A stretch of DNA of 64,000 nucleotides from Alcanivorax sp. S71-1-4. Lineage in GTDB: Bacteria > Pseudomonadota > Gammaproteobacteria > Pseudomonadales > Alcanivoracaceae. The stretch covers positions 62,001-126,000 of the forward strand of contig NZ_AQOR01000001.1 of the NCBI RefSeq assembly GCF_009846755.1, written 5' to 3'. The stretch's first letter is position 1. Each line of letters starts with the position of its first letter. The notes beneath the pieces were generated by a model. That model was given only the letters and a program-made list of their open reading frames with translations. It made no database searches and was not told the DNA's origin. The position numbers and the translations under genes were made by a program. Below, in pieces: positions 1 to 64,000 of this stretch.

Positions 1-531
1 TACGGCATGCTGCCCCGCGCCACCAATACCCGTAACCAGCGTGAAGCGGCGCGTGGCAAGCAGGGGGGCCGCACGCTGGAAATCCAGCGCCTGATCGGTC
101 GCTCGCTGCGCGCGGCGGTGGACACCAAAAAGCTGGGTGAAAATACCATCCTGATTGACTGTGATGTGTTACAGGCTGATGGCGGCACGCGCACGGCCTC
201 CATTACCGGTGCCTGCGTGGCGCTGGTGGATGCGCTCACGTATCTGCTCAATGCCCGCAAGATCAAGGACGACCCGCTGGTGGGCCTGGTCGCCTCGGTG
301 TCCGTCGGGCTTTATAAAGGCACTCCGGTGCTGGACCTGGATTACATCGAAGACTCCAGCGCAGATACGGACATGAACGTGGTGATGACCCAGCAGGGCG
401 GGTTCGTGGAAATCCAGGGTACCGCCGAGGCGGAGCCGTTCACGCTGGATCAGCAGCAGTCCATGCTGACCCTGGCCGACAGCGGCATCCGTGAATTGAT
501 CCGCCTGCAACAGCAGGCGCTGGGCTGGTAA
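1..531 (+). CDS. rph: RNase PH, 3' part (5' end outside the window)
   Basis: Phosphorolytic 3'-5' exoribonuclease that trims tRNA 3' ends. The reading frame is open from base 1, so about 60 N-terminal residues lie upstream; 176 codons remain of a family length near 238. The segment rich in Asn, Gln and Arg near the start ([13 protein letters not shown]) and the later acidic DLDYIED...DTDMNVVMT block, which holds the metal-binding and catalytic aspartates, are characteristic of RNase PH. pyrE follows after 13 bases, so the two are probably co-transcribed, as in many gammaproteobacteria. No crc gene sits between them, unlike in Pseudomonas as I recall it. Confidence 0.96.
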
Positions 532-544
532 CGGAGAGACGAGC

Positions 545-1186
545 ATGCAGGCGTATCAGAAGGCGTTTCTGGAATTTGCGCTGGCGCGCGAAGCGTTGAA
601 GTTCGGTGAGTTCACGCTCAAGTCCGGGCGCAAGAGCCCTTACTTCTTCAATGCCGGCACCTTCCACACGGGCGCCATGCTGGGGGCGCTGGGGCGTTTC
701 TATGCCGAGGCTATTGTCGCCAGCGATGTCGAGTTCGATATGCTGTTCGGCCCGGCCTACAAGGGCATTCCGCTGGTGGCGGCGGTTGCCGTGGCGCTGG
801 CCGAGCACCATGGCCGCGATGTGCCGTGGGCGTTCAACCGCAAGGAGGCCAAGGACCACGGCGAAGGGGGCTGGCTGGTTGGCGCGCCCCTGTCCGGGCG
901 AGCGCTGGTGATTGACGATGTGATCACCGCGGGCACGGCGATCCGCGAGGTGGCGACGTTGTTCGAGCGGACCGAGGCACAGATGGCCGGAGTGGTGGTG
1001 GCGCTGGATCGCCAGGAGAAAGGGCGCGGCGAGCTGTCTGCAATTCAGGAAGTCGAACACAGTCTCGGTGTGCCGGTCTACAGTATCGTCTGTATGGCAG
1101 ATATCATCGATTATCTGGCACAGACCGGACAACAGGAACAGACAGTGGCGATGCAGGCTTATCGTCGCGAATATGGCGTCGCATGA
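545..1186 (+). CDS. pyrE: Orotate phosphoribosyltransferase
   Basis: Converts orotate and PRPP to orotidine 5'-phosphate in de novo pyrimidine synthesis (cytoplasm). The 213-residue length is standard. The PRPP-binding loop [11 protein letters not shown] lies at residues 122-132 and the catalytic flexible loop [12 protein letters not shown] at about 98-109. The start ATG is preceded by GGAGAG at a good distance. The stop overlaps the next gene's ATG, indicating translational coupling. The 13-base rph-pyrE gap leaves no room for the attenuator found between these genes in enterics, so any UMP-dependent attenuation would have to work differently. Confidence 0.97.
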
Positions 1187-1815
1187 TGATCAGACTTCCC
1201 CGGGTGGCGGTATTCTGCCTGGCGCTGGCCGCGCCGGTGTCGGCGTGGTGCCAGTCGAAAGGGGCGGACGGGCTGCCACCGGGGGCGGTTTACCGCTACA
1301 TCAACGCTCAGGGCAACATGGTCATGACCAGCATGCTCACGCCGGAAGGTGTGCAGGTCGGCTATGAGGTGGTCGACAGCCAGGGGCGTGTCATCAAGAC
1401 CGTGCCGCCGGCCCCGTCCGCAGACGAGCTGGCGGAAATCCGCGAAGCGCGTGAACAGGCGCGCCGGGAAGCACAGCAGGCGCTGCGTGACGCCGAGTTG
1501 ATGCGCATGTATGCGGCGCCGGAAGATGCCGAGCGCGCGCGTGACCGCCAGATCAGTGCCCTGCAGCTGAACATTGATTACGCTCGCGGCAACATCACCC
1601 AGACCCGCACCCGGCTGGAGCAGGAAATCAGCAATGCGGCGCGCATCGAGCGCAGTGGTCGTCAGGTGCCGGAGAATACGGCGCTGGTGATTGAGCGCTA
1701 CACCCGCCAGATCACCGAACTGGAAACCGATATCACGCACTACGAGCAGGAAATCACCAAGGTGCGTGAATCCTTTGAACCCATCATCGAACGTTTGCGC
1801 GTAATTTCACGCTAG
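1183..1815 (+). CDS. Secreted coiled-coil protein with DUF4124-like N-terminus
   Basis: Function unknown. Residues 1-24 form a signal peptide ending near VSAWCQS, so the product is probably periplasmic. Residues about 35-70 ([15 protein letters not shown] ... [12 protein letters not shown]) resemble the DUF4124 pattern, a short beta domain common in gammaproteobacterial envelope proteins. The rest (about 80-205) is charged and Ala/Glu/Arg rich with heptad-like spacing, predicting long coiled coil. It starts inside the pyrE stop codon, and a second ATG three bases later is an alternative start. Family assignment is tentative because only the N-terminal motif supports it. Confidence 0.72.
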
Positions 1816-1822
1816 TGCTGCC

Positions 1823-2007
1823 GTAGGGTGGGTAGAGCGAACGCGAAACCCACCGTGTCCATGCCTGTTCTTCACTCCCGCAAAATTATCGAAACCACCC
1901 CCAAACCATCGGAGCTGCCTTTGCGGAGGTGGGTAGTTTCGATGATTCTGTGCGAGCAGGGCGCTACATGGTCCCGGTGGGTTTCGCGTTCGCTCTACCC
2001 ACCCTAC
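1823..2007. repeat. 185-bp imperfect palindrome (MITE-like), copy A
   Basis: The outer arms at 1823-1854 and 1976-2007 are a perfect 32-bp inverted repeat. Complementarity continues imperfectly inward: the GAAACC motif near 1890 faces GTAGTTTCGATGATT near 1934-1948. No transposase or coding sequence is inside. It lies in the convergent gap between the secreted-protein gene and slmA, so it could also act as a bidirectional transcription terminator. Confidence 0.8.
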
Positions 2008-2064
2008 TCTCTCAATGCCTGAATAGCCTGGCAGCCAGCAGGGGCCACTGTTCCAGCCAGCCTT
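1848..2064. repeat. Tandem duplication unit A (element plus copy of slmA 3' end)
   Basis: This unit begins ACCCACCGTGTCCATGCC and repeats, diverged, as unit B at 2065-2262. Its right end (about 2011-2064) is a mutated copy of the last 17-18 codons of slmA read on the minus strand, with the stop codon still recognisable. It is a gene fragment without a start, so it should not be read as coding. Confidence 0.78.
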
Positions 2065-2262
2065 ACCCACCGTGTCCATGCCTGTTAATCACCCCCGCAA
2101 AAACATCGAAATCACCCGGCTTGGGTAGTGGGTAGTTTCGATGATTCTGTGCGAGCAGTGTGCTGCATGGTCCCGGTGGGTTTCGCCTTTGGCTCTACCC
2201 ACCCTACTCTCAATCCCTGAACAGCCCGGCAGCCAGCAGCGGCCACTGTTCCTGCCAGCCTT
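2065..2262. repeat. Tandem duplication unit B (overlaps the real slmA 3' end)
   Basis: Second copy of the unit at 1848-2064, about 20 bp shorter in the palindrome loop. The left outer arm is cut to ACCCACC, while the right arm (about 2176-2207) is kept. The unit ends inside the genuine slmA coding sequence. The slmA stop codon lies 3 bp from the palindrome edge. Confidence 0.75.
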
Positions 2263-2803
2263 GCGTGGGGGGCTGCCGGAAACCGGAACGCACGAATTGT
2301 GCAATGCGGCCTTCGGCCGCGGCCAACAGGAGGTTGGCGGTCACTGCTGGTGTGGCGCTGGTGCGCAGACCCTGCTTGAACTCGGCATCGCGCAGGAGTT
2401 GCTTGAGCTGGCTTTCGACGCGGTCAAAGAACTGCTCGATACGTTGCCGTAGCCGTTCGTTCTCGCCCGCCAGGGCATCGCCGGTCAGTAGCCGGGTGAT
2501 GCCGGGGTTGCGCTCGGTGAAGGTGAGCAACAGGGTCAGGATCTGTTCCGTCTGCGCGAGCGCATCGGGCGTTTCCTGGAGAATACGGTTGATGCGGGAA
2601 AACACGGTTTCATCGACGAAGTTGATCAGCCCTTCGAACATCTTCGCCTTGCTGGGGAAGTGCCGGTACAGCGCCGCTTCGGAAACACCCACTTCACGGG
2701 CCAGCCCGGCGGTGGTGATGCGCCCGCCCGGCTCTGCCTCCAGCATGTGCGCAAGGGCCTGCAGAATCTGATCCTTGCGCGAGACCTTCTGTTCGCTCAT
2801 CAC
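2210..2803 (-). CDS. slmA: Nucleoid occlusion factor SlmA (TetR fold)
   Basis: DNA-bound inhibitor of FtsZ polymerisation that stops septa forming over the nucleoid. The 197-residue length matches the family. The N-terminal helix-turn-helix (about 28-55: ITTAGLAREVGVSEAALYRHFPS) and the following KAKMFEGLI segment closely match E. coli SlmA. The conserved ERNPGITRLLTGDAL stretch and the C-terminal FVRSGFR...WPLLAAGLF are also SlmA-like rather than generic TetR. The neighbourhood pyrE/slmA/dut/coaBC is the enteric arrangement as well. The last codons are duplicated downstream at 2011-2064. Confidence 0.93.
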   Translation of the reverse strand: MMSEQKVSRKDQILQALAHMLEAEPGGRITTAGLAREVGVSEAALYRHFPSKAKMFEGLINFVDETVFSRINRILQETPDALAQTEQILTLLLTFTERNPGITRLLTGDALAGENERLRQRIEQFFDRVESQLKQLLRDAEFKQGLRTSATPAVTANLLLAAAEGRIAQFVRSGFRQPPTQGWQEQWPLLAAGLFRD

Positions 2804-2850
2804 AACTCCCCTTTTCCCCTCTGGATGGCGGTGCGCCGCGTCGCCAGCCC

Positions 2851-3759
<909 letters not shown>

Positions 3760-6252
3760 TCAAAAAGGCAGTTTCAGTTTCGGTTCTATGGCCTGGAGTT
3801 CGGTGCGGAACAGCCCGGCGATGCGTTGCAGGGCGGCTTTGTCCCGCCCCTCGAACCGGACGCTCAGGGCGGGCACGGTATTGGAGGCACGTACTAGGCC
3901 CCAGCCGTCATCAAAGTCCACGCGCAGGCCGTCCAGCGTGGTGACGCTGCCGTCAGCGAAGGCGCTCTGTCGGGCGAGCAGTTTGTCCATCAGCTCGAAC
4001 TTGCCCGTGTCGCTGGCGGGAATCAACAGCTCCGGTGTGACCAGCCCGGTCTTCAGGCGGGCGAACACGCTGTCCGCGCCAACGGATTCCAGGGCCAGGA
4101 TCTCCAGCAACCGGGCGGCAGCATACAGCGCGTCTTCCACCCCGTGCCAGCGGTCGGCAAAGAAGATATGCCCTGACAGCTCGCCGGCCAGTGGCGCGCC
4201 GGTCTCGCGCAGTGTCGCTTTCATCTGCGCATAGCCGGAGGGCACCATCAGCGGCCGGCCGCCCATGCGGCTGATCAGCTTGGTCAGTTCGCGGCTGCAT
4301 TTCACATCATAGAGGATGTCGGCGCCGGGGGAACGGGTCAGCAGATCCCGGACGTAGAGCATCAGCAGGCGATCCGGCCAGATGATCTCGCCGGCCGGGG
4401 TCACCACGCCGAGGCGGTCCCCGTCACCGTCGAAGGCGATGCCGATATCCGCGCCATGCTGCTTCACGGCCTGGATCAGGGCGTGCAGGTTTTCCGGGCG
4501 ACCGGGGTCGGGATGGTGGTTCGGGAAGTGGCCGTCCACCTCGGCAAACAGGGGCAGGACCTCGCAGCCGAGTGCCTGGAACAGTTGTGGTGCGATCACG
4601 CCAGTGATGCCGTTGCCGCAGTCCACCACGACCTTGAGCGGCCGCGCCAGCAGGATGTCGTCGCTGATGGCATGCAGATAGCGTTCGCTGATGTCGCGCG
4701 CGATCACGTCGCCGAGCCCTTCGCTGAGGCGGTCTTCCTCGATGCGGGTCTTCAGGGCCAGCAGTCGCTCGCGACCGAGGGTCTCGCCACCGATGATGAT
4801 CTTCAGGCCGTTATAGGTGGAGGGGTTGTGGCTGCCGGTCACCACGACGCCGGTCTGGGTGTCCATGACGGCGGTACCGTAATACAGCACGGGCGACGGC
4901 ATGGCGCCGATATCCAGCACTTCGCGGCCACTGCGGACCAGTCCCCGCATCAGCGCCTGGCTGAGTTCGTCGGACGAGGTGCGGCCGTCGCGTGCCACCA
5001 GCACGGTGTGCTGGCCCTGTTCGCCGGCCTCTGAGCCAATCGCCTGGCCCAGCAGTTCCACCATGTCCGGGGTCAGTGTCCGGCCGACCACCCCGCGGAT
5101 ATCGCTGGCGCGAAAGATGTCGTCCGGCAGTGCGATCTGGCGGGCTGGGGTGTCGTCGATCAACGGGTGGGCGTCATCCTCCACCAGAATATCCAGGAAC
5201 GCATCCGGCGGTGGCGAGGCCTTGCCGGCAGCGGATGCGCTGCCGGTGGCGGTGCTGACCGGGCGGCTGGCGCGGCGCTGGCCGGCCAGCTTGTCGAACT
5301 GGTCGCGTACTGCTTCCAGTGCGGAGAACGTATAGCGGCGGCCGATGCCGGCGCCGGCGCGGCCGGCTTCCTGCGCGTGCTGTTGCAGGTGGCCGGCATC
5401 GCGGCTGATGCCGGCACTGATGGCCCGCAGTACCAGCCACTGCCCCAGCAGGATCAGCACCAGCACGCAGCCGAAAGCCAACATCGCGAGTGGGCCCGTT
5501 TCATCGAAATCGCCACCGGGCGTGCCCAGGTAGGTCAGTGTCAGGCCGCCGCTGGCCTGGATCGTGGCGCGTTCCGGCCCCTGCGGGTTGCCGAGCTGCA
5601 ACACGGGGGTGCCGGCCTGCACGATGCGTACGCCGCCCGTGTGCATGTCCAGCCGGCGCAGGTGCTTGAGGGTCTCACTCAGGTCCTGTTCCACCAGCAG
5701 GATGCCCTGGCCGTCGGGCGTGCGCCGTGCGAACAGCAATTGTGGTGCGCTGCCGGGCAACAGCACCACGGGGGGGGTGTGCTCGTGGGCCTGCTGGACC
5801 AGATCACGGGCGGTGAACGAGAGGCTGGCGCGTGGCAGCTCACCGACGCGGATCAGGTGCACGCGACTGGCGGGCAGCTGGCTGCTGAGTTGCTGCGAGA
5901 CCACCTCGGGGCTGCGGCCACTGGCGAGCGCTTCGCGCACCGCGTAGCTGGCGGCGAGGGTCTCCACGCTGGCCTGGCTGAGGTTGATGGCCTGGCTGAG
6001 CAGTGTTGCCGGTTGCAGCACCAGCGCCTGCGCGGCCTGGTTGGCGTTGCGCTCGCGCTCGCTCTGGTGCAGGTACGACAGCCCCGCGCCCAGCGCGCCC
6101 ATCCACAGTACGGTCATGGCGGCGCTGATCAGCATGAAGCGCTGAATGCCGCGCGCGGTGGCCTTGTTGCTGCCGGTTTTCTTTTTGCCTTTTCTGGCCG
6201 GCTGATCCGGTGTGGCCGGATTCTTGTCTGCCGGTTGCTGCTTCTTGCCCAT
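3760..6252 (-). CDS. algC: Membrane-anchored phosphomannomutase/phosphoglucomutase
   Basis: Interconverts mannose or glucose 6- and 1-phosphates for exopolysaccharide, LPS and rhamnolipid-type precursors. The enzyme core is residues about 379-830, with the phosphoserine loop TGSHNP at 472-477 (Ser474) and a DGDGDR metal loop near 620. Ahead of it lie a Lys-rich cytoplasmic tail (1-37), a membrane segment (38-60), a probable periplasmic domain (61-254), a second membrane segment (255-275) and an Ala/Gly-rich linker. The 830 residues are roughly twice the classical 463-residue AlgC. A long form is also predicted in Pseudomonas, so this is a lineage trait rather than a fresh fusion. A GGGGGA ribosome site supports the ATG at 6252. 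Confidence 0.93.
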   Translation of the reverse strand: MGKKQQPADKNPATPDQPARKGKKKTGSNKATARGIQRFMLISAAMTVLWMGALGAGLSYLHQSERERNANQAAQALVLQPATLLSQAINLSQASVETLAASYAVREALASGRSPEVVSQQLSSQLPASRVHLIRVGELPRASLSFTARDLVQQAHEHTPPVVLLPGSAPQLLFARRTPDGQGILLVEQDLSETLKHLRRLDMHTGGVRIVQAGTPVLQLGNPQGPERATIQASGGLTLTYLGTPGGDFDETGPLAMLAFGCVLVLILLGQWLVLRAISAGISRDAGHLQQHAQEAGRAGAGIGRRYTFSALEAVRDQFDKLAGQRRASRPVSTATGSASAAGKASPPPDAFLDILVEDDAHPLIDDTPARQIALPDDIFRASDIRGVVGRTLTPDMVELLGQAIGSEAGEQGQHTVLVARDGRTSSDELSQALMRGLVRSGREVLDIGAMPSPVLYYGTAVMDTQTGVVVTGSHNPSTYNGLKIIIGGETLGRERLLALKTRIEEDRLSEGLGDVIARDISERYLHAISDDILLARPLKVVVDCGNGITGVIAPQLFQALGCEVLPLFAEVDGHFPNHHPDPGRPENLHALIQAVKQHGADIGIAFDGDGDRLGVVTPAGEIIWPDRLLMLYVRDLLTRSPGADILYDVKCSRELTKLISRMGGRPLMVPSGYAQMKATLRETGAPLAGELSGHIFFADRWHGVEDALYAAARLLEILALESVGADSVFARLKTGLVTPELLIPASDTGKFELMDKLLARQSAFADGSVTTLDGLRVDFDDGWGLVRASNTVPALSVRFEGRDKAALQRIAGLFRTELQAIEPKLKLPF

Positions 6253-6279
6253 GGTGCTGTCCCCCAGACGCGCCCCGCG

Positions 6280-6732
6280 TTACTGCCTGCCGCTGTGACC
6301 AAATCCCCCACTGCCACGGTGGCTGGCTTCGAATTCGTCCACCTGTTCCAGTGTTACCTGCATCACCGGCACGATGACCAGTTGTGCCAGCCGCTCTCCC
6401 GGCTCCAGCGCGAAGGTGGCGTGGCCGCGGTTCCAGCAGGACACCATCAGCTCTCCCTGATAGTCGGAGTCGATCAGGCCGACCAGATTGCCGAGCACGA
6501 TGCCGTGCTTGTGGCCGAGGCCCGAGCGCGGCAGCACCAACCCGGCGTAACCCGGATCGGCGATATGGATGGCCAGCCCGGTGGGAATCAGCACGGTCTG
6601 GCCCGGTTCGATCTCCAGACGGTGTTCAATCATGGCGCGCAGGTCCAGACCTGCGGAGCCTGTGGTGGCATAGGCCGGCAGCGGGAATGCGCTGCCCAGT
6701 TTCGGATTGAGTACTTTGTACTGCAGTTGCAT
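6280..6732 (-). CDS. dut: dUTP pyrophosphatase
   Basis: Hydrolyses dUTP to dUMP and pyrophosphate, keeping uracil out of DNA and feeding dTMP synthesis. The 150 residues carry the usual trimeric dUTPase motifs in order: GSAGLDLRA (motif I), [11 protein letters not shown] (II), [11 protein letters not shown] (III), ERLAQLVI (IV), and the C-terminal arm [13 protein letters not shown] (V). It lies between coaBC and algC on the same strand, matching the coaBC-dut-algC-argB order of pseudomonads. A 27-base gap separates it from algC. Confidence 0.97.
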
Positions 6733-6861
6733 GCGTCCGTCCCCGGCGTGTCAGCTGAGTGTCTTTGGTAGTGAGGCTGGCAGGTCCCGCGCCGTCTCAT
6801 CCCCTGCCCGCGGGAGCGGGCTGGCAGGCACGTCCGTGTGCCGCGATCCATCCGGTCTCGG

Positions 6862-8064
6862 TCAGTCGCGTTTATGACGAATGGCGATCAGCTCGATGAG
6901 CTGTTTGGCGATCTGCCGTTTGGCGGCCAGTGGCAGTACCTTGTGGCCGCCGGGCCAGATCACCGTGAGCGCATTATTGTCGCTATTGAAACCGACGTTT
7001 TCGCCGGACACGTCGTTGGTGGCGATCATGTCGAGCTTCTTGTTGTCCAGCTTGGCCTGGGCGTAGGCCACCACGTCCCGGGTTTCGGCGGCGAAGCCCA
7101 CCGTGAACGGGCGTTTCGCGTGTGCCGACACCGCGGCAACAATATCCGGGTTTTTCACCAGGGTCAGGTGAATCTCCTCGGTGGATTTCTTGATCTTGTG
7201 TTCGGCGGTCACGGAGGGCCGGTAGTCGGCCACGGCAGCGGTGGCGATGAACACGTCGCAGCCCTCATCGACCACGCCCATGCTGGCGTTATACATGTCC
7301 TCGGCACGGACCACATCGACCCGTTTCACACGGGTGGGTGTGGGCAGGTTTACCGGGCCGCTGATCAGTGTCACGCGGGCGCCGGCTTCGGCCGCCGCCT
7401 CGGCGATGGCGTAGCCCATCTTGCCCGAGCTCTGGTTGGTGATGTATCGCACCGGGTCGATCGCCTCGCGGGTGGGGCCGGCGGTGACGACGACATGCAA
7501 CCCGGTGAGCAGGTTGTAATCGAACACATTGGCCGCGCACAGGGCGATCTCGTGCGGCTCCAGCATGCGGCCGGGGCCAATCTCGCCGCAGGCCTGGCTG
7601 CCTGCAGCAGGGCCGAACACATGCACGCCCTTCTCCTGCAGGATCAGCAGGTTCTTCTGCGTGGCAATATCGGCCCACATCTGCTGGTTCATGGCCGGGG
7701 CGATGGCAATGGGTGCACCGGTGGCCAGGCAGAGCGTGGAGAGCAGGTCCGAGCCGTGGCCATGGGCCATGCGCGCCATGAAGTTGGCGGAGGCTGGTGC
7801 GATCAGCACCAGGTCGGCCCAGCGGGCCAGCTCGATGTGGCCCATGCCGGCCTCGGCGTGGGGGTCGAGCAGGTCGGTGTGCACCGGGTTGCCGGACAGC
7901 GCCTGCATGGTCAGTGGGGTAATGAATTCCTGCGCGCCCCGGGTCATCACGACACGCACATCGGCGCCGGCGTCCTGCAGGCGGCGGATCAGTTCGGCGC
8001 TTTTATAGGCCGCAATGCCCCCCGTGACACCCAGCAGGATGCGTTTGTTGACCAGTCGTTCCAT
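6862..8064 (-). CDS. coaBC: Bifunctional phosphopantothenoylcysteine decarboxylase / synthetase
   Basis: Two consecutive steps of coenzyme A synthesis. The CoaC flavoprotein domain occupies about 1-190 (N-terminal [15 protein letters not shown], catalytic His in the GSDLLSTL region, and the PAMNQQMW motif). The CoaB domain follows from about 195, with [14 protein letters not shown] and [11 protein letters not shown] place the start at 8064, giving 400 residues, because the family begins directly before the [10 protein letters not shown] motif and an AGGAC site lies just upstream. An in-frame start at 8181 would add 39 residues without family support. radC is divergent, so 8065-8223 holds both promoters. 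Confidence 0.95.
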
Positions 8065-8223
8065 AGTGCCTATTGTCCTGTAAAGCCGCGCCAGGGAAGG
8101 CGCAAAGAGTAGCACCGAATGGGTAACAGGCGTAACAGCCCACTCGCTGGCTGCTCGGGGAGATGACAGGCGGACACCCATCGGGGTGCTCCGGGTCTCT
8201 CACGTAACACAGGGAAATGTGAC

Positions 8224-8898
8224 ATGGCGATCAAGCACTGGCATGAAGCCGAACGGCCCCGCGAAAAACTGATCCGGCGTGGCGCGCAAGCGCTCAGCGA
8301 CGCCGAACTCCTGGCACTCTTTATCGGGCACGGTCCTGGCGGCAGCAACGCGGTGGATCTTGGGCAGGACCTGCTCAGGCAAGCAGGCGGCTTAAGGCAG
8401 CTGCTGGATATGCCGCGAGAGCAGTTTTGCCGGCTCCGGGGCATCGGCCCTGCCCGGCTCGCCCTGTTCAAAGGGGCGCTGGAGATGGGCAAGCGCTACC
8501 TGGATCAGCGCTATATTCGCGAAGAGCCCCTGCGCGAGCCCTGCGATGTCGGGCCGTTGTTCATGTCGAGACTGCGGGCACACCCCTGCGAGGTGTTCGC
8601 GGTCCTGTTTCTGGACAACCGGCACCGCATCATTACCTACGAAGAGCTGTTTCGCGGCACCATCAATGCCGCCGTGGTGTACCCGCGTGAAGTGCTGCGC
8701 CGGGCCCTGGAGCATAACGCGGCAGCGGTGATCCTGGCCCACAATCACCCGTCCGGCGACCCCGAGCCCAGCTCGGCGGACCGCTGCATCACCCGCACCC
8801 TGGTGAAGGCGCTGGAGCTGATAGACGTTCGCGTGCTGGACCATCTGGTGATCGGTGACGAGAAGTGGGTGTCGATGGCCAGCCGGAAGATGTTCTGA
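8224..8898 (+). CDS. radC: RadC family JAB-domain protein
   Basis: RadC-family protein of uncertain biochemical role; the old DNA-repair assignment is doubtful. The 224 residues have a helix-hairpin-helix-like N-terminal part ([20 protein letters not shown], about 60-80) and a C-terminal metalloprotease-like MPN/JAB domain. The metal-binding set is intact: [14 protein letters not shown] near residues 180-193, with an upstream Glu in the [11 protein letters not shown] segment. It is divergent from coaBC and precedes rpmBG, the common dfp-radC-rpmB-rpmG order. Confidence 0.93.
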
Positions 8899-8942
8899 AT
8901 GGCGGAGAACCTGTCATTCCGGGCCGGGGGCGGAAAAGAGCC

Positions 8943-8971
8943 TTGCCTCCCCCCGCCCCCTCTGGTATAAA
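8943..8971 (+). promoter_or_regulatory. Sigma-70-type promoter for rpmB-rpmG
   Basis: TTGCCT at 8943-8948 and TATAAA at 8966-8971 are separated by 17 bases, a near-ideal spacing. The start of rpmB lies 80 bases downstream. Strength is inferred from consensus match only. Confidence 0.75.
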
Positions 8972-9050
8972 TCGCCGCCTTATTCCGGGGTTCCGGCAGC
9001 TGCCACACGCCTGCGGAACACCCCGAGCAACGATTCTCTGGAGCAAGACA

Positions 9051-9287
9051 ATGTCCAAGGTTTGCCAGGTTACCGGTAAGCGCCCCGTCACCGGTAACAA
9101 CGTATCGCACGCCAACAACAAGACGAAGCGTCGCTTCGAGCCGAACCTGCACTACCACCGTTTCTGGGTGGCCAGTGAGAACCGCTTCGTGCGTCTGCGT
9201 GTATCGTCCAAAGGCATGCGGATCATCGACAAGCTCGGCATTGATAAAGTGCTGGGCGATATCCGCGCCAGCGGCCAGAAAGTATAA
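9051..9287 (+). CDS. rpmB: 50S ribosomal protein L28 (bL28)
   Basis: Structural protein of the large ribosomal subunit, 78 residues, the usual length. It begins [21 protein letters not shown] and continues with the [16 protein letters not shown] block typical of L28. The single Cys near the N-terminus is not part of a zinc ribbon, so this is the zinc-free form. A strong promoter lies 80 bases upstream and rpmG follows after 14 bases. The in-frame ATG at 8865 would add an unrelated extension and is upstream of the promoter, so I reject it. Confidence 0.97.
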
Positions 9288-9301
9288 CGGAGGCCTGAGT
9301 C

Positions 9302-9472
9302 ATGGCAGGTAAAGCGGTACGTGAGAAAATTCGTCTGGTGTCCAGTGCAGGCACCGGCCACTTCTACACCACCACCAAGAACAAGCGGACCACGCCCGAG
9401 AAAATCGAGATCCGCAAGTATGATCCGGTGGTGCGCCAGCACGTGGCTTATAAAGAAGCCAAGATCAAGTAA
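9302..9472 (+). CDS. rpmG: 50S ribosomal protein L33 (bL33)
   Basis: Large-subunit ribosomal protein of 56 residues. It contains the hallmark sequence [19 protein letters not shown], then [17 protein letters not shown]. It has no Cys pairs, so it is the zinc-independent (C-minus) paralogue. A GGAGG site lies 9 bases before the ATG. It is co-transcribed with rpmB and followed by a strong intrinsic terminator at 9496-9525. Confidence 0.97.
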
Positions 9473-9495
9473 GCCTTCCTGTCGGAGGTCTTGCT

Positions 9496-9525
9496 GAAAA
9501 AGCCCGGCAATGCCGGGCTTTTTTG
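9496..9525 (+). terminator. Rho-independent terminator after rpmG
   Basis: AGCCCGGC / GCCGGGCT forms a perfect 8-bp stem around the loop AAT at 9501-9519, flanked by an upstream A run and a downstream T run. It can work for transcripts on both strands, so it may also end the fic transcript arriving from the right. Confidence 0.93.
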
Positions 9526-9586
9526 TGCCTTGCGCAAAGACGTGACAATGGCCCTGGGCAGTGGCCTGCCGTCGTTGTTCTGGGTG

Positions 9587-10924
9587 TCAGTGTGGCCGCC
9601 CGGCCATGACCCATTGTTGTGTCTGTCGCATGGTCAGCCGGTAGCGTGCGCAGTTGTGCGTGCCCAGCGCGCGCAATTCCTCAGAAAGTAGCTTTCGGAA
9701 AACCTCTGTGTCCCCGGCCAATGCCAATGTGCCAGTAGCGACTTCTGCCGATGCGCCATCTCGAACGATCATGCCGATCGCGTCATTCAGTGCATTGCGC
9801 AGGCGCAGGCGGACCGGGTCGGGAGCCCCCATGGCTTCAAGTGTTACTGCGTACTTTGCGACAGAGCGCCGGTAGGCCCACTCAAAAAGCTCCGCAGCGA
9901 GCGCCACATCGCGGTGCTCGTAAATGCCCATCATGGCGTAGGCATAATCTTGCTGCTCGATATCCAGGAAGGATAAGGGAGCGCAGTTATAGAGCATCAG
10001 CGGGATGTTGGCCGATAGCCGACCAGTGCGCTTATTGCCGTCCTCGAAGGGTTGCAGGTAGGCCAGGTTAACCCATAGAAAGAAGGCGGCCTCCACCGGA
10101 TTCTTGATCTGGCGCGCCTTTTCCACAATAAGCTCGAACATTTCTTCCAGCAGCGAGGGCACATGGCTTGGTGTATAGGTGGTGTCAGAGATGTTCACCA
10201 CCTTCTGGCGAATGCTGCCTAGCCCGTAGGCGTCCACAAGGAGGTCCTGCATCAGGATGGCATGCAGGTTGCGAATCAGGGCGGGGGTCAGGCCGTATTC
10301 GGGTACCGCATCGACGAGAAACTCGATGGCCGCCTTGTGATTGAGCAGCATCACTGCGTCGGTGTCGCCTCCGGCGTTGCCGCTCTGGAAAAGTGCTTCC
10401 GTGGCAAGTAAAGAATAGCGGTTGCCCTCAAGGCGTGAAGATGACCAGGACAAGTCGATCAGCAGGGGTTCCAGCACCTTGCGGGCATAGGTGCCAGCAG
10501 GTTGCTGGCCTGGCAGGCGCCCTTCGCTGGCCAGAGACTGTGCCAGGGCAGGTGGTAGCAGCGAGCTGCTGTTCGGTGTGTAATCGTCCACAAAGGCGCG
10601 CTGATACCCGACCACATCACGCGCGCCGAGCGGGCGCGTCAGCGAGGCCAGCAGCGCCTGGCTCTTTGCTGACAAGGCAAACCCTGAGAAAGGTGTGTGG
10701 ACGACAGTCGGTACTGCCGGCGAGCTGGCTGAGATGCGGTAGCGTGTGGAGCGTGCCCGCCCCTCGCGGATGACCTCGCCTGAGTCCACCAGTGCATCGA
10801 GATGGCGTTTCACAGTGGATTTACTGGTCCCCACCACACTGGCGAGTTCGCTGGAGACTAACCAGGGGTGCGCCGTCTGGGATTGGCGGTACAGCGCTTG
10901 AAGAATGGCTTCACGGGTAGGCAT
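9587..10924 (-). CDS. HTH-Fic family protein with Gln in place of the catalytic His
   Basis: Fic proteins usually transfer AMP to Ser, Thr or Tyr of a target. This 445-residue protein has an N-terminal winged-helix domain (about 1-62, with SKSTVKRHLDALVDSGEV as recognition and wing), then a Fic core. The core motif is QPFEDGNKRTGR at 291-302: the His that normally opens HPFxxGNGRxxR is Gln291, encoded CAA. The inhibitory-helix motif SxxxEG is present at 162-167 (Glu166). Loss of the catalytic base argues against ordinary AMPylation. With the DNA-binding domain it may act as a ligand-sensing regulator, perhaps on its own promoter, where a repeat array lies (10938-11060). Confidence 0.88.
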   Translation of the reverse strand: MPTREAILQALYRQSQTAHPWLVSSELASVVGTSKSTVKRHLDALVDSGEVIREGRARSTRYRISASSPAVPTVVHTPFSGFALSAKSQALLASLTRPLGARDVVGYQRAFVDDYTPNSSSLLPPALAQSLASEGRLPGQQPAGTYARKVLEPLLIDLSWSSSRLEGNRYSLLATEALFQSGNAGGDTDAVMLLNHKAAIEFLVDAVPEYGLTPALIRNLHAILMQDLLVDAYGLGSIRQKVVNISDTTYTPSHVPSLLEEMFELIVEKARQIKNPVEAAFFLWVNLAYLQPFEDGNKRTGRLSANIPLMLYNCAPLSFLDIEQQDYAYAMMGIYEHRDVALAAELFEWAYRRSVAKYAVTLEAMGAPDPVRLRLRNALNDAIGMIVRDGASAEVATGTLALAGDTEVFRKLLSEELRALGTHNCARYRLTMRQTQQWVMAGRPH

Positions 10925-10937
10925 GAAGGCGGTCTCG

Positions 10938-11060
10938 AATCGGCTCGAATCGGCTCACTTTATTGTTAATCGGCTCATTTTGCCAGAAATCGGCTCATTG
11001 TTGGCCGATGTGGGCCGATGTGGGCCGATGTGGGCCGATTTGCGGGCCTATGGGCCGATA
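10938..11060. repeat. Array of inverted 10-bp repeats upstream of the Fic gene
   Basis: Four copies of AATCGGCTC(A/G) start at 10938, 10948, 10968 and 10988. Five copies of TKGGCCGATN follow, starting at 11001, 11011, 11021, 11031 and 11051. The second motif is the reverse complement of the first with one change, so the array is two opposed clusters on a mostly 10-bp period. This face-of-helix spacing suggests cooperative protein binding; the winged-helix Fic protein is the obvious candidate. The last repeat lies inside the 3' end of modC. Confidence 0.82.
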
Positions 11061-11713
11061 CTCTTCCCTGCCGGGCCGGTATGCAGCCGGCCGGCCTCCA
11101 TGTGCCAGAGACGGTCGGTGAGATAGCGCACTTCGTCTTCGGCATGGCTGACATACAGCATCGGTATGCCCAGCGTGTCACGCACCTGCTGCAGGAACGG
11201 CAGTATCTGCTGCTTGCGGTGGCTGTCCAGCGACGCCAGCGGCTCGTCCAGCAACAGCAGCGACGGTGAGTACAGCAATGCCCGCCCCAGTGCGACGCGC
11301 TGCTTCTCGCCCCCGGACAGGTCACGGGGGCGGCGGGTGAGCAGGTGGCCGATGTCCAGCAGTGCGGTGATGGCGTCTGGCCGGAACAGCCGCTCGCCAG
11401 CGGGGCGGCGGCGATAACCATACAGCAGGTTCTGCTGCACGGTGAGATGCGGAAACAGGCAGCCATCCTGGAAGACCAGCCCGATACGGCGTTGCTCGGG
11501 AGGCAGGAAAACACCTCGTGCTGGCTCGACCAGCACCTTGCCATGCCAGCGGATCACGCCGGCATCGGGCTGCCGCAAGCCGGCGATCAATGCCAGCAGC
11601 GTGCTTTTGCCGGCCCCCGACGGGCCGCACAACCCGATGACCCCGCCATCAAGCCTGCCTTGCGCCTGCAGGCAGAAGCCGCCGCGCTGCCAGTGCAGAT
11701 CGAACTCAAGCAT
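11048..11713 (-). CDS. modC: Molybdate ABC transporter ATPase, lacking the C-terminal TOBE region
   Basis: Energises molybdate import with ModB and ModA. Walker A (GPSGAGKST) is at about 31-39, the signature LSGGEKQRVALGRAL at about 129-143, and Walker B LLLLDEPLAS at about 152-161. The nucleotide-binding domain is complete, but the protein stops at 221 residues, whereas E. coli ModC is about 350 and ends in a molybdate-binding TOBE domain. The last codons (SIGP then stop) are written in the repeat array next door. Either the array displaced the 3' end or this lineage uses a short ModC. The start overlaps modB by 8 bases. Confidence 0.92.
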   Translation of the reverse strand: MLEFDLHWQRGGFCLQAQGRLDGGVIGLCGPSGAGKSTLLALIAGLRQPDAGVIRWHGKVLVEPARGVFLPPEQRRIGLVFQDGCLFPHLTVQQNLLYGYRRRPAGERLFRPDAITALLDIGHLLTRRPRDLSGGEKQRVALGRALLYSPSLLLLDEPLASLDSHRKQQILPFLQQVRDTLGIPMLYVSHAEDEVRYLTDRLWHMEAGRLHTGPAGKSIGP

Positions 11714-12404
11714 GGTCGCGGTATCCCAGCTGGCGTTGCAGGCGTCGTGTCAGTGCGTTACTGGCCAGCAGCGCGGCCAGGGCCAGCCCGACGGAAATCA
11801 GGATCAGGCGCCAGGCCGGCGCTTCGCCGCCCGGCTGCTGAATATAGCTGTAGATCGCCAGGGGCAGGGTGCGGGTTTCGCCGGCGATATTGCCGACAAA
11901 GGTAATGGTGGCGCCAAACTCGCCGAGGCTGCGGCTGAAGGCCAGGATTGCGCCCACCAGGATGCCCGGCGCGGCCAGAGGCAGCGTAATGGTCAGAAAC
12001 GTGCGCCAGGGGCCGGCACCCAGCGAGCGGGACGCCTGCTCCAGGCGTGAATCGATCAACTGGAACGACAACCTGACCGGCTGCACCAGCAAGGGCAGTC
12101 CCATCACCAGTGATGCCAGAACAGCACCGGTCCAGTGAAAGGACAGGTTGAGACCAAAGGTCTCGTTGAGCCACTGCCCGGCTGGCCCCTGTCGCCCGAA
12201 CGCGAGCAACAACAGATAGCCGGGGACGACCGGCGGCAGCACCATGGGCAGATGCACCAGGGCGTCCAGCAGAGCCTTGCCCGGGAAGCGTCCCCGCGCC
12301 AGCAGCCAGGCCAGCGCCACGCCGGGCAGCAACCCGGTCACCATGCACCAGAACGCCACTTTGGCGGACAGCGCCAGGGCCTCTGCTTCAGCTGGCGTCA
12401 GCAT
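11706..12404 (-). CDS. modB: Molybdate ABC transporter permease
   Basis: Inner-membrane channel of the molybdate importer, 232 residues with about five hydrophobic segments. The EAA-type coupling motif that docks to ModC is visible around residues 135-165 (EQASRSLGAGPWRTFLTITLPLAAPGI). The LPMVLPPVVPGYLLL stretch near 50-65 is typical of ModB. It overlaps modA by one base and modC by 8 bases, giving a tightly coupled modABC operon read leftward. Confidence 0.94.
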   Translation of the reverse strand: MLTPAEAEALALSAKVAFWCMVTGLLPGVALAWLLARGRFPGKALLDALVHLPMVLPPVVPGYLLLLAFGRQGPAGQWLNETFGLNLSFHWTGAVLASLVMGLPLLVQPVRLSFQLIDSRLEQASRSLGAGPWRTFLTITLPLAAPGILVGAILAFSRSLGEFGATITFVGNIAGETRTLPLAIYSYIQQPGGEAPAWRLILISVGLALAALLASNALTRRLQRQLGYRDHA

Positions 12405-13156
12405 CAGGGAGCAATGACCGTGAAGCCGGCGGCGCGGAACAGCGCGGTGGCCTCAGGGCCGCCGAGATAGTCCAGGAAGTCACGGGCCGTGGCGTCCGCG
12501 CCGGGCAACAATGCGGCGGGATAGCTCACCGGCGTGTGGCTGTGTTCCGGGAAACGGCCTGCGATCGTGACCTGATCGGTCACGCGTGTATCCGTTTCAT
12601 AGACGATGCCCAATGGGCACTCGCCCCGCGCCACGAACGCCAGCGCAGCCCGCACATCCTGCATGCCGGCCACGCGAGCTTCCAGCATCGGCCACCAGCC
12701 CAGTGATGTCAGGGCCTGCCGGCCGTAGACACCGGCAGGCACGCTGTCGGTCTCCCCCATGCACAGGCGACCGTCGAAACCCGGAGGCGTGGCGGCTGAC
12801 ATGTCCACCTGACGTGGATGCTCTGCAGGCGCGATCATCACCAGCCTGTTGCGCAGCAGGCTCCGGCGGCTGTCTTTGTCGATCAGGTCACGTTCCGAGA
12901 GGTAATCCATCCACTGCTCATCGGCCGAGATAAAGAGGTCAGCGGGTGCGCCGGCCTCAATCTGGCGCGCGAGGGTGGAGGAAGAGGCGTACGAAAGACG
13001 GATATCGGCGGGCCGGGTTTGCTGGTATTTCTCCGTTATGGCGTCAAGCACATCGGTCAGGCTGGCGGCGGCATAGACGGTGGCGCCCTGGGCCGGTCCG
13101 GCAAAGATGACACTCACGGCCAGAAGTGTTCGCAATGTACTGTGCATCAGTAACAC
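12404..13156 (-). CDS. modA: Periplasmic molybdate-binding protein
   Basis: Captures molybdate or tungstate and delivers it to ModBC. Residues 1-24 are a signal peptide ending at AQGA. The mature protein opens with VYAAASLTDVLDAI, the ModA oxyanion-site motif (AAASL/T), and later has YASSSTLARQIEAGAPADLFISAD, also diagnostic. The length of 250 fits. No modE regulator or clear ModE palindrome was recognised upstream, where the long leader region begins. Confidence 0.95.
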   Translation of the reverse strand: MLLMHSTLRTLLAVSVIFAGPAQGATVYAAASLTDVLDAITEKYQQTRPADIRLSYASSSTLARQIEAGAPADLFISADEQWMDYLSERDLIDKDSRRSLLRNRLVMIAPAEHPRQVDMSAATPPGFDGRLCMGETDSVPAGVYGRQALTSLGWWPMLEARVAGMQDVRAALAFVARGECPLGIVYETDTRVTDQVTIAGRFPEHSHTPVSYPAALLPGADATARDFLDYLGGPEATALFRAAGFTVIAP

Positions 13157-13470
13157 CTGGTTAAACGGCGTGAAAGGCAGTGGCTATACTAAGGGAATTC
13201 GGCCGGGGGGCGGAGACTGGTTTGCCAGCATGGAGAGGGTGTCGTTTGATATTACCGAGGCGCTGGTATGGACGTCAGGATGTGAGTAGTGCGGTGGCGG
13301 CGTGTCGATGCAAGGATGGCGCGGTCCCCCGGGAGTGGCCAGTGCGTGTGAACGAGAAGAAAGCATGGCCTGCGCCGCTGTGGTGCAAAATTAATAATCT
13401 ATTTGAATGAGTGAATTATATAAGAAAACATAATTGGCCTAGCACAATGACATTAACCTAATCGTTTTGG
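13157..13470. other. Non-coding gap between modA and the Flp/Tad leader
   Basis: No convincing gene is seen. From about 13385 the sequence becomes noticeably AT-rich (AATTAATAATCTATTTGAATG ...), in contrast to the GC-rich surroundings. That is where promoters for the rightward pilus transcript would be expected. No single -35/-10 pair with good spacing stands out, so none is annotated. Confidence 0.5.
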
Positions 13471-13753
13471 TCACCTTTTCTGGTGCGTCTGTCATTTCGA
13501 ATGATGACAAAGGTGAACAAGTAAGCCATAGCTTACAGAAAGAGACGATTTCAGATACAAAAGCATATTGAGAAACCGGAATCTCCGGTCGTAGTATAAG
13601 AAGCGGTCGGTACGACTAAAGACTTAGGGTGCAGTGCCGTTAGGGAAAGCCCATAACGCAATAAGGATAAATCTACTTTTCGCAGTTTTCTTTGCTGCCG
13701 GGGGCTCTTCCTAACTATCTCCATTTTATGACTTGCTTCAGGTCGGCCGGCAG
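13471..13753 (+). ncRNA. Candidate structured leader RNA of the Flp/Tad locus
   Basis: Successive perfect stems are visible: 13471-13477 with 13510-13516, enclosing 13490-13495 with 13504-13509; 13521-13536 (GTAAGC-CATA-GCTTAC); 13575-13589 (ACCGGA-ATC-TCCGGT); 13588-13593 with 13611-13616, competing by two bases with the previous stem; 13638-13658 (CGTTAGGG ... CCC-A-TAACG); and 13695-13701 with 13747-13753. No reading frame spans the region. It lies 90 bases before flp on the same strand. I could not match it to a known riboswitch class, so function is unknown. Structure is judged by eye, without energy or covariation. Confidence 0.45.
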
Positions 13754-13843
13754 GGTGTCTGCGGGATGGCGAGCAGTCGTCACACAGGATGTCAGGCCAA
13801 GCGGATTGGTATCAGAGTTGTTCCTGTTTCAGGGAGAGTCAAA

Positions 13844-14113
13844 ATGAAAATGCTTATTCAGATTGCATCAGTGTTTACCTTTCTGTATCGCGGATTGCTT
13901 CAGGTGGTTCGCGTCGTGGCGTCGCGTGCACAAGTGGCGAGCTGGTCGGCGAAGGATCGTCAGAAAGGGGCTTCGGCGTTGGAGTACATCATTCTTGCCG
14001 CGACAATCATCATAATTATCGGCGTGCTTGCAACTAACGATACGGTTAAAGAGACCTTGGAGGCAGCGTTTGAGAAGCTCTTCCGAGATGCGGCTGACAT
14101 GCCTGCCGGTTGA
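13844..14113 (+). CDS. flp: Flp-type pilin precursor
   Basis: Major subunit of the Flp/Tad (type IVc) pilus. The 89-residue precursor has an unusually long leader of about 45 residues. The prepilin cleavage motif G/ASALEY follows, with the conserved Glu and Tyr at +5 and +6, then a hydrophobic stretch (IILAATIIIIIGVLA) and a short amphipathic tail. I choose ATG 13844 because AGGGAGAG lies 5 bases upstream; frames opening at 13733 overlap the structured leader. The leader contains a further hydrophobic segment (MLIQIASVFTFLYRGLL), which is uncommon for Flp. Confidence 0.85.
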   Translation: MKMLIQIASVFTFLYRGLLQVVRVVASRAQVASWSAKDRQKGASALEYIILAATIIIIIGVLATNDTVKETLEAAFEKLFRDAADMPAG

Positions 14114-14143
14114 GTGTTCCTGCCTCTCTAAAGGACACGGCCC

Positions 14144-14623
14144 ATGAATGTAACGCATGGCAATGGGAAAGCAGAAGGCGGAGTGGTAACTCTTGAGTTC
14201 CTGCTGCTGTTCCCTTTCATCGTTGCGATTCTATACGCTGCGGGATACTACAGTGTTCTGTTTTCTTGGCAGTACCGAATGCAGAGTGTTGTAGACGGCG
14301 CAGTGGCAAGCGGGATGTACCTGGACCGTTCCCGCTTTCCTGAGCAGCAGCTTGGCACTCAGGTTCGTACCCGTGCTTACAGCGCACTGACGGAGCTGGT
14401 GCAAGACCTGCCACCTTCCGTGCAGGAGCGCCTGGAGTTGTCGGCGGATAACTGTGTAACGGAAACGGTATCCGCACAGAGTATCGTGGTGGTGCGGTGT
14501 GAGCTGACGATGCCCCAAGCGGCTCTCCAGGCTGTGCTGCCTTCTTTAACGTTCGGTTTTCTGGGGCGGTTTCCACCGGCGCCATCAAACGGCATCCGGG
14601 CCAGCGCCCAGGTGGCGTTCTGA
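14144..14623 (+). CDS. tadE: TadE-like minor pseudopilin
   Basis: Probable minor pilin of the Tad system. The first 35 residues show the TadE/TadG pattern: a short basic/Gly segment, GGVVTLEFLLLFPFIVAIL with the conserved Glu after the cleavage-like Gly, then a single hydrophobic helix. The remaining soluble part of about 115 residues has two Cys (NCVTET and VVRCELT) that may form a disulfide outside the membrane. An AAGGA site precedes the ATG by 8 bases. It sits directly after flp. The tadE/tadF distinction cannot be made from sequence here. Confidence 0.78.
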   Translation: MNVTHGNGKAEGGVVTLEFLLLFPFIVAILYAAGYYSVLFSWQYRMQSVVDGAVASGMYLDRSRFPEQQLGTQVRTRAYSALTELVQDLPPSVQERLELSADNCVTETVSAQSIVVVRCELTMPQAALQAVLPSLTFGFLGRFPPAPSNGIRASAQVAF

Positions 14624-14718
14624 GGTAAAGCACGTCACACGTAGTACAGGGACGTCACACCGGCCGGTCGTCAGCAGCGCAGGTCGCTCGTGCCGGTCCG
14701 GTGAACACAGGAGGGGAT

Positions 14719-15594
14719 ATGGGGTCCCGATGGCTTTATATGCTGCCCGCAATACTGCTGAGTGTGCTGGCTGTAATTCTGGCGCTGGTGGGGCTGGCAC
14801 GCATGCCGGACCCCGATCAGCAGCAGGGCACTGGCACCGTAATCCAGGTAGTGGAAGAGCGCGAACCGGCCCTCAGCTATGAATACTGGGTGGGCACACG
14901 CGAATTGCCGGTGGGGACGATCATCAGCGATGACGATCTGGCCCGTATCGCCGTCAGCGTGCCACTTGCCGACGCGGTGCCGGCAGACACCAACATGGCC
15001 GGCCAGTTGCTGCGCCGCAATCTGCGCAAGGGTGAAGTGCTTGCGCGCACTCATCTCGAAGCAGGTAATCAGCTTGCCCGTGCAGTACCGGCGGGTTATC
15101 GCGCCTTTGCCATTTCAATAGACGATGTTATTGCCGCTGGCGGGTTGCTCAAACCGGGCGACCTGGTGGATGTGCTCGCCTCGTTTCGCACCGGCCAGGA
15201 TGCGCAACCCACGGCTATGATCCTGCTCAGTAGCATTGAGGTACTGGCTGTCTATGGTCAGCTCGACGGAGAACCCGTTGACCCGGAGAGCGCACGGCAA
15301 CAACGCAGTGGCCGCAACAGCTCTGCGGTGCTGGCGGTGCCCCGCGAGGATCTCACGCGGCTGCTGGTGGCTTCCGACAACGGATCTCTGCGTCTTGCCG
15401 TTGCGGGCGAGGCGCGCTTCGACGCCAGCAAGGACGCCGACACCGCGCAGATGGCCGCCGCCGACAGCAAAACCGACGTCATGAAACTTGATGCCCTGTT
15501 CCCGAAACCACAGCGCGCTGCACCGGCTGCACGACAAGGTGAGCGTGTGGAAGTGATCGAGGGGTCGAGTTCAAGGAGCACTTATGTCCACTAG
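14719..15594 (+). CDS. cpaB: Flp pilus assembly protein CpaB/RcpC
   Basis: Periplasmic, membrane-tethered assembly factor that works with the secretin. One N-terminal membrane segment (WLYMLPAILLSVLAVILALVGLA) is followed by a SAF domain (about 50-125, RELPVGTIISDDDLARI ... LRRNLRKGEVLARTHLE). An RcpC-like C-terminal domain follows, with PAGYRAFAISIDDVIAAGGLLKPGDLVDVLA. I use ATG 14719 because AGGAGG sits just before it; the GTG at 14701 would place that site inside the gene. Length is 291 residues. It ends 11 bases inside the next gene, indicating coupling. Confidence 0.9.
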   Translation: MGSRWLYMLPAILLSVLAVILALVGLARMPDPDQQQGTGTVIQVVEEREPALSYEYWVGTRELPVGTIISDDDLARIAVSVPLADAVPADTNMAGQLLRRNLRKGEVLARTHLEAGNQLARAVPAGYRAFAISIDDVIAAGGLLKPGDLVDVLASFRTGQDAQPTAMILLSSIEVLAVYGQLDGEPVDPESARQQRSGRNSSAVLAVPREDLTRLLVASDNGSLRLAVAGEARFDASKDADTAQMAAADSKTDVMKLDALFPKPQRAAPAARQGERVEVIEGSSSRSTYVH

Positions 15595-16834
15595 CGACGT
15601 GCGCCCGCAGGGCCACTGCAAAAAGGGAGACGGTTCCATGGGTGGGGTGGCAGAGAGAGTGCGCCGCAAGTGCGCAACGGTCGGATACGTACTGGGCGCC
15701 GTGTGCATGTTGCTGGCGTGGCCGGCACAAGGCCAGTCACCGATGGGTAGTGACGTCATGCGTGTTGCGCCAGGGGATCAGCGTGTACTGACCTACGCAG
15801 ATCGCGTCGTGCGTGTCGCCACGTCTGATCCGGAGGTGGCGGCGGTAACGGTCAGCGAAACCACGCAGCTGCTGCTGACAGCAAAAAAAGAAGGCTCTTC
15901 AGTGCTGTCGGTCTGGTTGCGAGGCATGAGCGAGCCAATGGTGAGCACGGTGGTGGTCTCGGCCACTGCGGGAAGCGCCCTGCCCTTCGGGACACAGGTG
16001 CAGACCGATATCCGTATTCTCGAAGTGAGCAAGACGGAGCTCAACGCTCTCGGGTTTGCCTACAGTCACGTCTTCAATGGTACCGGTGTCGGTATCAGCC
16101 CTCCTGGCGGCCCGGGCTATGTCCCGCCGGGTGGGGCGGGCACTGTTACAGCGCCTATCAGTGCGGATGGCTTCAACCTGTTTCGTCTCGGCAGCAACTC
16201 CACCACCATCATTACCGCACTGGAAAGCGGCGGCTTTGCCTACACGCTGGCGGAGCCGAGCCTGACGAGTCTTTCCGGACAGAACGCATCGTTTCTTTCT
16301 GGTGGCGAATTCCCGGTGCCGATTCGCAGCGACAATAACGGGATTCAGGTGGAGTACAAGCAATTTGGTGTCGGGCTTTCGCTGACGCCGACCGTCATTG
16401 ATGAAAACCAGATTATTCTGAAAGTAGCACCGGAAGTGAGTGAGCTGGATTTTTCTGCCGGGGTGACCACCGGTGGTGTCTCGGTGCCGGGCCTGCGCGT
16501 GCGCCGCGCAGAAACCACCGTGTCGCTGGCGCCGGGAGAAACCTTCATCATCAGCGGCCTGGTGAGCCGTTCCACTGTGAATAACAGTGACCGTATCCCG
16601 GGGCTGGGCAATATCCCGGTGCTGGGCGCCTTCTTCCGTTCCAGCCGCATCAGCCGTGACGACAAGGAACTGGTGATGGTGGTCACACCCCATCTGGTCA
16701 CGCCACAACGGTCGACCATGCCGCCGGGCGTGCTGCCGGGCGCGGGTTATCACGAAAGCAGCACCGGCTGGCTGGACATGATGATGGAAACCCGCAAGGG
16801 ATCGCAGCCGATTCGCCACGGGCTGAGCTGGTAA
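15584..16834 (+). CDS. cpaC: Tad pilus outer-membrane secretin CpaC/RcpA
   Basis: Forms the outer-membrane gate for the Flp pilus. A signal sequence lies around residues 30-50 (GYVLGAVCMLLAWPAQGQ). Next comes the pilus-assembly N-terminal domain (about 55-130, RVLTYADRVVRVATSDPEVA), then the secretin domain from about 145 (TQVQTDIRILEVSKTELNALGF). The late-domain signature is VSVPGLRVRRAETTVSLAPGETFIISGLV with IPGLGNIPVLGAFFRSS. AAGGAG precedes ATG 15584; the alternative ATG 15638 would remove only the pre-signal region. Length of 416 is on the short side of normal. Confidence 0.92.
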   Translation: MSTSDVRPQGHCKKGDGSMGGVAERVRRKCATVGYVLGAVCMLLAWPAQGQSPMGSDVMRVAPGDQRVLTYADRVVRVATSDPEVAAVTVSETTQLLLTAKKEGSSVLSVWLRGMSEPMVSTVVVSATAGSALPFGTQVQTDIRILEVSKTELNALGFAYSHVFNGTGVGISPPGGPGYVPPGGAGTVTAPISADGFNLFRLGSNSTTIITALESGGFAYTLAEPSLTSLSGQNASFLSGGEFPVPIRSDNNGIQVEYKQFGVGLSLTPTVIDENQIILKVAPEVSELDFSAGVTTGGVSVPGLRVRRAETTVSLAPGETFIISGLVSRSTVNNSDRIPGLGNIPVLGAFFRSSRISRDDKELVMVVTPHLVTPQRSTMPPGVLPGAGYHESSTGWLDMMMETRKGSQPIRHGLSW

Positions 16835-16844
16835 GGAGCCAAGC

Positions 16845-18029
16845 ATGGTGGAGCATGAGATTCTGCTGTCGGTGACCGATGATGCCGATACGCAACGCTG
16901 GCTGGATCGCGCGCTGGAAGATAACTGGCGGCTGGAAGATGTGAGCCGTACAGACCTCGGGCGAGTGCTGCGTCTGCTGGAAGCCACCGGCGCACAGATT
17001 GCACTGGTAGAAGTGGTGGAAGCCGATATCAACCAGTCGCTGGCGGTGATTACGGCACTGACCAATGCGCGGCCCTGGGTCACGGTGATCGCGGTCTGTC
17101 GTACCACCGATCAGGAACTGCTGTTGCAGTGCATGCGCGCCGGCGCGCGTGATTGCATCATCATGGGCGGCGACACGGTGGAAATGCGTGACCGCCTGCG
17201 CCGGCACCAGTTGATCCGCCCTTCTTCCTGGGGAGAGGGCCTGAAGTCGAAAATTCGCAACCTGATCCTGATTGCGGGCGCCGACCCGCTGGTGGACACG
17301 GCCTTTCTGACTCAGAACCTGGCGTTGGCCATGGGGCGCCATCAACCCGAAAAATCCTTTCTGGCAATTGATATTGAGTCGCACCGGGAAAGTGTCTTCT
17401 ATCTGGATGCGCGCAGTGATTTTGATCTCAACCATCTTCTCAGCAGCCCGGATACGCTGGACCGTGCACTGATCGATACAGCACTTGAAGAGTACCGGCC
17501 TGGCGTGCGTCTGTTGCGCGGCGGGCTGGGTAAAGGCGACGTGCTTGGCGATCGTGGTGCGGACCTGTTCATCGCCCTGAATCGCCTGATGGGCATGTTC
17601 GACAAGGTGCTGCTCAATATCGGCAGCCGCCACCACCATGCCTGGGTGCGCACGCTGGGTGTCCACGCTGATCACGTCTTGCTGGCCTTGCACCCCCAGG
17701 TCGAGCAGGTGCATCAGGTGCGAGAGCAAGTCATGAACTGGCGCCCCTATCTTTCCGGCGATTCCAGTCTTCAGCTGGTGCTGGACGGCTTTGAAGCGCA
17801 ATTGCCTCCGGGGGCGGAAGAGGTCTCCGAGGCCACAGGCGCGAGCGTGGCCGGCGCACTGCCGATGGACTGGAAACATCGTCTGGAGGCTATCAACCTG
17901 GGGCAGCCGATGCAGGATGTGGCACCGAAATCAGCCTACAACCGGAAAATGGATCAACTGGTCATGACACTCGATGGTGTCCAGAGCGATGCCGGGGGCC
18001 GGCGTTTTTGGCCATGGAAGCGCGCCTGA
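16845..18029 (+). CDS. tadZ: TadZ/CpaE-like polar localisation ATPase with degenerate P-loop
   Basis: TadZ-type proteins place the Tad machine at the cell pole. Residues 1-125 form a receiver-like domain (ALVEVVEADINQSLAVITALT), and the expected phosphoacceptor Asp is not evident. From about 140 there is a MinD/ParA-like domain (LILIAGADPLVDTAFLTQNLALAMG ... SFLAIDIES). The deviant Walker A that reads KGGVGKT in MinD is GADPLVDT here, so ATP hydrolysis is doubtful. It ends with a basic C-terminus (GRRFWPWKRA). AAGGAG precedes the ATG, and it sits between the secretin and tadA as in other Tad loci. Confidence 0.82.
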   Translation: MVEHEILLSVTDDADTQRWLDRALEDNWRLEDVSRTDLGRVLRLLEATGAQIALVEVVEADINQSLAVITALTNARPWVTVIAVCRTTDQELLLQCMRAGARDCIIMGGDTVEMRDRLRRHQLIRPSSWGEGLKSKIRNLILIAGADPLVDTAFLTQNLALAMGRHQPEKSFLAIDIESHRESVFYLDARSDFDLNHLLSSPDTLDRALIDTALEEYRPGVRLLRGGLGKGDVLGDRGADLFIALNRLMGMFDKVLLNIGSRHHHAWVRTLGVHADHVLLALHPQVEQVHQVREQVMNWRPYLSGDSSLQLVLDGFEAQLPPGAEEVSEATGASVAGALPMDWKHRLEAINLGQPMQDVAPKSAYNRKMDQLVMTLDGVQSDAGGRRFWPWKRA

Positions 18030-18061
18030 TGGCGACCAACCTTCTCTGATCGGGGCACACT

Positions 18062-19228
18062 GTGGCGGGACGTATCGACGATGAATATCAGCAGCTAAAA
18101 GCCTCCACGCATCAGCGCGTGGTGGAGCGGCTGGATGAAGAGGGCATTGAAGTCAGCCGTATCCAGACGGAACGGCTGCACGATGCAGTGCGTCGTGCGG
18201 TGATACAGCACGTCACGGAAAGCCGCACACCGCTTTCCAGCCAGGACATGAACCAGCTCGTTCGTGACATGATTGATGAAGTCACTGGCTTTGGCCCTCT
18301 GGAGCCCTTGCTGAAAGATTCCCGGATCAACGACATCCTGGTCAACGGTCCAAACAGCGTGTTCGTGGAAGTGGCCGGCGTGCTGCAAAAGGCGCAGACC
18401 CGGTTTATCAATGATGATCATGTTCTGCGGGTGATCCGGCGCATCCTTGCGCCACTCGGGCGGCGACTGGACGAAGCCAGCCCGATGGTGGATGCACGCC
18501 TGCCTGACGGTTCGCGCGTGAACGCCGTCATCCCGCCACTGGCGCTGGATGGCCCATCGGTGTCAGTGCGGAAATTCACCCGTCACCACCTGATGGCGGA
18601 CGATCTCATCAAAGCGGGCTCGATGACCGATGAATGCCTGCGCATTCTGATCGATGCTGTGCAGGGCAAGCGCAACATCATCGTCAGCGGCGGAACCGGT
18701 ACCGGCAAGACCACCATGCTGAACCTGATCAGCCAGTACATTCCGCGCAACCAGCGCATTCTTACCATCGAGGATTCGGCAGAGCTGGTGCTCAACCATC
18801 CGCATGTTGTGCGGCTGGAAACGCGCCCGGCCAATGCGGAAGGCAAAGGGCGCGTGTCGGCGCGCGATCTGGTGGTCAATGCGCTGCGGATGCGCCCGGA
18901 CCGGATTATCGTTGGTGAAGTGCGTTCTGCTGAGATCATCGAACTGTTGCAAGCCATGAATACCGGTCACGATGGCTCCATGAGCACCATCCACGCCAAC
19001 GGTACGCGTGAGGCGCTGGTACGGATTGAAACCCTGCTGGCGGTGAGTGGCTACGAAGCCAGTGAGAAAGCTATTGGCCGGCTGATCAGTTCGGCGCTGG
19101 ATATCATCGTTCAGCTTGAGCGCCTGCCCAGCGGCAAGCGCATCCTCAAAGAGGTGGTGCAACTGACACCGGACGACGAGAACCTGTATGCCATGAAATA
19201 TCTGTACAGGAGCCCCGATGAACTCTGA
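18062..19228 (+). CDS. tadA: Tad pilus assembly ATPase TadA/CpaF
   Basis: Cytoplasmic secretion-superfamily ATPase that powers pilus assembly. The 388 residues include the CpaF N-terminal domain ([28 protein letters not shown], about 70-96). Walker [11 protein letters not shown] lies at 209-218. The Asp box and His box follow ([38 protein letters not shown] and STIHANG). It begins with GTG at 18062, 32 bases after tadZ, without a strong ribosome site. It overlaps tadB by 11 bases. Confidence 0.95.
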
Positions 19229-20138
19229 AGCGCTGTTGTCCGCGGCCCGCATGCTGGGCCTGCTGGCCATCCTGGTGGTGGTGGCGCAGTGCTGGCTGTT
19301 GCATTACCGGCGCGGGCGACAGATGCGCGAGGTGATCAGCGCCCGGATGGTCAGCCAGAGAGAGTTTCTGGATGAAAACAGTGAAAGCCTGCTGATCACG
19401 GGCCGTCTGGAAAAGCTGCTGATGAAAGCCGGCATCCGTACCACACAAAGCGGGCTCATGTTGCTGGCGCTGGTGTTGCTGGTGTCGTCGGCGGTGATTC
19501 TTGCACTTTACGGGCTGGTGGCGGCCGTGATGTCACTGGTGTGCTGGGTGCTGTTGTGCTGGGTGTACTGGAATCTGCGTTACCAACGCTTGCGCCGCAC
19601 GATCTTCGACAACCTGCCCACCATCATCGATAACGTGCTGCGTAACATGGACGCAGGCCGTTCGCTTGACCAGGCAATGATCGACAGCCTGCGGGACGCG
19701 CCGGATGTTTTCGCACCGCTGGCGTTCCGGGTGCGCAGTGCTGTGGAGGCGGGGCGTGAATACGCAGGCCTGTTTGATGGTTATGCGCGCTTGTACCAGG
19801 TGCCGCCGATGGTGCTGGTGGCAGTCACCCTGCGCACAACCAGTCGATTTGGCTCTTCGGTGCGCCCGGTCCTCGGGCAGGTCTCGGACTCGCTGCGTGC
19901 GCAGCAGGAAATGCGCCGGGAGTTCATGGCCTCGACGGCGGAAACACGCATGACCGCCGGCGTATTTGCCGCGACGCCGATCTTGCTGTCTTTGTACATG
20001 GTGCTGATGAACGACACCTACCGCGACATTCTTCTGGGTACCGATACCGGCAAGATCATGCTTATGGTCGCGGGTGCGCTGCAGGCGTTCGGTGTGGTGG
20101 TCATCTTCCGCATGATCCAGGGGGTGGGCCGTGGTTAG
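19218..20138 (+). CDS. tadB: Tad inner-membrane platform protein TadB
   Basis: Integral membrane protein of the type II secretion F (GspF) family, 306 residues. Hydrophobic segments lie near 7-25, 73-110 and at the C-terminus (IMLMVAGALQAFGVVVIFRMI). The cytoplasmic GspF domain carries IFDNLPTIIDNVLRNMDAGRSLDQAM and a conserved FGSSVRPVLGQVSDSLR. It forms the assembly platform with TadC. It overlaps tadA by 11 and tadC by 8 bases, so the four-gene stretch is translationally coupled. Confidence 0.93.
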   Translation: MNSEALLSAARMLGLLAILVVVAQCWLLHYRRGRQMREVISARMVSQREFLDENSESLLITGRLEKLLMKAGIRTTQSGLMLLALVLLVSSAVILALYGLVAAVMSLVCWVLLCWVYWNLRYQRLRRTIFDNLPTIIDNVLRNMDAGRSLDQAMIDSLRDAPDVFAPLAFRVRSAVEAGREYAGLFDGYARLYQVPPMVLVAVTLRTTSRFGSSVRPVLGQVSDSLRAQQEMRREFMASTAETRMTAGVFAATPILLSLYMVLMNDTYRDILLGTDTGKIMLMVAGALQAFGVVVIFRMIQGVGRG

Positions 20139-20997
20139 TTTCCTGGTCGCCATCCTGTTTGCGCTACTGGCGCTCTGGCTGGCACTGGCGCGCGCGGAAG
20201 TCTGGCAACGCCGCCAGCGCATCACCGAGCGGATGTTGCAACGCCCCGAAGAGGACGGCCCGGTGCCGCAGAGCGCTGTGCTCTCGATGCTGTCCCGAAG
20301 GGTGGCCAGTTCATCATTTGCCAGCTCGGATTTTCGTGAAATGGCGGATGCCTTGCGGCTGACCGGACGTGGTGCTGAATCAATCCAGACGATCTATCTG
20401 GTGGCCTGCTGGATGCTGCCGGCAGGCCTGGCGGCACTCGGCCTGGTCCTGGGTGGCATAGTCCCCTTTATGGTGCTGTTGGCCGTCGGCTTTATCCTGC
20501 CGCGCCGTGTAATACGCGGCATGGGCCGCAGCTCCTGCCGGCGGCAGAATCTGGAGGCGTTAGAATTCGGCCATATCCTGCGCATGCTGATCGAATCCGG
20601 TCTGTCCATTGAGCGTGCCATCCGCATCGCAACGCTGCAGGCACGTGAACTGATGCCCACCATGATTTACCGGCTGGATCGCTTTGGTCGGCTGATGGAG
20701 GCCGGTGCGGATCGCAGTGAAGCGCTGACGGAAATGGGAGGGGATCGCAACGTACCGGTGCTTTACAACCTGACGCAACTGCTCAAGCAGGGCAGCCGGC
20801 TCGGTGGTGGCATCACCGGGGGTATCGAACAGATCATCAACGAAGGCCAGAACATCGAAAGGAACCGCATCAAGGAAGACGTCAATCGCGTGGGTGCCAA
20901 GATGACCATCGTGATGATGGTGTTCATGCTGCCAGCGCTGTTCATCATCATTGGTGGCCCGGCGATCGTATCAATCGGGCAGGCGTTAAGCCGATAA
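20131..20997 (+). CDS. tadC: Tad inner-membrane platform protein TadC
   Basis: Second GspF-family platform protein, 288 residues. A membrane anchor is at the N-terminus (VSFLVAILFALLALWLALA), followed by a central pair (IYLVACWMLPAGLAALGLVLGGIVPFMVLLAVGFIL) and a C-terminal segment (MTIVMMVFMLPALFIIIGGPAIVSI). The GspF core carries EFGHILRMLIESGLSIERAIR and LTQLLKQGSRLGGGITGGIEQII. It is paired with tadB as in other Tad loci. tadD follows after 25 bases. Confidence 0.93.
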   Translation: MVSFLVAILFALLALWLALARAEVWQRRQRITERMLQRPEEDGPVPQSAVLSMLSRRVASSSFASSDFREMADALRLTGRGAESIQTIYLVACWMLPAGLAALGLVLGGIVPFMVLLAVGFILPRRVIRGMGRSSCRRQNLEALEFGHILRMLIESGLSIERAIRIATLQARELMPTMIYRLDRFGRLMEAGADRSEALTEMGGDRNVPVLYNLTQLLKQGSRLGGGITGGIEQIINEGQNIERNRIKEDVNRVGAKMTIVMMVFMLPALFIIIGGPAIVSIGQALSR

Positions 20998-21022
20998 CGG
21001 AAAAAGGAAGGGAGTGACCCGG

Positions 21023-21769
21023 ATGAGATCCATGAAAACAGCCCTGGTGGTCGCCCTGGCCATGGCGGCCAGCGGATGCGCCAACCGCCCCCTTAATGGT
21101 GGCCATACTGACGCGGTGCCGGTACCCGCCCCCACATCGGAACGGGTGGTTGAAGAGCCTGTGGCGCCTGCGCCTGTGCGCAGTGACTTCAGGCCCAGGG
21201 TAAGTTGCTCGACCAATGTGGCCCCGGAAGAGCGTGTCGAACTGGAGATGGTGGATACGCTGACGGCCCGGGGGCGCGCCTACGCGGCGCTGGCGCAGCT
21301 GGAAAAGACGCAGCAGAAAAATATCGAATACTGGCTGCGTTACGGTCAACTCCAGGCCAAGACACAACAGCTTCAGCGTGCGCGGTCAGTCTTCGAAACC
21401 CTGGTGGAGCGGTGCGAGACGGGTGAGGCGCACCATGGCCTGGGGATGGTGATGGTCAAACAGGGTGATTTGCAGAGCGGTCTATCGGCATTGCGCCGTG
21501 CGGCACGCCTGCTGCCTGCCTCGCCTGATGTACGCAACGACTATGGCTATGCGCTGCTGATGGCGGGCCGTCACGATGAAGCCAGGTTCGAACTGATCAC
21601 GGCTCTGGAACTGGAAAACGGTGCAGGTCGTGCCCGTCAGAATCTGGCGGCAGCCTACATGCTGTCGGGCGACAGCGCGGGTCTGGAAAGATTGAGACAG
21701 GATTATCATTACACTGATGACGAGCTGGCGCATGCCCGTAGCCTGGCCAACCAGCTCCGGAGGTTCTGA
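21023..21769 (+). CDS. tadD: TPR lipoprotein TadD-like
   Basis: Probable outer-membrane-associated pilotin or assembly factor. The signal peptide ends in a lipobox-like AASGC (Cys at about residue 18), so it is likely lipid-anchored in the periplasm. Residues about 80-230 form tetratricopeptide-type helical repeats (GRAYAALAQLEK; YWLRYGQLQAKTQQLQRARSVFETLVE; HHGLGMVMVKQGDLQSGLSALRRAARLLPASPDVRNDYGYALLMAGR). ATG 21023 has AAGGAAGGGAG upstream; GTG 21014 is a weaker alternative. It is the usual partner after tadC. Confidence 0.85.
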   Translation: MRSMKTALVVALAMAASGCANRPLNGGHTDAVPVPAPTSERVVEEPVAPAPVRSDFRPRVSCSTNVAPEERVELEMVDTLTARGRAYAALAQLEKTQQKNIEYWLRYGQLQAKTQQLQRARSVFETLVERCETGEAHHGLGMVMVKQGDLQSGLSALRRAARLLPASPDVRNDYGYALLMAGRHDEARFELITALELENGAGRARQNLAAAYMLSGDSAGLERLRQDYHYTDDELAHARSLANQLRRF

Positions 21770-21771
21770 TC

Positions 21772-22065
21772 ATGTGGAAACGTCTGTCAATTATTGGAGC
21801 GTTGCTGACGGGTGTACTCGCCTTGCCGGCACTGGCTGCCGAGCCCGTGCAATATCCTTCCGGCTTCTCGGACACCGTGGTCAATGTGCAACGCGAAACG
21901 GTCACCGACTGGCTGTTGCAGCAGCAACGCCAGAACAGACCGGCTGTAGAAAGCGAGTTGCCCGCGCAATTGTATGTGGACAGCCAGCGTCGTCTGGGAA
22001 ACAGCTTCAGGACGCCGATTCCCGATTCGTTTGGTGAACAGACTCGCGAGCAGTCCGGCCGCTGA
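21772..22065 (+). CDS. Small secreted DUF3613-like protein of the Tad locus
   Basis: Function unknown. The 97-residue product has a clear signal peptide (WKRLSIIGALLTGVLALPALAAE, cleavage near 24). The mature part of about 73 residues contains TVTDWLLQQQRQNRPA and a C-terminal SQRRLGNSFRTPIPDSF segment. This resembles the short DUF3613 proteins that accompany tad genes in Burkholderia-type bacteria; the resemblance is from memory and moderate. It starts 3 bases after the tadD stop and precedes tadG, so it very likely belongs to the pilus operon. Confidence 0.65.
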   Translation: MWKRLSIIGALLTGVLALPALAAEPVQYPSGFSDTVVNVQRETVTDWLLQQQRQNRPAVESELPAQLYVDSQRRLGNSFRTPIPDSFGEQTREQSGR

Positions 22066-22088
22066 ATGTCGTCCTCAGGAGATGTGTC

Positions 22089-23891
22089 ATGAATCGTCGT
22101 GAGCGCATCGCATTGTTGTCCAGCCAGCGCGGCGCGCTGGCTGTTACCACACCGCTACTGATCGTTCTCATCATTGTACTCACCGTACTGTTGCTGGACG
22201 GCGCCCGCCTGTACGCCACCAAACGAGAGATGCAATCCATTGCCAACGCTGCTGCGATGGCGGCGGCGGACGCAGCACAGGCCTGCGGGGGTGAAATCGT
22301 CAATCAGAGCATGATTGAGGCTGCTGCTGTGGCTGCCGCCAATGAGCAGGGTATGTCTCGATTGGGGGGCAGCCTGTCCGTGGTGCAGCCGGGCACGCTG
22401 GTGGCCGGCGACAACGCCGTGATGGGCTTTCGACCGATCCAGAATTCCATTGATGAATCCAACGCGGTCCGGGTGGTGTATGCGCTGACCTCGCCGATTT
22501 CTCTGCTGGTGCCGGACCAGGTGGGCAGTGTTGATATGGAAACCACGGCAGTGGCCCGCCGGGAGGTGATTGCGACGGTCTCGGCGAGCGGCTCTACGGC
22601 AATTATTGGCGGTGACGATGAAACGGCGGGTCTGCTGGGCGCGCTGTTGGGCAGTATCCTGACCGGTGGCGACCCGTTTGCGCTGGATGCCACGGATATT
22701 CGCAGCCTTGCAAACACCACCTTTGTGCTGGGCGAATTCCTTGAAGACCTTGGCGTATCCGGACTTCTGAACGCGGTGGATCAGACGGTGCCGGCGGACA
22801 TGCTGCTGCGCGGCATCCTGGCCGGCCTGGATGACGGCGCAGGTATGGCGGGTGGCGCCATCGATGAACTGCTGGCCGCATCCGGGCTGATCAATACCAA
22901 TGTGCGATTGGGCGATGTGATCAATCTGGTCGGTAATATTCCCTATCCCGAAGAAACCCGAGTGCCGGTGTACGACACAATTGTCGCGCTGGCGCTGAAT
23001 ACATTGGCTGGGCAGGTATTTGAACTACCGATTGACGTTGACCTGAATGTCGCAGGCCTGCTGGGCGCCGAACTGCGTCTGACGGTAGGTCAGGCTCCCT
23101 CTGTCGTGATTGGTCCCGCGCGCTTTCAGCCTGACGGGGAGGCAATGGTAACGTTCGAAGCGGCAGACGTGGTTCTCAACCTGGTGGTCAGTGCAGACGT
23201 TCTTGGTCTGGCGACGTTGACATTGCCGTTGATGGTGGAAACAGGGGGCGGGACGGGTTATCTGCAATATGCTGACTGTGCAGCCGGGCTCAGCAATGAT
23301 GTGTTGCTGGGGTTCGTTCTGGAGCCGTCAGTGGCGAGAATATCCACCAGTACTTTGTCGCCCGCAGGGGCGGTGGTCCCGTCCGCCATCAATGCCACTC
23401 TTCTGGACATTCCTGGCCTGAATTCGTTGCTGCCGGTATTCGAAGTCAACGGTACCATTGCTGGACTCAATGTTGGCACACCACAAACCATGACGCGCTC
23501 TGTGGTCTACAACATGTCGGATAAAGAACCCGGTGTGATTGCTACCGGGTCAGACCTGACACTGTCGACGGTGGGCAGCGCGCTGGATCTGCAGGTCAGC
23601 GTGAAAAGGAAAGAATGTGGTCCGCTGGGTTTGAATTGCCTGCTTGGTGCGATACTCGGACCAATTCTTGATCTTGTTGGGGGGTTGGCCAACGTGACGG
23701 TGTCGCTGGTTCAGAATACGGTGCTTGCCATTCTGAGCGATGTGCTCACCAATGTGCTCGGACCATTGTTGCAGGCGTTAGGGGTGAATCTGGGCGGCAT
23801 GATTGTGGAGGTCACAGATGCGACACAAACGGGCGTCGCATTGATCGACTGTTCAATCATGCCTTGCGACGTGATTATCGAAGAGGAATAA
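22089..23891 (+). CDS. tadG: TadG-like pilus-associated protein
   Basis: Membrane-anchored extracytoplasmic protein of the Tad system. It opens with the TadE/TadG signature: RGALAVTTPLLIVLIIVLTVLLLDGARLYATKREMQSIANAAAMAAADAA. This is one membrane helix followed by the conserved helix present in putative TadE/TadG domains. The remaining roughly 530 residues are rich in Val, Leu, Ala, Gly and Asp with few charges and a few Cys, suggesting beta-rich surface structure. AGGAGA precedes the ATG. At 600 residues it is long for the family. It is the last gene of the locus, followed by a long hairpin. Confidence 0.8.
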   Translation: MNRRERIALLSSQRGALAVTTPLLIVLIIVLTVLLLDGARLYATKREMQSIANAAAMAAADAAQACGGEIVNQSMIEAAAVAAANEQGMSRLGGSLSVVQPGTLVAGDNAVMGFRPIQNSIDESNAVRVVYALTSPISLLVPDQVGSVDMETTAVARREVIATVSASGSTAIIGGDDETAGLLGALLGSILTGGDPFALDATDIRSLANTTFVLGEFLEDLGVSGLLNAVDQTVPADMLLRGILAGLDDGAGMAGGAIDELLAASGLINTNVRLGDVINLVGNIPYPEETRVPVYDTIVALALNTLAGQVFELPIDVDLNVAGLLGAELRLTVGQAPSVVIGPARFQPDGEAMVTFEAADVVLNLVVSADVLGLATLTLPLMVETGGGTGYLQYADCAAGLSNDVLLGFVLEPSVARISTSTLSPAGAVVPSAINATLLDIPGLNSLLPVFEVNGTIAGLNVGTPQTMTRSVVYNMSDKEPGVIATGSDLTLSTVGSALDLQVSVKRKECGPLGLNCLLGAILGPILDLVGGLANVTVSLVQNTVLAILSDVLTNVLGPLLQALGVNLGGMIVEVTDATQTGVALIDCSIMPCDVIIEEE

Positions 23892-23892
23892 A

Positions 23893-23927
23893 GACCGACA
23901 CGCTATGCCCGGCATACCGTGTCGGTC
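23893..23927. terminator. Long hairpin between tadG and the desaturase gene
   Basis: GACCGACACG (23893-23902) pairs perfectly with CGTGTCGGTC (23918-23927), and TATGCC inside pairs with GGCATA. No T run follows on either side, so it is a candidate bidirectional terminator by position and stem length only. Confidence 0.65.
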
Positions 23928-23931
23928 AGCG

Positions 23932-25170
23932 TCAGGCGGGCACGCCCTGCTGGCTGACGGTATAAGCGCGCAATTTCCCGGCAAACTCCTGCAGCGCCCG
24001 AATGCCACTTTCTTCCGCTTCCTGACACCACTGCTTCAACGCTTCCAGCATTTCCGTTGAGCTCTGGCTGGTGCGCGACCAGATATCCTGGAGCCGCAAC
24101 CGGAACTGGTAAATCGCCGCCAGCGTTTCATTGTGCGAGGTCAGGCGGTCGAGCCGTTCGCGGCAGTGTTCGGTGATCAGGCTCTCATCACGGTGCAGCA
24201 GGCTGTGGCAACGCTGGAAAAAACTGCGTGTCACTTCGCAGGCGCGCTCGCGCTCTTCCTGGAATACGGGCGTGATCACTTCGCGACGATACCGTGCCAT
24301 GACTTGAAAACGGTTGCTGATCAGGCCACGCAAGGTGTCCAGATCAATCACCTGTTTGTCCCGGGCCAGCACGGGGCGTGGCGGTACCTTGTTGACCTTG
24401 GCCAGCCGCAAGGTTTCCAGCACGCGAATCCAGAACCAGCCCACATCGAACTCAAAGCGGCGCACGGACAGCTTGGCTGAATTCGGGTAAGTGTGATGAT
24501 TATTGTGCAACTCTTCGCCGCCAATCAGAATGCCGATCGGGCTGATGTTGCGTGACGCATCACGGCTTTCGAAATTGCGATACCCCCAGAAATGCCCGAT
24601 GCCATTGATGACGCCGGCGGCGAACAGCGGGATCCACACCATCTGCACGGCCCACACGGTAATGCCGATGGCGCCGAAGCAGAGAATGTCGATGCCCAGC
24701 ATCAGAAAGATGCCGGCGAAAGAATGCTTGCTGTACAGATGGCGCTCGATCCAGTCATCAGGCGTGCCTGCGCCATAGCGCGCCAGCGTTTCCTGATTCT
24801 TTGCCTCCGCCTTGTACAGCTCGGCGCCCTCACGCAGCACCTTGTTCAGGCCCAGCACTTGCGGGCTGTGCGGGTCTTCCTCGGTTTCACAGCGGGCGTG
24901 ATGCTTGCGGTGAATCGCCGTCCATTCCTTGGTGACCGTGCCGGTGGCCAGCCACAGCCAGAAACGGAAGAAATGCGCCGCCACGGGATGCAGGTCCAGC
25001 GCGCGATGCGCGGAGTGCCGGTGCAGGTATACGGTCACACTGACGATGGTGATGTGGGTCAGGACCAGCGTGATCAGCACCAGCTGCCAGACCGAGGGGT
25101 TGAACAGACCATTCCACATAAACAGATTCCACGGCCCCCGCATTGCGGGGTAGTAGTTGAAAGTCGCCAT
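23932..25170 (-). CDS. Acyl-CoA delta-9-type fatty acid desaturase
   Basis: Membrane di-iron enzyme that introduces a double bond into long-chain acyl chains. The three His boxes are intact: HRHSAH near residue 51, HRKHH near 88, and HNNHH near 220. Hydrophobic pairs flank them (QLVLITLVLTHITIVSVTVYL; FLMLGIDILCFGAIGITVWAVQMVWIPLFAAG). The 412 residues include a roughly 120-residue charged C-terminal tail not needed for the catalytic fold. Such desaturases are frequent in Alcanivorax and Pseudomonas. It is convergent with the Tad locus and appears monocistronic. Substrate chain length cannot be read from the sequence. Confidence 0.9.
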   Translation of the reverse strand: MATFNYYPAMRGPWNLFMWNGLFNPSVWQLVLITLVLTHITIVSVTVYLHRHSAHRALDLHPVAAHFFRFWLWLATGTVTKEWTAIHRKHHARCETEEDPHSPQVLGLNKVLREGAELYKAEAKNQETLARYGAGTPDDWIERHLYSKHSFAGIFLMLGIDILCFGAIGITVWAVQMVWIPLFAAGVINGIGHFWGYRNFESRDASRNISPIGILIGGEELHNNHHTYPNSAKLSVRRFEFDVGWFWIRVLETLRLAKVNKVPPRPVLARDKQVIDLDTLRGLISNRFQVMARYRREVITPVFQEERERACEVTRSFFQRCHSLLHRDESLITEHCRERLDRLTSHNETLAAIYQFRLRLQDIWSRTSQSSTEMLEALKQWCQEAEESGIRALQEFAGKLRAYTVSQQGVPA

Positions 25171-25333
25171 TCTAGCCAGTGGCGCCTTGCCCTGGCAGGG
25201 GCCGTAAGGCCAATTGCGCCTGGCGGATGAGTCGCGTCCCGGCGGAAGCTAGTGTGCGGGTGCGGGCACGCTTTGCAAGGGGGGTGGCTGTATCAGGATA
25301 TGACCTGCGGGCGCCCGGGGTGGGCGGCAGGTG

Positions 25334-27331
25334 TCACCTGCGGCGCCCCCAACTGTCGCGTGTCAGCAGCAGATGATCCGAAGGCAGCCGCAGTAATTGC
25401 CAGCCGGGGCTGACAAAAGTGGTTGCCACGGCCTCCGTGATGATCAGCGGTCCATGCAGGGCCTCGCCCACCGGCAGGCTGTCTCGATCCCGCACCGGGA
25501 CGGCGCCGAGCCCGGCCACCTGGCTTGCGCGCGCGGGGCCGGGGGCCGCCATCCGGCTGGCCGGGGCGTCGGGCAACACCTCACGCAGGCTCAGGCGGGC
25601 GCGCAGATTCACCCTGGCGATCGGGGCTTGCAGGCGGTGGCCGTAGCGCTGAGTGTGCAGATGGTGGAAATGTGCCTCGGCAGCGGCCATATCGCCCTGC
25701 CAGGGTACGCTCAACGTGAATGACTGGCCGGCGTAGCACAGATCCAGCATGAGCTGTTCTTCCAGCGCGGCGGTATCGAGGCCTTCCTCCTCCGCCTGCA
25801 TGGCCTCGCGACCCCGCGCGATCAGCGTGCTGCCCAGTGCATCAAGGCTGGCGGCATCGGTGTCGGCCGGCAGTGCCTGGATCAGTTCCCGCTGCCGCGG
25901 AGCACGTACCAGGCCCTGTGCCGAGAGCACGCCGCTGTGGCGCGGCACCAGTGCCCGGCGCATGCCGAGCATCTCGGCCAGGGCACAGACATGCAGGCCG
26001 CCAGCGCCGCCAAAGCACAGCAGCATGAAGTCTGCCGGATCAAGGCCCTTCTGAATGGAAATGACGCGCAGGGCCTGGGCCATATGCTCGTTGGCGAGAT
26101 CGATGACGCCACGCGCCGCCTGTTCCGGCCCGGTGCCCAATTGTGTCGCCAGGGCTGCCGCAGCCTCCTCGGCAGCAGCGCGTTGCAGTGGCAAGCCCCC
26201 GCCGAGACGCAGATTGTCCGGCAGGTGGCCGAGTACCAGATTGGCGTCGGTCACGGTGACGCCGGTGCCGCCCCGTCCATAGCATGCCGGCCCAGGGTCG
26301 GCCCCGGCGGACGCCGGGCCCACGTGCAGCATGCCGGCGCTGTCGACGGTCGCCAGTGAGCCGCCGCCAGCGCCGATGGTGTGCATGTCGACCATCGGTA
26401 CCGCGACGGGCCAGCGGCCGATATGGCCCTCCAGCGTCAGCCGGAAGCCATGGTCCAGCAGGGCGACATCGGTGGACGTGCCGCCCATGTCAAACGTCAT
26501 CAGCCGTGGTTCACCCAGCGCCTCGCCGATGGCGCGCGCCGCATTGAGCCCGCCGGCCGGGCCGGACAGCAGCAGGTTTACGGCCCGGCCAGCCGCCGCA
26601 TCCAGGGCCAGTGTGCCGCCGCCGGACTGCATGATGCTGACCGGCGCGGGGGATGCACCACGGCGCAGCCGGTCGAGGTAATCTGCCACCTTCGGACCCA
26701 GCCAGGCATTCAGCCAAGTGGCCAGCCCGCGCTCGTATTCGCCCGCGATAGGCAGGACCTCGGCGGAATGGCAGAGAAATCCGGCGCAGTCGGCCAGCGC
26801 ATCATGCAGGCGCTGCTCATGAGCCGGATTGAGATAACTGAACAGCAGGCTGATGGCGATAGCCTCCGGCTTTGCCGCCCGGACGCGCGCCACCAGATCT
26901 TCGATGGCCTTCTCGTCCAGCGGTATCACCTCCCGTCCGTCAGCGGCGAGGCGCCCGGGAATGCCCAGGATGTCTGCCGATCTGATCACCGCGTCATCGG
27001 TGGCAGGCGTGAGGTTGTATAATTCGGCGCGAGTCTGGCGGCCGATCAGCAGGACGTCCTCCAGCCCTTCGTTGGTGATGAACAGCGTGCGCGCGCCCTT
27101 GCCTTCCAGCGCGGCGTTGGTGGCGACGGTCGTGCCATGGATGATGGCCAGCCGCCCGCTGCGAAGCGTTTCGTCCAGCCCCATTTCGCGAATGCCCTGG
27201 AAGATGGCCTGCTCGGGCGCTGCGGGGGTGGAGAGCACCTTGTGGATACGCTCGACACCCTCGCCAAGCAACACAAAATCAGTAAAGGTGCCGCCGGTGT
27301 CGACGCCGAGCCAGAAGCGGGATGCGGTCAT
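25334..27331 (-). CDS. Hydantoinase/oxoprolinase family protein (HyuA-like)
   Basis: ATP-dependent ring-opening amidohydrolase family (N-methylhydantoinase A, 5-oxoprolinase, acetone carboxylase beta). The N-terminal ASKHA-type phosphate loop VDTGGTFTDFVL is at residues 9-20. The core motifs LLSGPAGGLNAARAIG and MTFDMGGTSTDVALLD (around 255-290) are clear, as are GGGSLATVDSAG and GPASAGADPGPACYGRGG. The 665 residues match the A subunit. No HyuB partner is adjacent, which is unusual since A and B normally pair. Substrate unknown. It is divergent from mutM. Confidence 0.85.
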   Translation of the reverse strand: MTASRFWLGVDTGGTFTDFVLLGEGVERIHKVLSTPAAPEQAIFQGIREMGLDETLRSGRLAIIHGTTVATNAALEGKGARTLFITNEGLEDVLLIGRQTRAELYNLTPATDDAVIRSADILGIPGRLAADGREVIPLDEKAIEDLVARVRAAKPEAIAISLLFSYLNPAHEQRLHDALADCAGFLCHSAEVLPIAGEYERGLATWLNAWLGPKVADYLDRLRRGASPAPVSIMQSGGGTLALDAAAGRAVNLLLSGPAGGLNAARAIGEALGEPRLMTFDMGGTSTDVALLDHGFRLTLEGHIGRWPVAVPMVDMHTIGAGGGSLATVDSAGMLHVGPASAGADPGPACYGRGGTGVTVTDANLVLGHLPDNLRLGGGLPLQRAAAEEAAAALATQLGTGPEQAARGVIDLANEHMAQALRVISIQKGLDPADFMLLCFGGAGGLHVCALAEMLGMRRALVPRHSGVLSAQGLVRAPRQRELIQALPADTDAASLDALGSTLIARGREAMQAEEEGLDTAALEEQLMLDLCYAGQSFTLSVPWQGDMAAAEAHFHHLHTQRYGHRLQAPIARVNLRARLSLREVLPDAPASRMAAPGPARASQVAGLGAVPVRDRDSLPVGEALHGPLIITEAVATTFVSPGWQLLRLPSDHLLLTRDSWGRRR

Positions 27332-27469
27332 GCAGAACGGGCCTGTGATGCTGAGGAGGAAGCTGGCGAAACGGTAACGCGGATGCGCCGTGCCGTCGAT
27401 GCATTCGACGCTGATCCGGGTATCATCCCGATGTCATCGCCCTATCACACAGACAGGAAACACTGAGCC

Positions 27470-28279
27470 ATGCCCGAGTTGCCCGAGGTCGAAACCACCC
27501 GCCGGGGTATTGCGCCACACCTGGAAGGCCGTCGTATCCGCCGGGTGGTCCTGCGCCAGCGGCAACTGCGCTGGCCGGTGCCCGAAGAGGTGGCTGGGTT
27601 GAGGAATGCCGCGGTCAGTGGTGTGGGCCGGCGTGCCAAATTCCTGCTGGTGGACCTGCCTCGCGGCCAGATGCTGATGCACCTGGGCATGTCCGGCTCA
27701 CTGCGGGTGGTGCCGGAGAAAACACCTCCGAACAAGCATGATCATGTGGATTTCGTGCTTGATAGCGGCCAGATGTTGCGTTTTACCGATCCGCGCCGGT
27801 TCGGCGCCCTGCTCTGGACTGCGTCACCGGGTCAGCACCCGATGCTGGATCACCTGGGGCCGGAGCCGCTGGATGACGCCTTTGATGATGCGCTGCTGTT
27901 CCGATTGTCCCGGGGGCGTCGGCAGAGTGTGAAGACCTTCATCATGGATAACCGCATCGTGGTGGGCGTGGGCAATATCTATGCGCAGGAAAGCCTGTTC
28001 ATGGCGGGCATCCACCCCTCACGTCCGGCCGGCCGCATCAGCGCGGCACGCTACCAGCGGCTGGCCGCGGCGATCCGCGAAGTGCTGGGCCGGGCGATTG
28101 TGGCGGGCGGGACAACATTGCGGGATTTCAGCCGTGTGGACGGCCAGCCCGGCTACTTTGCACAGGAACTGTCCGTATACGGCCGTGCTGGTGCGCCCTG
28201 CATGCAGTGCGGCACCCTGCTCAGCCTGAGCCGCCACGGTCAACGCAGCACGGTCTACTGCCGCCGCTGCCAGACCTGA
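27470..28279 (+). CDS. mutM: Formamidopyrimidine-DNA glycosylase
   Basis: Base-excision repair enzyme that removes 8-oxoguanine and formamidopyrimidines and nicks the strand. It begins [13 protein letters not shown]; after Met removal, Pro1 is the catalytic nucleophile and Glu2 is essential. The helix-two-turn-helix [18 protein letters not shown] is at about 160-180. The C-terminal zinc finger has four Cys (CMQCG ... YCRRC, about 244-267). The 269 residues are standard. The gene is divergent from the hydantoinase-like gene. Confidence 0.97.
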
Positions 28280-28393
28280 AGGCGCTACCGGGTCAGCGGT
28301 AAGGATGGTTGCCGCACTCAGACCAAAGGTGTAGATTGTGATGCAATTGCCGGTTTATTAACCACTTAGAATGGATAATGACAGCAATACATG

Positions 28394-28662
28394 AGGGTCT
28401 GTTGCCGCTTCATTCATCACCGCGCCGGCGCCTGTTTTTGCGTGGAGCAAGGCGCGAGCAGCGAAGTTTAGTCGTGCTAAATAAGCGGCGAGCAACGCGG
28501 CGCCACGCAAAAACAGGCCCGGCCCTTCGGGGGTTGCCGCCCCCAGGCACGCCATGCCGCGTTGCGGGGCTTGGAAAGGGACTGCCCTTCCCTGCGCCCC
28601 GCGCCTTGCCTGGCGTGTCTGGGGGCGGCAACGCGGTGATGAATGAAGCGGCAACAGACCCT
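28394..28662. repeat. 269-bp palindromic element with two internal hairpins
   Basis: The ends at 28394-28424 and 28632-28662 are a perfect 31-bp inverted repeat (AGGGTCTGTTGCCGCTTCAT...). Inside are two further stems: 28431-28445 with 28503-28517 (perfect 15 bp) and 28534-28554 with 28611-28631 (20 of 21 bp). No transposase, and no short target-site duplication, is evident. The reading frames inside follow the palindrome and lack coding signs. It resembles a non-autonomous mobile or intergenic repeat element. Confidence 0.85.
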
Positions 28663-28708
28663 AACTATAAGAAGCACTCCATAAAACCAAATCAATGAGG
28701 GATTGATC

Positions 28709-29068
28709 ATGCTGCGAGCCAAGCGGCCGTTCCTGGCCGGTGTCCTTGCCGCCTCTCTGATCACCATGGGGATGGCACCACTTTCCGTTAATGCCAGCGC
28801 GTACTACGCAGAAGATCGCCCCACTGAAATGGCGGTGGCCGGGGATATTCTGATTGCGCGTCCGGCACTGCTGGTCATTACCGGCCTTGGCTTGGCTGCT
28901 TTTACCGTGACGCTGCCGTTCAGTGCGCTGGGTGGCAACGTAGACGAAGCAGGCGAGACGTTGGTGAAGGCTCCGGCCCGTTCGACCTTCCTGCGTTGCC
29001 TGGGCTGCACCCCGGCGCAGCATGAACAGCGTCAGGCCGCCAAACGTACCCGTGACGCGAATCGATAA
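28709..29068 (+). CDS. Small exported or membrane protein, conserved hypothetical
   Basis: Function unknown, 119 residues. The N-terminal signal-like segment (AKRPFLAGVLAASLITMGMAPLSVNASA) is followed by DILIARPALLVITGLGLAAFTVTLPFSALGGN, a second hydrophobic segment. The end is LVKAPARSTFLRCLGCTPAQ, whose LARP...SLPFS-GGN-PA-FTF-RPLG pattern recalls a small gammaproteobacterial envelope family. I take ATG 28709 because GAGGG lies about 8 bases upstream; the in-frame TTG at 28703 is less likely. It is followed after 56 bases by an outer-membrane barrel gene and may share its transcript. Confidence 0.7.
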   Translation: MLRAKRPFLAGVLAASLITMGMAPLSVNASAYYAEDRPTEMAVAGDILIARPALLVITGLGLAAFTVTLPFSALGGNVDEAGETLVKAPARSTFLRCLGCTPAQHEQRQAAKRTRDANR

Positions 29069-29124
29069 GCGAATCGATATAAAACCGGTAAAACCAGAAA
29101 CCGGTATTCAATGGAGATAATTAA

Positions 29125-29655
29125 ATGAAAAAGGTATGTGCGGCCGTGGCTGCTGCGGCAATGGGTATGTGCGGTGCCGTTCAGGCGCAGGATTTTCCGC
29201 AGGGTTATCTCGGCATCAGCTATGCACAACCGGAGCAGGATGACCGCTTCTTTGGCAGCGACCGGTTTGATACCGGTGAAGTGTTTGTGCGTCTTGGCGG
29301 GCATCTGAATAACGTATTTGATGCCGAGCTGCGTGTTGGCACAACCCTTTCTACCAAAACGGGTAATGGCCGCGAGTTCGGTCATGATTACCTTGCGTCA
29401 CTGATGTTGCGTGCCGGGTATGATGTGGGTGTTTTCCATCCTTATGTTGCGGCAGGCCTCACTTATGGCAAAGAGTGGTTGGAACTGGCCAACGGAGCTG
29501 AAGTAAGTGAAACATTCGATGATGTGTCTTACGCGGTCGGCACGGATATCAGCCTGGGGGAACGTTTGGGCGTCAATGTCGAGTACATGCAATATTATGA
29601 TATCGGCAATGTGACCATGAAAGGCCCCTCTGCCGGGGTGATCTGGCGTTTCTAA
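29125..29655 (+). CDS. Outer-membrane beta-barrel protein (OmpA/OmpW-like size)
   Basis: The 176-residue precursor has a signal peptide ending AVQAQ (about 1-22). Alternating hydrophobic/polar strands follow (VFVRLGGHLNN; AELRVGTTLS; YLASLMLRAGYDVGVFHPYVAAGLTYG), and the C-terminal residue is Phe (VIWRF), the signal for outer-membrane insertion. This is typical of a small eight-stranded barrel. Function cannot be assigned. It sits between a small exported protein and a large lipoprotein, all rightward. Confidence 0.78.
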   Translation: MKKVCAAVAAAAMGMCGAVQAQDFPQGYLGISYAQPEQDDRFFGSDRFDTGEVFVRLGGHLNNVFDAELRVGTTLSTKTGNGREFGHDYLASLMLRAGYDVGVFHPYVAAGLTYGKEWLELANGAEVSETFDDVSYAVGTDISLGERLGVNVEYMQYYDIGNVTMKGPSAGVIWRF

Positions 29656-29737
29656 GAAGTACAAATTCATCGCTGGTGAAACGTGCCGACCAGGGATGGC
29701 CGTCACCGGCAGGTATTGAGTCCTGGGGGATCCGATA

Positions 29738-32284
29738 ATGCGTAGACTCTTTTTATTGATTGCAGGCGTTGCTCTCGTGCTGGCCGGTTGCGGCGGCGGA
29801 GGTGGTGGGGGCGGCGGTGGCGGAAACGGCCTCGCGCTTGGCCGCCCGTCCGTTTCGGTGCTGGGCCTGGCGACAGGGCAAACCGTTACCGTTTCCCTGA
29901 ATGGTGGTGCAGAGCTTCTGTTCAGCAGTAACCAGACCCGAACTTTCTCTTCAGAGATTCAGGATGGTAAGCGCTATACGCTGAGCGTCGCGGGGACAAC
30001 GGGTAGCGCCGTATGTCGTTTTTCCAACGGCCAGGCGTCCGTGTCACTGTCGGATGCTCGCGCGACAACACCTTTGGCCTGCGGCGAAGTTACTTTGCCG
30101 GGAGAGGGTGAAGGTGAGGGAGAAGGTGACGGCGAGGACGGTGTGGCGCAGATGGCGCTGACGTTAACGGACGCGCTTGGCCAACCTGTAGGGTCAGTTG
30201 CGCGCCCGATAACAGCCTCACGCTCTGGCCGAGCCCGTGCCGTCATTACCAGTGGCGGCGTGCCGCTGGTGAACAGGGTCGTAACGTTTCAGGTCACCGC
30301 TGGCTCATTGCGCCCATCCTCCGGCACTGCGTTGACGGATGCCCAAGGCGCGGCTGAAGTCACTCTTGAAGCGTCTGAAGAAGGGGGCGCTGGTGTATTG
30401 ACGGCAACCTATCAGGTTTCAGGCGGCGCGACTGTTCTGAAGACCGTAAATTATCAAATGGAGCCGGATAGCAGCAATCCGGATGGTCCAGAAGTGCAGC
30501 TGGTGGAATTGGGGCGTGGCTCGGGTGCAACGTTTGAGTCCGGCGTGCTTGACCTTTCCGATACCACGCTGGGGGCGGGTTCCACATTGCTGGTCACGGC
30601 GAGTCTGGTTACTACCGAAGATCAGCAGCTCTGGTCGGGCGTGGCCACGATCAACTTCACCTCGAATTGCGTCAATGCAGGCACTGCGGAAATCGATGCA
30701 TCCGTGAATGCAATCAATGGCCGGGCGGTGTCCACCTATCGCCCGCTTGCGGGGTGTGTCTCCGATTATGTTCAGGCTTCGGTGGTGCTGAATGGTGTGA
30801 CCAAGGTTGCCACGTCTGCCGAGATTCAGGTTGAGCAGTCTCCGGTGAACTCCTTGCAATTCGAAGGTGCTTCTCCGCCAGTGATTGGGCTGCGCGGCTC
30901 TGCTCAGGCAGGGGTGCCAGAAGTCTCTATTCTGACTTTCCTCGTGCTCGACAGTAATGGTGATGCGGTGCCAGCGGGCACCGAAGTCTCCTTTGAGGTT
31001 GTCGCGGGAGCGGGCGGATTTACTATTACCTCGGGCCAGCAAAGCAGCACCAACAGTGAAGGGCGCGTTTCCACGACCGTGAAAAGTGGTTCGGTGCCCA
31101 CGCTGGGCGCAGTGCGTGCCAATGTAGTCGGTACGGAAATCGTAGGCACTGGTTCCGTGTCGGTACAAACGGGGATTGCCAGCCAGGACAGGTTTGCCTT
31201 GGCTGTCGCATCACTTAATCCGGTATCAGGTGCTCGCCTGGGCACCACTGTAGACGTGACGGTACGTGCAGCGGATCGTGTTGGTAACTGGGTGCCGGAC
31301 GGTACACAGATCAATTTCATTTCTGAACTGGGCGATATCCAGCCGAGCTGTGTGGCAGAAAGTGGTGGATGTACTGTCACCTGGACGAGCCAGGGGCCTC
31401 AGACAATCCATTACGACCATGTGCGTACCAGCCGGACATGCTTTAACGGCTCGACGGAAGAGGCGAGCCGCAAGGGCATCCTTGAAACCGTCGCGTGTGG
31501 CGAGAACGATCGGTTTGGCCGTTCCACTATCACCGCCTGGGCGGTAGGTGAAGAGAGCTTTACCGATCCGAACGCCAATAACCTGTACGAGCTTGGTGAG
31601 CCGTGGGTCGCGCTGCCGGAAGCCTTCCGGGACGACAACGAAGATGGCGTATGGACATCGGCTGGCAGCTACTCAGAGTTCTTTATGGACTTTGACGAGA
31701 ATGGTGGGTATGACGACGTTCCTGCCGTGCCGTACTTCCGGGGGCTGGGTTGCTCTCCTGACGCAGAAGCTGCCGGGCATTGCGCGCAACTGGCCAACGT
31801 GCGCCGCTCGTCCATTATCGTGCTGTCAACTGATAGCGTGGTAGGTTACGTGTTTTCACCCAATGCCAATTTTGAGAATGCGCGGTGGAGTGCGCCAGGT
31901 GGTGGTGCACCACAGCAGTGGGGTAATACCCGGCTGCGTGGGGTGACGGATACTGGTGGTAATTACACAACGGATGCTAATGCTGAAGTGATTTCGTTGC
32001 CCGGTGATTATAACGGGGCAATAACGGTCATCCTGACTGACGCAAACGGAAATGCGCCGCCCTTTGGGTCAAGCATATTGGTGCCTACCAATAACGCCAG
32101 TAATCTGACAGTTGTTGGACCTGATCGTTGCGAGGTGGTGGATATGATTGATCCCTTGGTTTGTACTTTCTATTTGGCGCCTTTACTCCAGAATCCCACA
32201 ACAGAGGGAACGGTGGTTATAACGTTCGGATCAGCCGTTCCGGGAAATGACAGAACCAAGATCTTGCAGGTTACGATACCTTAA
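29738..32284 (+). CDS. Large lipoprotein with Ig-like (Big_1) domains
   Basis: Surface or periplasmic lipoprotein of 848 residues. The signal peptide ends in a lipobox LAGC (Cys18) followed by a run of 11 glycines. A low-complexity Glu-Gly linker lies at about 125-135. At least two bacterial Ig-like domains of the Big_1 type are visible (PLVNRVVTFQVTAGSLRPSSGTALTDAQGAAEVTLEA, about 175-215; AVPAGTEVSFEVVAGAGGF, about 408-426). A later Asp-rich stretch (about 605-655: DPNANNLYELGEP, DDNEDGVW, DFDENGGYDD) resembles calcium-binding loops. Several Cys are spaced in pairs. Likely an adhesin or envelope stalk; role unknown. Confidence 0.75.
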   Translation: MRRLFLLIAGVALVLAGCGGGGGGGGGGGNGLALGRPSVSVLGLATGQTVTVSLNGGAELLFSSNQTRTFSSEIQDGKRYTLSVAGTTGSAVCRFSNGQASVSLSDARATTPLACGEVTLPGEGEGEGEGDGEDGVAQMALTLTDALGQPVGSVARPITASRSGRARAVITSGGVPLVNRVVTFQVTAGSLRPSSGTALTDAQGAAEVTLEASEEGGAGVLTATYQVSGGATVLKTVNYQMEPDSSNPDGPEVQLVELGRGSGATFESGVLDLSDTTLGAGSTLLVTASLVTTEDQQLWSGVATINFTSNCVNAGTAEIDASVNAINGRAVSTYRPLAGCVSDYVQASVVLNGVTKVATSAEIQVEQSPVNSLQFEGASPPVIGLRGSAQAGVPEVSILTFLVLDSNGDAVPAGTEVSFEVVAGAGGFTITSGQQSSTNSEGRVSTTVKSGSVPTLGAVRANVVGTEIVGTGSVSVQTGIASQDRFALAVASLNPVSGARLGTTVDVTVRAADRVGNWVPDGTQINFISELGDIQPSCVAESGGCTVTWTSQGPQTIHYDHVRTSRTCFNGSTEEASRKGILETVACGENDRFGRSTITAWAVGEESFTDPNANNLYELGEPWVALPEAFRDDNEDGVWTSAGSYSEFFMDFDENGGYDDVPAVPYFRGLGCSPDAEAAGHCAQLANVRRSSIIVLSTDSVVGYVFSPNANFENARWSAPGGGAPQQWGNTRLRGVTDTGGNYTTDANAEVISLPGDYNGAITVILTDANGNAPPFGSSILVPTNNASNLTVVGPDRCEVVDMIDPLVCTFYLAPLLQNPTTEGTVVITFGSAVPGNDRTKILQVTIP

Positions 32285-32289
32285 AATTT

Positions 32290-32327
32290 AAGAGTGAGCC
32301 CGGCGAGCGTGCGCTGGGCTTACTCTT
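32290..32327. terminator. Bidirectional terminator between lipoprotein and ggt
   Basis: AAGAGTGAGCCC (32290-32301) pairs with GGGCTTACTCTT (32316-32327) with a single mismatch, and GCG/CGC pairs further in. A/T runs flank the stem. It lies 6 bases after the lipoprotein stop and covers the last bases before the ggt stop codon. Confidence 0.8.
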
Positions 32328-34011
32328 ATCTCTGTTTGTCCGCACGAAGATAAATGACAGCATCTCCCTCCCCTCTCGGATCACTCGCCGCACTCACCTC
32401 ACCCTTCCCCTTCTCCCACAACACCGCATGCATATCTCCATACGCCCGCCCGGTCGACTTCAGCGTATGACCTCGCACCTCCAACAGCCGCGCTTCCTCT
32501 GACCCGATAAACGCCGGCTCCACTTCCACCACATCCGGCAAATACTGATGATGATAACGCGGCCGGCTCACCCACTCGGTCACCGGCTTGCCGGCCAGCG
32601 CTTCCTGCACGCCCAGCAACACCATGCTGATAATACGGCTGCCGCCAGGTGTGCCGAGTATCGCCACCTTGTCGTCCCACTCCACGAACGTGGGCGTCAT
32701 AGACGACAGCGGCCGTTTGTCGGGCGCGATGGCGTTGGCGTGGCTACCGATCAGGCCGTAGGCATTCGGGCTGCCGGGCTTGGAAGAAAAATCATCCATT
32801 TCATTGTTGAGCAGAATGCCGGTACCTTCGGCAACAAAACCGGAGCCGAAAGGCAGGTTCACACTCAAGGTGGCGGCGACGCGGTTGCCTTCGTCATCCA
32901 GAATGGAAAAATGCGTGGTGTGTGTGCCGGCAGGTTGCGCCAGGGGCGCGCCCAGCTCGCTGCTTGGCGTTGGCTTGTCCAGGCTGATGCCGCGCGCCAG
33001 TTCGCGTGCGTGTTGCACGCTGAGTAAACGCGTCACCGGCATGCTGACAAAATCGGGGTCACCCAGATGCTCGGCGCGGTCGCGGTAGGCACGCTTCATG
33101 GCTTCCACGATGAGGTGCGGCAACAGTTCCGGGGCGATGTCGCCGCCATTGAACTGCGCGAGGATATTCAGCGTTTCGGCCAGCACGATGCCACCGGAGG
33201 ACGGTGGCGGTGCGGAGATGATGCGTGCCCCCCTGAAGGTGCTGACGATGGGGGCGCGTTCCTTGACCGTATAGCTGGCGAGATCATCCAGCGTCCAGAT
33301 GCCGCCTGCTGCGCGCACGCCGCGCACGAGATCGCGCGCAGTCTCCCCTTCATAGAATCCGGCGTTGCCGTGGCGGGCGATGCGTTCGAGTACGCGGGCA
33401 AGGTCGGGCTGGCGGATCAGGTGGCCGGCCATCGGCACCTTGCCGTCTTGCAGGAAGATCCGGCTGGCGGCGGGATAGCGGTTGAGCACGTCATCGCGGA
33501 AGCCGGCCAACGTGCGATAGCGCTCACTTACCGGGAAACCCGCGCGGGCGATCTGAATGGCGGGTGCCAGTGACTGTGCCAGCGGCAACCGGCCGTAATG
33601 TTCAGCCAGGTGTACGAAGGCGGCGGCCTGGCCGGGAATACCGGCAGCCAGCGGGCCGTTGATGGCGTGGTCGCGGACGACGTTGCCGTCCTGGTCCTGG
33701 TACAGGGTCGCGCTTGCCGCCGCCGGAGCAGTTTCGCGGGCGTCGAGCATGGTCTGCAGCCCATCGTGTTGGCGATGCAGCAGCCAGAAGCCGCCGCCGC
33801 CCATGCCGGAGCTGGCGGGTTCGACCACTGCCAGCACGGCCCCGACGGCAATGGCGGCGTCGAAGGCATTGCCGCCGGCTTCCAGAATCTCAAAGCCGGC
33901 TTCAGTGGCAAGCGGATGGGCACTGGCAATGGCGGCGGCTGGCGGCCTGTCGTCCGCCAGGGCCGGCGGAGCCAGCAGAATGATCAGCAGAATCCAGGCG
34001 TGGCGCAGCAT
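32326..34011 (-). CDS. ggt: Gamma-glutamyltransferase
   Basis: Periplasmic enzyme that cleaves glutathione and other gamma-glutamyl compounds. I start at 34011, giving 561 residues, because MLRHAWILLIILLAPPALADD is a clean signal peptide with GGGAG upstream; the frame extends to 34152 but overlaps the neighbouring coaD. The large subunit has ASAHPLATEAGFEILEAGGNAFDAA and the Gly-rich GMGGGGFWLL. The autoprocessing site is the Thr opening THTTHFSILD (about residue 365). The small subunit has the SSMTPTFV and GTPGGSRI motifs. The last codons overlap the shared terminator. Confidence 0.93.
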   Translation of the reverse strand: MLRHAWILLIILLAPPALADDRPPAAAIASAHPLATEAGFEILEAGGNAFDAAIAVGAVLAVVEPASSGMGGGGFWLLHRQHDGLQTMLDARETAPAAASATLYQDQDGNVVRDHAINGPLAAGIPGQAAAFVHLAEHYGRLPLAQSLAPAIQIARAGFPVSERYRTLAGFRDDVLNRYPAASRIFLQDGKVPMAGHLIRQPDLARVLERIARHGNAGFYEGETARDLVRGVRAAGGIWTLDDLASYTVKERAPIVSTFRGARIISAPPPSSGGIVLAETLNILAQFNGGDIAPELLPHLIVEAMKRAYRDRAEHLGDPDFVSMPVTRLLSVQHARELARGISLDKPTPSSELGAPLAQPAGTHTTHFSILDDEGNRVAATLSVNLPFGSGFVAEGTGILLNNEMDDFSSKPGSPNAYGLIGSHANAIAPDKRPLSSMTPTFVEWDDKVAILGTPGGSRIISMVLLGVQEALAGKPVTEWVSRPRYHHQYLPDVVEVEPAFIGSEEARLLEVRGHTLKSTGRAYGDMHAVLWEKGKGEVSAASDPRGEGDAVIYLRADKQR

Positions 34012-34066
34012 GTCAGGCTCCCGAGTCGGTGGGGTCGTCTCCAGGCAGGATAATAACGCGGCGGGG

Positions 34067-34561
<495 letters not shown>

Positions 34562-34653
34562 TTACTCACTCGCCGAAGATGGTGCGGCGAAGGATACCGG
34601 AAGCAGGTGGCAATCTGAAATGCCGGCCCCGGCATGGCGCCGGGGCCGGTGAT

Positions 34654-36288
34654 TCAGGCACTGACCGTGGCAGGGCGCAGCTTGTCCGCCAGCAGCGAGG
34701 CATTGCGGGCAGTGACCGCATAGATGCTCAGCTGCGGGTTGACGCCGACGCTGGTGGGGAACACCGAGGCATCGAAGATGTAGAGGTTGTCCAGATGGCG
34801 GTAGCGGCCGTCGCTATGGGTCACGGCGATCTTCTCGTCCTCGCCCATGGCGCAGCCGCCCATCACATGGGCACACCCCAGAGGGACATAGTTGGGGGCA
34901 AAGGTGTATTGCTCGATAGCCTGCTTCGCGTCCGACCACTTGGTGTGGAACCGGGCATCCGAATGCCGGGCGCGGACTTTCTGGGCGCCGGCAGCGAACT
35001 GCATTTCCACCTGGCTCAGGATGCTGTGGCGTGCGCCTTCGAGAATATAGTCGGTGACCGGATAATCCACCACGGGGGTGCCATCGTCACGCAGTTCCAC
35101 GGCGCCGCCGGGATTGTCCTCGTGGAAACCGTCACGCATCAGTGCCAGGCTGACCCCGAGGTTCGGCAAGGCCGACATTTCTTCGTGCAGGCGTTCGCCG
35201 TGGGTGTCCAGCAGCACGGAAGTAACCCCGGGATGCACCGGCAGCGCCTCGATCTTGTAGCCCACTTTGCCGGTCACACCGTCACGCCAGACAAATTCGT
35301 CGGAGTACACGGATTGCGGCGCGCCGTAGTAGCCGGCGATTTCGTCTTCATAGACACCAAAGGCGCAGCTCACCACGTGCAGTGTGGTGCGCTTGCCCAC
35401 GCGGCCATGCGGATCAGGTACGTTGGAACGCAACAGCAGTCCCGGTGTATTGATGCCGCCGCCGGCCACGATGATGGTTGGCGCACGCAGGGTGATACGG
35501 CGACCGGTCGGCACGCGGTCCGCGCCGATGGTCTGGCAGTTCACTGCGGTGACACGGGTACCGTCATGTTCCAGCGTGGCGGCCTCGGTGCTGTGGAGCA
35601 GCGTGGCGCCAGCCTTCATGGCCTCTGGCAGCGTGGTCACCAGCATCGACATCTTGGCGTTGGTCGGGCAGCCGGTGCCGCAATAGCCGATGTTCCAGCA
35701 GCCATTGACGTTGCGTGGGATCACGTCCCAATGCCAGCCGAGTTCCTGGGCGCCGCGCTGTATCACGCCATTGTTGGCATTGGGCGGCATCACCCAGCGG
35801 CTGATATTCAGGCGGGCTTCCATGCGCTGGAACCAGGGCGCCATCTGCGCGGGGGCGAGGCCGTCTACGCCGAATGCATCGCGCCAGTGCTCCAGTGTCT
35901 GGTCGGGGGTGCGGAAACTGGAGGTCCAGTTCACTACGGTGGTGCCCCCGACGGCGCGACCCTGGAGAATCGATACGCCGGCATCCTTCGAGGTGCGTGT
36001 GGCGCCCTCCTGGTACAAGTCGCGGTAGGCTTCGCCTTCATTCATGTTAAAGGCGTTACTGCTTTTCAGGCGCCCCGCTTCCACCAGAATCACTTTCAGG
36101 CCGGCTTTGGTCAGGATTTCTGCGCTGACGCCGCCGCCGGCGCCGGTGCCGACGATCACCACATCGGCGTCCAGGGTCATGTCGTCTGCCAGTGTCGCGC
36201 CGTCAATGACATGCCAGCCATCACGAATGCCCTGCTCCCAGGGATCAGGAATGCCGCGAATAACGAGTTGGGAGAGATCCTGCTTCAT
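34654..36288 (-). CDS. GMC-family FAD oxidoreductase (alcohol/choline dehydrogenase-like)
   Basis: FAD-dependent oxidation of an alcohol, substrate unknown. The 544 residues start with a short lead, then the dinucleotide-binding DVVIVGTGAGGGVSAEILTKAGLKVILVEAG (about 43-73). GGTTVVNWTSSFRTP and the C-terminal GGCAMGEDEKIAVTHSDGRYRHLDNLYIFDASVFPTSVGVNPQLS motif, with the catalytic His region, fit GMC enzymes of the long-chain alcohol or gluconate dehydrogenase type. It overlaps its upstream partner by 4 bases (ATGA), so they act together. No membrane segment was seen. Confidence 0.88.
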   Translation of the reverse strand: MKQDLSQLVIRGIPDPWEQGIRDGWHVIDGATLADDMTLDADVVIVGTGAGGGVSAEILTKAGLKVILVEAGRLKSSNAFNMNEGEAYRDLYQEGATRTSKDAGVSILQGRAVGGTTVVNWTSSFRTPDQTLEHWRDAFGVDGLAPAQMAPWFQRMEARLNISRWVMPPNANNGVIQRGAQELGWHWDVIPRNVNGCWNIGYCGTGCPTNAKMSMLVTTLPEAMKAGATLLHSTEAATLEHDGTRVTAVNCQTIGADRVPTGRRITLRAPTIIVAGGGINTPGLLLRSNVPDPHGRVGKRTTLHVVSCAFGVYEDEIAGYYGAPQSVYSDEFVWRDGVTGKVGYKIEALPVHPGVTSVLLDTHGERLHEEMSALPNLGVSLALMRDGFHEDNPGGAVELRDDGTPVVDYPVTDYILEGARHSILSQVEMQFAAGAQKVRARHSDARFHTKWSDAKQAIEQYTFAPNYVPLGCAHVMGGCAMGEDEKIAVTHSDGRYRHLDNLYIFDASVFPTSVGVNPQLSIYAVTARNASLLADKLRPATVSA

Positions 36289-36839
36289 ACGGAGGCCACC
36301 TTCTGCGGCGTGCCGGGATAGCCGGTATGGCGCACGCCTTCTTCTGTGAGATACCAGGCCCAGACCAGCGGCTGGTTGATGGCGCGCAGCGAGAGCCGTG
36401 CCAGACCGTTATCGCGTTCGGACCATTGCTGCACCGTGTCGCGCAATTGCTCCGGCGCCTGCTTGTCAAAGGCCCGCCAGCTGCCGGTGAGATACCAGCG
36501 CATCGGCGGCAGGTGCATCGCGTCCAGCAGCTTGAACAACTCTGCGCGCGCACCTTGCGAGGCTGAATGCAGCAGCCTGTCCATTTGTTGTAGCGCGTAT
36601 TCGATTCTTTCTTCTGAGGGCGTAAAGGCACCGGCGAGCAGGATCGGTGTCAGCGGGCGCAACAGGGCAAGATCATTGTCGCGCAGGTGCAGGAAGCCAT
36701 CGGCGGCTGACATGTCGCGGCTGCACCCGGTGAGCAGGGACAGTGATGCGCCGGAAGACACCACGGCACCACTGATCAACCCGAACCGTATGAAATCGCG
36801 CCGGCTGAGGCCGGCGCTGCCCGGAGAATTTATTGTCAT
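36285..36839 (-). CDS. Tat-exported small subunit of the GMC dehydrogenase
   Basis: The 184-residue protein starts with a twin-arginine signal (SRRDFIRFGLISGAVVSSG) and a lipobox-like LLTGC, so it is probably exported folded and perhaps lipid-anchored. The rest is alpha-helical (LRDNDLALLRPLTPILLAGAF...) with resemblance to gluconate 2-dehydrogenase subunit 3. Translational coupling to the FAD enzyme suggests it carries the partner through the Tat pathway, since that enzyme lacks its own signal. The family name is an inference from architecture and context. Confidence 0.75.
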   Translation of the reverse strand: MTINSPGSAGLSRRDFIRFGLISGAVVSSGASLSLLTGCSRDMSAADGFLHLRDNDLALLRPLTPILLAGAFTPSEERIEYALQQMDRLLHSASQGARAELFKLLDAMHLPPMRWYLTGSWRAFDKQAPEQLRDTVQQWSERDNGLARLSLRAINQPLVWAWYLTEEGVRHTGYPGTPQKVASV

Positions 36840-36857
36840 TATGTGGTCCGTGTCAGG

Positions 36858-38300
36858 TTACTTGAGCAGGAATTTGTAGATGAACTTGTGCATGCGGCCA
36901 CCAAACGGCGGCAGGATGTTGCGCGTGGCATTGAAGCGCCCCTTGCGGAACACGCCCTTGGCCTTGGTGAAGGTCAGGAAGCCTTCGTAACCGTGATAAT
37001 GCCCCATGCCCGATTCACCAATACCGCCAAACGGAATATCGTCGATGCCCACGTGGCTCATGGTGTCGTTCAGGCACACACCGCCGGAATGGGTGCGGGT
37101 GATGACCTGATTGGCGCGGTCGCTGTTCCAGTCTAGATAGTACAGCGCCAGTGGGCGGGGGCGGTCGTTGACATAATCGATGGCGTCGTCCAGCGAGCGG
37201 TACGGCTGCACGATCATCAGCGGGCCAAAGATTTCGTCCTGGGCGATCTTCATGTCGTCCGTGACATTGAGCACCAGCGTAAACGGAATCTTGCGCGTGC
37301 CGGAGAAGTCTTCATTGGCCGGGTTGATTTCCACCAGGCGTGCGCCTTTTTCCTGCGCATCCTGCAGATAACCTTTCAGGCGCTGATACTGCCGCTCATT
37401 GATGACGCTGGTGAGGTCCGGGTTGTCGCGCATGGTCGGGTACATCTCACTGACCTGCTTGCGGAACGCGTCGATGAATTCATCCACCCGGCCGGTCGGG
37501 CACAGGACATAGTCGGGCGCCACGCAGGTCTGGCCGGCGTTGAAGCACTTGCCGAAGGCAATGCGCTCGGCGGCGTCCTTCATGGCGAAATCCTCGCCGA
37601 TGATGGTCGGGCTCTTGCCGCCCAGTTCCAGTGTCACCGGCGTGAGGTTTTCTGCTGCGGCGCGCATGATGTGGCGGCCGACCGAGGTGGAGCCGGTGAA
37701 CAGCAGATGGTCAAATGGCAGCTTCGAGAAGGCGGCGCCCATTTCCACTTCACCGTTGACCACGGCGACATGATCTTCCGGGAACGCCTTGGCGATCAGT
37801 TTCGCGAACAACTCGCCGGTATGCGGCGTAAACTCGCTCATCTTGATCATCACCCGATTGCCTGCCGCCAGGGCAGCAATCAGCGGGCCTACCGCCAGAT
37901 ACACAGGATAGTTCCAGGGCACGATCACGCCGACCACGCCCACCGGCTGGTAGATCACCGAGGCGGCACCGGGAAAGCCCATGGCACCGACGCCGCGTTT
38001 CTGCGGCTTCATCCATTTGCGCACGCGCTTGCGGTAATACTTGATGCCTTCCAGGCTGGTCAGGATTTCCGCCAGCTTGGTCTCGTCCTCCGAGCGGTGA
38101 CCAAAATCCGCTTTCAGTGCGGCAGCAATCTCGTCCATATGGTCAAGCAGCAACGGCTTGATGCGGTCGAGATGCTCAATCCGCTGTTCGGCAGTCGGGT
38201 AAGGCTGGGCGCGAAAGGCAGCGCGCTGCGCATCGAACAGTGCGCGCAGGCGGCTGACGTCTTCCTGATGGGTATGCAGTGATTTCACTTCGGCGACCAT
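36858..38300 (-). CDS. Coniferyl-aldehyde dehydrogenase-like aldehyde dehydrogenase
   Basis: NAD(P)-dependent oxidation of an aldehyde to its acid. I use ATG 38300 (480 residues) because AGGGAG lies upstream and the extra 40 codons of the open frame are unlike the family. The ALDH motifs are in order: PWNYPVYLAVGPLIAALAAGN (about 115-135), the catalytic Glu in LELGGKSPTII (about 215), and the nucleophile Cys in FNAGQTCVAPDY (about 249). The C-terminal FGGIGESGMGHYHGYEGFLTFTKAKGV is typical of the CALDH group. It is the third gene of the alcohol-to-acid module. Confidence 0.9.
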   Translation of the reverse strand: MVAEVKSLHTHQEDVSRLRALFDAQRAAFRAQPYPTAEQRIEHLDRIKPLLLDHMDEIAAALKADFGHRSEDETKLAEILTSLEGIKYYRKRVRKWMKPQKRGVGAMGFPGAASVIYQPVGVVGVIVPWNYPVYLAVGPLIAALAAGNRVMIKMSEFTPHTGELFAKLIAKAFPEDHVAVVNGEVEMGAAFSKLPFDHLLFTGSTSVGRHIMRAAAENLTPVTLELGGKSPTIIGEDFAMKDAAERIAFGKCFNAGQTCVAPDYVLCPTGRVDEFIDAFRKQVSEMYPTMRDNPDLTSVINERQYQRLKGYLQDAQEKGARLVEINPANEDFSGTRKIPFTLVLNVTDDMKIAQDEIFGPLMIVQPYRSLDDAIDYVNDRPRPLALYYLDWNSDRANQVITRTHSGGVCLNDTMSHVGIDDIPFGGIGESGMGHYHGYEGFLTFTKAKGVFRKGRFNATRNILPPFGGRMHKFIYKFLLK

Positions 38301-38395
38301 GGTGCATCTCCCTGTGGTTGCCGCGCGCGCTGGGGCGGCCTTGTTGTCGGTATGCGGCCTGGGTGAACAGGCTGTATTCAGGTTGTCATCGATTC

Positions 38396-38413
38396 TTAGA
38401 GTAATTACTCTAA
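38396..38413. promoter_or_regulatory. 18-bp perfect palindromic operator for the TetR regulator
   Basis: TTAGAGTAATTACTCTAA is a perfect dyad in the 167-base divergent gap between the aldehyde dehydrogenase and tetR genes. Length and position suit a TetR-family dimer controlling both directions. Confidence 0.75.
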
Positions 38414-38467
38414 CTGTCAATCAGCCACTGTTCCCACCGGTTTTCAGCGCAGGCCTTTTGACCCGAA

Positions 38468-39154
38468 ATGACCAGCACCCGCGACCGCATCCTCGACACC
38501 AGCCTGGCCCTGTTCAATCAGCACGGCGAGCGCAATGTCACCACCAACCACATCGCCGAGGCGCTGGGCATCAGCCCCGGCAACCTCTATTACCACTTCC
38601 GCAACAAGGCGGAGATCGTGTTCGAGCTGTTCGAGCGCTACGAGCAGATCGTGGCCGGCTTCCTGATCGTGCCGGGGGACCGATCCCTGACCTGGGAAGA
38701 CAAGATCGGCTACTTCGAAGCGATTCTGGAAAGCATGTGGGGCGCGCGTTTTTTCCACCGTGACCTGGGGCACCTGCTGAATCAGGACGAACGCCTGCGC
38801 GAGCGGTACGGGGACTTTGTGCGGCAGAGCCTGGACCGCGGTCTGACGGTGTACGAGGGGCTGCGTGCCGCCGGACTGGTGGAAGTGGATGATGAATCCA
38901 TGCGCGCCCTGCTGGTGAATACCTGGGTGCTGGCGGCCTCCTGGGCCAGTTTCGTGCACAGCCTGGTGCCGCCGGCCCGGCAGAACGAAGGGCTGGACCG
39001 GACGCTGCTGCGCCAGGGCATCTACCAGATCATCTGCCTGGAAGCGCCCTATCTGCGCGGTGAGGCGGCGGCGCACCTGGAGGAAATGAAGGGCCGCTAT
39101 CGGGTGGGCAGTGGCGATACATTGGGCCTATTGTTTGGGGCGGGCGCAGTGTAG
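38468..39154 (+). CDS. TetR-family transcriptional regulator
   Basis: Likely repressor of the divergent aldehyde dehydrogenase/GMC operon. The 228 residues have an N-terminal HTH (about 6-50: ILDTSLALFNQHGERNVTTNHIAEALGISPGNLYYHFRNKAEIVFELF). The larger ligand-binding domain is rich in aromatic residues. ATG 38468 is the first in frame and opens the HTH with little to spare. An 18-bp palindrome lies 54 bases upstream. The inducer is probably a substrate or product of the pathway, but nothing in the sequence names it. Confidence 0.88.
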   Translation: MTSTRDRILDTSLALFNQHGERNVTTNHIAEALGISPGNLYYHFRNKAEIVFELFERYEQIVAGFLIVPGDRSLTWEDKIGYFEAILESMWGARFFHRDLGHLLNQDERLRERYGDFVRQSLDRGLTVYEGLRAAGLVEVDDESMRALLVNTWVLAASWASFVHSLVPPARQNEGLDRTLLRQGIYQIICLEAPYLRGEAAAHLEEMKGRYRVGSGDTLGLLFGAGAV

Positions 39155-39188
39155 AGACCCCCGGCCAGGGCCGCCGCAGCAAAGCAAT

Positions 39189-39289
39189 ATGTCGCAAAAA
39201 GACCATTTTGAGAACACGTTTGGCGGATAGGGCGTCGCCGGCGACATGAGTACACAACGTGTCGCAAAAATCGAAAAATGGCGACACGT
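39189..39289. promoter_or_regulatory. Two inverted-repeat sites upstream of fic gene 2
   Basis: ACGTGTCGC (39257-39265) and GCGACACGT (39281-39289) are perfect 9-bp arms 15 bases apart. A second pair, ATGTCGC (39189-39195) and GCGACAT (39241-39247), shares the core. TGTCGCAAAAA occurs at both left arms. This suggests a specific binding protein; its identity is unknown. Confidence 0.6.
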
Positions 39290-39338
39290 CCTGATCTGAA
39301 GGCTAGACTCTGGGAAAACGTGTAAGAGCCAGTCCACC

Positions 39339-40457
39339 ATGATCACAACGCCTCCCTGGCGGGCCGACCAGCCCTACAACGCACTGCCCCCCCTTCCACC
39401 GGCAAAGGAGCTGGAAACCCGTGCCGTGCTTAAACGGTGCGTTGAAGCCCGCGCAGCGCTGGCTGAATTGAAACAGGCCGCCGAATTGATCCCTAACCAG
39501 ACGGTGCTGATCAATACCCTCCCGCTGCTGGAAGCCAAGGACAGTTCGGAAATCGAGAGTATCGTCACGACCACGGACCAGCTTTTCCGGCACGCGCAGG
39601 AGGGTGATCGGCACGCAGACCCTGCGACCAAGGAGACGCTGCGCTACCGTAAAGCCCTGCATCAGGGCTATCAGTCCCTGGCAAAACGTCCGCTCTCCAC
39701 CGCTACGGCGGTGGATGTCTGTTGCACACTCAAAGGCGTGAATATGGATATACGCCGGGTGCCCGGGACACAACTGGCCAATGATCGTACCGGAGAGGTC
39801 ATCTATACCCCGCCGGAGGGGGAAGACCGCCTTCGGGAGCTGCTTGCCAACTGGGAGCGCTTCCTGCACTACGAGACAGACCTGGACCCGTTGGTGCGCA
39901 TGGCAGTCGGCCATTATCAGTTTGAGGCCATTCACCCTTTCACGGATGGCAACGGCCGGACCGGGCGCGTGCTTAACAGTCTCTACCTGATCCAGGAAGG
40001 TCTGCTGAGCCTGCCCATTCTTTATCTCAGTCGTTACATCATTGCGCATCGCGCCGACTACTACCGGCTGCTACTGGATGTCACCCGCGAAGATGCGTGG
40101 GAGCCTTGGCTGTTGTACATGCTGAGTGCCGTGGAGGAAACAGCCCGTTGGACGACTGCCAAAATTGCGGCCATTCGCAGTCTGTTCGAACACACGGCCG
40201 GTTTTGTGCGTGAGCGGTTGCATAAAACCTATTCCCGAGAGTTGATGGACGTTATTTTCGAGCAGCCTTATTGTCGCATCAGCAATGTCGTCGACAAGCA
40301 GATCGCCCAGCGGCAGGCTGCGTCCCGGCACTTGAAGGAGCTTGTTGCTCTGGGGGTGCTGCAAGAGGTACAGGTCGGCAAGGAAAAGCTTTTTATTCAC
40401 CCCAAGCTGATGCAACTGCTTGTCCGCGACAGCAACGCGTTCACACCTTACGTCTGA
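39339..40457 (+). CDS. Canonical class II-type Fic protein with C-terminal winged helix
   Basis: Probable protein AMPylase, 372 residues. The active-site motif HPFTDGNGRTGR is complete at 199-210 (His199). The inhibitory segment SSEIES at 69-74 places Glu73 to block ATP, as in class II Fic proteins that carry the inhibitory helix before the core. A substrate-clamping flap (GTQLANDRTGEVIYTPPEG) lies at about 143-161. The C-terminal region (about 300-360) looks like a winged helix (ISNVVDKQIAQRQAASRHLKELVALGVLQEVQVGKEKLFIHP). It resembles the Shewanella SoFic type. Compare the His-less Fic at 9587-10924. Confidence 0.92.
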   Translation: MITTPPWRADQPYNALPPLPPAKELETRAVLKRCVEARAALAELKQAAELIPNQTVLINTLPLLEAKDSSEIESIVTTTDQLFRHAQEGDRHADPATKETLRYRKALHQGYQSLAKRPLSTATAVDVCCTLKGVNMDIRRVPGTQLANDRTGEVIYTPPEGEDRLRELLANWERFLHYETDLDPLVRMAVGHYQFEAIHPFTDGNGRTGRVLNSLYLIQEGLLSLPILYLSRYIIAHRADYYRLLLDVTREDAWEPWLLYMLSAVEETARWTTAKIAAIRSLFEHTAGFVRERLHKTYSRELMDVIFEQPYCRISNVVDKQIAQRQAASRHLKELVALGVLQEVQVGKEKLFIHPKLMQLLVRDSNAFTPYV

Positions 40458-40463
40458 GCAGCT

Positions 40464-40485
40464 AAGGCGCTGTGTGCGCCTTTGC
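40464..40485. terminator. Hairpin between fic 2 and the thiolase gene
   Basis: AAGGCGC (40464-40470) pairs perfectly with GCGCCTT (40476-40482), loop TGTGT, followed by a short T run. It separates two convergent genes. Confidence 0.7.
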
Positions 40486-40487
40486 CC

Positions 40488-41657
40488 TCATCGTTCTACC
40501 GCCAGCGCCACCCCCTGCCCGCCACCAATACACAGCGTCGCCAGCCCCCGTTTCGCGTCACGCCGTTGCAGCGCATGCAACAACGTCACCAGCACCCGGC
40601 AACCACTGGCGCCGATGGGATGGCCCAGTGCAATGGCACCGCCGTTGACGTTCACCTTGCGACTGTCCCAGCCCAGTGCCTGCCCGACGGCCAGCGCCTG
40701 CACGGCAAAGGCTTCGTTGGCTTCAATCAGGTCCAGCTCGTCCAGTGACCAGCCCGCCATCGACAACGCGCGACGGGTGGCCGGGACCGGGCCGATGCCC
40801 ATCACGGCGGGATCAACCCCGGCACTGGCGTAGCCCGTAATGCGTGCCAGGATCGGCAGGCCCTGCTGGCGGGCGTGGTCGGCGTTCATCACCAGCACGG
40901 CGGCGGCGCCGTCGTTCAGGGCGGAGGCATTGCCGGCGGTGACGCTGCCGGTCGGGCGGAAGGCCGGGAGCAACCCGGCCAGGCTTTCAGGTGTGACGTC
41001 GTCGCGCGGCTGCTCGTCATGGTCGACGCGTTGCCCGCCTTGCCGGGTAGGCACCGTCACTGGGGTGATCTCGGCCTGAAAGGCGCCGGCCTGCCGGGCA
41101 GCGATGGCCTTGCGGTGGGAGTCGGCGGCGAAGGCATCCTGTGCGGTGCGGTCGATGCCGTAGCGCTCGGCCAGATTCTCGGCGGTGATGCCCATGTGGT
41201 AGTCGTTGAAGGCGTCCCACAGACCATCGCTGATCATGCTGTCGACGACTTCGCCATGTCCCATGCGCAGCCCGGTGCGGGCGCGTGGCAGCAGGTAGGG
41301 CGCGTTGCTCATGCCTTCCATGCCGCCGGCAATGATGGCGGTAGCGTCCCCGGCACGGATCGCCTGGGCGGCCAGTTGCACGGCCTTCAGGCCGGAGCCG
41401 CAGACCTTGTTCAGGGTGAGGGCCGGCACGTCGTGGGGCAGCCCCGCGTGGACGGCCGCCTGCCGGGCCGGGTTCTGGCCGGCACCGCCGGTGAGTACCT
41501 GCCCCATGATCACTTCATCAATTGGCACGCAGGGCATGTCTTCCAGCAGACGCCGGATCACGATAGCGCCCAACTCGGCACCACTGAGGCTGGCCAGGCC
41601 GCCCTGGAAGCGTCCGATGGGTGTGCGGGTCGCGGCGACAATCACGGCGTCATGCAT
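40488..41657 (-). CDS. Acetyl-CoA C-acetyl/acyltransferase (thiolase)
   Basis: Thiolytic cleavage of acetoacetyl-CoA to two acetyl-CoA, or a longer 3-ketoacyl-CoA. ATG 41657 (389 residues) has GGAG 8 bases upstream; a TTG 18 bases earlier would put that site inside the gene. The active Cys lies in [13 protein letters not shown] (about 87). The His of [19 protein letters not shown] (about 350) and the second Cys in CIGGGQGVA (about 378) complete the triad. It sits directly after scoAB, so acetoacetate activation and cleavage are encoded together. Confidence 0.92.
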
Positions 41658-41671
41658 GGTGTAGGCTCCGT

Positions 41672-42331
41672 TCAAGCGAAGGTCATTTCGGGGACGTGGT
41701 CAGGGATCACCAGCTTGCCTGCCGTTTTTTCGGCAATTTCCTCAACGCTGACGCCTGGCGCACGCTCCTTGAGGTGGAAGGCGCCGTCGATGATTTCCAA
41801 GTAGGCGAGATCGGTCAGCACGCGACGGATGCAGCCGGCGCCGGTCAGCGGCAGGGAGCACTCGCTCAGCAATTTCGATTGCCCGTCTTTCGAGCAATGC
41901 GTCATGGTGACGATGATGTTGTCGGCGCCGGCCACCAGATCCATGGAACCGCCCATGCCCTTGATCAGCTTGCCGGGCACCATCCACGAGGCGATGTTGC
42001 CCTGCACATCGACTTCAAACGCGCCGAGCACGGTCAGGTCGATATGCCCGCCACGGATCATGGCGAAGGATTCCGCCGAGGAAAAAATCGAGGCGCCGGG
42101 CAGCGCAGTCACCGTTTGCTTGCCAGCATTGATCATGTCGGCGTCCAGCTCGGCTTCGGTGGGGAACGGCCCCATGCCGAGCAGGCCGTTTTCCGATTGC
42201 AGCATCACCTGCATGCCCTCGGGAATGTAGTTGGCCACCAGCGTCGGGATACCGATGCCCAGGTTGACGTAGAAGCCGTCCTGCAATTCGCGCGCGACGC
42301 GGCGCGCCATCTGTTCGCGTGTCAGAGTCAT
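41672..42331 (-). CDS. scoB: 3-oxoacid CoA-transferase subunit B
   Basis: With subunit A it moves CoA from succinyl-CoA to acetoacetate. The 219 residues carry the catalytic Glu motif [15 protein letters not shown] (about 44-58) and the [29 protein letters not shown] block of SCOT-B. It is placed between scoA and the thiolase in the same direction, with a 14-base gap on each side. In this context it would activate the acetoacetate released by HMG-CoA lyase (MvaB). Confidence 0.93.
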
Positions 42332-42346
42332 GGAATTCCCCGTGGG

Positions 42347-43045
42347 TCAGGCTGACAGCGTGCGCTGCTCAATGCGTTTCTCGAACCGGCCGCACAGCAG
42401 CCGGTCCACGTAGATGCCGGGGGTGTGGATCTGGTCCGGCGGCAGCGTGCCGGGCGGGACGATCTCTTCCACCTCGACCACAGTGATGCGGCCGGCGGTG
42501 GCCACCAGCGGATTGAAATTCTGTGCCGTGTGGCGGTAGATGACGTTGCCGTACCAGTCGGCTTTCCAGCCTTTGACGATGGCAAAGTCGCCGCGGATGG
42601 CCGGCTCCAGCACATAGTGGCGGCCATCGAATTCGCGTGTCTCCTTGCCCTCGGCCACGGGCGTGCCGTAGCCGGTGGCGGTGTAGAAGGCAGGAATGCC
42701 GGCGCCGCCGGCCCGCATTTTTTCTGCCAGCGTACCCTGCGGGGTCAGCTCGACCTCCAGCTTGCCGTCGAGCATCTGCCGCTCGAACAGCGCGTTCTCG
42801 CCCACATAGGAGGCGATGATCTTGCGGACCTGGCGGTCCTCCAGCAGCACGCCGAGGCCGAAGCCGTCCACGCCGCAGTTGTTGGAAACCACGGTCAGGT
42901 CGCGGGTGCCGCGCCGGCGGATTTCCTGGATCAGGTTCTCGGGGATGCCGCACAGGCCGAAGCCGCCGGCGATCAGGGTCATGCCGTCTTGCAGGCCGTC
43001 GAGCGCCTCCTGCACGGAGGCGACGCGTTTATCGAATCCCGCCAC
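42347..43045 (-). CDS. scoA: 3-oxoacid CoA-transferase subunit A
   Basis: Alpha subunit of the acetoacetate-activating CoA-transferase, 232 residues. The oxyanion loop [17 protein letters not shown] (about 22-38) is characteristic. Also typical are [32 protein letters not shown] and the [33 protein letters not shown] stretch. It begins with GTG at 43045 preceded by AGAGG. It heads a leftward operon scoA-scoB-thiolase and is divergent from a LysR gene. Confidence 0.94.
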
Positions 43046-43117
43046 TGTTCTGCCTCTGGTTGTTATGGGTCTTCAGGCAGTGTTGCGGCGGGCGATTTAT
43101 TTGTTAAGTTTGTTTTT

Positions 43118-43133
43118 CTGGGTAATTATCCAG
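43118..43133. promoter_or_regulatory. LysR-type dyad between scoA and the LysR gene
   Basis: CTGGGTAATTATCCAG is a near-perfect 16-bp palindrome (14 of 16), flanked by TTTT on the left and GAAAA on the right. It lies 26 bases upstream of the lysR start and 72 bases from the scoA start, where a LysR activator/autorepressor site is expected. Confidence 0.6.
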
Positions 43134-43159
43134 GAAAACCAATTAATGCCGATACTGCC

Positions 43160-44044
43160 ATGACCCTCAAACAACTCCGTGCCTTCCTCGCCGTGGCCCA
43201 GACCCTGAGTTTTGCCCAGGCCTGCGAACAACTGCATCTGTCGCAATCGGCCCTGAGCCTGACCATCAAGGCCCTGGAAGACCAGCTCGGCGGCCGGCTG
43301 TTCAGCCGCACCACGCGCAGTGTCAGCCTGACACCCGAAGGCGAGGCGCTGCTGCCACTGGCGCGCCGCCTGCTGGCGGAGTGGTCGCGCACCGAGCAGG
43401 AGTTGCGGCAGCGCTTTGCGCTGCAACAGGGGCATGTGTCGGTGGCGGCGATGCCGTCGTTTGCCGGCAACCTGTTGCCGCCGGTGTTGCGGGTGTTTCG
43501 GGAGCGTTACCCCGACATCCGCATTCGTGTACACGATGTGATCAACGAGCGCGTACTGGAAATGGTGCAGGAACGCCGGGTGGAAGTGGGTATTGCCTTT
43601 GCGCCGGCACAGGGAGGGGGCCTGCACTTCACGCCGTTGTACATCGACCGCTTTCTGGCGGTGGTGGCGGCGGATGATCCGCTGGCGATGGAGCCGGGCA
43701 CCGATTGGGCTACGCTGCTGAGGCGGCCCTTCATTGCCTTGCAGGCGCCCTCGGCGGTGCGTGCGTTGCTGGAAGCGCGTCTGGCCGCACACGGGCTGTC
43801 ATTGCCGGTGGAGATCGAGAGTCATCAACTGACCACGGTCGGGCGCATGGTCGCCTGCGGGCTCGGGGTGAGTGCGGTGCCCGCGTTATGCCGGCAGCAG
43901 ATGCACGAACTGGGGGCGCGCTGCATTGAGTTGGCGGCGCCAGTGATCGAGCAGCCGGTGGGATTGCTGACCCGCGCCGGTGACACCCTGTCGGTGGCAG
44001 CGCAGGCCTTCCACGATACCTTGCTGGAGGTGGCCGGGGCCTGA
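43160..44044 (+). CDS. LysR-family transcriptional regulator
   Basis: Likely regulator of the divergent scoAB-thiolase operon. The 294-residue protein opens with the LysR helix-turn-helix (about 1-60: LKQLRAFLAVAQTLSFAQACEQLHLSQSALSLTIKALEDQLGGRLFSRTTRSVSLTPEG), followed by a periplasmic-binding-like effector domain. I start at ATG 43160 because the family begins exactly there; the frame is open far upstream but that part overlaps scoA antisense and is not protein-like. Effector unknown; acetoacetate or a related acyl compound is plausible. Confidence 0.9.
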   Translation: MTLKQLRAFLAVAQTLSFAQACEQLHLSQSALSLTIKALEDQLGGRLFSRTTRSVSLTPEGEALLPLARRLLAEWSRTEQELRQRFALQQGHVSVAAMPSFAGNLLPPVLRVFRERYPDIRIRVHDVINERVLEMVQERRVEVGIAFAPAQGGGLHFTPLYIDRFLAVVAADDPLAMEPGTDWATLLRRPFIALQAPSAVRALLEARLAAHGLSLPVEIESHQLTTVGRMVACGLGVSAVPALCRQQMHELGARCIELAAPVIEQPVGLLTRAGDTLSVAAQAFHDTLLEVAGA

Positions 44045-45433
44045 TCAGTTTGTCTTCTGGTTATCCAGATAGGTGTGCAATGTGTGGCTGAAGGAGGGCT
44101 TGATGACTTCGGCAATATTGTAGCGGCACCAGGGCGTGCGGTGCTGGCTGTCGACACAAAAGAACGCGCCGGGGGCGAGCATCATGTCATGCGCGAGCAA
44201 CTCGCGCGCCAGGGCCAGGCTGTCCGGCGCGCTGGGGAAACGGGCCCAGAGATATAACCCTTCACGTGGCACGTGGAACACTTCCGCGCCGAGCGTATGC
44301 AGTGTCTGCACCGCTTGCAGGGTGGCGTCGTGCGCATGCTGTTGCAGGCGCTGCACATGTCGCAGGAAATTGCCTTCCCTCAGAATCACTTCCACGGCCC
44401 GTTCGCTGTACTCGGAGTTGCTGACATGCAGCAGCATCTTCAGGTCGGCCAGGCTGTCGGCCAGTGGCGGGTCGCAGGCAATGAAGCCCATGCGCAGGGA
44501 AGCGGAAACGGATTTCGAAAAGCTGCCGATGTACAAAGTGCGCCGCAACTGGTCGAGCGCGGACAGTTTTACCGCCGAGCTGGGCTTGAAATCAGCCAGC
44601 GCGTCGTTCTCGATGATGAGCAGGTCGTATTGCCGCGCCAGTGCCAGCAGGCGGTCGGCTTTTGCTGCGGAAAGGTCGGTGCCGGTGGGGTTATGGCCGC
44701 AAGACTGCGTGAAAAAGAAGCGCGCCTTGCGTTTGCGCAGGACCTGTTCCAGTACCTGGATGTCGGGCCCGTCGGTCAGGCGGGGAATGCCGATGACTTC
44801 AGCACCGTGCAAACGCAACTTGCCGAACAGCGGATAGTAGCCGGGCTCATCCACCAGCACGGGTTCCCCCGGAATCACCTGGTGGCGGATCACCAGATCC
44901 AGCGCCTCGTTGGCGCCGTGCGTGGTCACAATCTGCTTCATGGTGGCCGCGATACCGTAGCCGGCCAGGCGCCGCACCAGTTGTTCGCGCAAGGGTTCAT
45001 AGCCGTAGCGGTTGCCATAGCGGAACAGCGTTGTGACGCCGGTGCGCACCACCTGACGATGGAATTTATCCAGCCGCATGTCCATCAGCCAGTCCTTGGG
45101 GGGAAAACCGTCGCCGGGATGCTGGTGCTTCGGGTCCTTGATCAGTTGCTGGCGCATCAGCCAGATGGTGTCCATGGCCCGGTTGATGGACAGGCCGTCA
45201 TCCTCGGTGCGTCGGGCCTTGCCGCCAGTCACGTAAAAACCTCGGCCATGCTGAGGTTCGATATAGCCGGCGGCAGTGAGCATTTCAAATGCCGTGATCA
45301 CCGTATTCTTGGCATAGCCGTACAGCATCGCGTAGTTGCGTATCGACGGCAGCTTTTCACCGCGTGTCAGCACGCCGGATTTGATTTGCTGGCTGATGTG
45401 TTGCGCGATCTGCTCGGGTTTGGAGAGTGCCAT
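44045..45433 (-). CDS. MocR/PdxR-type regulator (GntR HTH fused to aminotransferase fold)
   Basis: PLP-dependent transcription factor. Residues 1-75 form a GntR winged helix (IAQHISQQIKSGVLTRGEKLPSIRNYAMLYGYAKNTVITAFEMLTAAGYIEPQHGRGFYV). Residues about 110-462 are a fold-type I aminotransferase with TTHGANEALDLVIRHQVIPGEPVLVDEPGYYP. The PLP lysine region reads LYIGSFSKSVSASLRMGFI. ATG 45433 (462 residues) has AGGA upstream; the longer frame to 45577 runs across the promoter. It is divergent from mvaB, and direct CTGTWCC repeats in the gap recur upstream of mvaA, so it is the probable controller of the mevalonate genes. Confidence 0.9.
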   Translation of the reverse strand: MALSKPEQIAQHISQQIKSGVLTRGEKLPSIRNYAMLYGYAKNTVITAFEMLTAAGYIEPQHGRGFYVTGGKARRTEDDGLSINRAMDTIWLMRQQLIKDPKHQHPGDGFPPKDWLMDMRLDKFHRQVVRTGVTTLFRYGNRYGYEPLREQLVRRLAGYGIAATMKQIVTTHGANEALDLVIRHQVIPGEPVLVDEPGYYPLFGKLRLHGAEVIGIPRLTDGPDIQVLEQVLRKRKARFFFTQSCGHNPTGTDLSAAKADRLLALARQYDLLIIENDALADFKPSSAVKLSALDQLRRTLYIGSFSKSVSASLRMGFIACDPPLADSLADLKMLLHVSNSEYSERAVEVILREGNFLRHVQRLQQHAHDATLQAVQTLHTLGAEVFHVPREGLYLWARFPSAPDSLALARELLAHDMMLAPGAFFCVDSQHRTPWCRYNIAEVIKPSFSHTLHTYLDNQKTN

Positions 45434-45462
45434 TCGGAGGTTCCTGTTACCGGCGTGTGGGC

Positions 45463-45496
45463 ACTGTTCCTGCAAACTGTACCCTAATGTGTACCC
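45463..45496. promoter_or_regulatory. Direct repeats CTGTWCC between mocR and mvaB
   Basis: CTGTTCC (45464), CTGTACCC (45477) and a variant GTGTACCC (45489) are spaced 12-13 bases apart in one orientation. MocR proteins commonly bind such direct repeats. The same pattern lies upstream of mvaA (46712-46840). Confidence 0.6.
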
Positions 45497-45557
45497 ATGG
45501 CCGGCTACTGTAACGCCTGATGCGGCCTTTTGCCGAGTGTCAGACGAGATAACAACA

Positions 45558-46505
45558 ATGACCGAAACAGATGCCATGGCGGCGGCGATGATTGCGCCGG
45601 CGCCTTCCGCCCTGACGGGCGATGCCGTGCGCCTGGTGGAAGTCGGGCCACGGGACGGACTGCAGAATGAAGCCCGTTACCCGGACACCGCAACAAAAGT
45701 CGAGCTGATTACGCGGCTGGCCGCCTGCGGGCTGTCCGCCATCGAAGTCGGGGCATTCGTGTCGCCGCGCCGGGTGCCTGCCATGGCGGACACCGCGCAG
45801 GTGGTGCGCAGCCTGCCGTCGTTGTCGGATATCAGCCTGCCGGTGCTGGTGCCGAACATGACCGGGCTGGAACAGGCGCTGAGCGTGGGTTGCCGCGAGA
45901 TCGCCGTGTTTGTGTCCGCTTCGGAGGGCTTTTCGCAACGCAATATCCAGTGCAGCGTGCGTGAGAGCCTGGTGCGTTATCAAGGCGTGATCGAAGCGGC
46001 CCGCACCGCCGGGTTGCGTGTGCGCGGTTATGTCTCCTGTGTGGTGCGCTGCCCCTACGATGGCGACGTGGCGCCCTCGACGGTGGTGCCGGTGGTGCAA
46101 TGGCTGCTGGAACAGGGCTGCCATGAAGTCAGCCTCGGTGACACCATCGGCGCGGCCACACCGGCGCACATTCGTGCGCTGTTGCAGGCGTGTGCCACGA
46201 CGCTGCCCGTACAGGCCCTGGCCGGGCATTTCCACGATACCTACGGCATGGCCGTGGCCAATGTCATGGCGGCGCTGGAAGCCGGCGTGCGCGTATTCGA
46301 CACCTCGGTGGCGGGTTTGGGAGGCTGCCCGTATGCACGCGGTGCGACGGGCAATGTGGCCACGGAAAATGTGCTGTACCTGCTGCATGGCCTCGGTATG
46401 AAAACCGGTGTGGACCTGCCCCGCCTGGTACAGGTGGGGGATTTCATTTCCCGCGCCCTCGGCCGGGATAGCGCGTCCGCCGTGGGGCGTGCGCTGATGC
46501 GCTGA
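45558..46505 (+). CDS. mvaB: Hydroxymethylglutaryl-CoA lyase
   Basis: Cleaves HMG-CoA to acetoacetate and acetyl-CoA, the committed step of mevalonate or leucine breakdown. TIM-barrel features are clear: VRLVEVGPRDGLQNE near residues 24-38 (catalytic Arg and Asp), VSASEGFSQRNIQCS, HFHDTYGMAVANV (metal-binding His pair, about 228-240), and the mobile Cys loop GGCPYARGATGNVATE (about 258-273). I place the start at ATG 45558, giving 315 residues; the frame upstream overlaps the regulator's promoter. It stands alone, 430 bases ahead of mvaA. Confidence 0.95.
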   Translation: MTETDAMAAAMIAPAPSALTGDAVRLVEVGPRDGLQNEARYPDTATKVELITRLAACGLSAIEVGAFVSPRRVPAMADTAQVVRSLPSLSDISLPVLVPNMTGLEQALSVGCREIAVFVSASEGFSQRNIQCSVRESLVRYQGVIEAARTAGLRVRGYVSCVVRCPYDGDVAPSTVVPVVQWLLEQGCHEVSLGDTIGAATPAHIRALLQACATTLPVQALAGHFHDTYGMAVANVMAALEAGVRVFDTSVAGLGGCPYARGATGNVATENVLYLLHGLGMKTGVDLPRLVQVGDFISRALGRDSASAVGRALMR

Positions 46506-46935
46506 TCATCAACTGCCTGCCGGCTGTACGCCGGGTTTGGATGGAGGTGGCGGAGACGCTGCCTCTTTTTTTTGGAGAATGGCCGAGCGCTTTTCGCGTC
46601 TGACCTCGCCGGCCTCTGGCTGGCCTCCACGATGCGCGCGACGGCCAAACAACACAGATACTGTTACTGTGACATCATCTGCTTGTTACTTTCCTTCTCA
46701 CTTCCCGTTATCTGTACCAGAAACTGTTCCCTTGATCTGTTTCATCTTCAGGAGAAACCACAGAATAATAATGTATATCAGTGAGTTATCGTATTTTCCG
46801 GGAATGAAAAAGTGGCCGGGTGTTGCGCCAAACTGTACCCAATTCCTGGCCGGGGCGCGCGTAGGGTGGAGCTCGTGAACAGATCGGCGAGCGATGCCGA
46901 TGAGATGCCAACAACGCACCAGTACGGAGGGGCCA
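46506..46935. promoter_or_regulatory. mvaB-mvaA intergenic region with MocR-type repeats
   Basis: A 430-base gap without a supported gene. It holds CTGTACC (46712) and CTGTTCCC (46724) 12 bases apart, and a third ACTGTACCC at 46832. All match the repeats beside mocR. The AT-richer stretch 46740-46800 may include the promoter of the long mvaA operon; I could not fix a -35/-10 pair. Confidence 0.55.
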
Positions 46936-48228
46936 GTGGCCACAACAGATTCCCGGATTCCGAATTTTCGCGCGTTACCGCCTGCGGAGCGTCTGGCGCG
47001 GTTGTGTGAACGGGCGGGCCTGAATGACGAAGACGCGGCGCTGCTCAGCGAGCCGTCCGCGCTGCCGCTGTCGCTGGCCGACGGCATGATCGAAAACGTG
47101 GTCGGCAAATTCGAGTTGCCGATGGGTGTGGCGGCAAATTTCACGGTCAACGGGCGCGATGTGCTGGTGCCGATGGTGGTGGAAGAGCCCTCCGTGGTCG
47201 CGGCCGCCTCCTATATGGCCAAACTGGCGCGTGAGACCGGCGGTTTCCGTACCTCCAGTACCGCGCCGATGATGCGCGCGCAGGTGCAGGTGCTGGGCGT
47301 GGCTGATCCTGACAACGCCCGCCTGACGTTGCTGCGTCATCGTGACGAGATCATCGAGCTGGCCAACCGCAAGGATCAGGTGCTCAACCGCCTGGGTGGC
47401 GGTTGCCGCGACATCGAAGTACACCGGTTTGCCGACAGCGGCCGTGGCGCCATGCTGGTGCTGCACCTGCTGGTGGATGTGCGCGATGCCATGGGGGCGA
47501 ACACTGTCAACACCATGGCGGAATCGGTGGCCCCCCTGATCGAGCAGCTCACCGGTGGGCGTGTGCGCCTGCGCATCCTCTCCAATCTCGCGGATCTGCG
47601 GCTGGCGCGAGCCCAGGTGACGATCCGCGCGGCGTCGCTGTCCAGCAGCGATTACGACGGCAGCGAAGTGGTGGAGCGTATTATTGATGCCTACACGCTG
47701 GCCGCGATTGACCCGTACCGGGCGGCCACGCACAACAAGGGCATCATGAACGGTATCGACCCGGTGGTGGTGGCCACCGGCAACGATTGGCGTGCGGTGG
47801 AAGCCGGCGCCCATGTCTATGCCTGCCGGCACGGGCAGTACACTTCCCTGAGCACCTGGGAGAAAAACCGCGACGGTGATCTGGTCGGCACGCTGGAGTT
47901 GCCGCTGGCCATGGGGCTGGTGGGTGGTGCGACCAAGACGCATCCGCTGGCACGCCTGGCACTGCGCATCCTGGATGTGGGCAACGCGCAGGAACTGGCG
48001 GAAATCACCACGGCCGTCGGCCTGGCGCAAAACCTGGGTGCGCTGCGTGCGCTGGCCACCGAAGGTATCCAGCGCGGCCACATGAGCCTGCATGCCCGCA
48101 ACATTGCCCTGCTGGCCGGCGCCGAGGGCGAGGAAGTCGACTGGGTGGTGCGGGTCATGGTGCAGGAAAAAGACGTTCGAACCGATCGCGCAGAAGCGCT
48201 GTTGAAAGAAAAGCGCGCTGCAAAATAA
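46936..48228 (+). CDS. mvaA: Degradative (class II) HMG-CoA reductase
   Basis: Oxidises mevalonate plus CoA to HMG-CoA, normally with NAD. The sequence closely matches, from memory, Pseudomonas mevalonii Mva[41 protein letters not shown] (catalytic Glu), [28 protein letters not shown] (catalytic Lys region), [16 protein letters not shown] (Asp), and a C-terminal [10 protein letters not shown] with the catalytic His. I use GTG 46936 (430 residues, versus 428 in P. mevalonii) because GGAGG lies 5 bases upstream; the ATG at 46894 lacks this. It heads a nine-gene run to 58022. Confidence 0.95.
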
Positions 48229-48246
48229 AAGCGCTGGAGTCTGGCT

Positions 48247-49479
48247 ATGCACGATTCACAGAATACATCGCAAGCGCAACGCCCGGGGCCGCTCAGCGGC
48301 ATCGTAGTGCTGGACGTGACCCGCGTGGTGGCGGGGCCGTACTGCACCATGATGCTGGCGGACCTCGGCGCGCGGGTGATCAAGATTGAAAACCCGTCCG
48401 ACCCGGATTATGTGCGCGACTTCCCGCCGTTCGTGGACGCGGCGCAAGGCCGGCAAAGCGGCTTCTTTGCGCAATACAACCGGCACAAGGAGGGCGTCAC
48501 GCTGGACCTGAAACAGCCGGCGGCGCGCGAGGTGTTTCTGCAAATGGTGCGCAAGGCCGACGTGGTGGTGGAAAACTTCCGCCCCGGTGTCATGGCGCGC
48601 CTCGGGCTGGGGTATGACGTCCTGCGTGAGGTGAACCCGCGCCTTATCTACACCGGCATCAGCGGCTTCGGCCAGGTCGGACCCAATTCATCATTGCCGG
48701 CGTATGACAACAGCGCCCAGGCGGCCGGTGGTCTGTGGTCGATCAATGGCCCGGTGGGTGAGCCGACCCGCGTCGGCACCATCATCGGTGACCTGGCCGC
48801 ATCACTGTATGCCGTGATCGGCACACTGGCTGCGCTGCGTGAAGTAGAGCGCACCGGCGAGGGGCAGATGGTGGATGTCTCGCAACAGGATGCGGTGATG
48901 TCGCTGACGGAAAACGCGGTGGTGAACTACACCTGCAAGGGCGACATTCCTGGCCCGCTGGGCAACGATCACCCATTCGTGCGCCCCTATGGCCGTTTCC
49001 CGTGCCAGGACGGCCATGTGTTTTTCGGGGGTTACACCGACAAGTTCTGGCGCGAGGCCTGCCTGGCGTTTGGCGAGCCGGAATTGCTGGATCACCCTGA
49101 TCTGAAAACCATGGAACAGCGTTTTGACGCAGATACCTACGAGGCACATGTGCGCCCGGCGGTGGAGCGCTGGTTTGCCACCCGCACCAAGGCCGAGCTG
49201 GAAGTCATCGCCGGTGATCGTTTCCCGCTGTCCCCGATCAAGAACATCGCCGAGGTAGTGACCGATCCCCACATTCTCGCGCGCGGCATGATGACGCAGG
49301 CGCTGCTCGGTGGCGCGCAGTTTGAGGTGTTTGGTTCGCCGATCAAGCTCTCTGCCACGCCGGCGCAGGTGGCCGGCGCGGCGCCGACGCTGGGGCAACA
49401 CACGGATGCCGTGCTGCGCGACTGGCTCGGCTTGTCCGACGAGGCGCTGGACGGGCTGCGTCAGGAGGGCGTGATATGA
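48247..49479 (+). CDS. CaiB/BaiF-family (class III) CoA-transferase
   Basis: Transfers CoA between carboxylic acids through an aspartyl-CoA adduct. The 410 residues begin with GPLSGIVVLDVTRVVAGPYCTMMLADLGARVIKIE, the family signature. NFRPGVMARLGLGYDVL and SGFGQVGPNSSLPAYDNSAQAAGGL are also typical. The likely catalytic Asp is in VGTIIGDLAASLYAVIG (about residue 180). It follows mvaA by 18 bases and overlaps the crotonase gene by 4. Co-location with HMG-CoA enzymes suggests a branched C5/C6 acid such as mevalonate or anhydromevalonate as acceptor or donor (inference). Confidence 0.9.
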   Translation: MHDSQNTSQAQRPGPLSGIVVLDVTRVVAGPYCTMMLADLGARVIKIENPSDPDYVRDFPPFVDAAQGRQSGFFAQYNRHKEGVTLDLKQPAAREVFLQMVRKADVVVENFRPGVMARLGLGYDVLREVNPRLIYTGISGFGQVGPNSSLPAYDNSAQAAGGLWSINGPVGEPTRVGTIIGDLAASLYAVIGTLAALREVERTGEGQMVDVSQQDAVMSLTENAVVNYTCKGDIPGPLGNDHPFVRPYGRFPCQDGHVFFGGYTDKFWREACLAFGEPELLDHPDLKTMEQRFDADTYEAHVRPAVERWFATRTKAELEVIAGDRFPLSPIKNIAEVVTDPHILARGMMTQALLGGAQFEVFGSPIKLSATPAQVAGAAPTLGQHTDAVLRDWLGLSDEALDGLRQEGVI

Positions 49480-50249
49480 GCGAGCAGCCGATTCGCTATG
49501 AAACGCACGGACGCATTGCGCTGGTGCATTTCAATCGCCCGGAAAAACTCAATGCGCTGACGCTGGCCATGTATGACGCCCTGGGCGCCGCGTTTGAACG
49601 GGCGCAGCAGGATGACGCAGTGCGCGTGATCGTGCTCACCGGCGCTGGCGAGCGCGCATTCTGTGTCGGCGCGGATCTGACGGAATCGATCCCGGCGCTG
49701 GCCAGCGGCCGTTTCGATATTTCCGAATGGGATGCGGCACACATGAAAACCGGCCGTATTACCAAGCCGGTGATCGCAGCCATCAATGGCCTGTGCCTGG
49801 GCGGCGGCTTTGAAATCATGCTGGCGACGGATCTGCGCATTGCCGCCGCGGAGGCGCAATTCGCACTGCCGGAGCCTGGCATTGGTGTGGTCCCTGCCGG
49901 CGGCACACTGGTGCGTCTGGCGCGGCAGATTCCTTATGCGCGTGCGATGGAACTGTTGCTCACGGCGGATCGTTTCAGCGCCGCGCAATTGCTGGAGATG
50001 GGGGTGCTCAATCAGGTCGTGCCGGCGGATCAGGTGTTGCCTGCCGCGCTGGCGCTGGCGGAGCGCATCGCGGCATTGAGCCCGCAAGCGGTGCAATTGA
50101 TCAAGCGTGCTGTCTGCGAGCTGAGTGACCTGCCCTGGCAGGACGCCTTCGCCCGGGAAGCTGTGCTGGGGCAGGAAGCCTTTACCAGTGAGGATGCGCG
50201 CCGCGGTTTGCAGGCATTTGCCGAGCGGCGCAAGGCAGAGTTCGACTGA
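49476..50249 (+). CDS. Enoyl-CoA hydratase/isomerase (crotonase family)
   Basis: Adds or removes water across a 2-enoyl-CoA double bond. The 257 residues include the oxyanion-hole segments GERAFCVGADLTE (about 55-68) and INGLCLGGGFEIMLATDLRIA (about 100-120). Both acid-base Glu positions are kept, in LPEPGIGVVPAGGT and in YARAMELLLTADR. Translational coupling to the CaiB-type transferase mirrors the carnitine caiB/caiD pair. Possible reactions here are anhydromevalonyl-CoA to mevalonyl-CoA, or 3-methylglutaconyl-CoA to HMG-CoA. Neither can be proven from sequence. Confidence 0.9.
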   Translation: MSEQPIRYETHGRIALVHFNRPEKLNALTLAMYDALGAAFERAQQDDAVRVIVLTGAGERAFCVGADLTESIPALASGRFDISEWDAAHMKTGRITKPVIAAINGLCLGGGFEIMLATDLRIAAAEAQFALPEPGIGVVPAGGTLVRLARQIPYARAMELLLTADRFSAAQLLEMGVLNQVVPADQVLPAALALAERIAALSPQAVQLIKRAVCELSDLPWQDAFAREAVLGQEAFTSEDARRGLQAFAERRKAEFD

Positions 50250-50286
50250 CGTGTCGTCGCCTGTCTGTTAATGAATGAGGATAACA

Positions 50287-51294
50287 ATGCGCAACAATAA
50301 TGTGTTTTCCCGTCTTGCCCGTGGGCAACTGCTGTCACTGACGCAGGAAAAAATCGTTTTCCTGCTGGCGGTGCTGCTGTTCGCGGTATTCAGTTTCTCG
50401 CTGACCGGCTTCGCCTCAGTCGACAACCTGCTGGGCCTGCTCTACAACGTCTCCGTACTGGGGGTGCTCGGGCTGGCCATGGCGCTGGTGGTGATTGGCC
50501 GCGGTATCGACCTGTCGCTGATTGCCACCATGGCGATCTCGGTAGCCTGGTCGCTCACACTGATCCGCGACGGGGTGAGCATCGAGGCTGCGCTGCTGTA
50601 CGGCATGCTGATGGCGCTGGGTATCGGCATCATCAACGGCTGGCTGATCGCCTACGCGGAAATTCCGGCGCTGTTCTGCACCCTGGCCATGGGCACACTG
50701 GTGTATGGCTTTGGCCGCATCGCCCTGATCCCCGTGGATGTGGTGTATATGCCTGCCGACCCAGGCTGGTTCGGCGCGCTGGGCCAGGGCGAACTGTTCG
50801 GCATTCCTGCCCCCGTCATCGTGTTCGTGTTGCTGTCTGTGGTTGCCACGCTGGTGCTGCGCTATACCCGTTTTGGCCGCTACACCTATTACATGGGGGA
50901 CAACTACCAGGCGGCACGCATCACCGGTGTGCCGACCCGCCCGATGCTGGTGATGCAATACGGCGTGACCGCGCTGATCGGTTTTGCCGCCGGCCTGGTG
51001 ACGGCCGCCTCGGTGGATTCGATGAACACCCGCATCGTCAACTCGACCATGATCTACGACGTCATCCTGGTGGTGGTGCTTGGCGGCATCGGCCTCAGCG
51101 GCGGCAAGGGCGGCGTGCGCAACGTGATTGTCGGTACGCTGCTGATCGGTATCCTGCTCAACGGCATGACGATCATGAATATCGAGTACACCGTCCAGAA
51201 TTTCATCAAGGGCGCCATCCTGCTTGCGGCGCTGATTTTCGACAGCCTGATCAACCCGCGTGATGAACAGACCGCCCAGCAGGGCGATATCTGA
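50287..51294 (+). CDS. ABC sugar-type transporter permease 1
   Basis: Inner-membrane subunit of a CUT2 (ribose/xylose-type) importer, 335 residues with about 8-10 hydrophobic segments. Typical RbsC-like stretches are LGVLGLAMALVVIGRGIDLSLIATMAISVAW (about 55-85), FGRYTYYMGDNYQAARITGVPTRPMLVMQY (ATPase-coupling loop) and YDVILVVVLGGIGLSGGKGGVRNVIVGTLLIGILLNGM. ATG 50287 has GAGG 6 bases upstream; the earlier ATG 50275 would contain that site. It follows the crotonase by 37 bases. Confidence 0.92.
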   Translation: MRNNNVFSRLARGQLLSLTQEKIVFLLAVLLFAVFSFSLTGFASVDNLLGLLYNVSVLGVLGLAMALVVIGRGIDLSLIATMAISVAWSLTLIRDGVSIEAALLYGMLMALGIGIINGWLIAYAEIPALFCTLAMGTLVYGFGRIALIPVDVVYMPADPGWFGALGQGELFGIPAPVIVFVLLSVVATLVLRYTRFGRYTYYMGDNYQAARITGVPTRPMLVMQYGVTALIGFAAGLVTAASVDSMNTRIVNSTMIYDVILVVVLGGIGLSGGKGGVRNVIVGTLLIGILLNGMTIMNIEYTVQNFIKGAILLAALIFDSLINPRDEQTAQQGDI

Positions 51295-51333
51295 GCGCGC
51301 CTTTATTGCCTACGACGTAGCCGGAGAAATGAT

Positions 51334-52314
51334 ATGAAGAATAAAGCCCGCACACTGATTGCTTCTGCCGTAGCCGTGGCCTGCCTGTCGGGTAACGCAC
51401 TGGCCGATGACAAGCCGCTGGCCGGCAAGACCCTGGCATTTGTGCCGACCTCGCTCGGGTACGACCTCACCGACGGCTGGTACAACATGCTGAAAAAAGA
51501 ACTGGAGCCGGAAGGCCTGGAAATCATTGTGCGCGATCCGAACTGGAGCACCGCCACCGGCGCCCAGGCACTGGTGTCGCTGATTTCCCAGAAGCCGGAC
51601 ATCCTGATGGTGCAGAACCCGGACGTGCAGTCCTACGCACGCCTGCTGCGTCGCGCTGAGAACGAAGGTATCCCGGTCTTGCAGATCAATATGCGCTCCA
51701 GCGTCGAGACGACGGCGTTTGTCGGTGCGGACTGGGTTGGCATCGGCAAGGCGATGGCGGAATCCGCCGTGGCCTCCTGCGGTGACGGTAGCGGCGGTTC
51801 CGGCAAGATCAGCCTCGTGCAGGGGCCGCTGACCTCGGCCTCCAGCGTCTACCAGATGCAGGGCATCAATGAGGTACTGGAAGGCCGTGATGACATTCGC
51901 GTGGTCTCCAGCCAGGCGGCCAACTGGGACCCGTCCCAGGCGCGCGCGATCACCGACACGGTGCTCAAGCAGCATGCGGACCTGTGCGCGGTAATCGATT
52001 TCTGGGACGGCCAGGCGGTCGGTTCTGCCGCCGCCATCCGGCGCCAGCGTGGCGGAGAAGACGTGCTGCTGATTACCAATGGTGGCACCGAACAGACCGC
52101 TGCCTGCGACAATATCGCCAACGGCACCTTCGACAAATACATGACCTACAACGTGCGCGAGCAGTCCACCGATATCGCGGAGCTGGTGCGCAAGATCCTG
52201 ACCGAAGACATCCGCCCCGGCGGTGAACGGCTGGATCGCACCACGGCGGTGCGGGTCATTGATGCCGACAACCTGCGCGACGATTCCTGCTGGAAACTCA
52301 GCGATTACAAATAA
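51334..52314 (+). CDS. ABC transporter periplasmic binding protein (sugar type)
   Basis: Captures the substrate in the periplasm. Residues 1-24 are a signal peptide ending ALA/DD. The mature part has the ribose-binding-like fold: KTLAFVPTSLGYDLTDGWYNMLKKELEPEGLEIIVRDPNWS, KPDILMVQNPDVQSYARLLRRAENEGIPVLQINM and GKISLVQGPLTSASSVYQMQGINEVL. Two Cys (VASCGDGSG and ADLCAV) plus AACDN and DSCW are unusual in number for this family and could form disulfides. Ligand unknown; context suggests mevalonate, its lactone or a relative. Confidence 0.9.
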   Translation: MKNKARTLIASAVAVACLSGNALADDKPLAGKTLAFVPTSLGYDLTDGWYNMLKKELEPEGLEIIVRDPNWSTATGAQALVSLISQKPDILMVQNPDVQSYARLLRRAENEGIPVLQINMRSSVETTAFVGADWVGIGKAMAESAVASCGDGSGGSGKISLVQGPLTSASSVYQMQGINEVLEGRDDIRVVSSQAANWDPSQARAITDTVLKQHADLCAVIDFWDGQAVGSAAAIRRQRGGEDVLLITNGGTEQTAACDNIANGTFDKYMTYNVREQSTDIAELVRKILTEDIRPGGERLDRTTAVRVIDADNLRDDSCWKLSDYK

Positions 52315-52366
52315 GTGCCTGCCATCACGCACGCCGTAGCAGCCAGGCAGTAAGGAGAACGACAGC

Positions 52367-54490
52367 ATGTCGGTGCAAGAAACATTGACCCGGTGGCGGA
52401 ACAAGTACATTCCGGACCATGTGGTGGGGGAAATCCTGTCGAAGAACTGGATCGACAACACGGTGCCGTTTCTGGCGCTGCTGGCGACGATCCTGGTGTT
52501 CGGCCAAGTGATACCGGATTTCTTTTCCCTGTCGAGCATGAGTGACACCACCCGTCAGCTCGGGGAATTCCTGTTCATCGTCATGGCCATGATGATCGTG
52601 ATGGTCGGCGGCGGGATTGATCTCAGTGTGGGCTCCAACTATGCACTGGGCAATTTTGTCGCGCTGTACCTGATGAATCTGGCCGGCCTGCCGGTGGGGG
52701 TGGCGGTGCCGCTGGTGATCCTGGCGTGCGCGGCAGTGGGCCTGCTCAACGGTATCCTGATCGGCTACCTGCGATTGCGGGCCTTCATCACCACACTGGT
52801 GACACTGATCCTGGTGCGGGCGCTGGTGGACATGCTGTTGCTGCGTTACGCCGTGGATATTTCCATGGCCATGCCGGAATCGGCGCTGTGGGAATATATC
52901 GGTATCGGCTCACCACTCGGCATCCCGTTCAGCTTCCTGCTGGCGCTGGTCCTGGTGGGGGTTGTGCATTTGTTTCTCAGCCGCACGCGGCCGGGCTGGC
53001 ACATCATGGCCATCGGTGGTTCGCGCAAATCCGCCTATAACGTCGGCATCCCCGTGCGGCGCATGGTCTGCATCAGTTACGTCATCTCCGGCGCCCTGTG
53101 TGGCGTGGCCGGTGCGCTGTTTGCCGCCCGCCTCAACAGCGCCGGCTCCGACACCGGCATCGGCCTTGAAATCATGGCGCTGACCGCGGCGGTCGTGGGC
53201 GGCAACAGCCTCGGCGGCGGACGCGGTTCCGCAGCGAAAGGGCTGATGGGTGCGGTGATTGTGTTGCTGATCACCAATGGCCTGGTGCGGTTGGGGTTTC
53301 AAAGCGGCGCGGCGCCGCTGGCACTGGGCATTATTCTGCTGGCGGCCATTGCCATCGATGTGCGCTGGCTGAAAAACCGCTACAAACTGCTGGCCAAGGT
53401 GTATGTGTCACCGGCCTATCTGGCGTTGCCGCCCTGCCCGGATACTGACCCGGGCTCCGCTTCCCCGTATGCGCAGAACGACAAGCTGCGCAATGTCGAG
53501 CTGATCGGGCTGGGTGAAGTGGAAGGGCCGGAAGATGTCATTTTCGACGCCGATGGTCATCTGTACACCGGCACCCGCTTCGGTGACATCGTGCGCTTCC
53601 GCGCACCGCATTATGACCAGCCGGAACTGTTCGCCCATACCGGCGGCCATCCGCTGGGCCTGGCGTTCGACCGCGACGGCAATCTGCTGGTGTGTGTGGC
53701 GGGCATGGGCCTGTACCGGATCACCCCGGCCGGCGACATCCAGAAGATGACCGACGAAACCAACCGCACACCCTGGTCGATCATCGACGATTCGCGCCTG
53801 AAACTGGCCGATGACCTGGACGTGGCACCGGACGGCCGCGTGTTCTTCAGTGAAGCCACCATCCGCTACGGCATGTCCAACTGGGCCTACGACGCGCTCG
53901 AAAGCCGGGGCAATGGCCGCATCATCTGCTACGACCCGGCCACGGGCCGCACCCGAACCGTGCTGCGCAACCTGATTTTCCCGAACGGCATCTGCATGGC
54001 GCACGACGGCCAGTCGTTCTTCTTTGCCGAAACCTGGGCCTGCCGCATCAGCCGCTACTGGTTCGACGGCCCGCGCGCCGGCACCGTGGAAACGGTGATC
54101 GATGATCTGCCCGGCTACCCCGACAACATCAACCGTGCCTCCGACGGCAGCTACTGGCTGGCGCTGGTGGGCATGCGCACGCCGTCGATGGACCTGGCGC
54201 TGAAAATGCCCGGCTTCCGCCGCCGCATGGCGCGCCGTATTTCGCCGCAGGAACTTATTTTCCCGAACATCAACACCGGCTGCGTGATCAAGTTCGACGA
54301 ACACGGCACGGTGCGCGACACGCTGTGGGACCTGGGCGGCGAAAACCACCCGATGATTACTTCCATGCGCGAACACAAGGGCTACCTGTATCTGGGCGGT
54401 CTGCTCAATAACCGGATTGGCAAATACCGGCTCGACGATGCCGACCCGGAATGGACCGGCATGACGAGCTATTGGGGAGGCGTGAAATGA
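52367..54490 (+). CDS. ABC permease fused to an SMP-30/strictosidine-synthase-like beta-propeller
   Basis: Single 707-residue fusion. Residues 1-338 form a complete CUT2-type permease (MVGGGIDLSVGSNYALGNFVALYL about 79-102; ATPase-facing loop GWHIMAIGGSRKSAYNVGIPVRR about 210-232; ALTAAVVGGNSLGGGRGSAAKG). After a linker (about 340-378) residues 379-707 form a six-bladed-propeller type hydrolase or lactonase domain: VEGPEDVIFDADGHLYTGTRFGD with the metal-ligand-type Glu, LIFPNGICMAHDGQSFFFAETWACRISRYWF, and DLPGYPDNINRASDGSYWLAL. RbsC-type permeases end in the cytoplasm, so the propeller would face incoming substrate there. No frameshift or stop separates the parts. Confidence 0.9.
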   Translation: MSVQETLTRWRNKYIPDHVVGEILSKNWIDNTVPFLALLATILVFGQVIPDFFSLSSMSDTTRQLGEFLFIVMAMMIVMVGGGIDLSVGSNYALGNFVALYLMNLAGLPVGVAVPLVILACAAVGLLNGILIGYLRLRAFITTLVTLILVRALVDMLLLRYAVDISMAMPESALWEYIGIGSPLGIPFSFLLALVLVGVVHLFLSRTRPGWHIMAIGGSRKSAYNVGIPVRRMVCISYVISGALCGVAGALFAARLNSAGSDTGIGLEIMALTAAVVGGNSLGGGRGSAAKGLMGAVIVLLITNGLVRLGFQSGAAPLALGIILLAAIAIDVRWLKNRYKLLAKVYVSPAYLALPPCPDTDPGSASPYAQNDKLRNVELIGLGEVEGPEDVIFDADGHLYTGTRFGDIVRFRAPHYDQPELFAHTGGHPLGLAFDRDGNLLVCVAGMGLYRITPAGDIQKMTDETNRTPWSIIDDSRLKLADDLDVAPDGRVFFSEATIRYGMSNWAYDALESRGNGRIICYDPATGRTRTVLRNLIFPNGICMAHDGQSFFFAETWACRISRYWFDGPRAGTVETVIDDLPGYPDNINRASDGSYWLALVGMRTPSMDLALKMPGFRRRMARRISPQELIFPNINTGCVIKFDEHGTVRDTLWDLGGENHPMITSMREHKGYLYLGGLLNNRIGKYRLDDADPEWTGMTSYWGGVK

Positions 54491-55587
54491 CAGCCATGAC
54501 TGCGATGCTGCGGCGCGCCACGGACCGCCTGCTCGGGCGAGGCGAGGCGGCGGTGACGTTGCCGCCGATGGATGGCGCGCTGCTGCCGAACACGGTGCTG
54601 GAACAGGCGCCGGCACTGGCGCAACTGGCGAAACCGGACAACCTGCTGCAACACGGCAACAGGGTGTTGTGCAGCAGTGGTAACCGGGTGCTGCAACTTG
54701 ATCCGGTGCAGGGCACGCTGACGCCCTGGATGCAGTTTGAAGCCGCCGTGGCGGCGATGGTGGCCCTGCCGGACCAACGGCTGGTGGTGGCCCTGGTCGA
54801 TGGCCAGTTGTTGTGTGTGGAGGGGACCACCAGCCGTGCCCTGACCGGGCTGGGGCAATACCGGGGGTTCTGCCCGACGGCACTGCTGGCCGACGGCGAC
54901 AATGCACTGATCGTGCTGGAAGGCTCGGCACAGCATCGCTGCACAGAATGGAAGCGCGACCTGATGGCCCGCGGCGCCAGTGGCAGCGTGTGGCGGCTGG
55001 ACCTGGCGCGTGGCGACAGTAGCCGCCTGGCGTCAAGGCTGGCCTGGCCGGCGGGCATCGCGCGCGGTGACGATGGCGCGCTGGTGGTGGCGGAAAGCTG
55101 GCGCCATCGCCTGATCAAATTGGCCGGCCAGAGAACAGACGTGCTGCTCTCCGACCTGCCGGGTTACCCGGGCCGCATGACGCCGACCGCCGATGGCGGG
55201 GCTTGGCTGGCGTTGTTTGCGCCACGCAGCCAACTGGTGGAATTCGTACTGCGGGAAAAAGCCTACCGCCTGCGCATGATGAGCGAGATCGATGAACGCT
55301 TCTGGGTCGCGCCCGCACTGGAGAGCGGTCGGGATTTCCGCGAGCCGCTGCAAGGGGGCGCGATCAAGTCCATGGGCATTCTCAAACCCTGGGCGCCGAC
55401 CCGCTCCTGCGGCCTGCTGGTGCGGCTGGATGAACAGTGGCAACCGCGTTTCAGCCTGCACAGCCGTGCCGACGGCCATCGCCATGGCGTCACCAGCGCA
55501 CTGGAACATGATGGCCGGTTACTGATTGCCAGCCAGGGCGGCCACTGCATTCTGGGCCTGCCGGGCGATGTGTCGGGGGATGCCTGA
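54487..55587 (+). CDS. Second SMP-30/strictosidine-synthase-like propeller protein
   Basis: The 366-residue soluble protein is related to the propeller half of the previous gene. Shared signatures include WPAGIARGDDGALVVAESWRHRLIKL and LLSDLPGYPGRMTPTADGGAWLALF. The PGYPDN of the fusion is PGYPGR here, and the N-terminal blades are shorter, so activity may differ or be lost. It starts at ATG 54487, overlapping the previous stop by 2 bases, and its own stop overlaps the next ATG by one base. No signal peptide is present, so it is cytoplasmic. Possibly a partner or divergent copy of the fused lactonase domain. Confidence 0.8.
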   Translation: MTAMTAMLRRATDRLLGRGEAAVTLPPMDGALLPNTVLEQAPALAQLAKPDNLLQHGNRVLCSSGNRVLQLDPVQGTLTPWMQFEAAVAAMVALPDQRLVVALVDGQLLCVEGTTSRALTGLGQYRGFCPTALLADGDNALIVLEGSAQHRCTEWKRDLMARGASGSVWRLDLARGDSSRLASRLAWPAGIARGDDGALVVAESWRHRLIKLAGQRTDVLLSDLPGYPGRMTPTADGGAWLALFAPRSQLVEFVLREKAYRLRMMSEIDERFWVAPALESGRDFREPLQGGAIKSMGILKPWAPTRSCGLLVRLDEQWQPRFSLHSRADGHRHGVTSALEHDGRLLIASQGGHCILGLPGDVSGDA

Positions 55588-57086
55588 TGAAACCGTTGAT
55601 CGAACTGCGCAACATCACCAAAGAATATCGCGGCGTGCCCGCGATCAAGGATGTCAGCCTGAGTATCTACCCGGGCGAAACGCTGTCGCTATTGGGTGAA
55701 AACGGTGCCGGCAAATCCACCCTGACGAAAATGATGGCCGGGGCGGTCGTGCCCTCCGCCGGCAGCCTGCTGATCGACGGCAAGCCGATGCGTTTTGAAA
55801 CCCCGAATGAGGCACTGCGCCACGGCTTCGCCATGGTGTTTCAGGAAACCAGCCTGGTGCCGTCGCTGACGGTAGCGCAAAACCTGTATCTGGGGCGTGA
55901 GCCATTCTTCAACCGGCTGCGCGGGCTGTACATTTCGGCGCAGCAGTTTTTGCAGACGCTGAACTTCAACGTCGAGCCGACCAAGCTGGTGTCGCAACTG
56001 GGCGCTGCCGAACGGCAGATGGTGGAAATCGCACGCGCGTTGCAGCACAAGGCGCGGCTGATTATTTTCGACGAACCGACCGCCACCCTGACGCCGGAAG
56101 AAAAGCACCACTTCTTCGGCCTGGTGGAACGCCTCAAAAAGCAGGGCGTGGCGATTGTGTTCATTTCCCATGCGCTGGAAGAAGCGCTGGCCATTTCGGA
56201 TCGTATCACCGTGCTGCGTGACGGCGAACATGTGCTGACCGCGCCGGCGGCGGAGCTGACCCAGGATGCCGTTATCAAGGCGATGGTGGGCCGCGATCTC
56301 TCCGGTGAGTTGTACAGTGGTATCGGTGCGCATCGCACGCCGCGGCCTGCCGGGCGCAAAGTGCTGAGTATCCAGAACCTGTCGATGGGCAGCATGGTGA
56401 AGAATACCGCGTTCTCGTTGTACGAGGGGCAGGTCACCGGCATGTTCGGGCTGGTCGGTTCCGGGCGCACGGAAACCGCAAAAGTCATTGCCGGTGTGGT
56501 GAAGCGTGATTTCCTGCACGGTGGTGAAGTGTTCCTCGACGGCAAGCCGGTGCGCTACCGCACGCCGCGCCCCGCCGTGGGTGACGGCATCATGTATGTG
56601 ACGGAAGACCGCAAGCTGGAAGGCTTTTTCGAAACCTTGTCGATCTCGGAAAATATCTTTGCCGGCAAGCTGGCCTCTGCCGAGCCGGTGCCGAAGGTGA
56701 TTACCTACCGTGAAGTGGCCACGGTGGCCGAGCATTGGCGCAAGTCGCTGAACGTGCGCGCCATCAGCGGCGATGCACGGGTGATTGAGTTGTCCGGTGG
56801 TAACCAGCAGAAAGTGGTGATCGCCAAATCACTGGTGCAAAAGCCGCGCGTGATCATTTTTGATGAGCCGACTCGCGGCGTGGATGTTGGCGCCATTGCC
56901 GAGATTCATCAACTGATCAACCAACTGGCCGATGACGGCCTGGTGGTCTGGGTCATTTCCTCCAACCTGCCGGAAATCCTGTCGCTGTCGGACCGCATCC
57001 TGGTCACGCGCCAGGGCCGTGTGGTGGAAGAGTTCCGCCCCGACCAGGCCACGGAAGAAAAGATCATGTACGCCGCCGTGCATTAA
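55587..57086 (+). CDS. ABC sugar-type transporter ATPase (two nucleotide-binding domains)
   Basis: Energy-coupling subunit of the CUT2 importer, 499 residues with two tandem ABC domains, as in RbsA, XylG and MglA. The first has Walker A GENGAGKST at about 38-46 and Walker B LIIFDEPTATL. The second has a modified P-loop, GLVGSGRTETAK (about 290-301), the signature LSGGNQQKVVIAKSL and Walker B VIIFDEPTRGVDVG. The degenerate second Walker A is normal for this class. With two permeases and one binding protein it completes the transporter. Confidence 0.94.
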   Translation: MKPLIELRNITKEYRGVPAIKDVSLSIYPGETLSLLGENGAGKSTLTKMMAGAVVPSAGSLLIDGKPMRFETPNEALRHGFAMVFQETSLVPSLTVAQNLYLGREPFFNRLRGLYISAQQFLQTLNFNVEPTKLVSQLGAAERQMVEIARALQHKARLIIFDEPTATLTPEEKHHFFGLVERLKKQGVAIVFISHALEEALAISDRITVLRDGEHVLTAPAAELTQDAVIKAMVGRDLSGELYSGIGAHRTPRPAGRKVLSIQNLSMGSMVKNTAFSLYEGQVTGMFGLVGSGRTETAKVIAGVVKRDFLHGGEVFLDGKPVRYRTPRPAVGDGIMYVTEDRKLEGFFETLSISENIFAGKLASAEPVPKVITYREVATVAEHWRKSLNVRAISGDARVIELSGGNQQKVVIAKSLVQKPRVIIFDEPTRGVDVGAIAEIHQLINQLADDGLVVWVISSNLPEILSLSDRILVTRQGRVVEEFRPDQATEEKIMYAAVH

Positions 57087-57120
57087 GCGCCGCCCGGCGC
57101 CATTCCCGCTGACAGACAGC

Positions 57121-57142
57121 GCGGATCGGGTCACCGATCCGC
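57121..57142. other. Intercistronic hairpin before the outer-membrane channel gene
   Basis: GCGGATCGG pairs perfectly with CCGATCCGC around the loop GTCA. There is no T run, so it may stabilise or attenuate the upstream message rather than end it. It is 80 bases before the 57222 start. Confidence 0.6.
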
Positions 57143-57221
57143 CACGGGATGGCTTTGCCTGGCGTCTGGTAACTGCAACCTGGTTCCAACACTGTTCTCT
57201 AACAAAAAAAGGACCTGCATC

Positions 57222-58022
57222 ATGAAAACGACAACACACACTCTCGTCCGGACCTTGCGCCATGTCGCCGGCCTGTCTCTGTTGGCCTGTCTTGGCTGCG
57301 TGAGTCTGGCCCAGGCGGAAACCTTTTCGATCACCAACGTGCAGTTGTTTACCACCAACAACGCCGAGGCGGATGTCTTCAACGGCTACGGTACGGCAGA
57401 TGAAGACCTGACGGTGTTCCGCGCGGAGCATTTCGGCGGTTGGGAATACGGCGACAATTATATCAATCTGGACCTGTTCCACGGCGCAGACGTGGGCGGC
57501 AATGGTTCCGGATCGTTTGGTGCAGACACCAAACAGCATACTTTCTTTGTCTACCAGCCGCGCCTGTTCCTGCCGGGCTTGAAGAATATCGCCGATGGTG
57601 AGGCATTCGTGCGCAATGTGTACTTCTCATACCGGCGCGAGCAGGCCAGCTACGGTAATTTCTATTCGGACAACGCCGGTATCTCCCTGGACCTGGCCAT
57701 CCCCGGTACGCAGTTCTTCGAGATCGATTTCCTGGCCCGCAAGACCAATGTCGATGACGGCACCAAATGGCTGACCCGCGTGGTCTGGCTGGCGCCGTTC
57801 GACATTGGCCGCCTGGGCGCGCATTTCGATGGGCTGGTGCTGGTGAAATCCACTGATGATTTCGGCACCAATATCCTGGCGCAGACCGACCTGTTGTTCG
57901 ATGTGCTGAACAAGGGGCAGTTGCAGGCAGGCATTCGCCTGGAGCACGCGCGCTATGACGATCCGGCGGGCGGTGACTATTCGCGTACGTCGCCGTACCT
58001 GATGGCGAAGCTGTTCTTCTGA
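57222..58022 (+). CDS. Tsx-like outer-membrane channel
   Basis: Probable outer-membrane pore, 266 residues. An extended signal peptide ends SLAQAE (about 33). The mature chain is built of amphipathic strands (FSITNVQLFTTNNA; YGDNYINLDLFHGAD; LFDVLNKGQLQAGIRLEHARY) and ends in Phe (YLMAKLFF), the usual barrel-assembly signal. The WEYGDNYINLDLFHG pattern resembles the Tsx/OmpK nucleoside-channel family. As the last gene of the mevalonate run, after the ABC importer, it is a likely outer-membrane entry port for the same substrate. Confidence 0.75.
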   Translation: MKTTTHTLVRTLRHVAGLSLLACLGCVSLAQAETFSITNVQLFTTNNAEADVFNGYGTADEDLTVFRAEHFGGWEYGDNYINLDLFHGADVGGNGSGSFGADTKQHTFFVYQPRLFLPGLKNIADGEAFVRNVYFSYRREQASYGNFYSDNAGISLDLAIPGTQFFEIDFLARKTNVDDGTKWLTRVVWLAPFDIGRLGAHFDGLVLVKSTDDFGTNILAQTDLLFDVLNKGQLQAGIRLEHARYDDPAGGDYSRTSPYLMAKLFF

Positions 58023-58049
58023 GGTTGCACCGGCCCGTTGCGGGGTGGC

Positions 58050-59036
58050 TCAAAAGCCCCGCACTGCCCGGCGGGCAAAGAACGCCGGGATGCGCCGCTC
58101 CAGCCAATACTCAGGCCGGCGCGCCGTGCCGCCGACAAATCCCACATGTCCGCCGTGCGGCTGCACGTCCAGCGTCACCGCCGCACTGATCTGATCCGGG
58201 GCCGGCACGACCTCCGGCACCATGAACGGATCATCCAGCGCATGAATCACCAGCGTGGGCGTGCGCACGCGTGCGAGCTTCGGCCCGGCGCTGGCGCGCT
58301 GGTAGTAGTCGTCCGCATCGGCAAAGCCGTGCAGCGGCGCGACAAAGCGGTTGTCGAAATCGCGGAAGCTGCCAACGCCTTCCAGTGGGCCGAGCGCGCG
58401 CAGGCGGTCGGCTTCATCCGGAGCGAGTTGATGCAGGTGCGCCTGTTTCAGGCGCAGTTGCGTCATCAGTTCGTCGATCAGTTTGCGCCGATAGACTTTC
58501 GAAAAACCCTGTTCCAGCCTTTCCGAGCATGGCCCCAGCAACAGCGGCACCGAGACCGCCACGGCGGCCGGCACATACGCGGGTGTCTCGTCAGCGAGGT
58601 AATTCAGTAACCGGCTGCCGCCGACGGAATAGCCCACCACCGGAATGGCCGCCGCCGGGTCGGCCTGATGCAGGTGCGCCAGCACATCGGCCACGTCATC
58701 AGTTTCACCGGCGTGGTAGCCGCGCGCGAGATTGTTGGGCCGGGTGCCGGTGCCGCGTGCGTTCATCACCACGCTGGGCAGGCCGAGGGTGGCGAGGTGG
58801 GTTTGCAGGCCGCGTGCGTAATGCGAATCGGCGCTACCGGACAGGCCGTGCAGGATCAGCACGCGCGTCTGGCCCGCGGTGGGCACCGGGCCGGCCCAGA
58901 CCAGCCAGAGGTGGTCGCCGTCGCGCAGCGTGACACGTTCCTCGCGCCGGGCGAGCGGCGCGTGCCGCCGCATCAATGGCCCCCACAGGGTTTGCAGGTG
59001 CGGTGACCGGATCAGCGGGTGGGGATTGAAGCGCAT
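58050..59036 (-). CDS. YheT-like alpha/beta hydrolase
   Basis: Serine hydrolase of unknown substrate, 328 residues. The N-terminus (FNPHPLIRSPHLQTLWGPLMRR) is typical of the YheT family. The oxyanion region is LILHGLSGSADSHYARGL, the nucleophile elbow is GYSVGGSRLL (Ser near 143), and the acid and His are in VIHALDDPFMVP and HGGHVGF. It is convergent with the channel gene, with a 27-base gap. A hydrolase of this type lies between TetR and rsmD in pseudomonads as I recall, so it probably belongs to the conserved block, not to the island. Confidence 0.88.
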   Translation of the reverse strand: MRFNPHPLIRSPHLQTLWGPLMRRHAPLARREERVTLRDGDHLWLVWAGPVPTAGQTRVLILHGLSGSADSHYARGLQTHLATLGLPSVVMNARGTGTRPNNLARGYHAGETDDVADVLAHLHQADPAAAIPVVGYSVGGSRLLNYLADETPAYVPAAVAVSVPLLLGPCSERLEQGFSKVYRRKLIDELMTQLRLKQAHLHQLAPDEADRLRALGPLEGVGSFRDFDNRFVAPLHGFADADDYYQRASAGPKLARVRTPTLVIHALDDPFMVPEVVPAPDQISAAVTLDVQPHGGHVGFVGGTARRPEYWLERRIPAFFARRAVRGF

Positions 59037-59038
59037 GC

Positions 59039-59839
59039 TCAGCGGCCGAACTGCTCGTCGAAGAACAGGTTCATCATGTCGAAGGCACGGCCGGCCACTT
59101 TGGCGTTGTATTGCGCCTGGCCGGGGGAATCGGCAGTGGGATCGGAAAAGGAATGTACCGCGCCGCCGAAGCTGACCAGTTGCCAGTCCACCTCGGCGGC
59201 GCGCATTTCCGCTTCGAAGGCGGCGACCTGTTCGGCCGGCACGTATGGATCGTCGGCACCGTGCAGCACCAGCAGTGGTGTCTGAATAGCGCGGGCGTCT
59301 TCCGGCCTGGGGGTGTCGAGGTTGCCGTGGAACGACACCACGCCGTTCAGGGGTTCGCCTGAGCGGGCCAGTTCCAGCACGCCGCTGCCGCCGAAGCAGA
59401 AGCCGACGGCGCCCACACGGTCGGTGTCGATGCTCAGTTGCGGGCTGTCCGGTTCTTGCTGGCGCAGCACGTTCAGTGCGGCGGCGGCACGGCGACGCAT
59501 CATCGGCCGGTTACTGCGCACGGCCCCGGCGGCCTGGGCCGCCTGTTGCGGATTCTGCGGGCGCACATCGGCGCCGTACATGTCGGCCACGAACACCACA
59601 TATCGGTTCCCCGCCACGCGCGCGGCCTTGCGGGCGGCGTCCTCAGTCGGGCCCATCCAGTTCGGGATCATCAGCAGGCCGGGGCGGGCGCCGGTCAGGC
59701 TGTCGTCATAGACCAGCATCCCTTCAAAGGGGGCGCCATCAATCTCATAGGCGACTTTCTTGACGACGATATCCGCCATGGCCGGACCTCCGGTGCTCAA
59801 CAGCGCCATGGTGACCATGGCGGTTGCGATTTGCTTCAT
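59039..59839 (-). CDS. Exported dienelactone hydrolase-family protein
   Basis: Alpha/beta hydrolase with a Cys nucleophile. ATG 59839 (266 residues) is chosen because GGGGAG lies 7 bases upstream and the protein then begins with a signal peptide (MKQIATAMVTMALLSTGGPAMAD); the frame to 59929 overlaps rsmD. The nucleophile elbow is GAVGFCFGGSGVLEL (Cys near 140), with Asp in LHGADDPYVPAEQ and His in GGAVHSFSDP completing the triad. The VVFVADMYGADVRP segment is typical of DLH. Substrate unknown; the product is probably periplasmic. Confidence 0.87.
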   Translation of the reverse strand: MKQIATAMVTMALLSTGGPAMADIVVKKVAYEIDGAPFEGMLVYDDSLTGARPGLLMIPNWMGPTEDAARKAARVAGNRYVVFVADMYGADVRPQNPQQAAQAAGAVRSNRPMMRRRAAAALNVLRQQEPDSPQLSIDTDRVGAVGFCFGGSGVLELARSGEPLNGVVSFHGNLDTPRPEDARAIQTPLLVLHGADDPYVPAEQVAAFEAEMRAAEVDWQLVSFGGAVHSFSDPTADSPGQAQYNAKVAGRAFDMMNLFFDEQFGR

Positions 59840-59882
59840 CAGTATGCTCCCCACATCTGTTCGCAGCGGTGGCGTGCCCGGC

Positions 59883-60464
59883 TCAGGCGTCCTGTGGTGG
59901 GCGCCGGTAAAGCTGTGCACGGACATCACCGCCGGTCTTTTCCTTTATACACTGCCAGCTGACCGGGACCTGTGGCGCCGGGTCGTGCCGGCGTGATTCC
60001 ACATAGACCAGCGCATCGGGCAGCAGCAGCTGCTCCCTTTCCAGCGCGGCGCAGGCCGGCTCCGCCAGGCCCAGATCATACGGCGGGTCAATGAACACCA
60101 GATCAAAGGGGGCCTGGGGAATGTCCCGCGTCAGCCAGGTCAGCGCATCGGCCGCCTGGATGAAGATCCGCTGCCCGAACAGTGGCTTGAGCTGGCGGGA
60201 CAGGTCGGCAGCGCGTTCGCGCTTTTTTTCCACCAGCACGGCGTGCGCCGCGCCGCGCGACAACGCTTCGGCGGCCAGCACGCCCGAGCCGGCAAACAGG
60301 TCGAGCACGCGGCGATCACGCAGCTCGAACTGCAACCAGTTGAACAGCGTCTCGCGCATCCGGTCGCCGCTGGGCCGCAGGTCGCCGCCCTGGTCGGTGA
60401 ACTGCAGTTTGCGGCCGCGATGTTCGCCACCAATGATGCGCACGCTGCCCTTGCTGACGGTCAT
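59883..60464 (-). CDS. rsmD: 16S rRNA (guanine966-N2)-methyltransferase
   Basis: Methylates G966 of 16S rRNA during small-subunit assembly. The 193 residues include RIIGGEHRGRKL at the start, LRPSGDRMRETLFNWL, the SAM-binding VLDLFAGSGVLAAEALSRGA (about 54-73) and the catalytic DPPY motif in LVFIDPPYDLGL (about 124-135). The start overlaps the stop of the upstream M16 gene by 4 bases, so it is co-translated with the peptidase pair, an order shared with Pseudomonas. Confidence 0.96.
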   Translation of the reverse strand: MTVSKGSVRIIGGEHRGRKLQFTDQGGDLRPSGDRMRETLFNWLQFELRDRRVLDLFAGSGVLAAEALSRGAAHAVLVEKKRERAADLSRQLKPLFGQRIFIQAADALTWLTRDIPQAPFDLVFIDPPYDLGLAEPACAALEREQLLLPDALVYVESRRHDPAPQVPVSWQCIKEKTGGDVRAQLYRRPPQDA

Positions 60465-61930
60465 TCTGCGGTGTCCGCCGGGGCGCTGTCGTTTACCGGC
60501 GTCTCACTGGCGCGTGCCGGGTCCGGGGCGCGGGGGCCGATGCTGGCGATGGCCAGGTTGTCGGGCACCAGATGACGCTGGAAGGCGTCGCGGATGTCCC
60601 CGGCGCTGACATCGCTGATCGCCTGCTGGAAGGTATCCAGGTAATCCAGCGGCAGGTCATAGAAGCCGATGGCGCCCAGCTGGCCGACAATGTCGCTGTT
60701 GGAGGCGGTGGCCAGGGCAAAACTGCCGGTGAGGTCGTCCACCGCCAGTTGCAGTTGTTCGTCCGTCGGGCCGTTGGCCACAAAATCACTGATCAGTTCG
60801 AGTGTCAGTTTCAGCGCAGCGTCGGCGTTGTCGTTGGCGGTTTGCAGGCTGACGGTGAAGGGGCCACCGGAAGCCATCGGTGAGATACCGGAATAGACGC
60901 CGTACACGAGGCCGCGTTTTTGCCGCACCTCATCCATCAGGATGGCGCTGAAACCGCCGCCGCCGAGGATGTGATTGCCCACATACAACGGTACATAGTC
61001 CGGGTGGCCACGGCTGATCAGCTGGTTGCCCAGCGAGATGTGAGTCTGCGACGACGGGAAGTCGATGTGCGTGGTGTGGCGCTCGGTGAGTGTCTGCGCA
61101 ACGGGCAGGCGCACGGCGCGCTCGCCTTGTGGCAGGGCGTCGCTGAGTTGCGTGGCGATGTCGCGGGCCTGCTCTTCGGTGATGTCGCCGACCAGGGCGA
61201 TCACGGCGTTCTGGGCGGTGTAGTAGCGCTGGTAGTAGGCCACCAGATCATCGCGGGTGATGCCCGGCAGGCTCTCCGGCGTGCCGCCGGACGGCGTGGC
61301 ATAGGGATGCTCGCCGAACAGCAGTGCATTGAAAGCGCGGCTGAGTTGCGGGCCGGGCACCTGCTGCTGCATGCGCAGCCCTTGCAGCATCTGGGTGCGC
61401 AGGCGTGTCAGCGCGTCCTCGGGGAAGCTGGGGGCATGCATGATGCGGCGCATCAGCGCCAGTGCCGGGTCACGGAATTCCGGTGCGCTCAGCGACGTGA
61501 GTGTCAGCAGTGCCATGTCGCGGTGGCTGGAATTGCCGAAGCTGGCGCCCAGGTCTTCGAAGCCCCGGGCGATGTCGCCCACGTCCAGGCCATCGGCGCC
61601 CTGGTCGAGCATGGCGTTGGTCAGCGACGCCAGGCCCGGCTGGCCGTCGTCGCGGGCGCTGCCGGCATCGAACAACACGCGCACGTCCAGCATCGGCAAC
61701 TGGCCGGTGTGTACGAACAGCACGCGGCTGCCGGTGTCGGTTTGCCACTGCCGGATATCCAGTTGGCGGCGCCCCGGCTCGGCCTGGGTGACGGCCTCCA
61801 GGGTAGTGGGGAAGGTGCTGGCGGTGGGTTCGGCGGGCACGGGTTTCGGCGCCGGGTTGATGGCGATGAAAATAAACAGCAGCACCGCGAGGGTCAGGGC
61901 AGCGCCGATCAACAGACGATTGCGGCTCAT
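60461..61930 (-). CDS. M16-family protein without the zinc motif (non-catalytic partner)
   Basis: The 489-residue protein is of the pitrilysin/insulinase type. A membrane anchor or signal is at the N-terminus (RLLIGAALTLAVLLFIFIAI). The M16 fold is visible (VLFDAGSARDDGQPGLASLTNAMLDQGADGL). The position of the HxxEH zinc site reads LTNAMLDQG, so it cannot bind zinc as the neighbour does. Later features (LPGITRDDLVAYYQRYYTAQNAVIALVGDI; NHILGGGGFSAILMDEVRQKRGLVYGVYS, with an RxxxGLxYxV motif) are the substrate-clasping parts. It overlaps the catalytic gene by 4 bases, indicating a heterodimer like the mitochondrial processing peptidase. Confidence 0.9.
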   Translation of the reverse strand: MSRNRLLIGAALTLAVLLFIFIAINPAPKPVPAEPTASTFPTTLEAVTQAEPGRRQLDIRQWQTDTGSRVLFVHTGQLPMLDVRVLFDAGSARDDGQPGLASLTNAMLDQGADGLDVGDIARGFEDLGASFGNSSHRDMALLTLTSLSAPEFRDPALALMRRIMHAPSFPEDALTRLRTQMLQGLRMQQQVPGPQLSRAFNALLFGEHPYATPSGGTPESLPGITRDDLVAYYQRYYTAQNAVIALVGDITEEQARDIATQLSDALPQGERAVRLPVAQTLTERHTTHIDFPSSQTHISLGNQLISRGHPDYVPLYVGNHILGGGGFSAILMDEVRQKRGLVYGVYSGISPMASGGPFTVSLQTANDNADAALKLTLELISDFVANGPTDEQLQLAVDDLTGSFALATASNSDIVGQLGAIGFYDLPLDYLDTFQQAISDVSAGDIRDAFQRHLVPDNLAIASIGPRAPDPARASETPVNDSAPADTAE

Positions 61931-63267
61931 TGTGCGGCCTCCGGGGTGCTTGCTTCGGGTTCAACACGGGCCATGGCACGGCGTGCCGGCACCAGCCAGG
62001 TGTGGGCGGCGTCACTGACCTGTTGTGGTGTGACTTGCGCCAGCGCTTCCGCCATGTTGGCGCTCAGGCGCCAGTCCTGGCCGATCATCGCCAGATACCC
62101 CAGCTCCATGGCCTGGCCGAACACGGAGTCCTGCCCGAACACATAGCCGGAGAGCACCTGTGCGCGCACCCGGTCCAGTTCCGCCTGCTCCGGTGGCGTC
62201 TCGGCGAGTTTGTGGATCTCGGCCTCGATGGCGGCCTGCAACTGGTCCAGCGTGACGCCGGGCACGGGCGTGGCGGTGACGGTGAACACGCCGTCTTCGC
62301 GGGACAGGCCCTGATAGCCTGCACCAGCTCCGGCAGCCAGGCGCTGGCCGCGTACCAGACTGGATTCGATGCGGGCGCTGGTGCCGCCGTCGAGCACCCC
62401 GGCGAGCATGTTCAATATGTAGTAGGTCTGCGGGTCTTCGGCGGTGGCCAGCGAGGGCACATTCCAGCCCAGATACAGCGAGGGCACCTGCACCGGCAGC
62501 ACCAGATCCAGGCGGCGGTCGCCGGCCGGGTCGGCCATTTTCGGTGTCGGGCGGAACGGCACATCGCGGGCGTCGATCGGCCCGAAGAACTGTTTGACCA
62601 AAGGCTCCACCTGCTCGCGGGTCACATCGCCGGCGATCACCAGCACGGCGTTGCCGGGGGTGTACCACTGCTGGTACCAGTCCATGGCGCGTTCCGGCTG
62701 ATACTGTTCGATCTCGCGGCGCCAGCCGATCACCGGGTGGGCATAGCCGGTGCCGGGGCGCAGGATGCCGCTGAATTTTTCCCAGGCCAGGGCATTGGGG
62801 TTGTCGTCGGTGCGCTGGCGGCGTTCTTCCAGCACCACCTGCACCTCGCGGCTGAATTCTTCCGGGTCAATGCGCAGGTGGGCCATGCGCTCGGCTTCCA
62901 GCTCCAGCGCCAGTGGCAACCGGGTGGCTTCATAGGTCTGGTAATAGGCGGTGTATTCGTAGGAAGTGAAGGCGTTGGTCTGGCCGCCGAAGCGTGACAC
63001 CAGGGCGGCATAGTCGCCGGGGGTGAGGTGCCTGGTGTTCTTGAACATCATGTGCTCGAGCATGTGGCTCATGCCGGTCATGCCTGCCGGTTCGTCGATG
63101 CTGCCGACGCGGTACCAGATCATCACGGTGGCGACCGGTGCGCGGTGGTCCTCGCGTACCAGCACCGTGAGACCGTTATCCAGCGTGAATTCGTGGGTGG
63201 GCGGCAGCTCCTCTGCCAACAGACTGGCGCTGCACAATGTCAGCAGCAGCGAGAGCACGATACGCAT
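61927..63267 (-). CDS. M16-family zinc metallopeptidase, catalytic subunit
   Basis: Periplasmic or inner-membrane-facing zinc peptidase of 446 residues. A signal peptide spans 1-18 (MRIVLSLLLTLCSASLLAE). The inverted zinc site HMLEH (about 68-72, in GMSHMLEHMMFKNT) and the downstream Glu in VQVVLEERRQR (about 145) are both present. The C-terminal half carries WYTPGNAVLVIAGDV and related M16 features. It is the first gene of the M16-M16-rsmD operon and divergent from ftsY. Substrate unknown. Confidence 0.93.
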   Translation of the reverse strand: MRIVLSLLLTLCSASLLAEELPPTHEFTLDNGLTVLVREDHRAPVATVMIWYRVGSIDEPAGMTGMSHMLEHMMFKNTRHLTPGDYAALVSRFGGQTNAFTSYEYTAYYQTYEATRLPLALELEAERMAHLRIDPEEFSREVQVVLEERRQRTDDNPNALAWEKFSGILRPGTGYAHPVIGWRREIEQYQPERAMDWYQQWYTPGNAVLVIAGDVTREQVEPLVKQFFGPIDARDVPFRPTPKMADPAGDRRLDLVLPVQVPSLYLGWNVPSLATAEDPQTYYILNMLAGVLDGGTSARIESSLVRGQRLAAGAGAGYQGLSREDGVFTVTATPVPGVTLDQLQAAIEAEIHKLAETPPEQAELDRVRAQVLSGYVFGQDSVFGQAMELGYLAMIGQDWRLSANMAEALAQVTPQQVSDAAHTWLVPARRAMARVEPEASTPEAAQ

Positions 63268-63404
63268 TGCGATCCCCTTCGCGGCGCCGCAGCGTGCTGC
63301 GGCGCGTTTCTATGGTTGGTGCGGGATGATAGGATAGCCCGGCGCCGGACGCACATCCCGACAGCCTGCCCCTGGCCGGCTGACTACCCACGGAAAGACC
63401 TGTA

Positions 63405-64000
<596 letters not shown>

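What the first reader, a model, noticed from the sequence alone, without database searches (positions are those of the whole stretch)
40488..58022. Self-contained mevalonate (or mevalonolactone) degradation and uptake island
Seen: class II HMG-CoA reductase, HMG-CoA lyase, scoAB and thiolase form a full path from mevalonate to acetyl-CoA. In the same block are a CaiB-type transferase, a crotonase, a complete CUT2 ABC importer, two propeller hydrolases, a Tsx-like channel and two regulators. Known: P. mevalonii uses MvaA and MvaB to grow on mevalonate. Inferred: the block is a transport-plus-catabolism system for mevalonate or its lactone. It sits inside a gene order (coaD ... tetR / hydrolase-rsmD-M16-ftsY) otherwise conserved with Pseudomonas, suggesting acquisition.
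Basis: partly seen in the sequence, partly recalled or inferred. Interest (0 to 1): 0.85.

Follow-up and report, generated by a model that had tools for sequence, protein, structure and literature searches.

The report
Bacterial island eating mevalonate-type lactones
A movable block of bacterial genes appears to import a small isoprenoid building block (mevalonate, probably as its lactone and probably also its dehydrated form) and burn it to acetyl-CoA, with a transporter carrying its own lactone-opening enzyme and a two-enzyme side branch not described in the papers searched.

Summary
In detail: 40488-58022 encodes a degradative class II HMG-CoA reductase, HMG-CoA lyase, ScoAB, thiolase, a CaiB-type CoA-transferase, a crotonase, a five-gene CUT2/propeller cassette and two regulators; 'Tsx-like' stayed unproven. 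Three of seven genus genomes have HMGR here; four have an empty site. The transporter family is not mevalonate-specific: 2 of 37 cassettes sampled outside the genus lie beside HMGR. But it joined HMGR in three separate lineages, its permease is fused to a Ca-lactonase-type propeller, and other HMGR loci carry a Drp35-type propeller (known mevalonolactonase). New here: CaiB plus a hydratase is a module tied to HMGR. All 22 CaiB-bearing HMGR loci have either the crotonase (10) or a non-homologous MaoC-type pair (12); searched by CaiB, it was seen only beside HMGR (5 of 5 genome hits, the window included; 2 of 2 plasmid hits). Mevalonate needs neither enzyme; anhydromevalonate, an acyl unit of fungal siderophores, would. 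Best reading: a MocR-controlled (CTGTACC operator) mevalonolactone/anhydromevalonate pathway. Substrates are inferred, not shown.

The parts
40488..41657 (-). thiolase (acetyl-CoA C-acetyltransferase): acetoacetyl-CoA to 2 acetyl-CoA
   Evidence: TIGR01930 472.1 bits over cut-off; 94% identical in congener G752
41672..42331 (-). scoB, 3-oxoacid CoA-transferase subunit B
   Evidence: TIGR02428 330.5 bits over cut-off
42347..43045 (-). scoA, 3-oxoacid CoA-transferase subunit A
   Evidence: TIGR02429 254.7 bits over cut-off
43160..44044 (+). LysR-type regulator, divergent from scoA
   Evidence: PF00126, PF03466
44045..45433 (-). MocR-type (GntR-aminotransferase) regulator, the regulator that travels with degradative HMGR
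   Evidence: PF00392, PF00155; a homologue at over 33% identity in 54 of 66 HMGR locus rows
45477..45483 (+). predicted MocR operator CTGTACC between mocR and the HMG-CoA lyase gene
45558..46505 (+). HMG-CoA lyase (MvaB type)
   Evidence: NF004283 411.5 bits, cut-off 246
46712..46718 (+). predicted MocR operator CTGTACC upstream of HMGR
46833..46839 (+). predicted MocR operator CTGTACC upstream of HMGR
   Evidence: lies in a stretch identical in congener G748
46894..48228 (+). class II, degradative HMG-CoA reductase (MvaA type)
   Evidence: TIGR00532 428.4 bits; PDB 1qax E 5.8e-201; only HMGR in the genome
48247..49479 (+). CaiB/BaiF family III CoA-transferase of an HMGR-tied clade
   Evidence: PF02515 414.2 bits; clade separate from 6 other places in the genome; beside HMGR in 7 of 7 hits, the window itself being one
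49476..50249 (+). crotonase (enoyl-CoA hydratase) of an HMGR-tied clade
   Evidence: PF00378; one clade with nine others 98/98, both catalytic-type Glu present in 10 of 10
50275..51294 (+). CUT2 permease 1 (cassette gene 1)
   Evidence: PF02653; 40 cassettes
51334..52314 (+). periplasmic binding protein (cassette gene 2)
   Evidence: PF13407 138 bits; best PDB match E 4.7e-13
52367..54490 (+). CUT2 permease 2 fused to a six-bladed lactonase-type propeller (cassette gene 3)
54451..55587 (+). second propeller, degenerate at the lactonase-type positions (cassette gene 4)
   Evidence: aligned with the fused propeller; D586 kept in 0 of 38, N540 in 4 of 38
55587..57086 (+). CUT2 ATPase with two ABC domains (cassette gene 5)
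   Evidence: PF00005, two stretches
57222..58022 (+). putative outer-membrane protein with signal peptide-like start (by eye); 'Tsx-like' unproven
   Evidence: no Pfam or NCBIfam match, no significant PDB match; 74% identical in G748; model pLDDT 43

Best explanation
A MocR-controlled catabolic island for mevalonate-type C6 compounds. The compound arrives as a neutral lactone (mevalonolactone; probably also anhydromevalonolactone), is bound by the CUT2 binding protein and passes through two permeases. The propeller fused to the second permease lies, by inference, on the inner face and opens the lactone as it enters; the second propeller is a degenerate partner. Mevalonate plus CoA and NAD is oxidised by HMGR to HMG-CoA, which the lyase splits into acetyl-CoA and acetoacetate; ScoAB and thiolase turn acetoacetate into acetyl-CoA. 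The CaiB transferase and the crotonase form a side entry for the dehydrated compound: CaiB loads CoA on anhydromevalonate, the crotonase hydrates it to mevalonyl-CoA, and CaiB hands the CoA on to the next anhydromevalonate, releasing mevalonate for HMGR, as CaiB/CaiD do for crotonobetaine and carnitine (recalled). Shown by sequence: gene content, module linkage, propeller fold (predicted), residues, operator word. Inferred: every substrate, the side of the fused propeller, the CoA relay. My own odds: mevalonate catabolism about 0.9, lactone import about 0.6, anhydromevalonate branch about 0.45.
For: Full enzyme set over curated cut-offs; no HMG-CoA synthase over cut-off. Module linkage: of 19 distinct CaiB-bearing HMGR loci, 7 have this crotonase and 12 a MaoC-type pair; none matches both query types, none lacks both; with L248-L250 it is 10 and 12 of 22. 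Search by CaiB, not by HMGR: 5 of 398 genomes hit (the window is one) and 5 of 5 have HMGR beside it; 2 of 72,556 plasmid records hit and both have HMGR and the crotonase within 7 kb. The CaiB copies form one clade apart from the genome's other copies, the crotonases likewise. CaiB presence changes 7 times on the HMGR tree (5 forced by starred branches), each time with a hydratase. Lactone: Drp35-type propellers beside HMGR in L042, L058, L063 and L203, and Drp35 hydrolyses mevalonolactone at 478 umol/min/mg (PMC6052127, passages); the fused propeller has that fold in the model and the four residues in 40 of 40. Cassette beside HMGR in three separate lineages. Operator CTGTACC in 47 of 54 mocR-bearing rows and 0 of 12 without.
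Against: The cassette family is mostly elsewhere (2 of 37 in the samples beside HMGR). No binding-protein, permease or fusion columns are shared by the HMGR-linked cassettes beyond what other triples of sister pairs show (72 of 364 triples reach it for the binding protein). Two of the six HMGR-linked cassettes (L062, L141) have no CaiB or crotonase in the stretch. The crotonase has no special kinship to fungal SidH (7oeq, 124.7 bits, listed 40th). CaiB's second-best PDB relative is human succinate-hydroxymethylglutarate CoA-transferase, and the MaoC partner is closest to itaconyl-CoA hydratase, which would also suit a dicarboxylate such as 3-methylglutaconate. L248 also has an annotated MaoC-family dehydratase of 112 codons beyond the crotonase, on the other strand; it does not match my MaoC queries at E<=1e-8. 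I found no growth, binding or enzyme data for the CaiB, hydratase or cassette proteins in the searches made.
Confidence: 0.5

Rival explanations
1. The island uses mevalonate or mevalonolactone only. CaiB and the hydratase salvage the wrong enantiomer: (S)-mevalonate is loaded with CoA, dehydrated to anhydromevalonyl-CoA and rehydrated on the other face, giving (R)-mevalonate for HMGR.
For: Explains why CaiB plus a hydratase is tied to HMGR and why many HMGR loci do without it; uses the same two enzymes and intermediates.
Against: Nature makes (R)-mevalonate (recalled), so a conserved epimerising branch has no obvious natural feedstock; the hydratase would have to be stereochemically unselective, yet two unrelated hydratases are used.
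Confidence: 0.2
2. The CaiB/hydratase pair handles a C6 dicarboxylate: CaiB activates 3-methylglutaconate (or HMG), the hydratase makes HMG-CoA, and the lyase finishes; HMGR merely shares the product.
For: CaiB resembles SUGCT (9br7, 219.4 bits) and succinyl-CoA:mesaconate CoA-transferase (316.8 bits, under its cut-off of 700); the MaoC partner resembles itaconyl-CoA hydratase; TRAP and TctA-type carriers beside other HMGR genes suit di- and tricarboxylates. PMC5789663 (one passage) reports an HMG-CoA lyase plus CaiB operon in beta-rhizobia; I did not compare its CaiB.
Against: Such a route needs no HMGR, yet this CaiB clade was found beside HMGR in 5 of 5 genome hits (window included) and 2 of 2 plasmid hits when searched by CaiB itself; HMG-CoA lyase, which it would need, has no match in the stretch in L060, L061 and L087 while HMGR is there.
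Confidence: 0.2
3. The CUT2/propeller cassette imports something unrelated (a sugar or another lactone) and only happens to sit in the mevalonate operon.
For: Most cassettes lie beside other acyl-CoA or sugar genes; no shared specificity columns.
Against: Three separate lineages of the cassette are beside HMGR, in five of the six loci downstream of it in the same direction (L066 is the exception); elsewhere TctA or TRAP carriers take this place.
Confidence: 0.1

Closest known systems
Pseudomonas mevalonii mvaAB mevalonate catabolism
   Same: Class II NAD-type HMGR (E 5.8e-201 to PDB 1qax) and HMG-CoA lyase
   Different: Adds ScoAB, thiolase, an ABC importer with a lactonase-type fusion, CaiB plus crotonase, and a MocR regulator with a predicted operator (what the P. 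mevalonii locus itself holds beyond mvaAB was not looked at)
E. coli CaiB/CaiD carnitine system (recalled mechanism)
   Same: Family III CoA-transferase plus crotonase, which could relay CoA between a 2-enoate and its 3-hydroxy acid
   Different: CaiB here is under the L-carnitine CoA-transferase cut-off (152.9 vs 413 bits) and its product would feed HMGR
Staphylococcus aureus Drp35 mevalonolactonase (PMC6052127)
Fungal SidI/SidH branch of fusarinine-type siderophore synthesis (start of the abstract of PMC3709128 seen in a listing)
   Same: Would use the same intermediates, mevalonyl-CoA and anhydromevalonyl-CoA, in the opposite direction
   Different: CoA-transferase instead of a ligase; crotonase not specially close to SidH
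CUT2 sugar importers (ribose, arabinose, allose)
   Same: Domain make-up of permeases, binding protein and double ATPase
   Different: The named sugar equivalogs shown are all under their cut-offs; permease-propeller fusion and a second, degenerate propeller in the cassette

Membership tests
Mevalonate catabolic pathway (P. mevalonii type) | degradative class II HMG-CoA reductase | tested here: met
   TIGR00532 428.4 bits over 259.95
Mevalonate catabolic pathway (P. mevalonii type) | HMG-CoA lyase in the same locus | tested here: met
   NF004283 411.5 over 246
Mevalonate catabolic pathway (P. mevalonii type) | HMGR not serving biosynthesis (no HMG-CoA synthase) | tested here: met
   no match over the TIGR01835 cut-off; best 29.9 bits vs 360.35
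Mevalonate catabolic pathway (P. mevalonii type) | growth on mevalonate | not testable with these tools
   no strain
CUT2 ABC importer | BPD_transp_2 permeases, Peripla_BP_4 protein, double ABC ATPase | tested here: met
A named sugar importer (ribose, arabinose, allose, xylose, AI-2, galactofuranose) | curated equivalog cut-off | tested here: not met
   all those shown are under cut-off; for the ATPase the best 25 of 188 families were shown
SMP-30/Drp35/PON-type Ca lactonases (fused propeller) | six-bladed propeller fold | tested here: met
SMP-30/Drp35/PON-type Ca lactonases (fused propeller) | Glu, Asp, Asn, Asp metal/catalytic set (roles recalled) | tested here: met
   E389, D483, N540, D586 in 40 of 40; matched to Drp35 by motif, by eye
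SMP-30/Drp35/PON-type Ca lactonases (fused propeller) | lactonase activity | not testable with these tools
   no enzyme data
SMP-30/Drp35/PON-type Ca lactonases (second propeller) | same residue set | tested here: not met
   D586 kept in 0 of 38, D483 in 0 of 38, N540 in 4 of 38, E389 in 3 of 38
Carnitine CaiB/CaiD system | CaiB over the L-carnitine CoA-transferase cut-off | tested here: not met
   152.9 bits vs 413
SidH-type mevalonyl-CoA hydratase | closest solved relative is SidH | tested here: inconclusive
   7oeq matches at E 5.6e-35 but is listed 40th of the 60 shown of 85
Tsx-type channel | match to a Tsx family model or structure | tested here: inconclusive
   no Pfam/NCBIfam match, no significant PDB match; model unusable

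The most novel reading that the evidence does not exclude
Bacteria have a dedicated pathway for anhydromevalonate, the acyl unit of coprogen/fusarinine-type fungal siderophores: a CaiB transferase and one of two unrelated hydratases relay CoA to make mevalonate, which degradative HMGR then burns. In the window it is fed by a new importer type whose permease carries a lactone-opening propeller.
Probability: 0.42. Interest if true: 0.78.

Novelty: new variant of a known kind. Interest (0 to 1): 0.6.

Why it matters
If right, degradative HMGR operons serve not only free mevalonate but a wider set of fungal, plant and algal isoprenoid-derived acids and lactones, including a piece of fungal siderophores, by a route that needs no ATP for activation. 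It gives a use to a CaiB/hydratase pair that annotation leaves generic, predicts a regulon (MocR with CTGTACC) in many Pseudomonadota, and points to a family of ABC importers with a permease-lactonase fusion, whose other members sit beside many other acyl-CoA pathways.

Tried and rejected
One clade for the HMGR-linked cassettes: rejected (p-AU 4.6e-95; 0 of 200 bootstrap trees). Shared specificity columns in HMGR-linked binding proteins, first permeases and fusions: no more than other triples of sister pairs give (72, 147 and 48 of 364 triples reach the observed number). Special kinship of the crotonase to SidH: none seen. Structure of the 57222 product: two-row alignment, mean pLDDT 43, unusable. 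GC content as a sign of acquisition: weak; the cassette is 62.5% against 62.5% for the whole window, so acquisition rests on the empty sites. Printed precedent for a mevalonate MocR regulon: the words mevalonate, HMG and CTGTACC do not occur in the main text of PMC5320631 (passage searches). Printed precedent for bacterial anhydromevalonate use: none seen among titles and abstract starts listed (20 of 36 papers; 20 of 1,280; 2 of 2; 10 of 11); these lists are capped and the papers were not read. Mevalonate catabolism: searches (3 papers; 2; 2) gave no account of these gene sets in the listings; passages of PMC13064465 and PMC13370337 seen gave none either; PMC5789663 (one passage) reports an HMG-CoA lyase plus CaiB operon in beta-rhizobia, not compared by me. 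A permease-propeller fusion in print: one search found 0 papers holding its three terms together. In one search two of my query proteins (caiB_L192, TRAPm_L192) came out in a wrong frame and their columns were not used. VIA-align rows cover residues 365-707 only; the permease half was not compared by fold.
Full report
What is there. The window lies in a 4.18-Mb genome (77 contigs) whose only HMGR gene is the one found here. The HMGR is a degradative class II enzyme by curated cut-off and no HMG-CoA synthase passes its cut-off, so the direction is very likely catabolic.

Acquisition. In the genus (7 genomes held) three have HMGR over the cut-off: the window, G748 and G752. In G747, G749, G750 and G751 the flanking aldehyde dehydrogenase-tetR and hydrolase-rsmD-M16 genes are there with 19 to about 870 bases between tetR and the hydrolase, and no match to any island gene in the fetched 19.9-kb stretches (E<=1e-10, half the query or more). 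G748 has the same version as the window (60-93% identity from mocR to the ATPase, 73% for the last gene); its stretch shows no thiolase and its genome gave no match to the hydrolase at E<=1e-80. G752 has thiolase, scoAB and LysR at 83-94% identity, then a different version: mocR (58%), HMGR (71%), lyase (58%), CaiB (59%), a TRAP transporter and two MaoC-type genes, no crotonase and no CUT2 cassette. One slot thus holds nothing, version A or version B. In 46 genomes of the family the cassette is in two, the window and G748.

The transporter alone does not prove mevalonate. Using the fused propeller as query I found cassettes on 16 plasmid records (15 whole, one split across the record's start; three further, weaker records of the 19 hits, 36-37% identical, were not taken), at 16 places in a sample of 398 Pseudomonadota genomes besides the window's own, and at 5 new places in 289 genomes of the class of G412. 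HMGR lies beside 1 of 16, 1 of 16 and 0 of 5: 2 of 37. The family search adds G748, which is beside HMGR; L062 and L066 came from the search by HMGR and do not belong to this count. Twelve weaker places (37-42% identity, open frames of 354-520 residues, too short for the fusion) were not counted. The other cassettes with annotation sit beside CaiB, MaoC, CoA ester lyases, acyl-CoA dehydrogenases, SDRs, aldehyde dehydrogenases or sugar genes (three plasmid stretches had no annotation). But the six HMGR-linked cassettes (window, L202, L066, L152, L062, L141) are three pairs in different parts of the tree, so the same importer type joined HMGR in at least three lineages, or was parted from it several times.

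Lactone. The survey of 98 HMGR locus rows is the window, the 80 best of a capped list of 591, L141, L152, 11 family genomes, and 4 of the 26 other over-cut-off genomes. In it the neighbour that imports is exchangeable: a TctA-type carrier, several TRAP types or the CUT2 cassette. In L042, L058 and L063 (TctA type) and L203 (TRAP) a propeller is added. That of L042 matches Drp35 (312 bits, E 4.5e-92); the other three are 53-57% identical to it. Its start looks like a signal peptide, by eye, in the two that I looked at (L042, L063). Drp35 hydrolyses mevalonolactone at 478 umol/min/mg, at least 100 times faster than the other lactones tried (PMC6052127, passages). So some HMGR operons hold a lactonase-type propeller, apparently secreted beside an anion-type carrier and fused to the permease beside CUT2. 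This supports a lactone as natural substrate; it is an inference.

The CaiB/hydratase module. Mevalonate catabolism needs neither enzyme. Yet of the 98 rows, 20 (19 distinct) hold a CaiB at 58% identity or more; 7 of the 19 have the crotonase (61% or more, the window's own included), 12 have two MaoC-type genes instead, none matches both, none lacks both, and no row without CaiB has either at these levels (L036, L045 and L206 have a 29-39% crotonase, not counted). MaoC1 is a FAS1_DH_region protein and MaoC2 matches itaconyl-CoA hydratase (E 1.1e-10). Ten of the 12 are from the window's own bacterial family, so they are not independent. In a tree of 37 rows (30 different, seven being second fetches of the same genes) the HMGR-linked CaiBs form one clade (99, quick tree) apart from the genome's six other places and from cassette-linked ones, with the MaoC-linked ones nested as one branch (100); the tool warns of long branches among the outgroups, and L248-L250 are not in it. 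The ten crotonases, those of L248-L250 included, form one clade (98/98) and keep both Glu of the hydratase motifs. On the HMGR tree (63 rows) CaiB presence changes 7 times (5 forced).

To see whether the module is tied to HMGR or only to the lyase I searched by CaiB itself. In 398 genomes, 5 hit at E<=1e-110 (the window, G412, G544, G615, G638) and all five have HMGR beside it, 4 of 4 without the window. On 72,556 plasmid records, 2 hit at E<=1e-90 (Rhodococcus pseudokoreensis, Rhizobium sp. CC-CFT758); both carry HMGR and this crotonase within 7 kb, and these two are also the only plasmid hits of the crotonase at E<=1e-60. With L248, L249 and L250, 22 distinct loci have CaiB: 10 with the crotonase, 12 with the MaoC pair. 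In L248 a short annotated MaoC-family dehydratase lies beyond the crotonase on the other strand; it does not match my MaoC queries. The numbers are small, but a branch that must end in mevalonate fits: anhydromevalonate is activated, hydrated and released as mevalonate by CoA relay. 3-Methylglutaconate would need no HMGR. Anhydromevalonate is the acyl unit of coprogen and fusarinine-type siderophores, and SidI and SidH make its CoA ester from mevalonate in fungi (names from the abstract start of PMC3709128; siderophore chemistry recalled). Nothing here shows which compound is used in nature.

Regulation. A MocR gene travels with HMGR (54 of 66 rows at over 33% identity). A word seen in four upstream regions (window, L202, L201, L152), CTGTACC, lies within 400 bases upstream of HMGR in 47 of 54 rows with mocR (43 of 50 without the four) and 0 of 12 without mocR, where locus density predicts about 0.06 per stretch; it is missing in L051, L058, L063, L064, L066, L203 and L204. 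Thirteen of the 66 rows are from the window's own family, two of them one record. In the window the word is at 45477, 46712 and 46833. Paired direct and inverted copies fit what is reported for MocR operators (PMC5320631, passages).

Verdict. The catabolic core is a new member of a known kind. The importer fusion and the CaiB/hydratase branch make the whole a new variant, with a testable claim for a route for anhydromevalonate that I did not find in print.

Noticed in passing
window 39339-40457 (+): SoFic-type protein adenylyltransferase (NF046030, 647.2 bits over cut-off 550) between tetR and the thiolase; no match in the stretches fetched for the same slot in six congeners.
   Followed up: partly
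L263 (window genome, contig 67, 72000-91900): A separate cluster that looks, by eye, like a Rieske-type oxygenase, crotonases, an HMG-CoA-synthase-like protein (29.9 bits, under cut-off), a thiolase-like protein and two CaiBs.
   Followed up: partly
L248, 10707-16982: Rhodococcus pseudokoreensis plasmid: an annotated hydantoinase/oxoprolinase A/B pair directly in front of the HMGR-tied CaiB and crotonase, opposite HMGR and lyase.
   Followed up: no
L066: Roseovarius MAG has both a TRAP transporter and the CUT2/propeller cassette beside HMGR.
   Followed up: no
L249, about 10785-11992: The CaiB beside HMGR in Rhizobium sp. CC-CFT758 lies in two frames and has no listed gene.
   Followed up: no
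L142-L151, L153-L171, L213-L217: A family of five-gene CUT2 cassettes with a permease-propeller fusion and a second, degenerate propeller, beside many different acyl-CoA or sugar pathways.
   Followed up: partly
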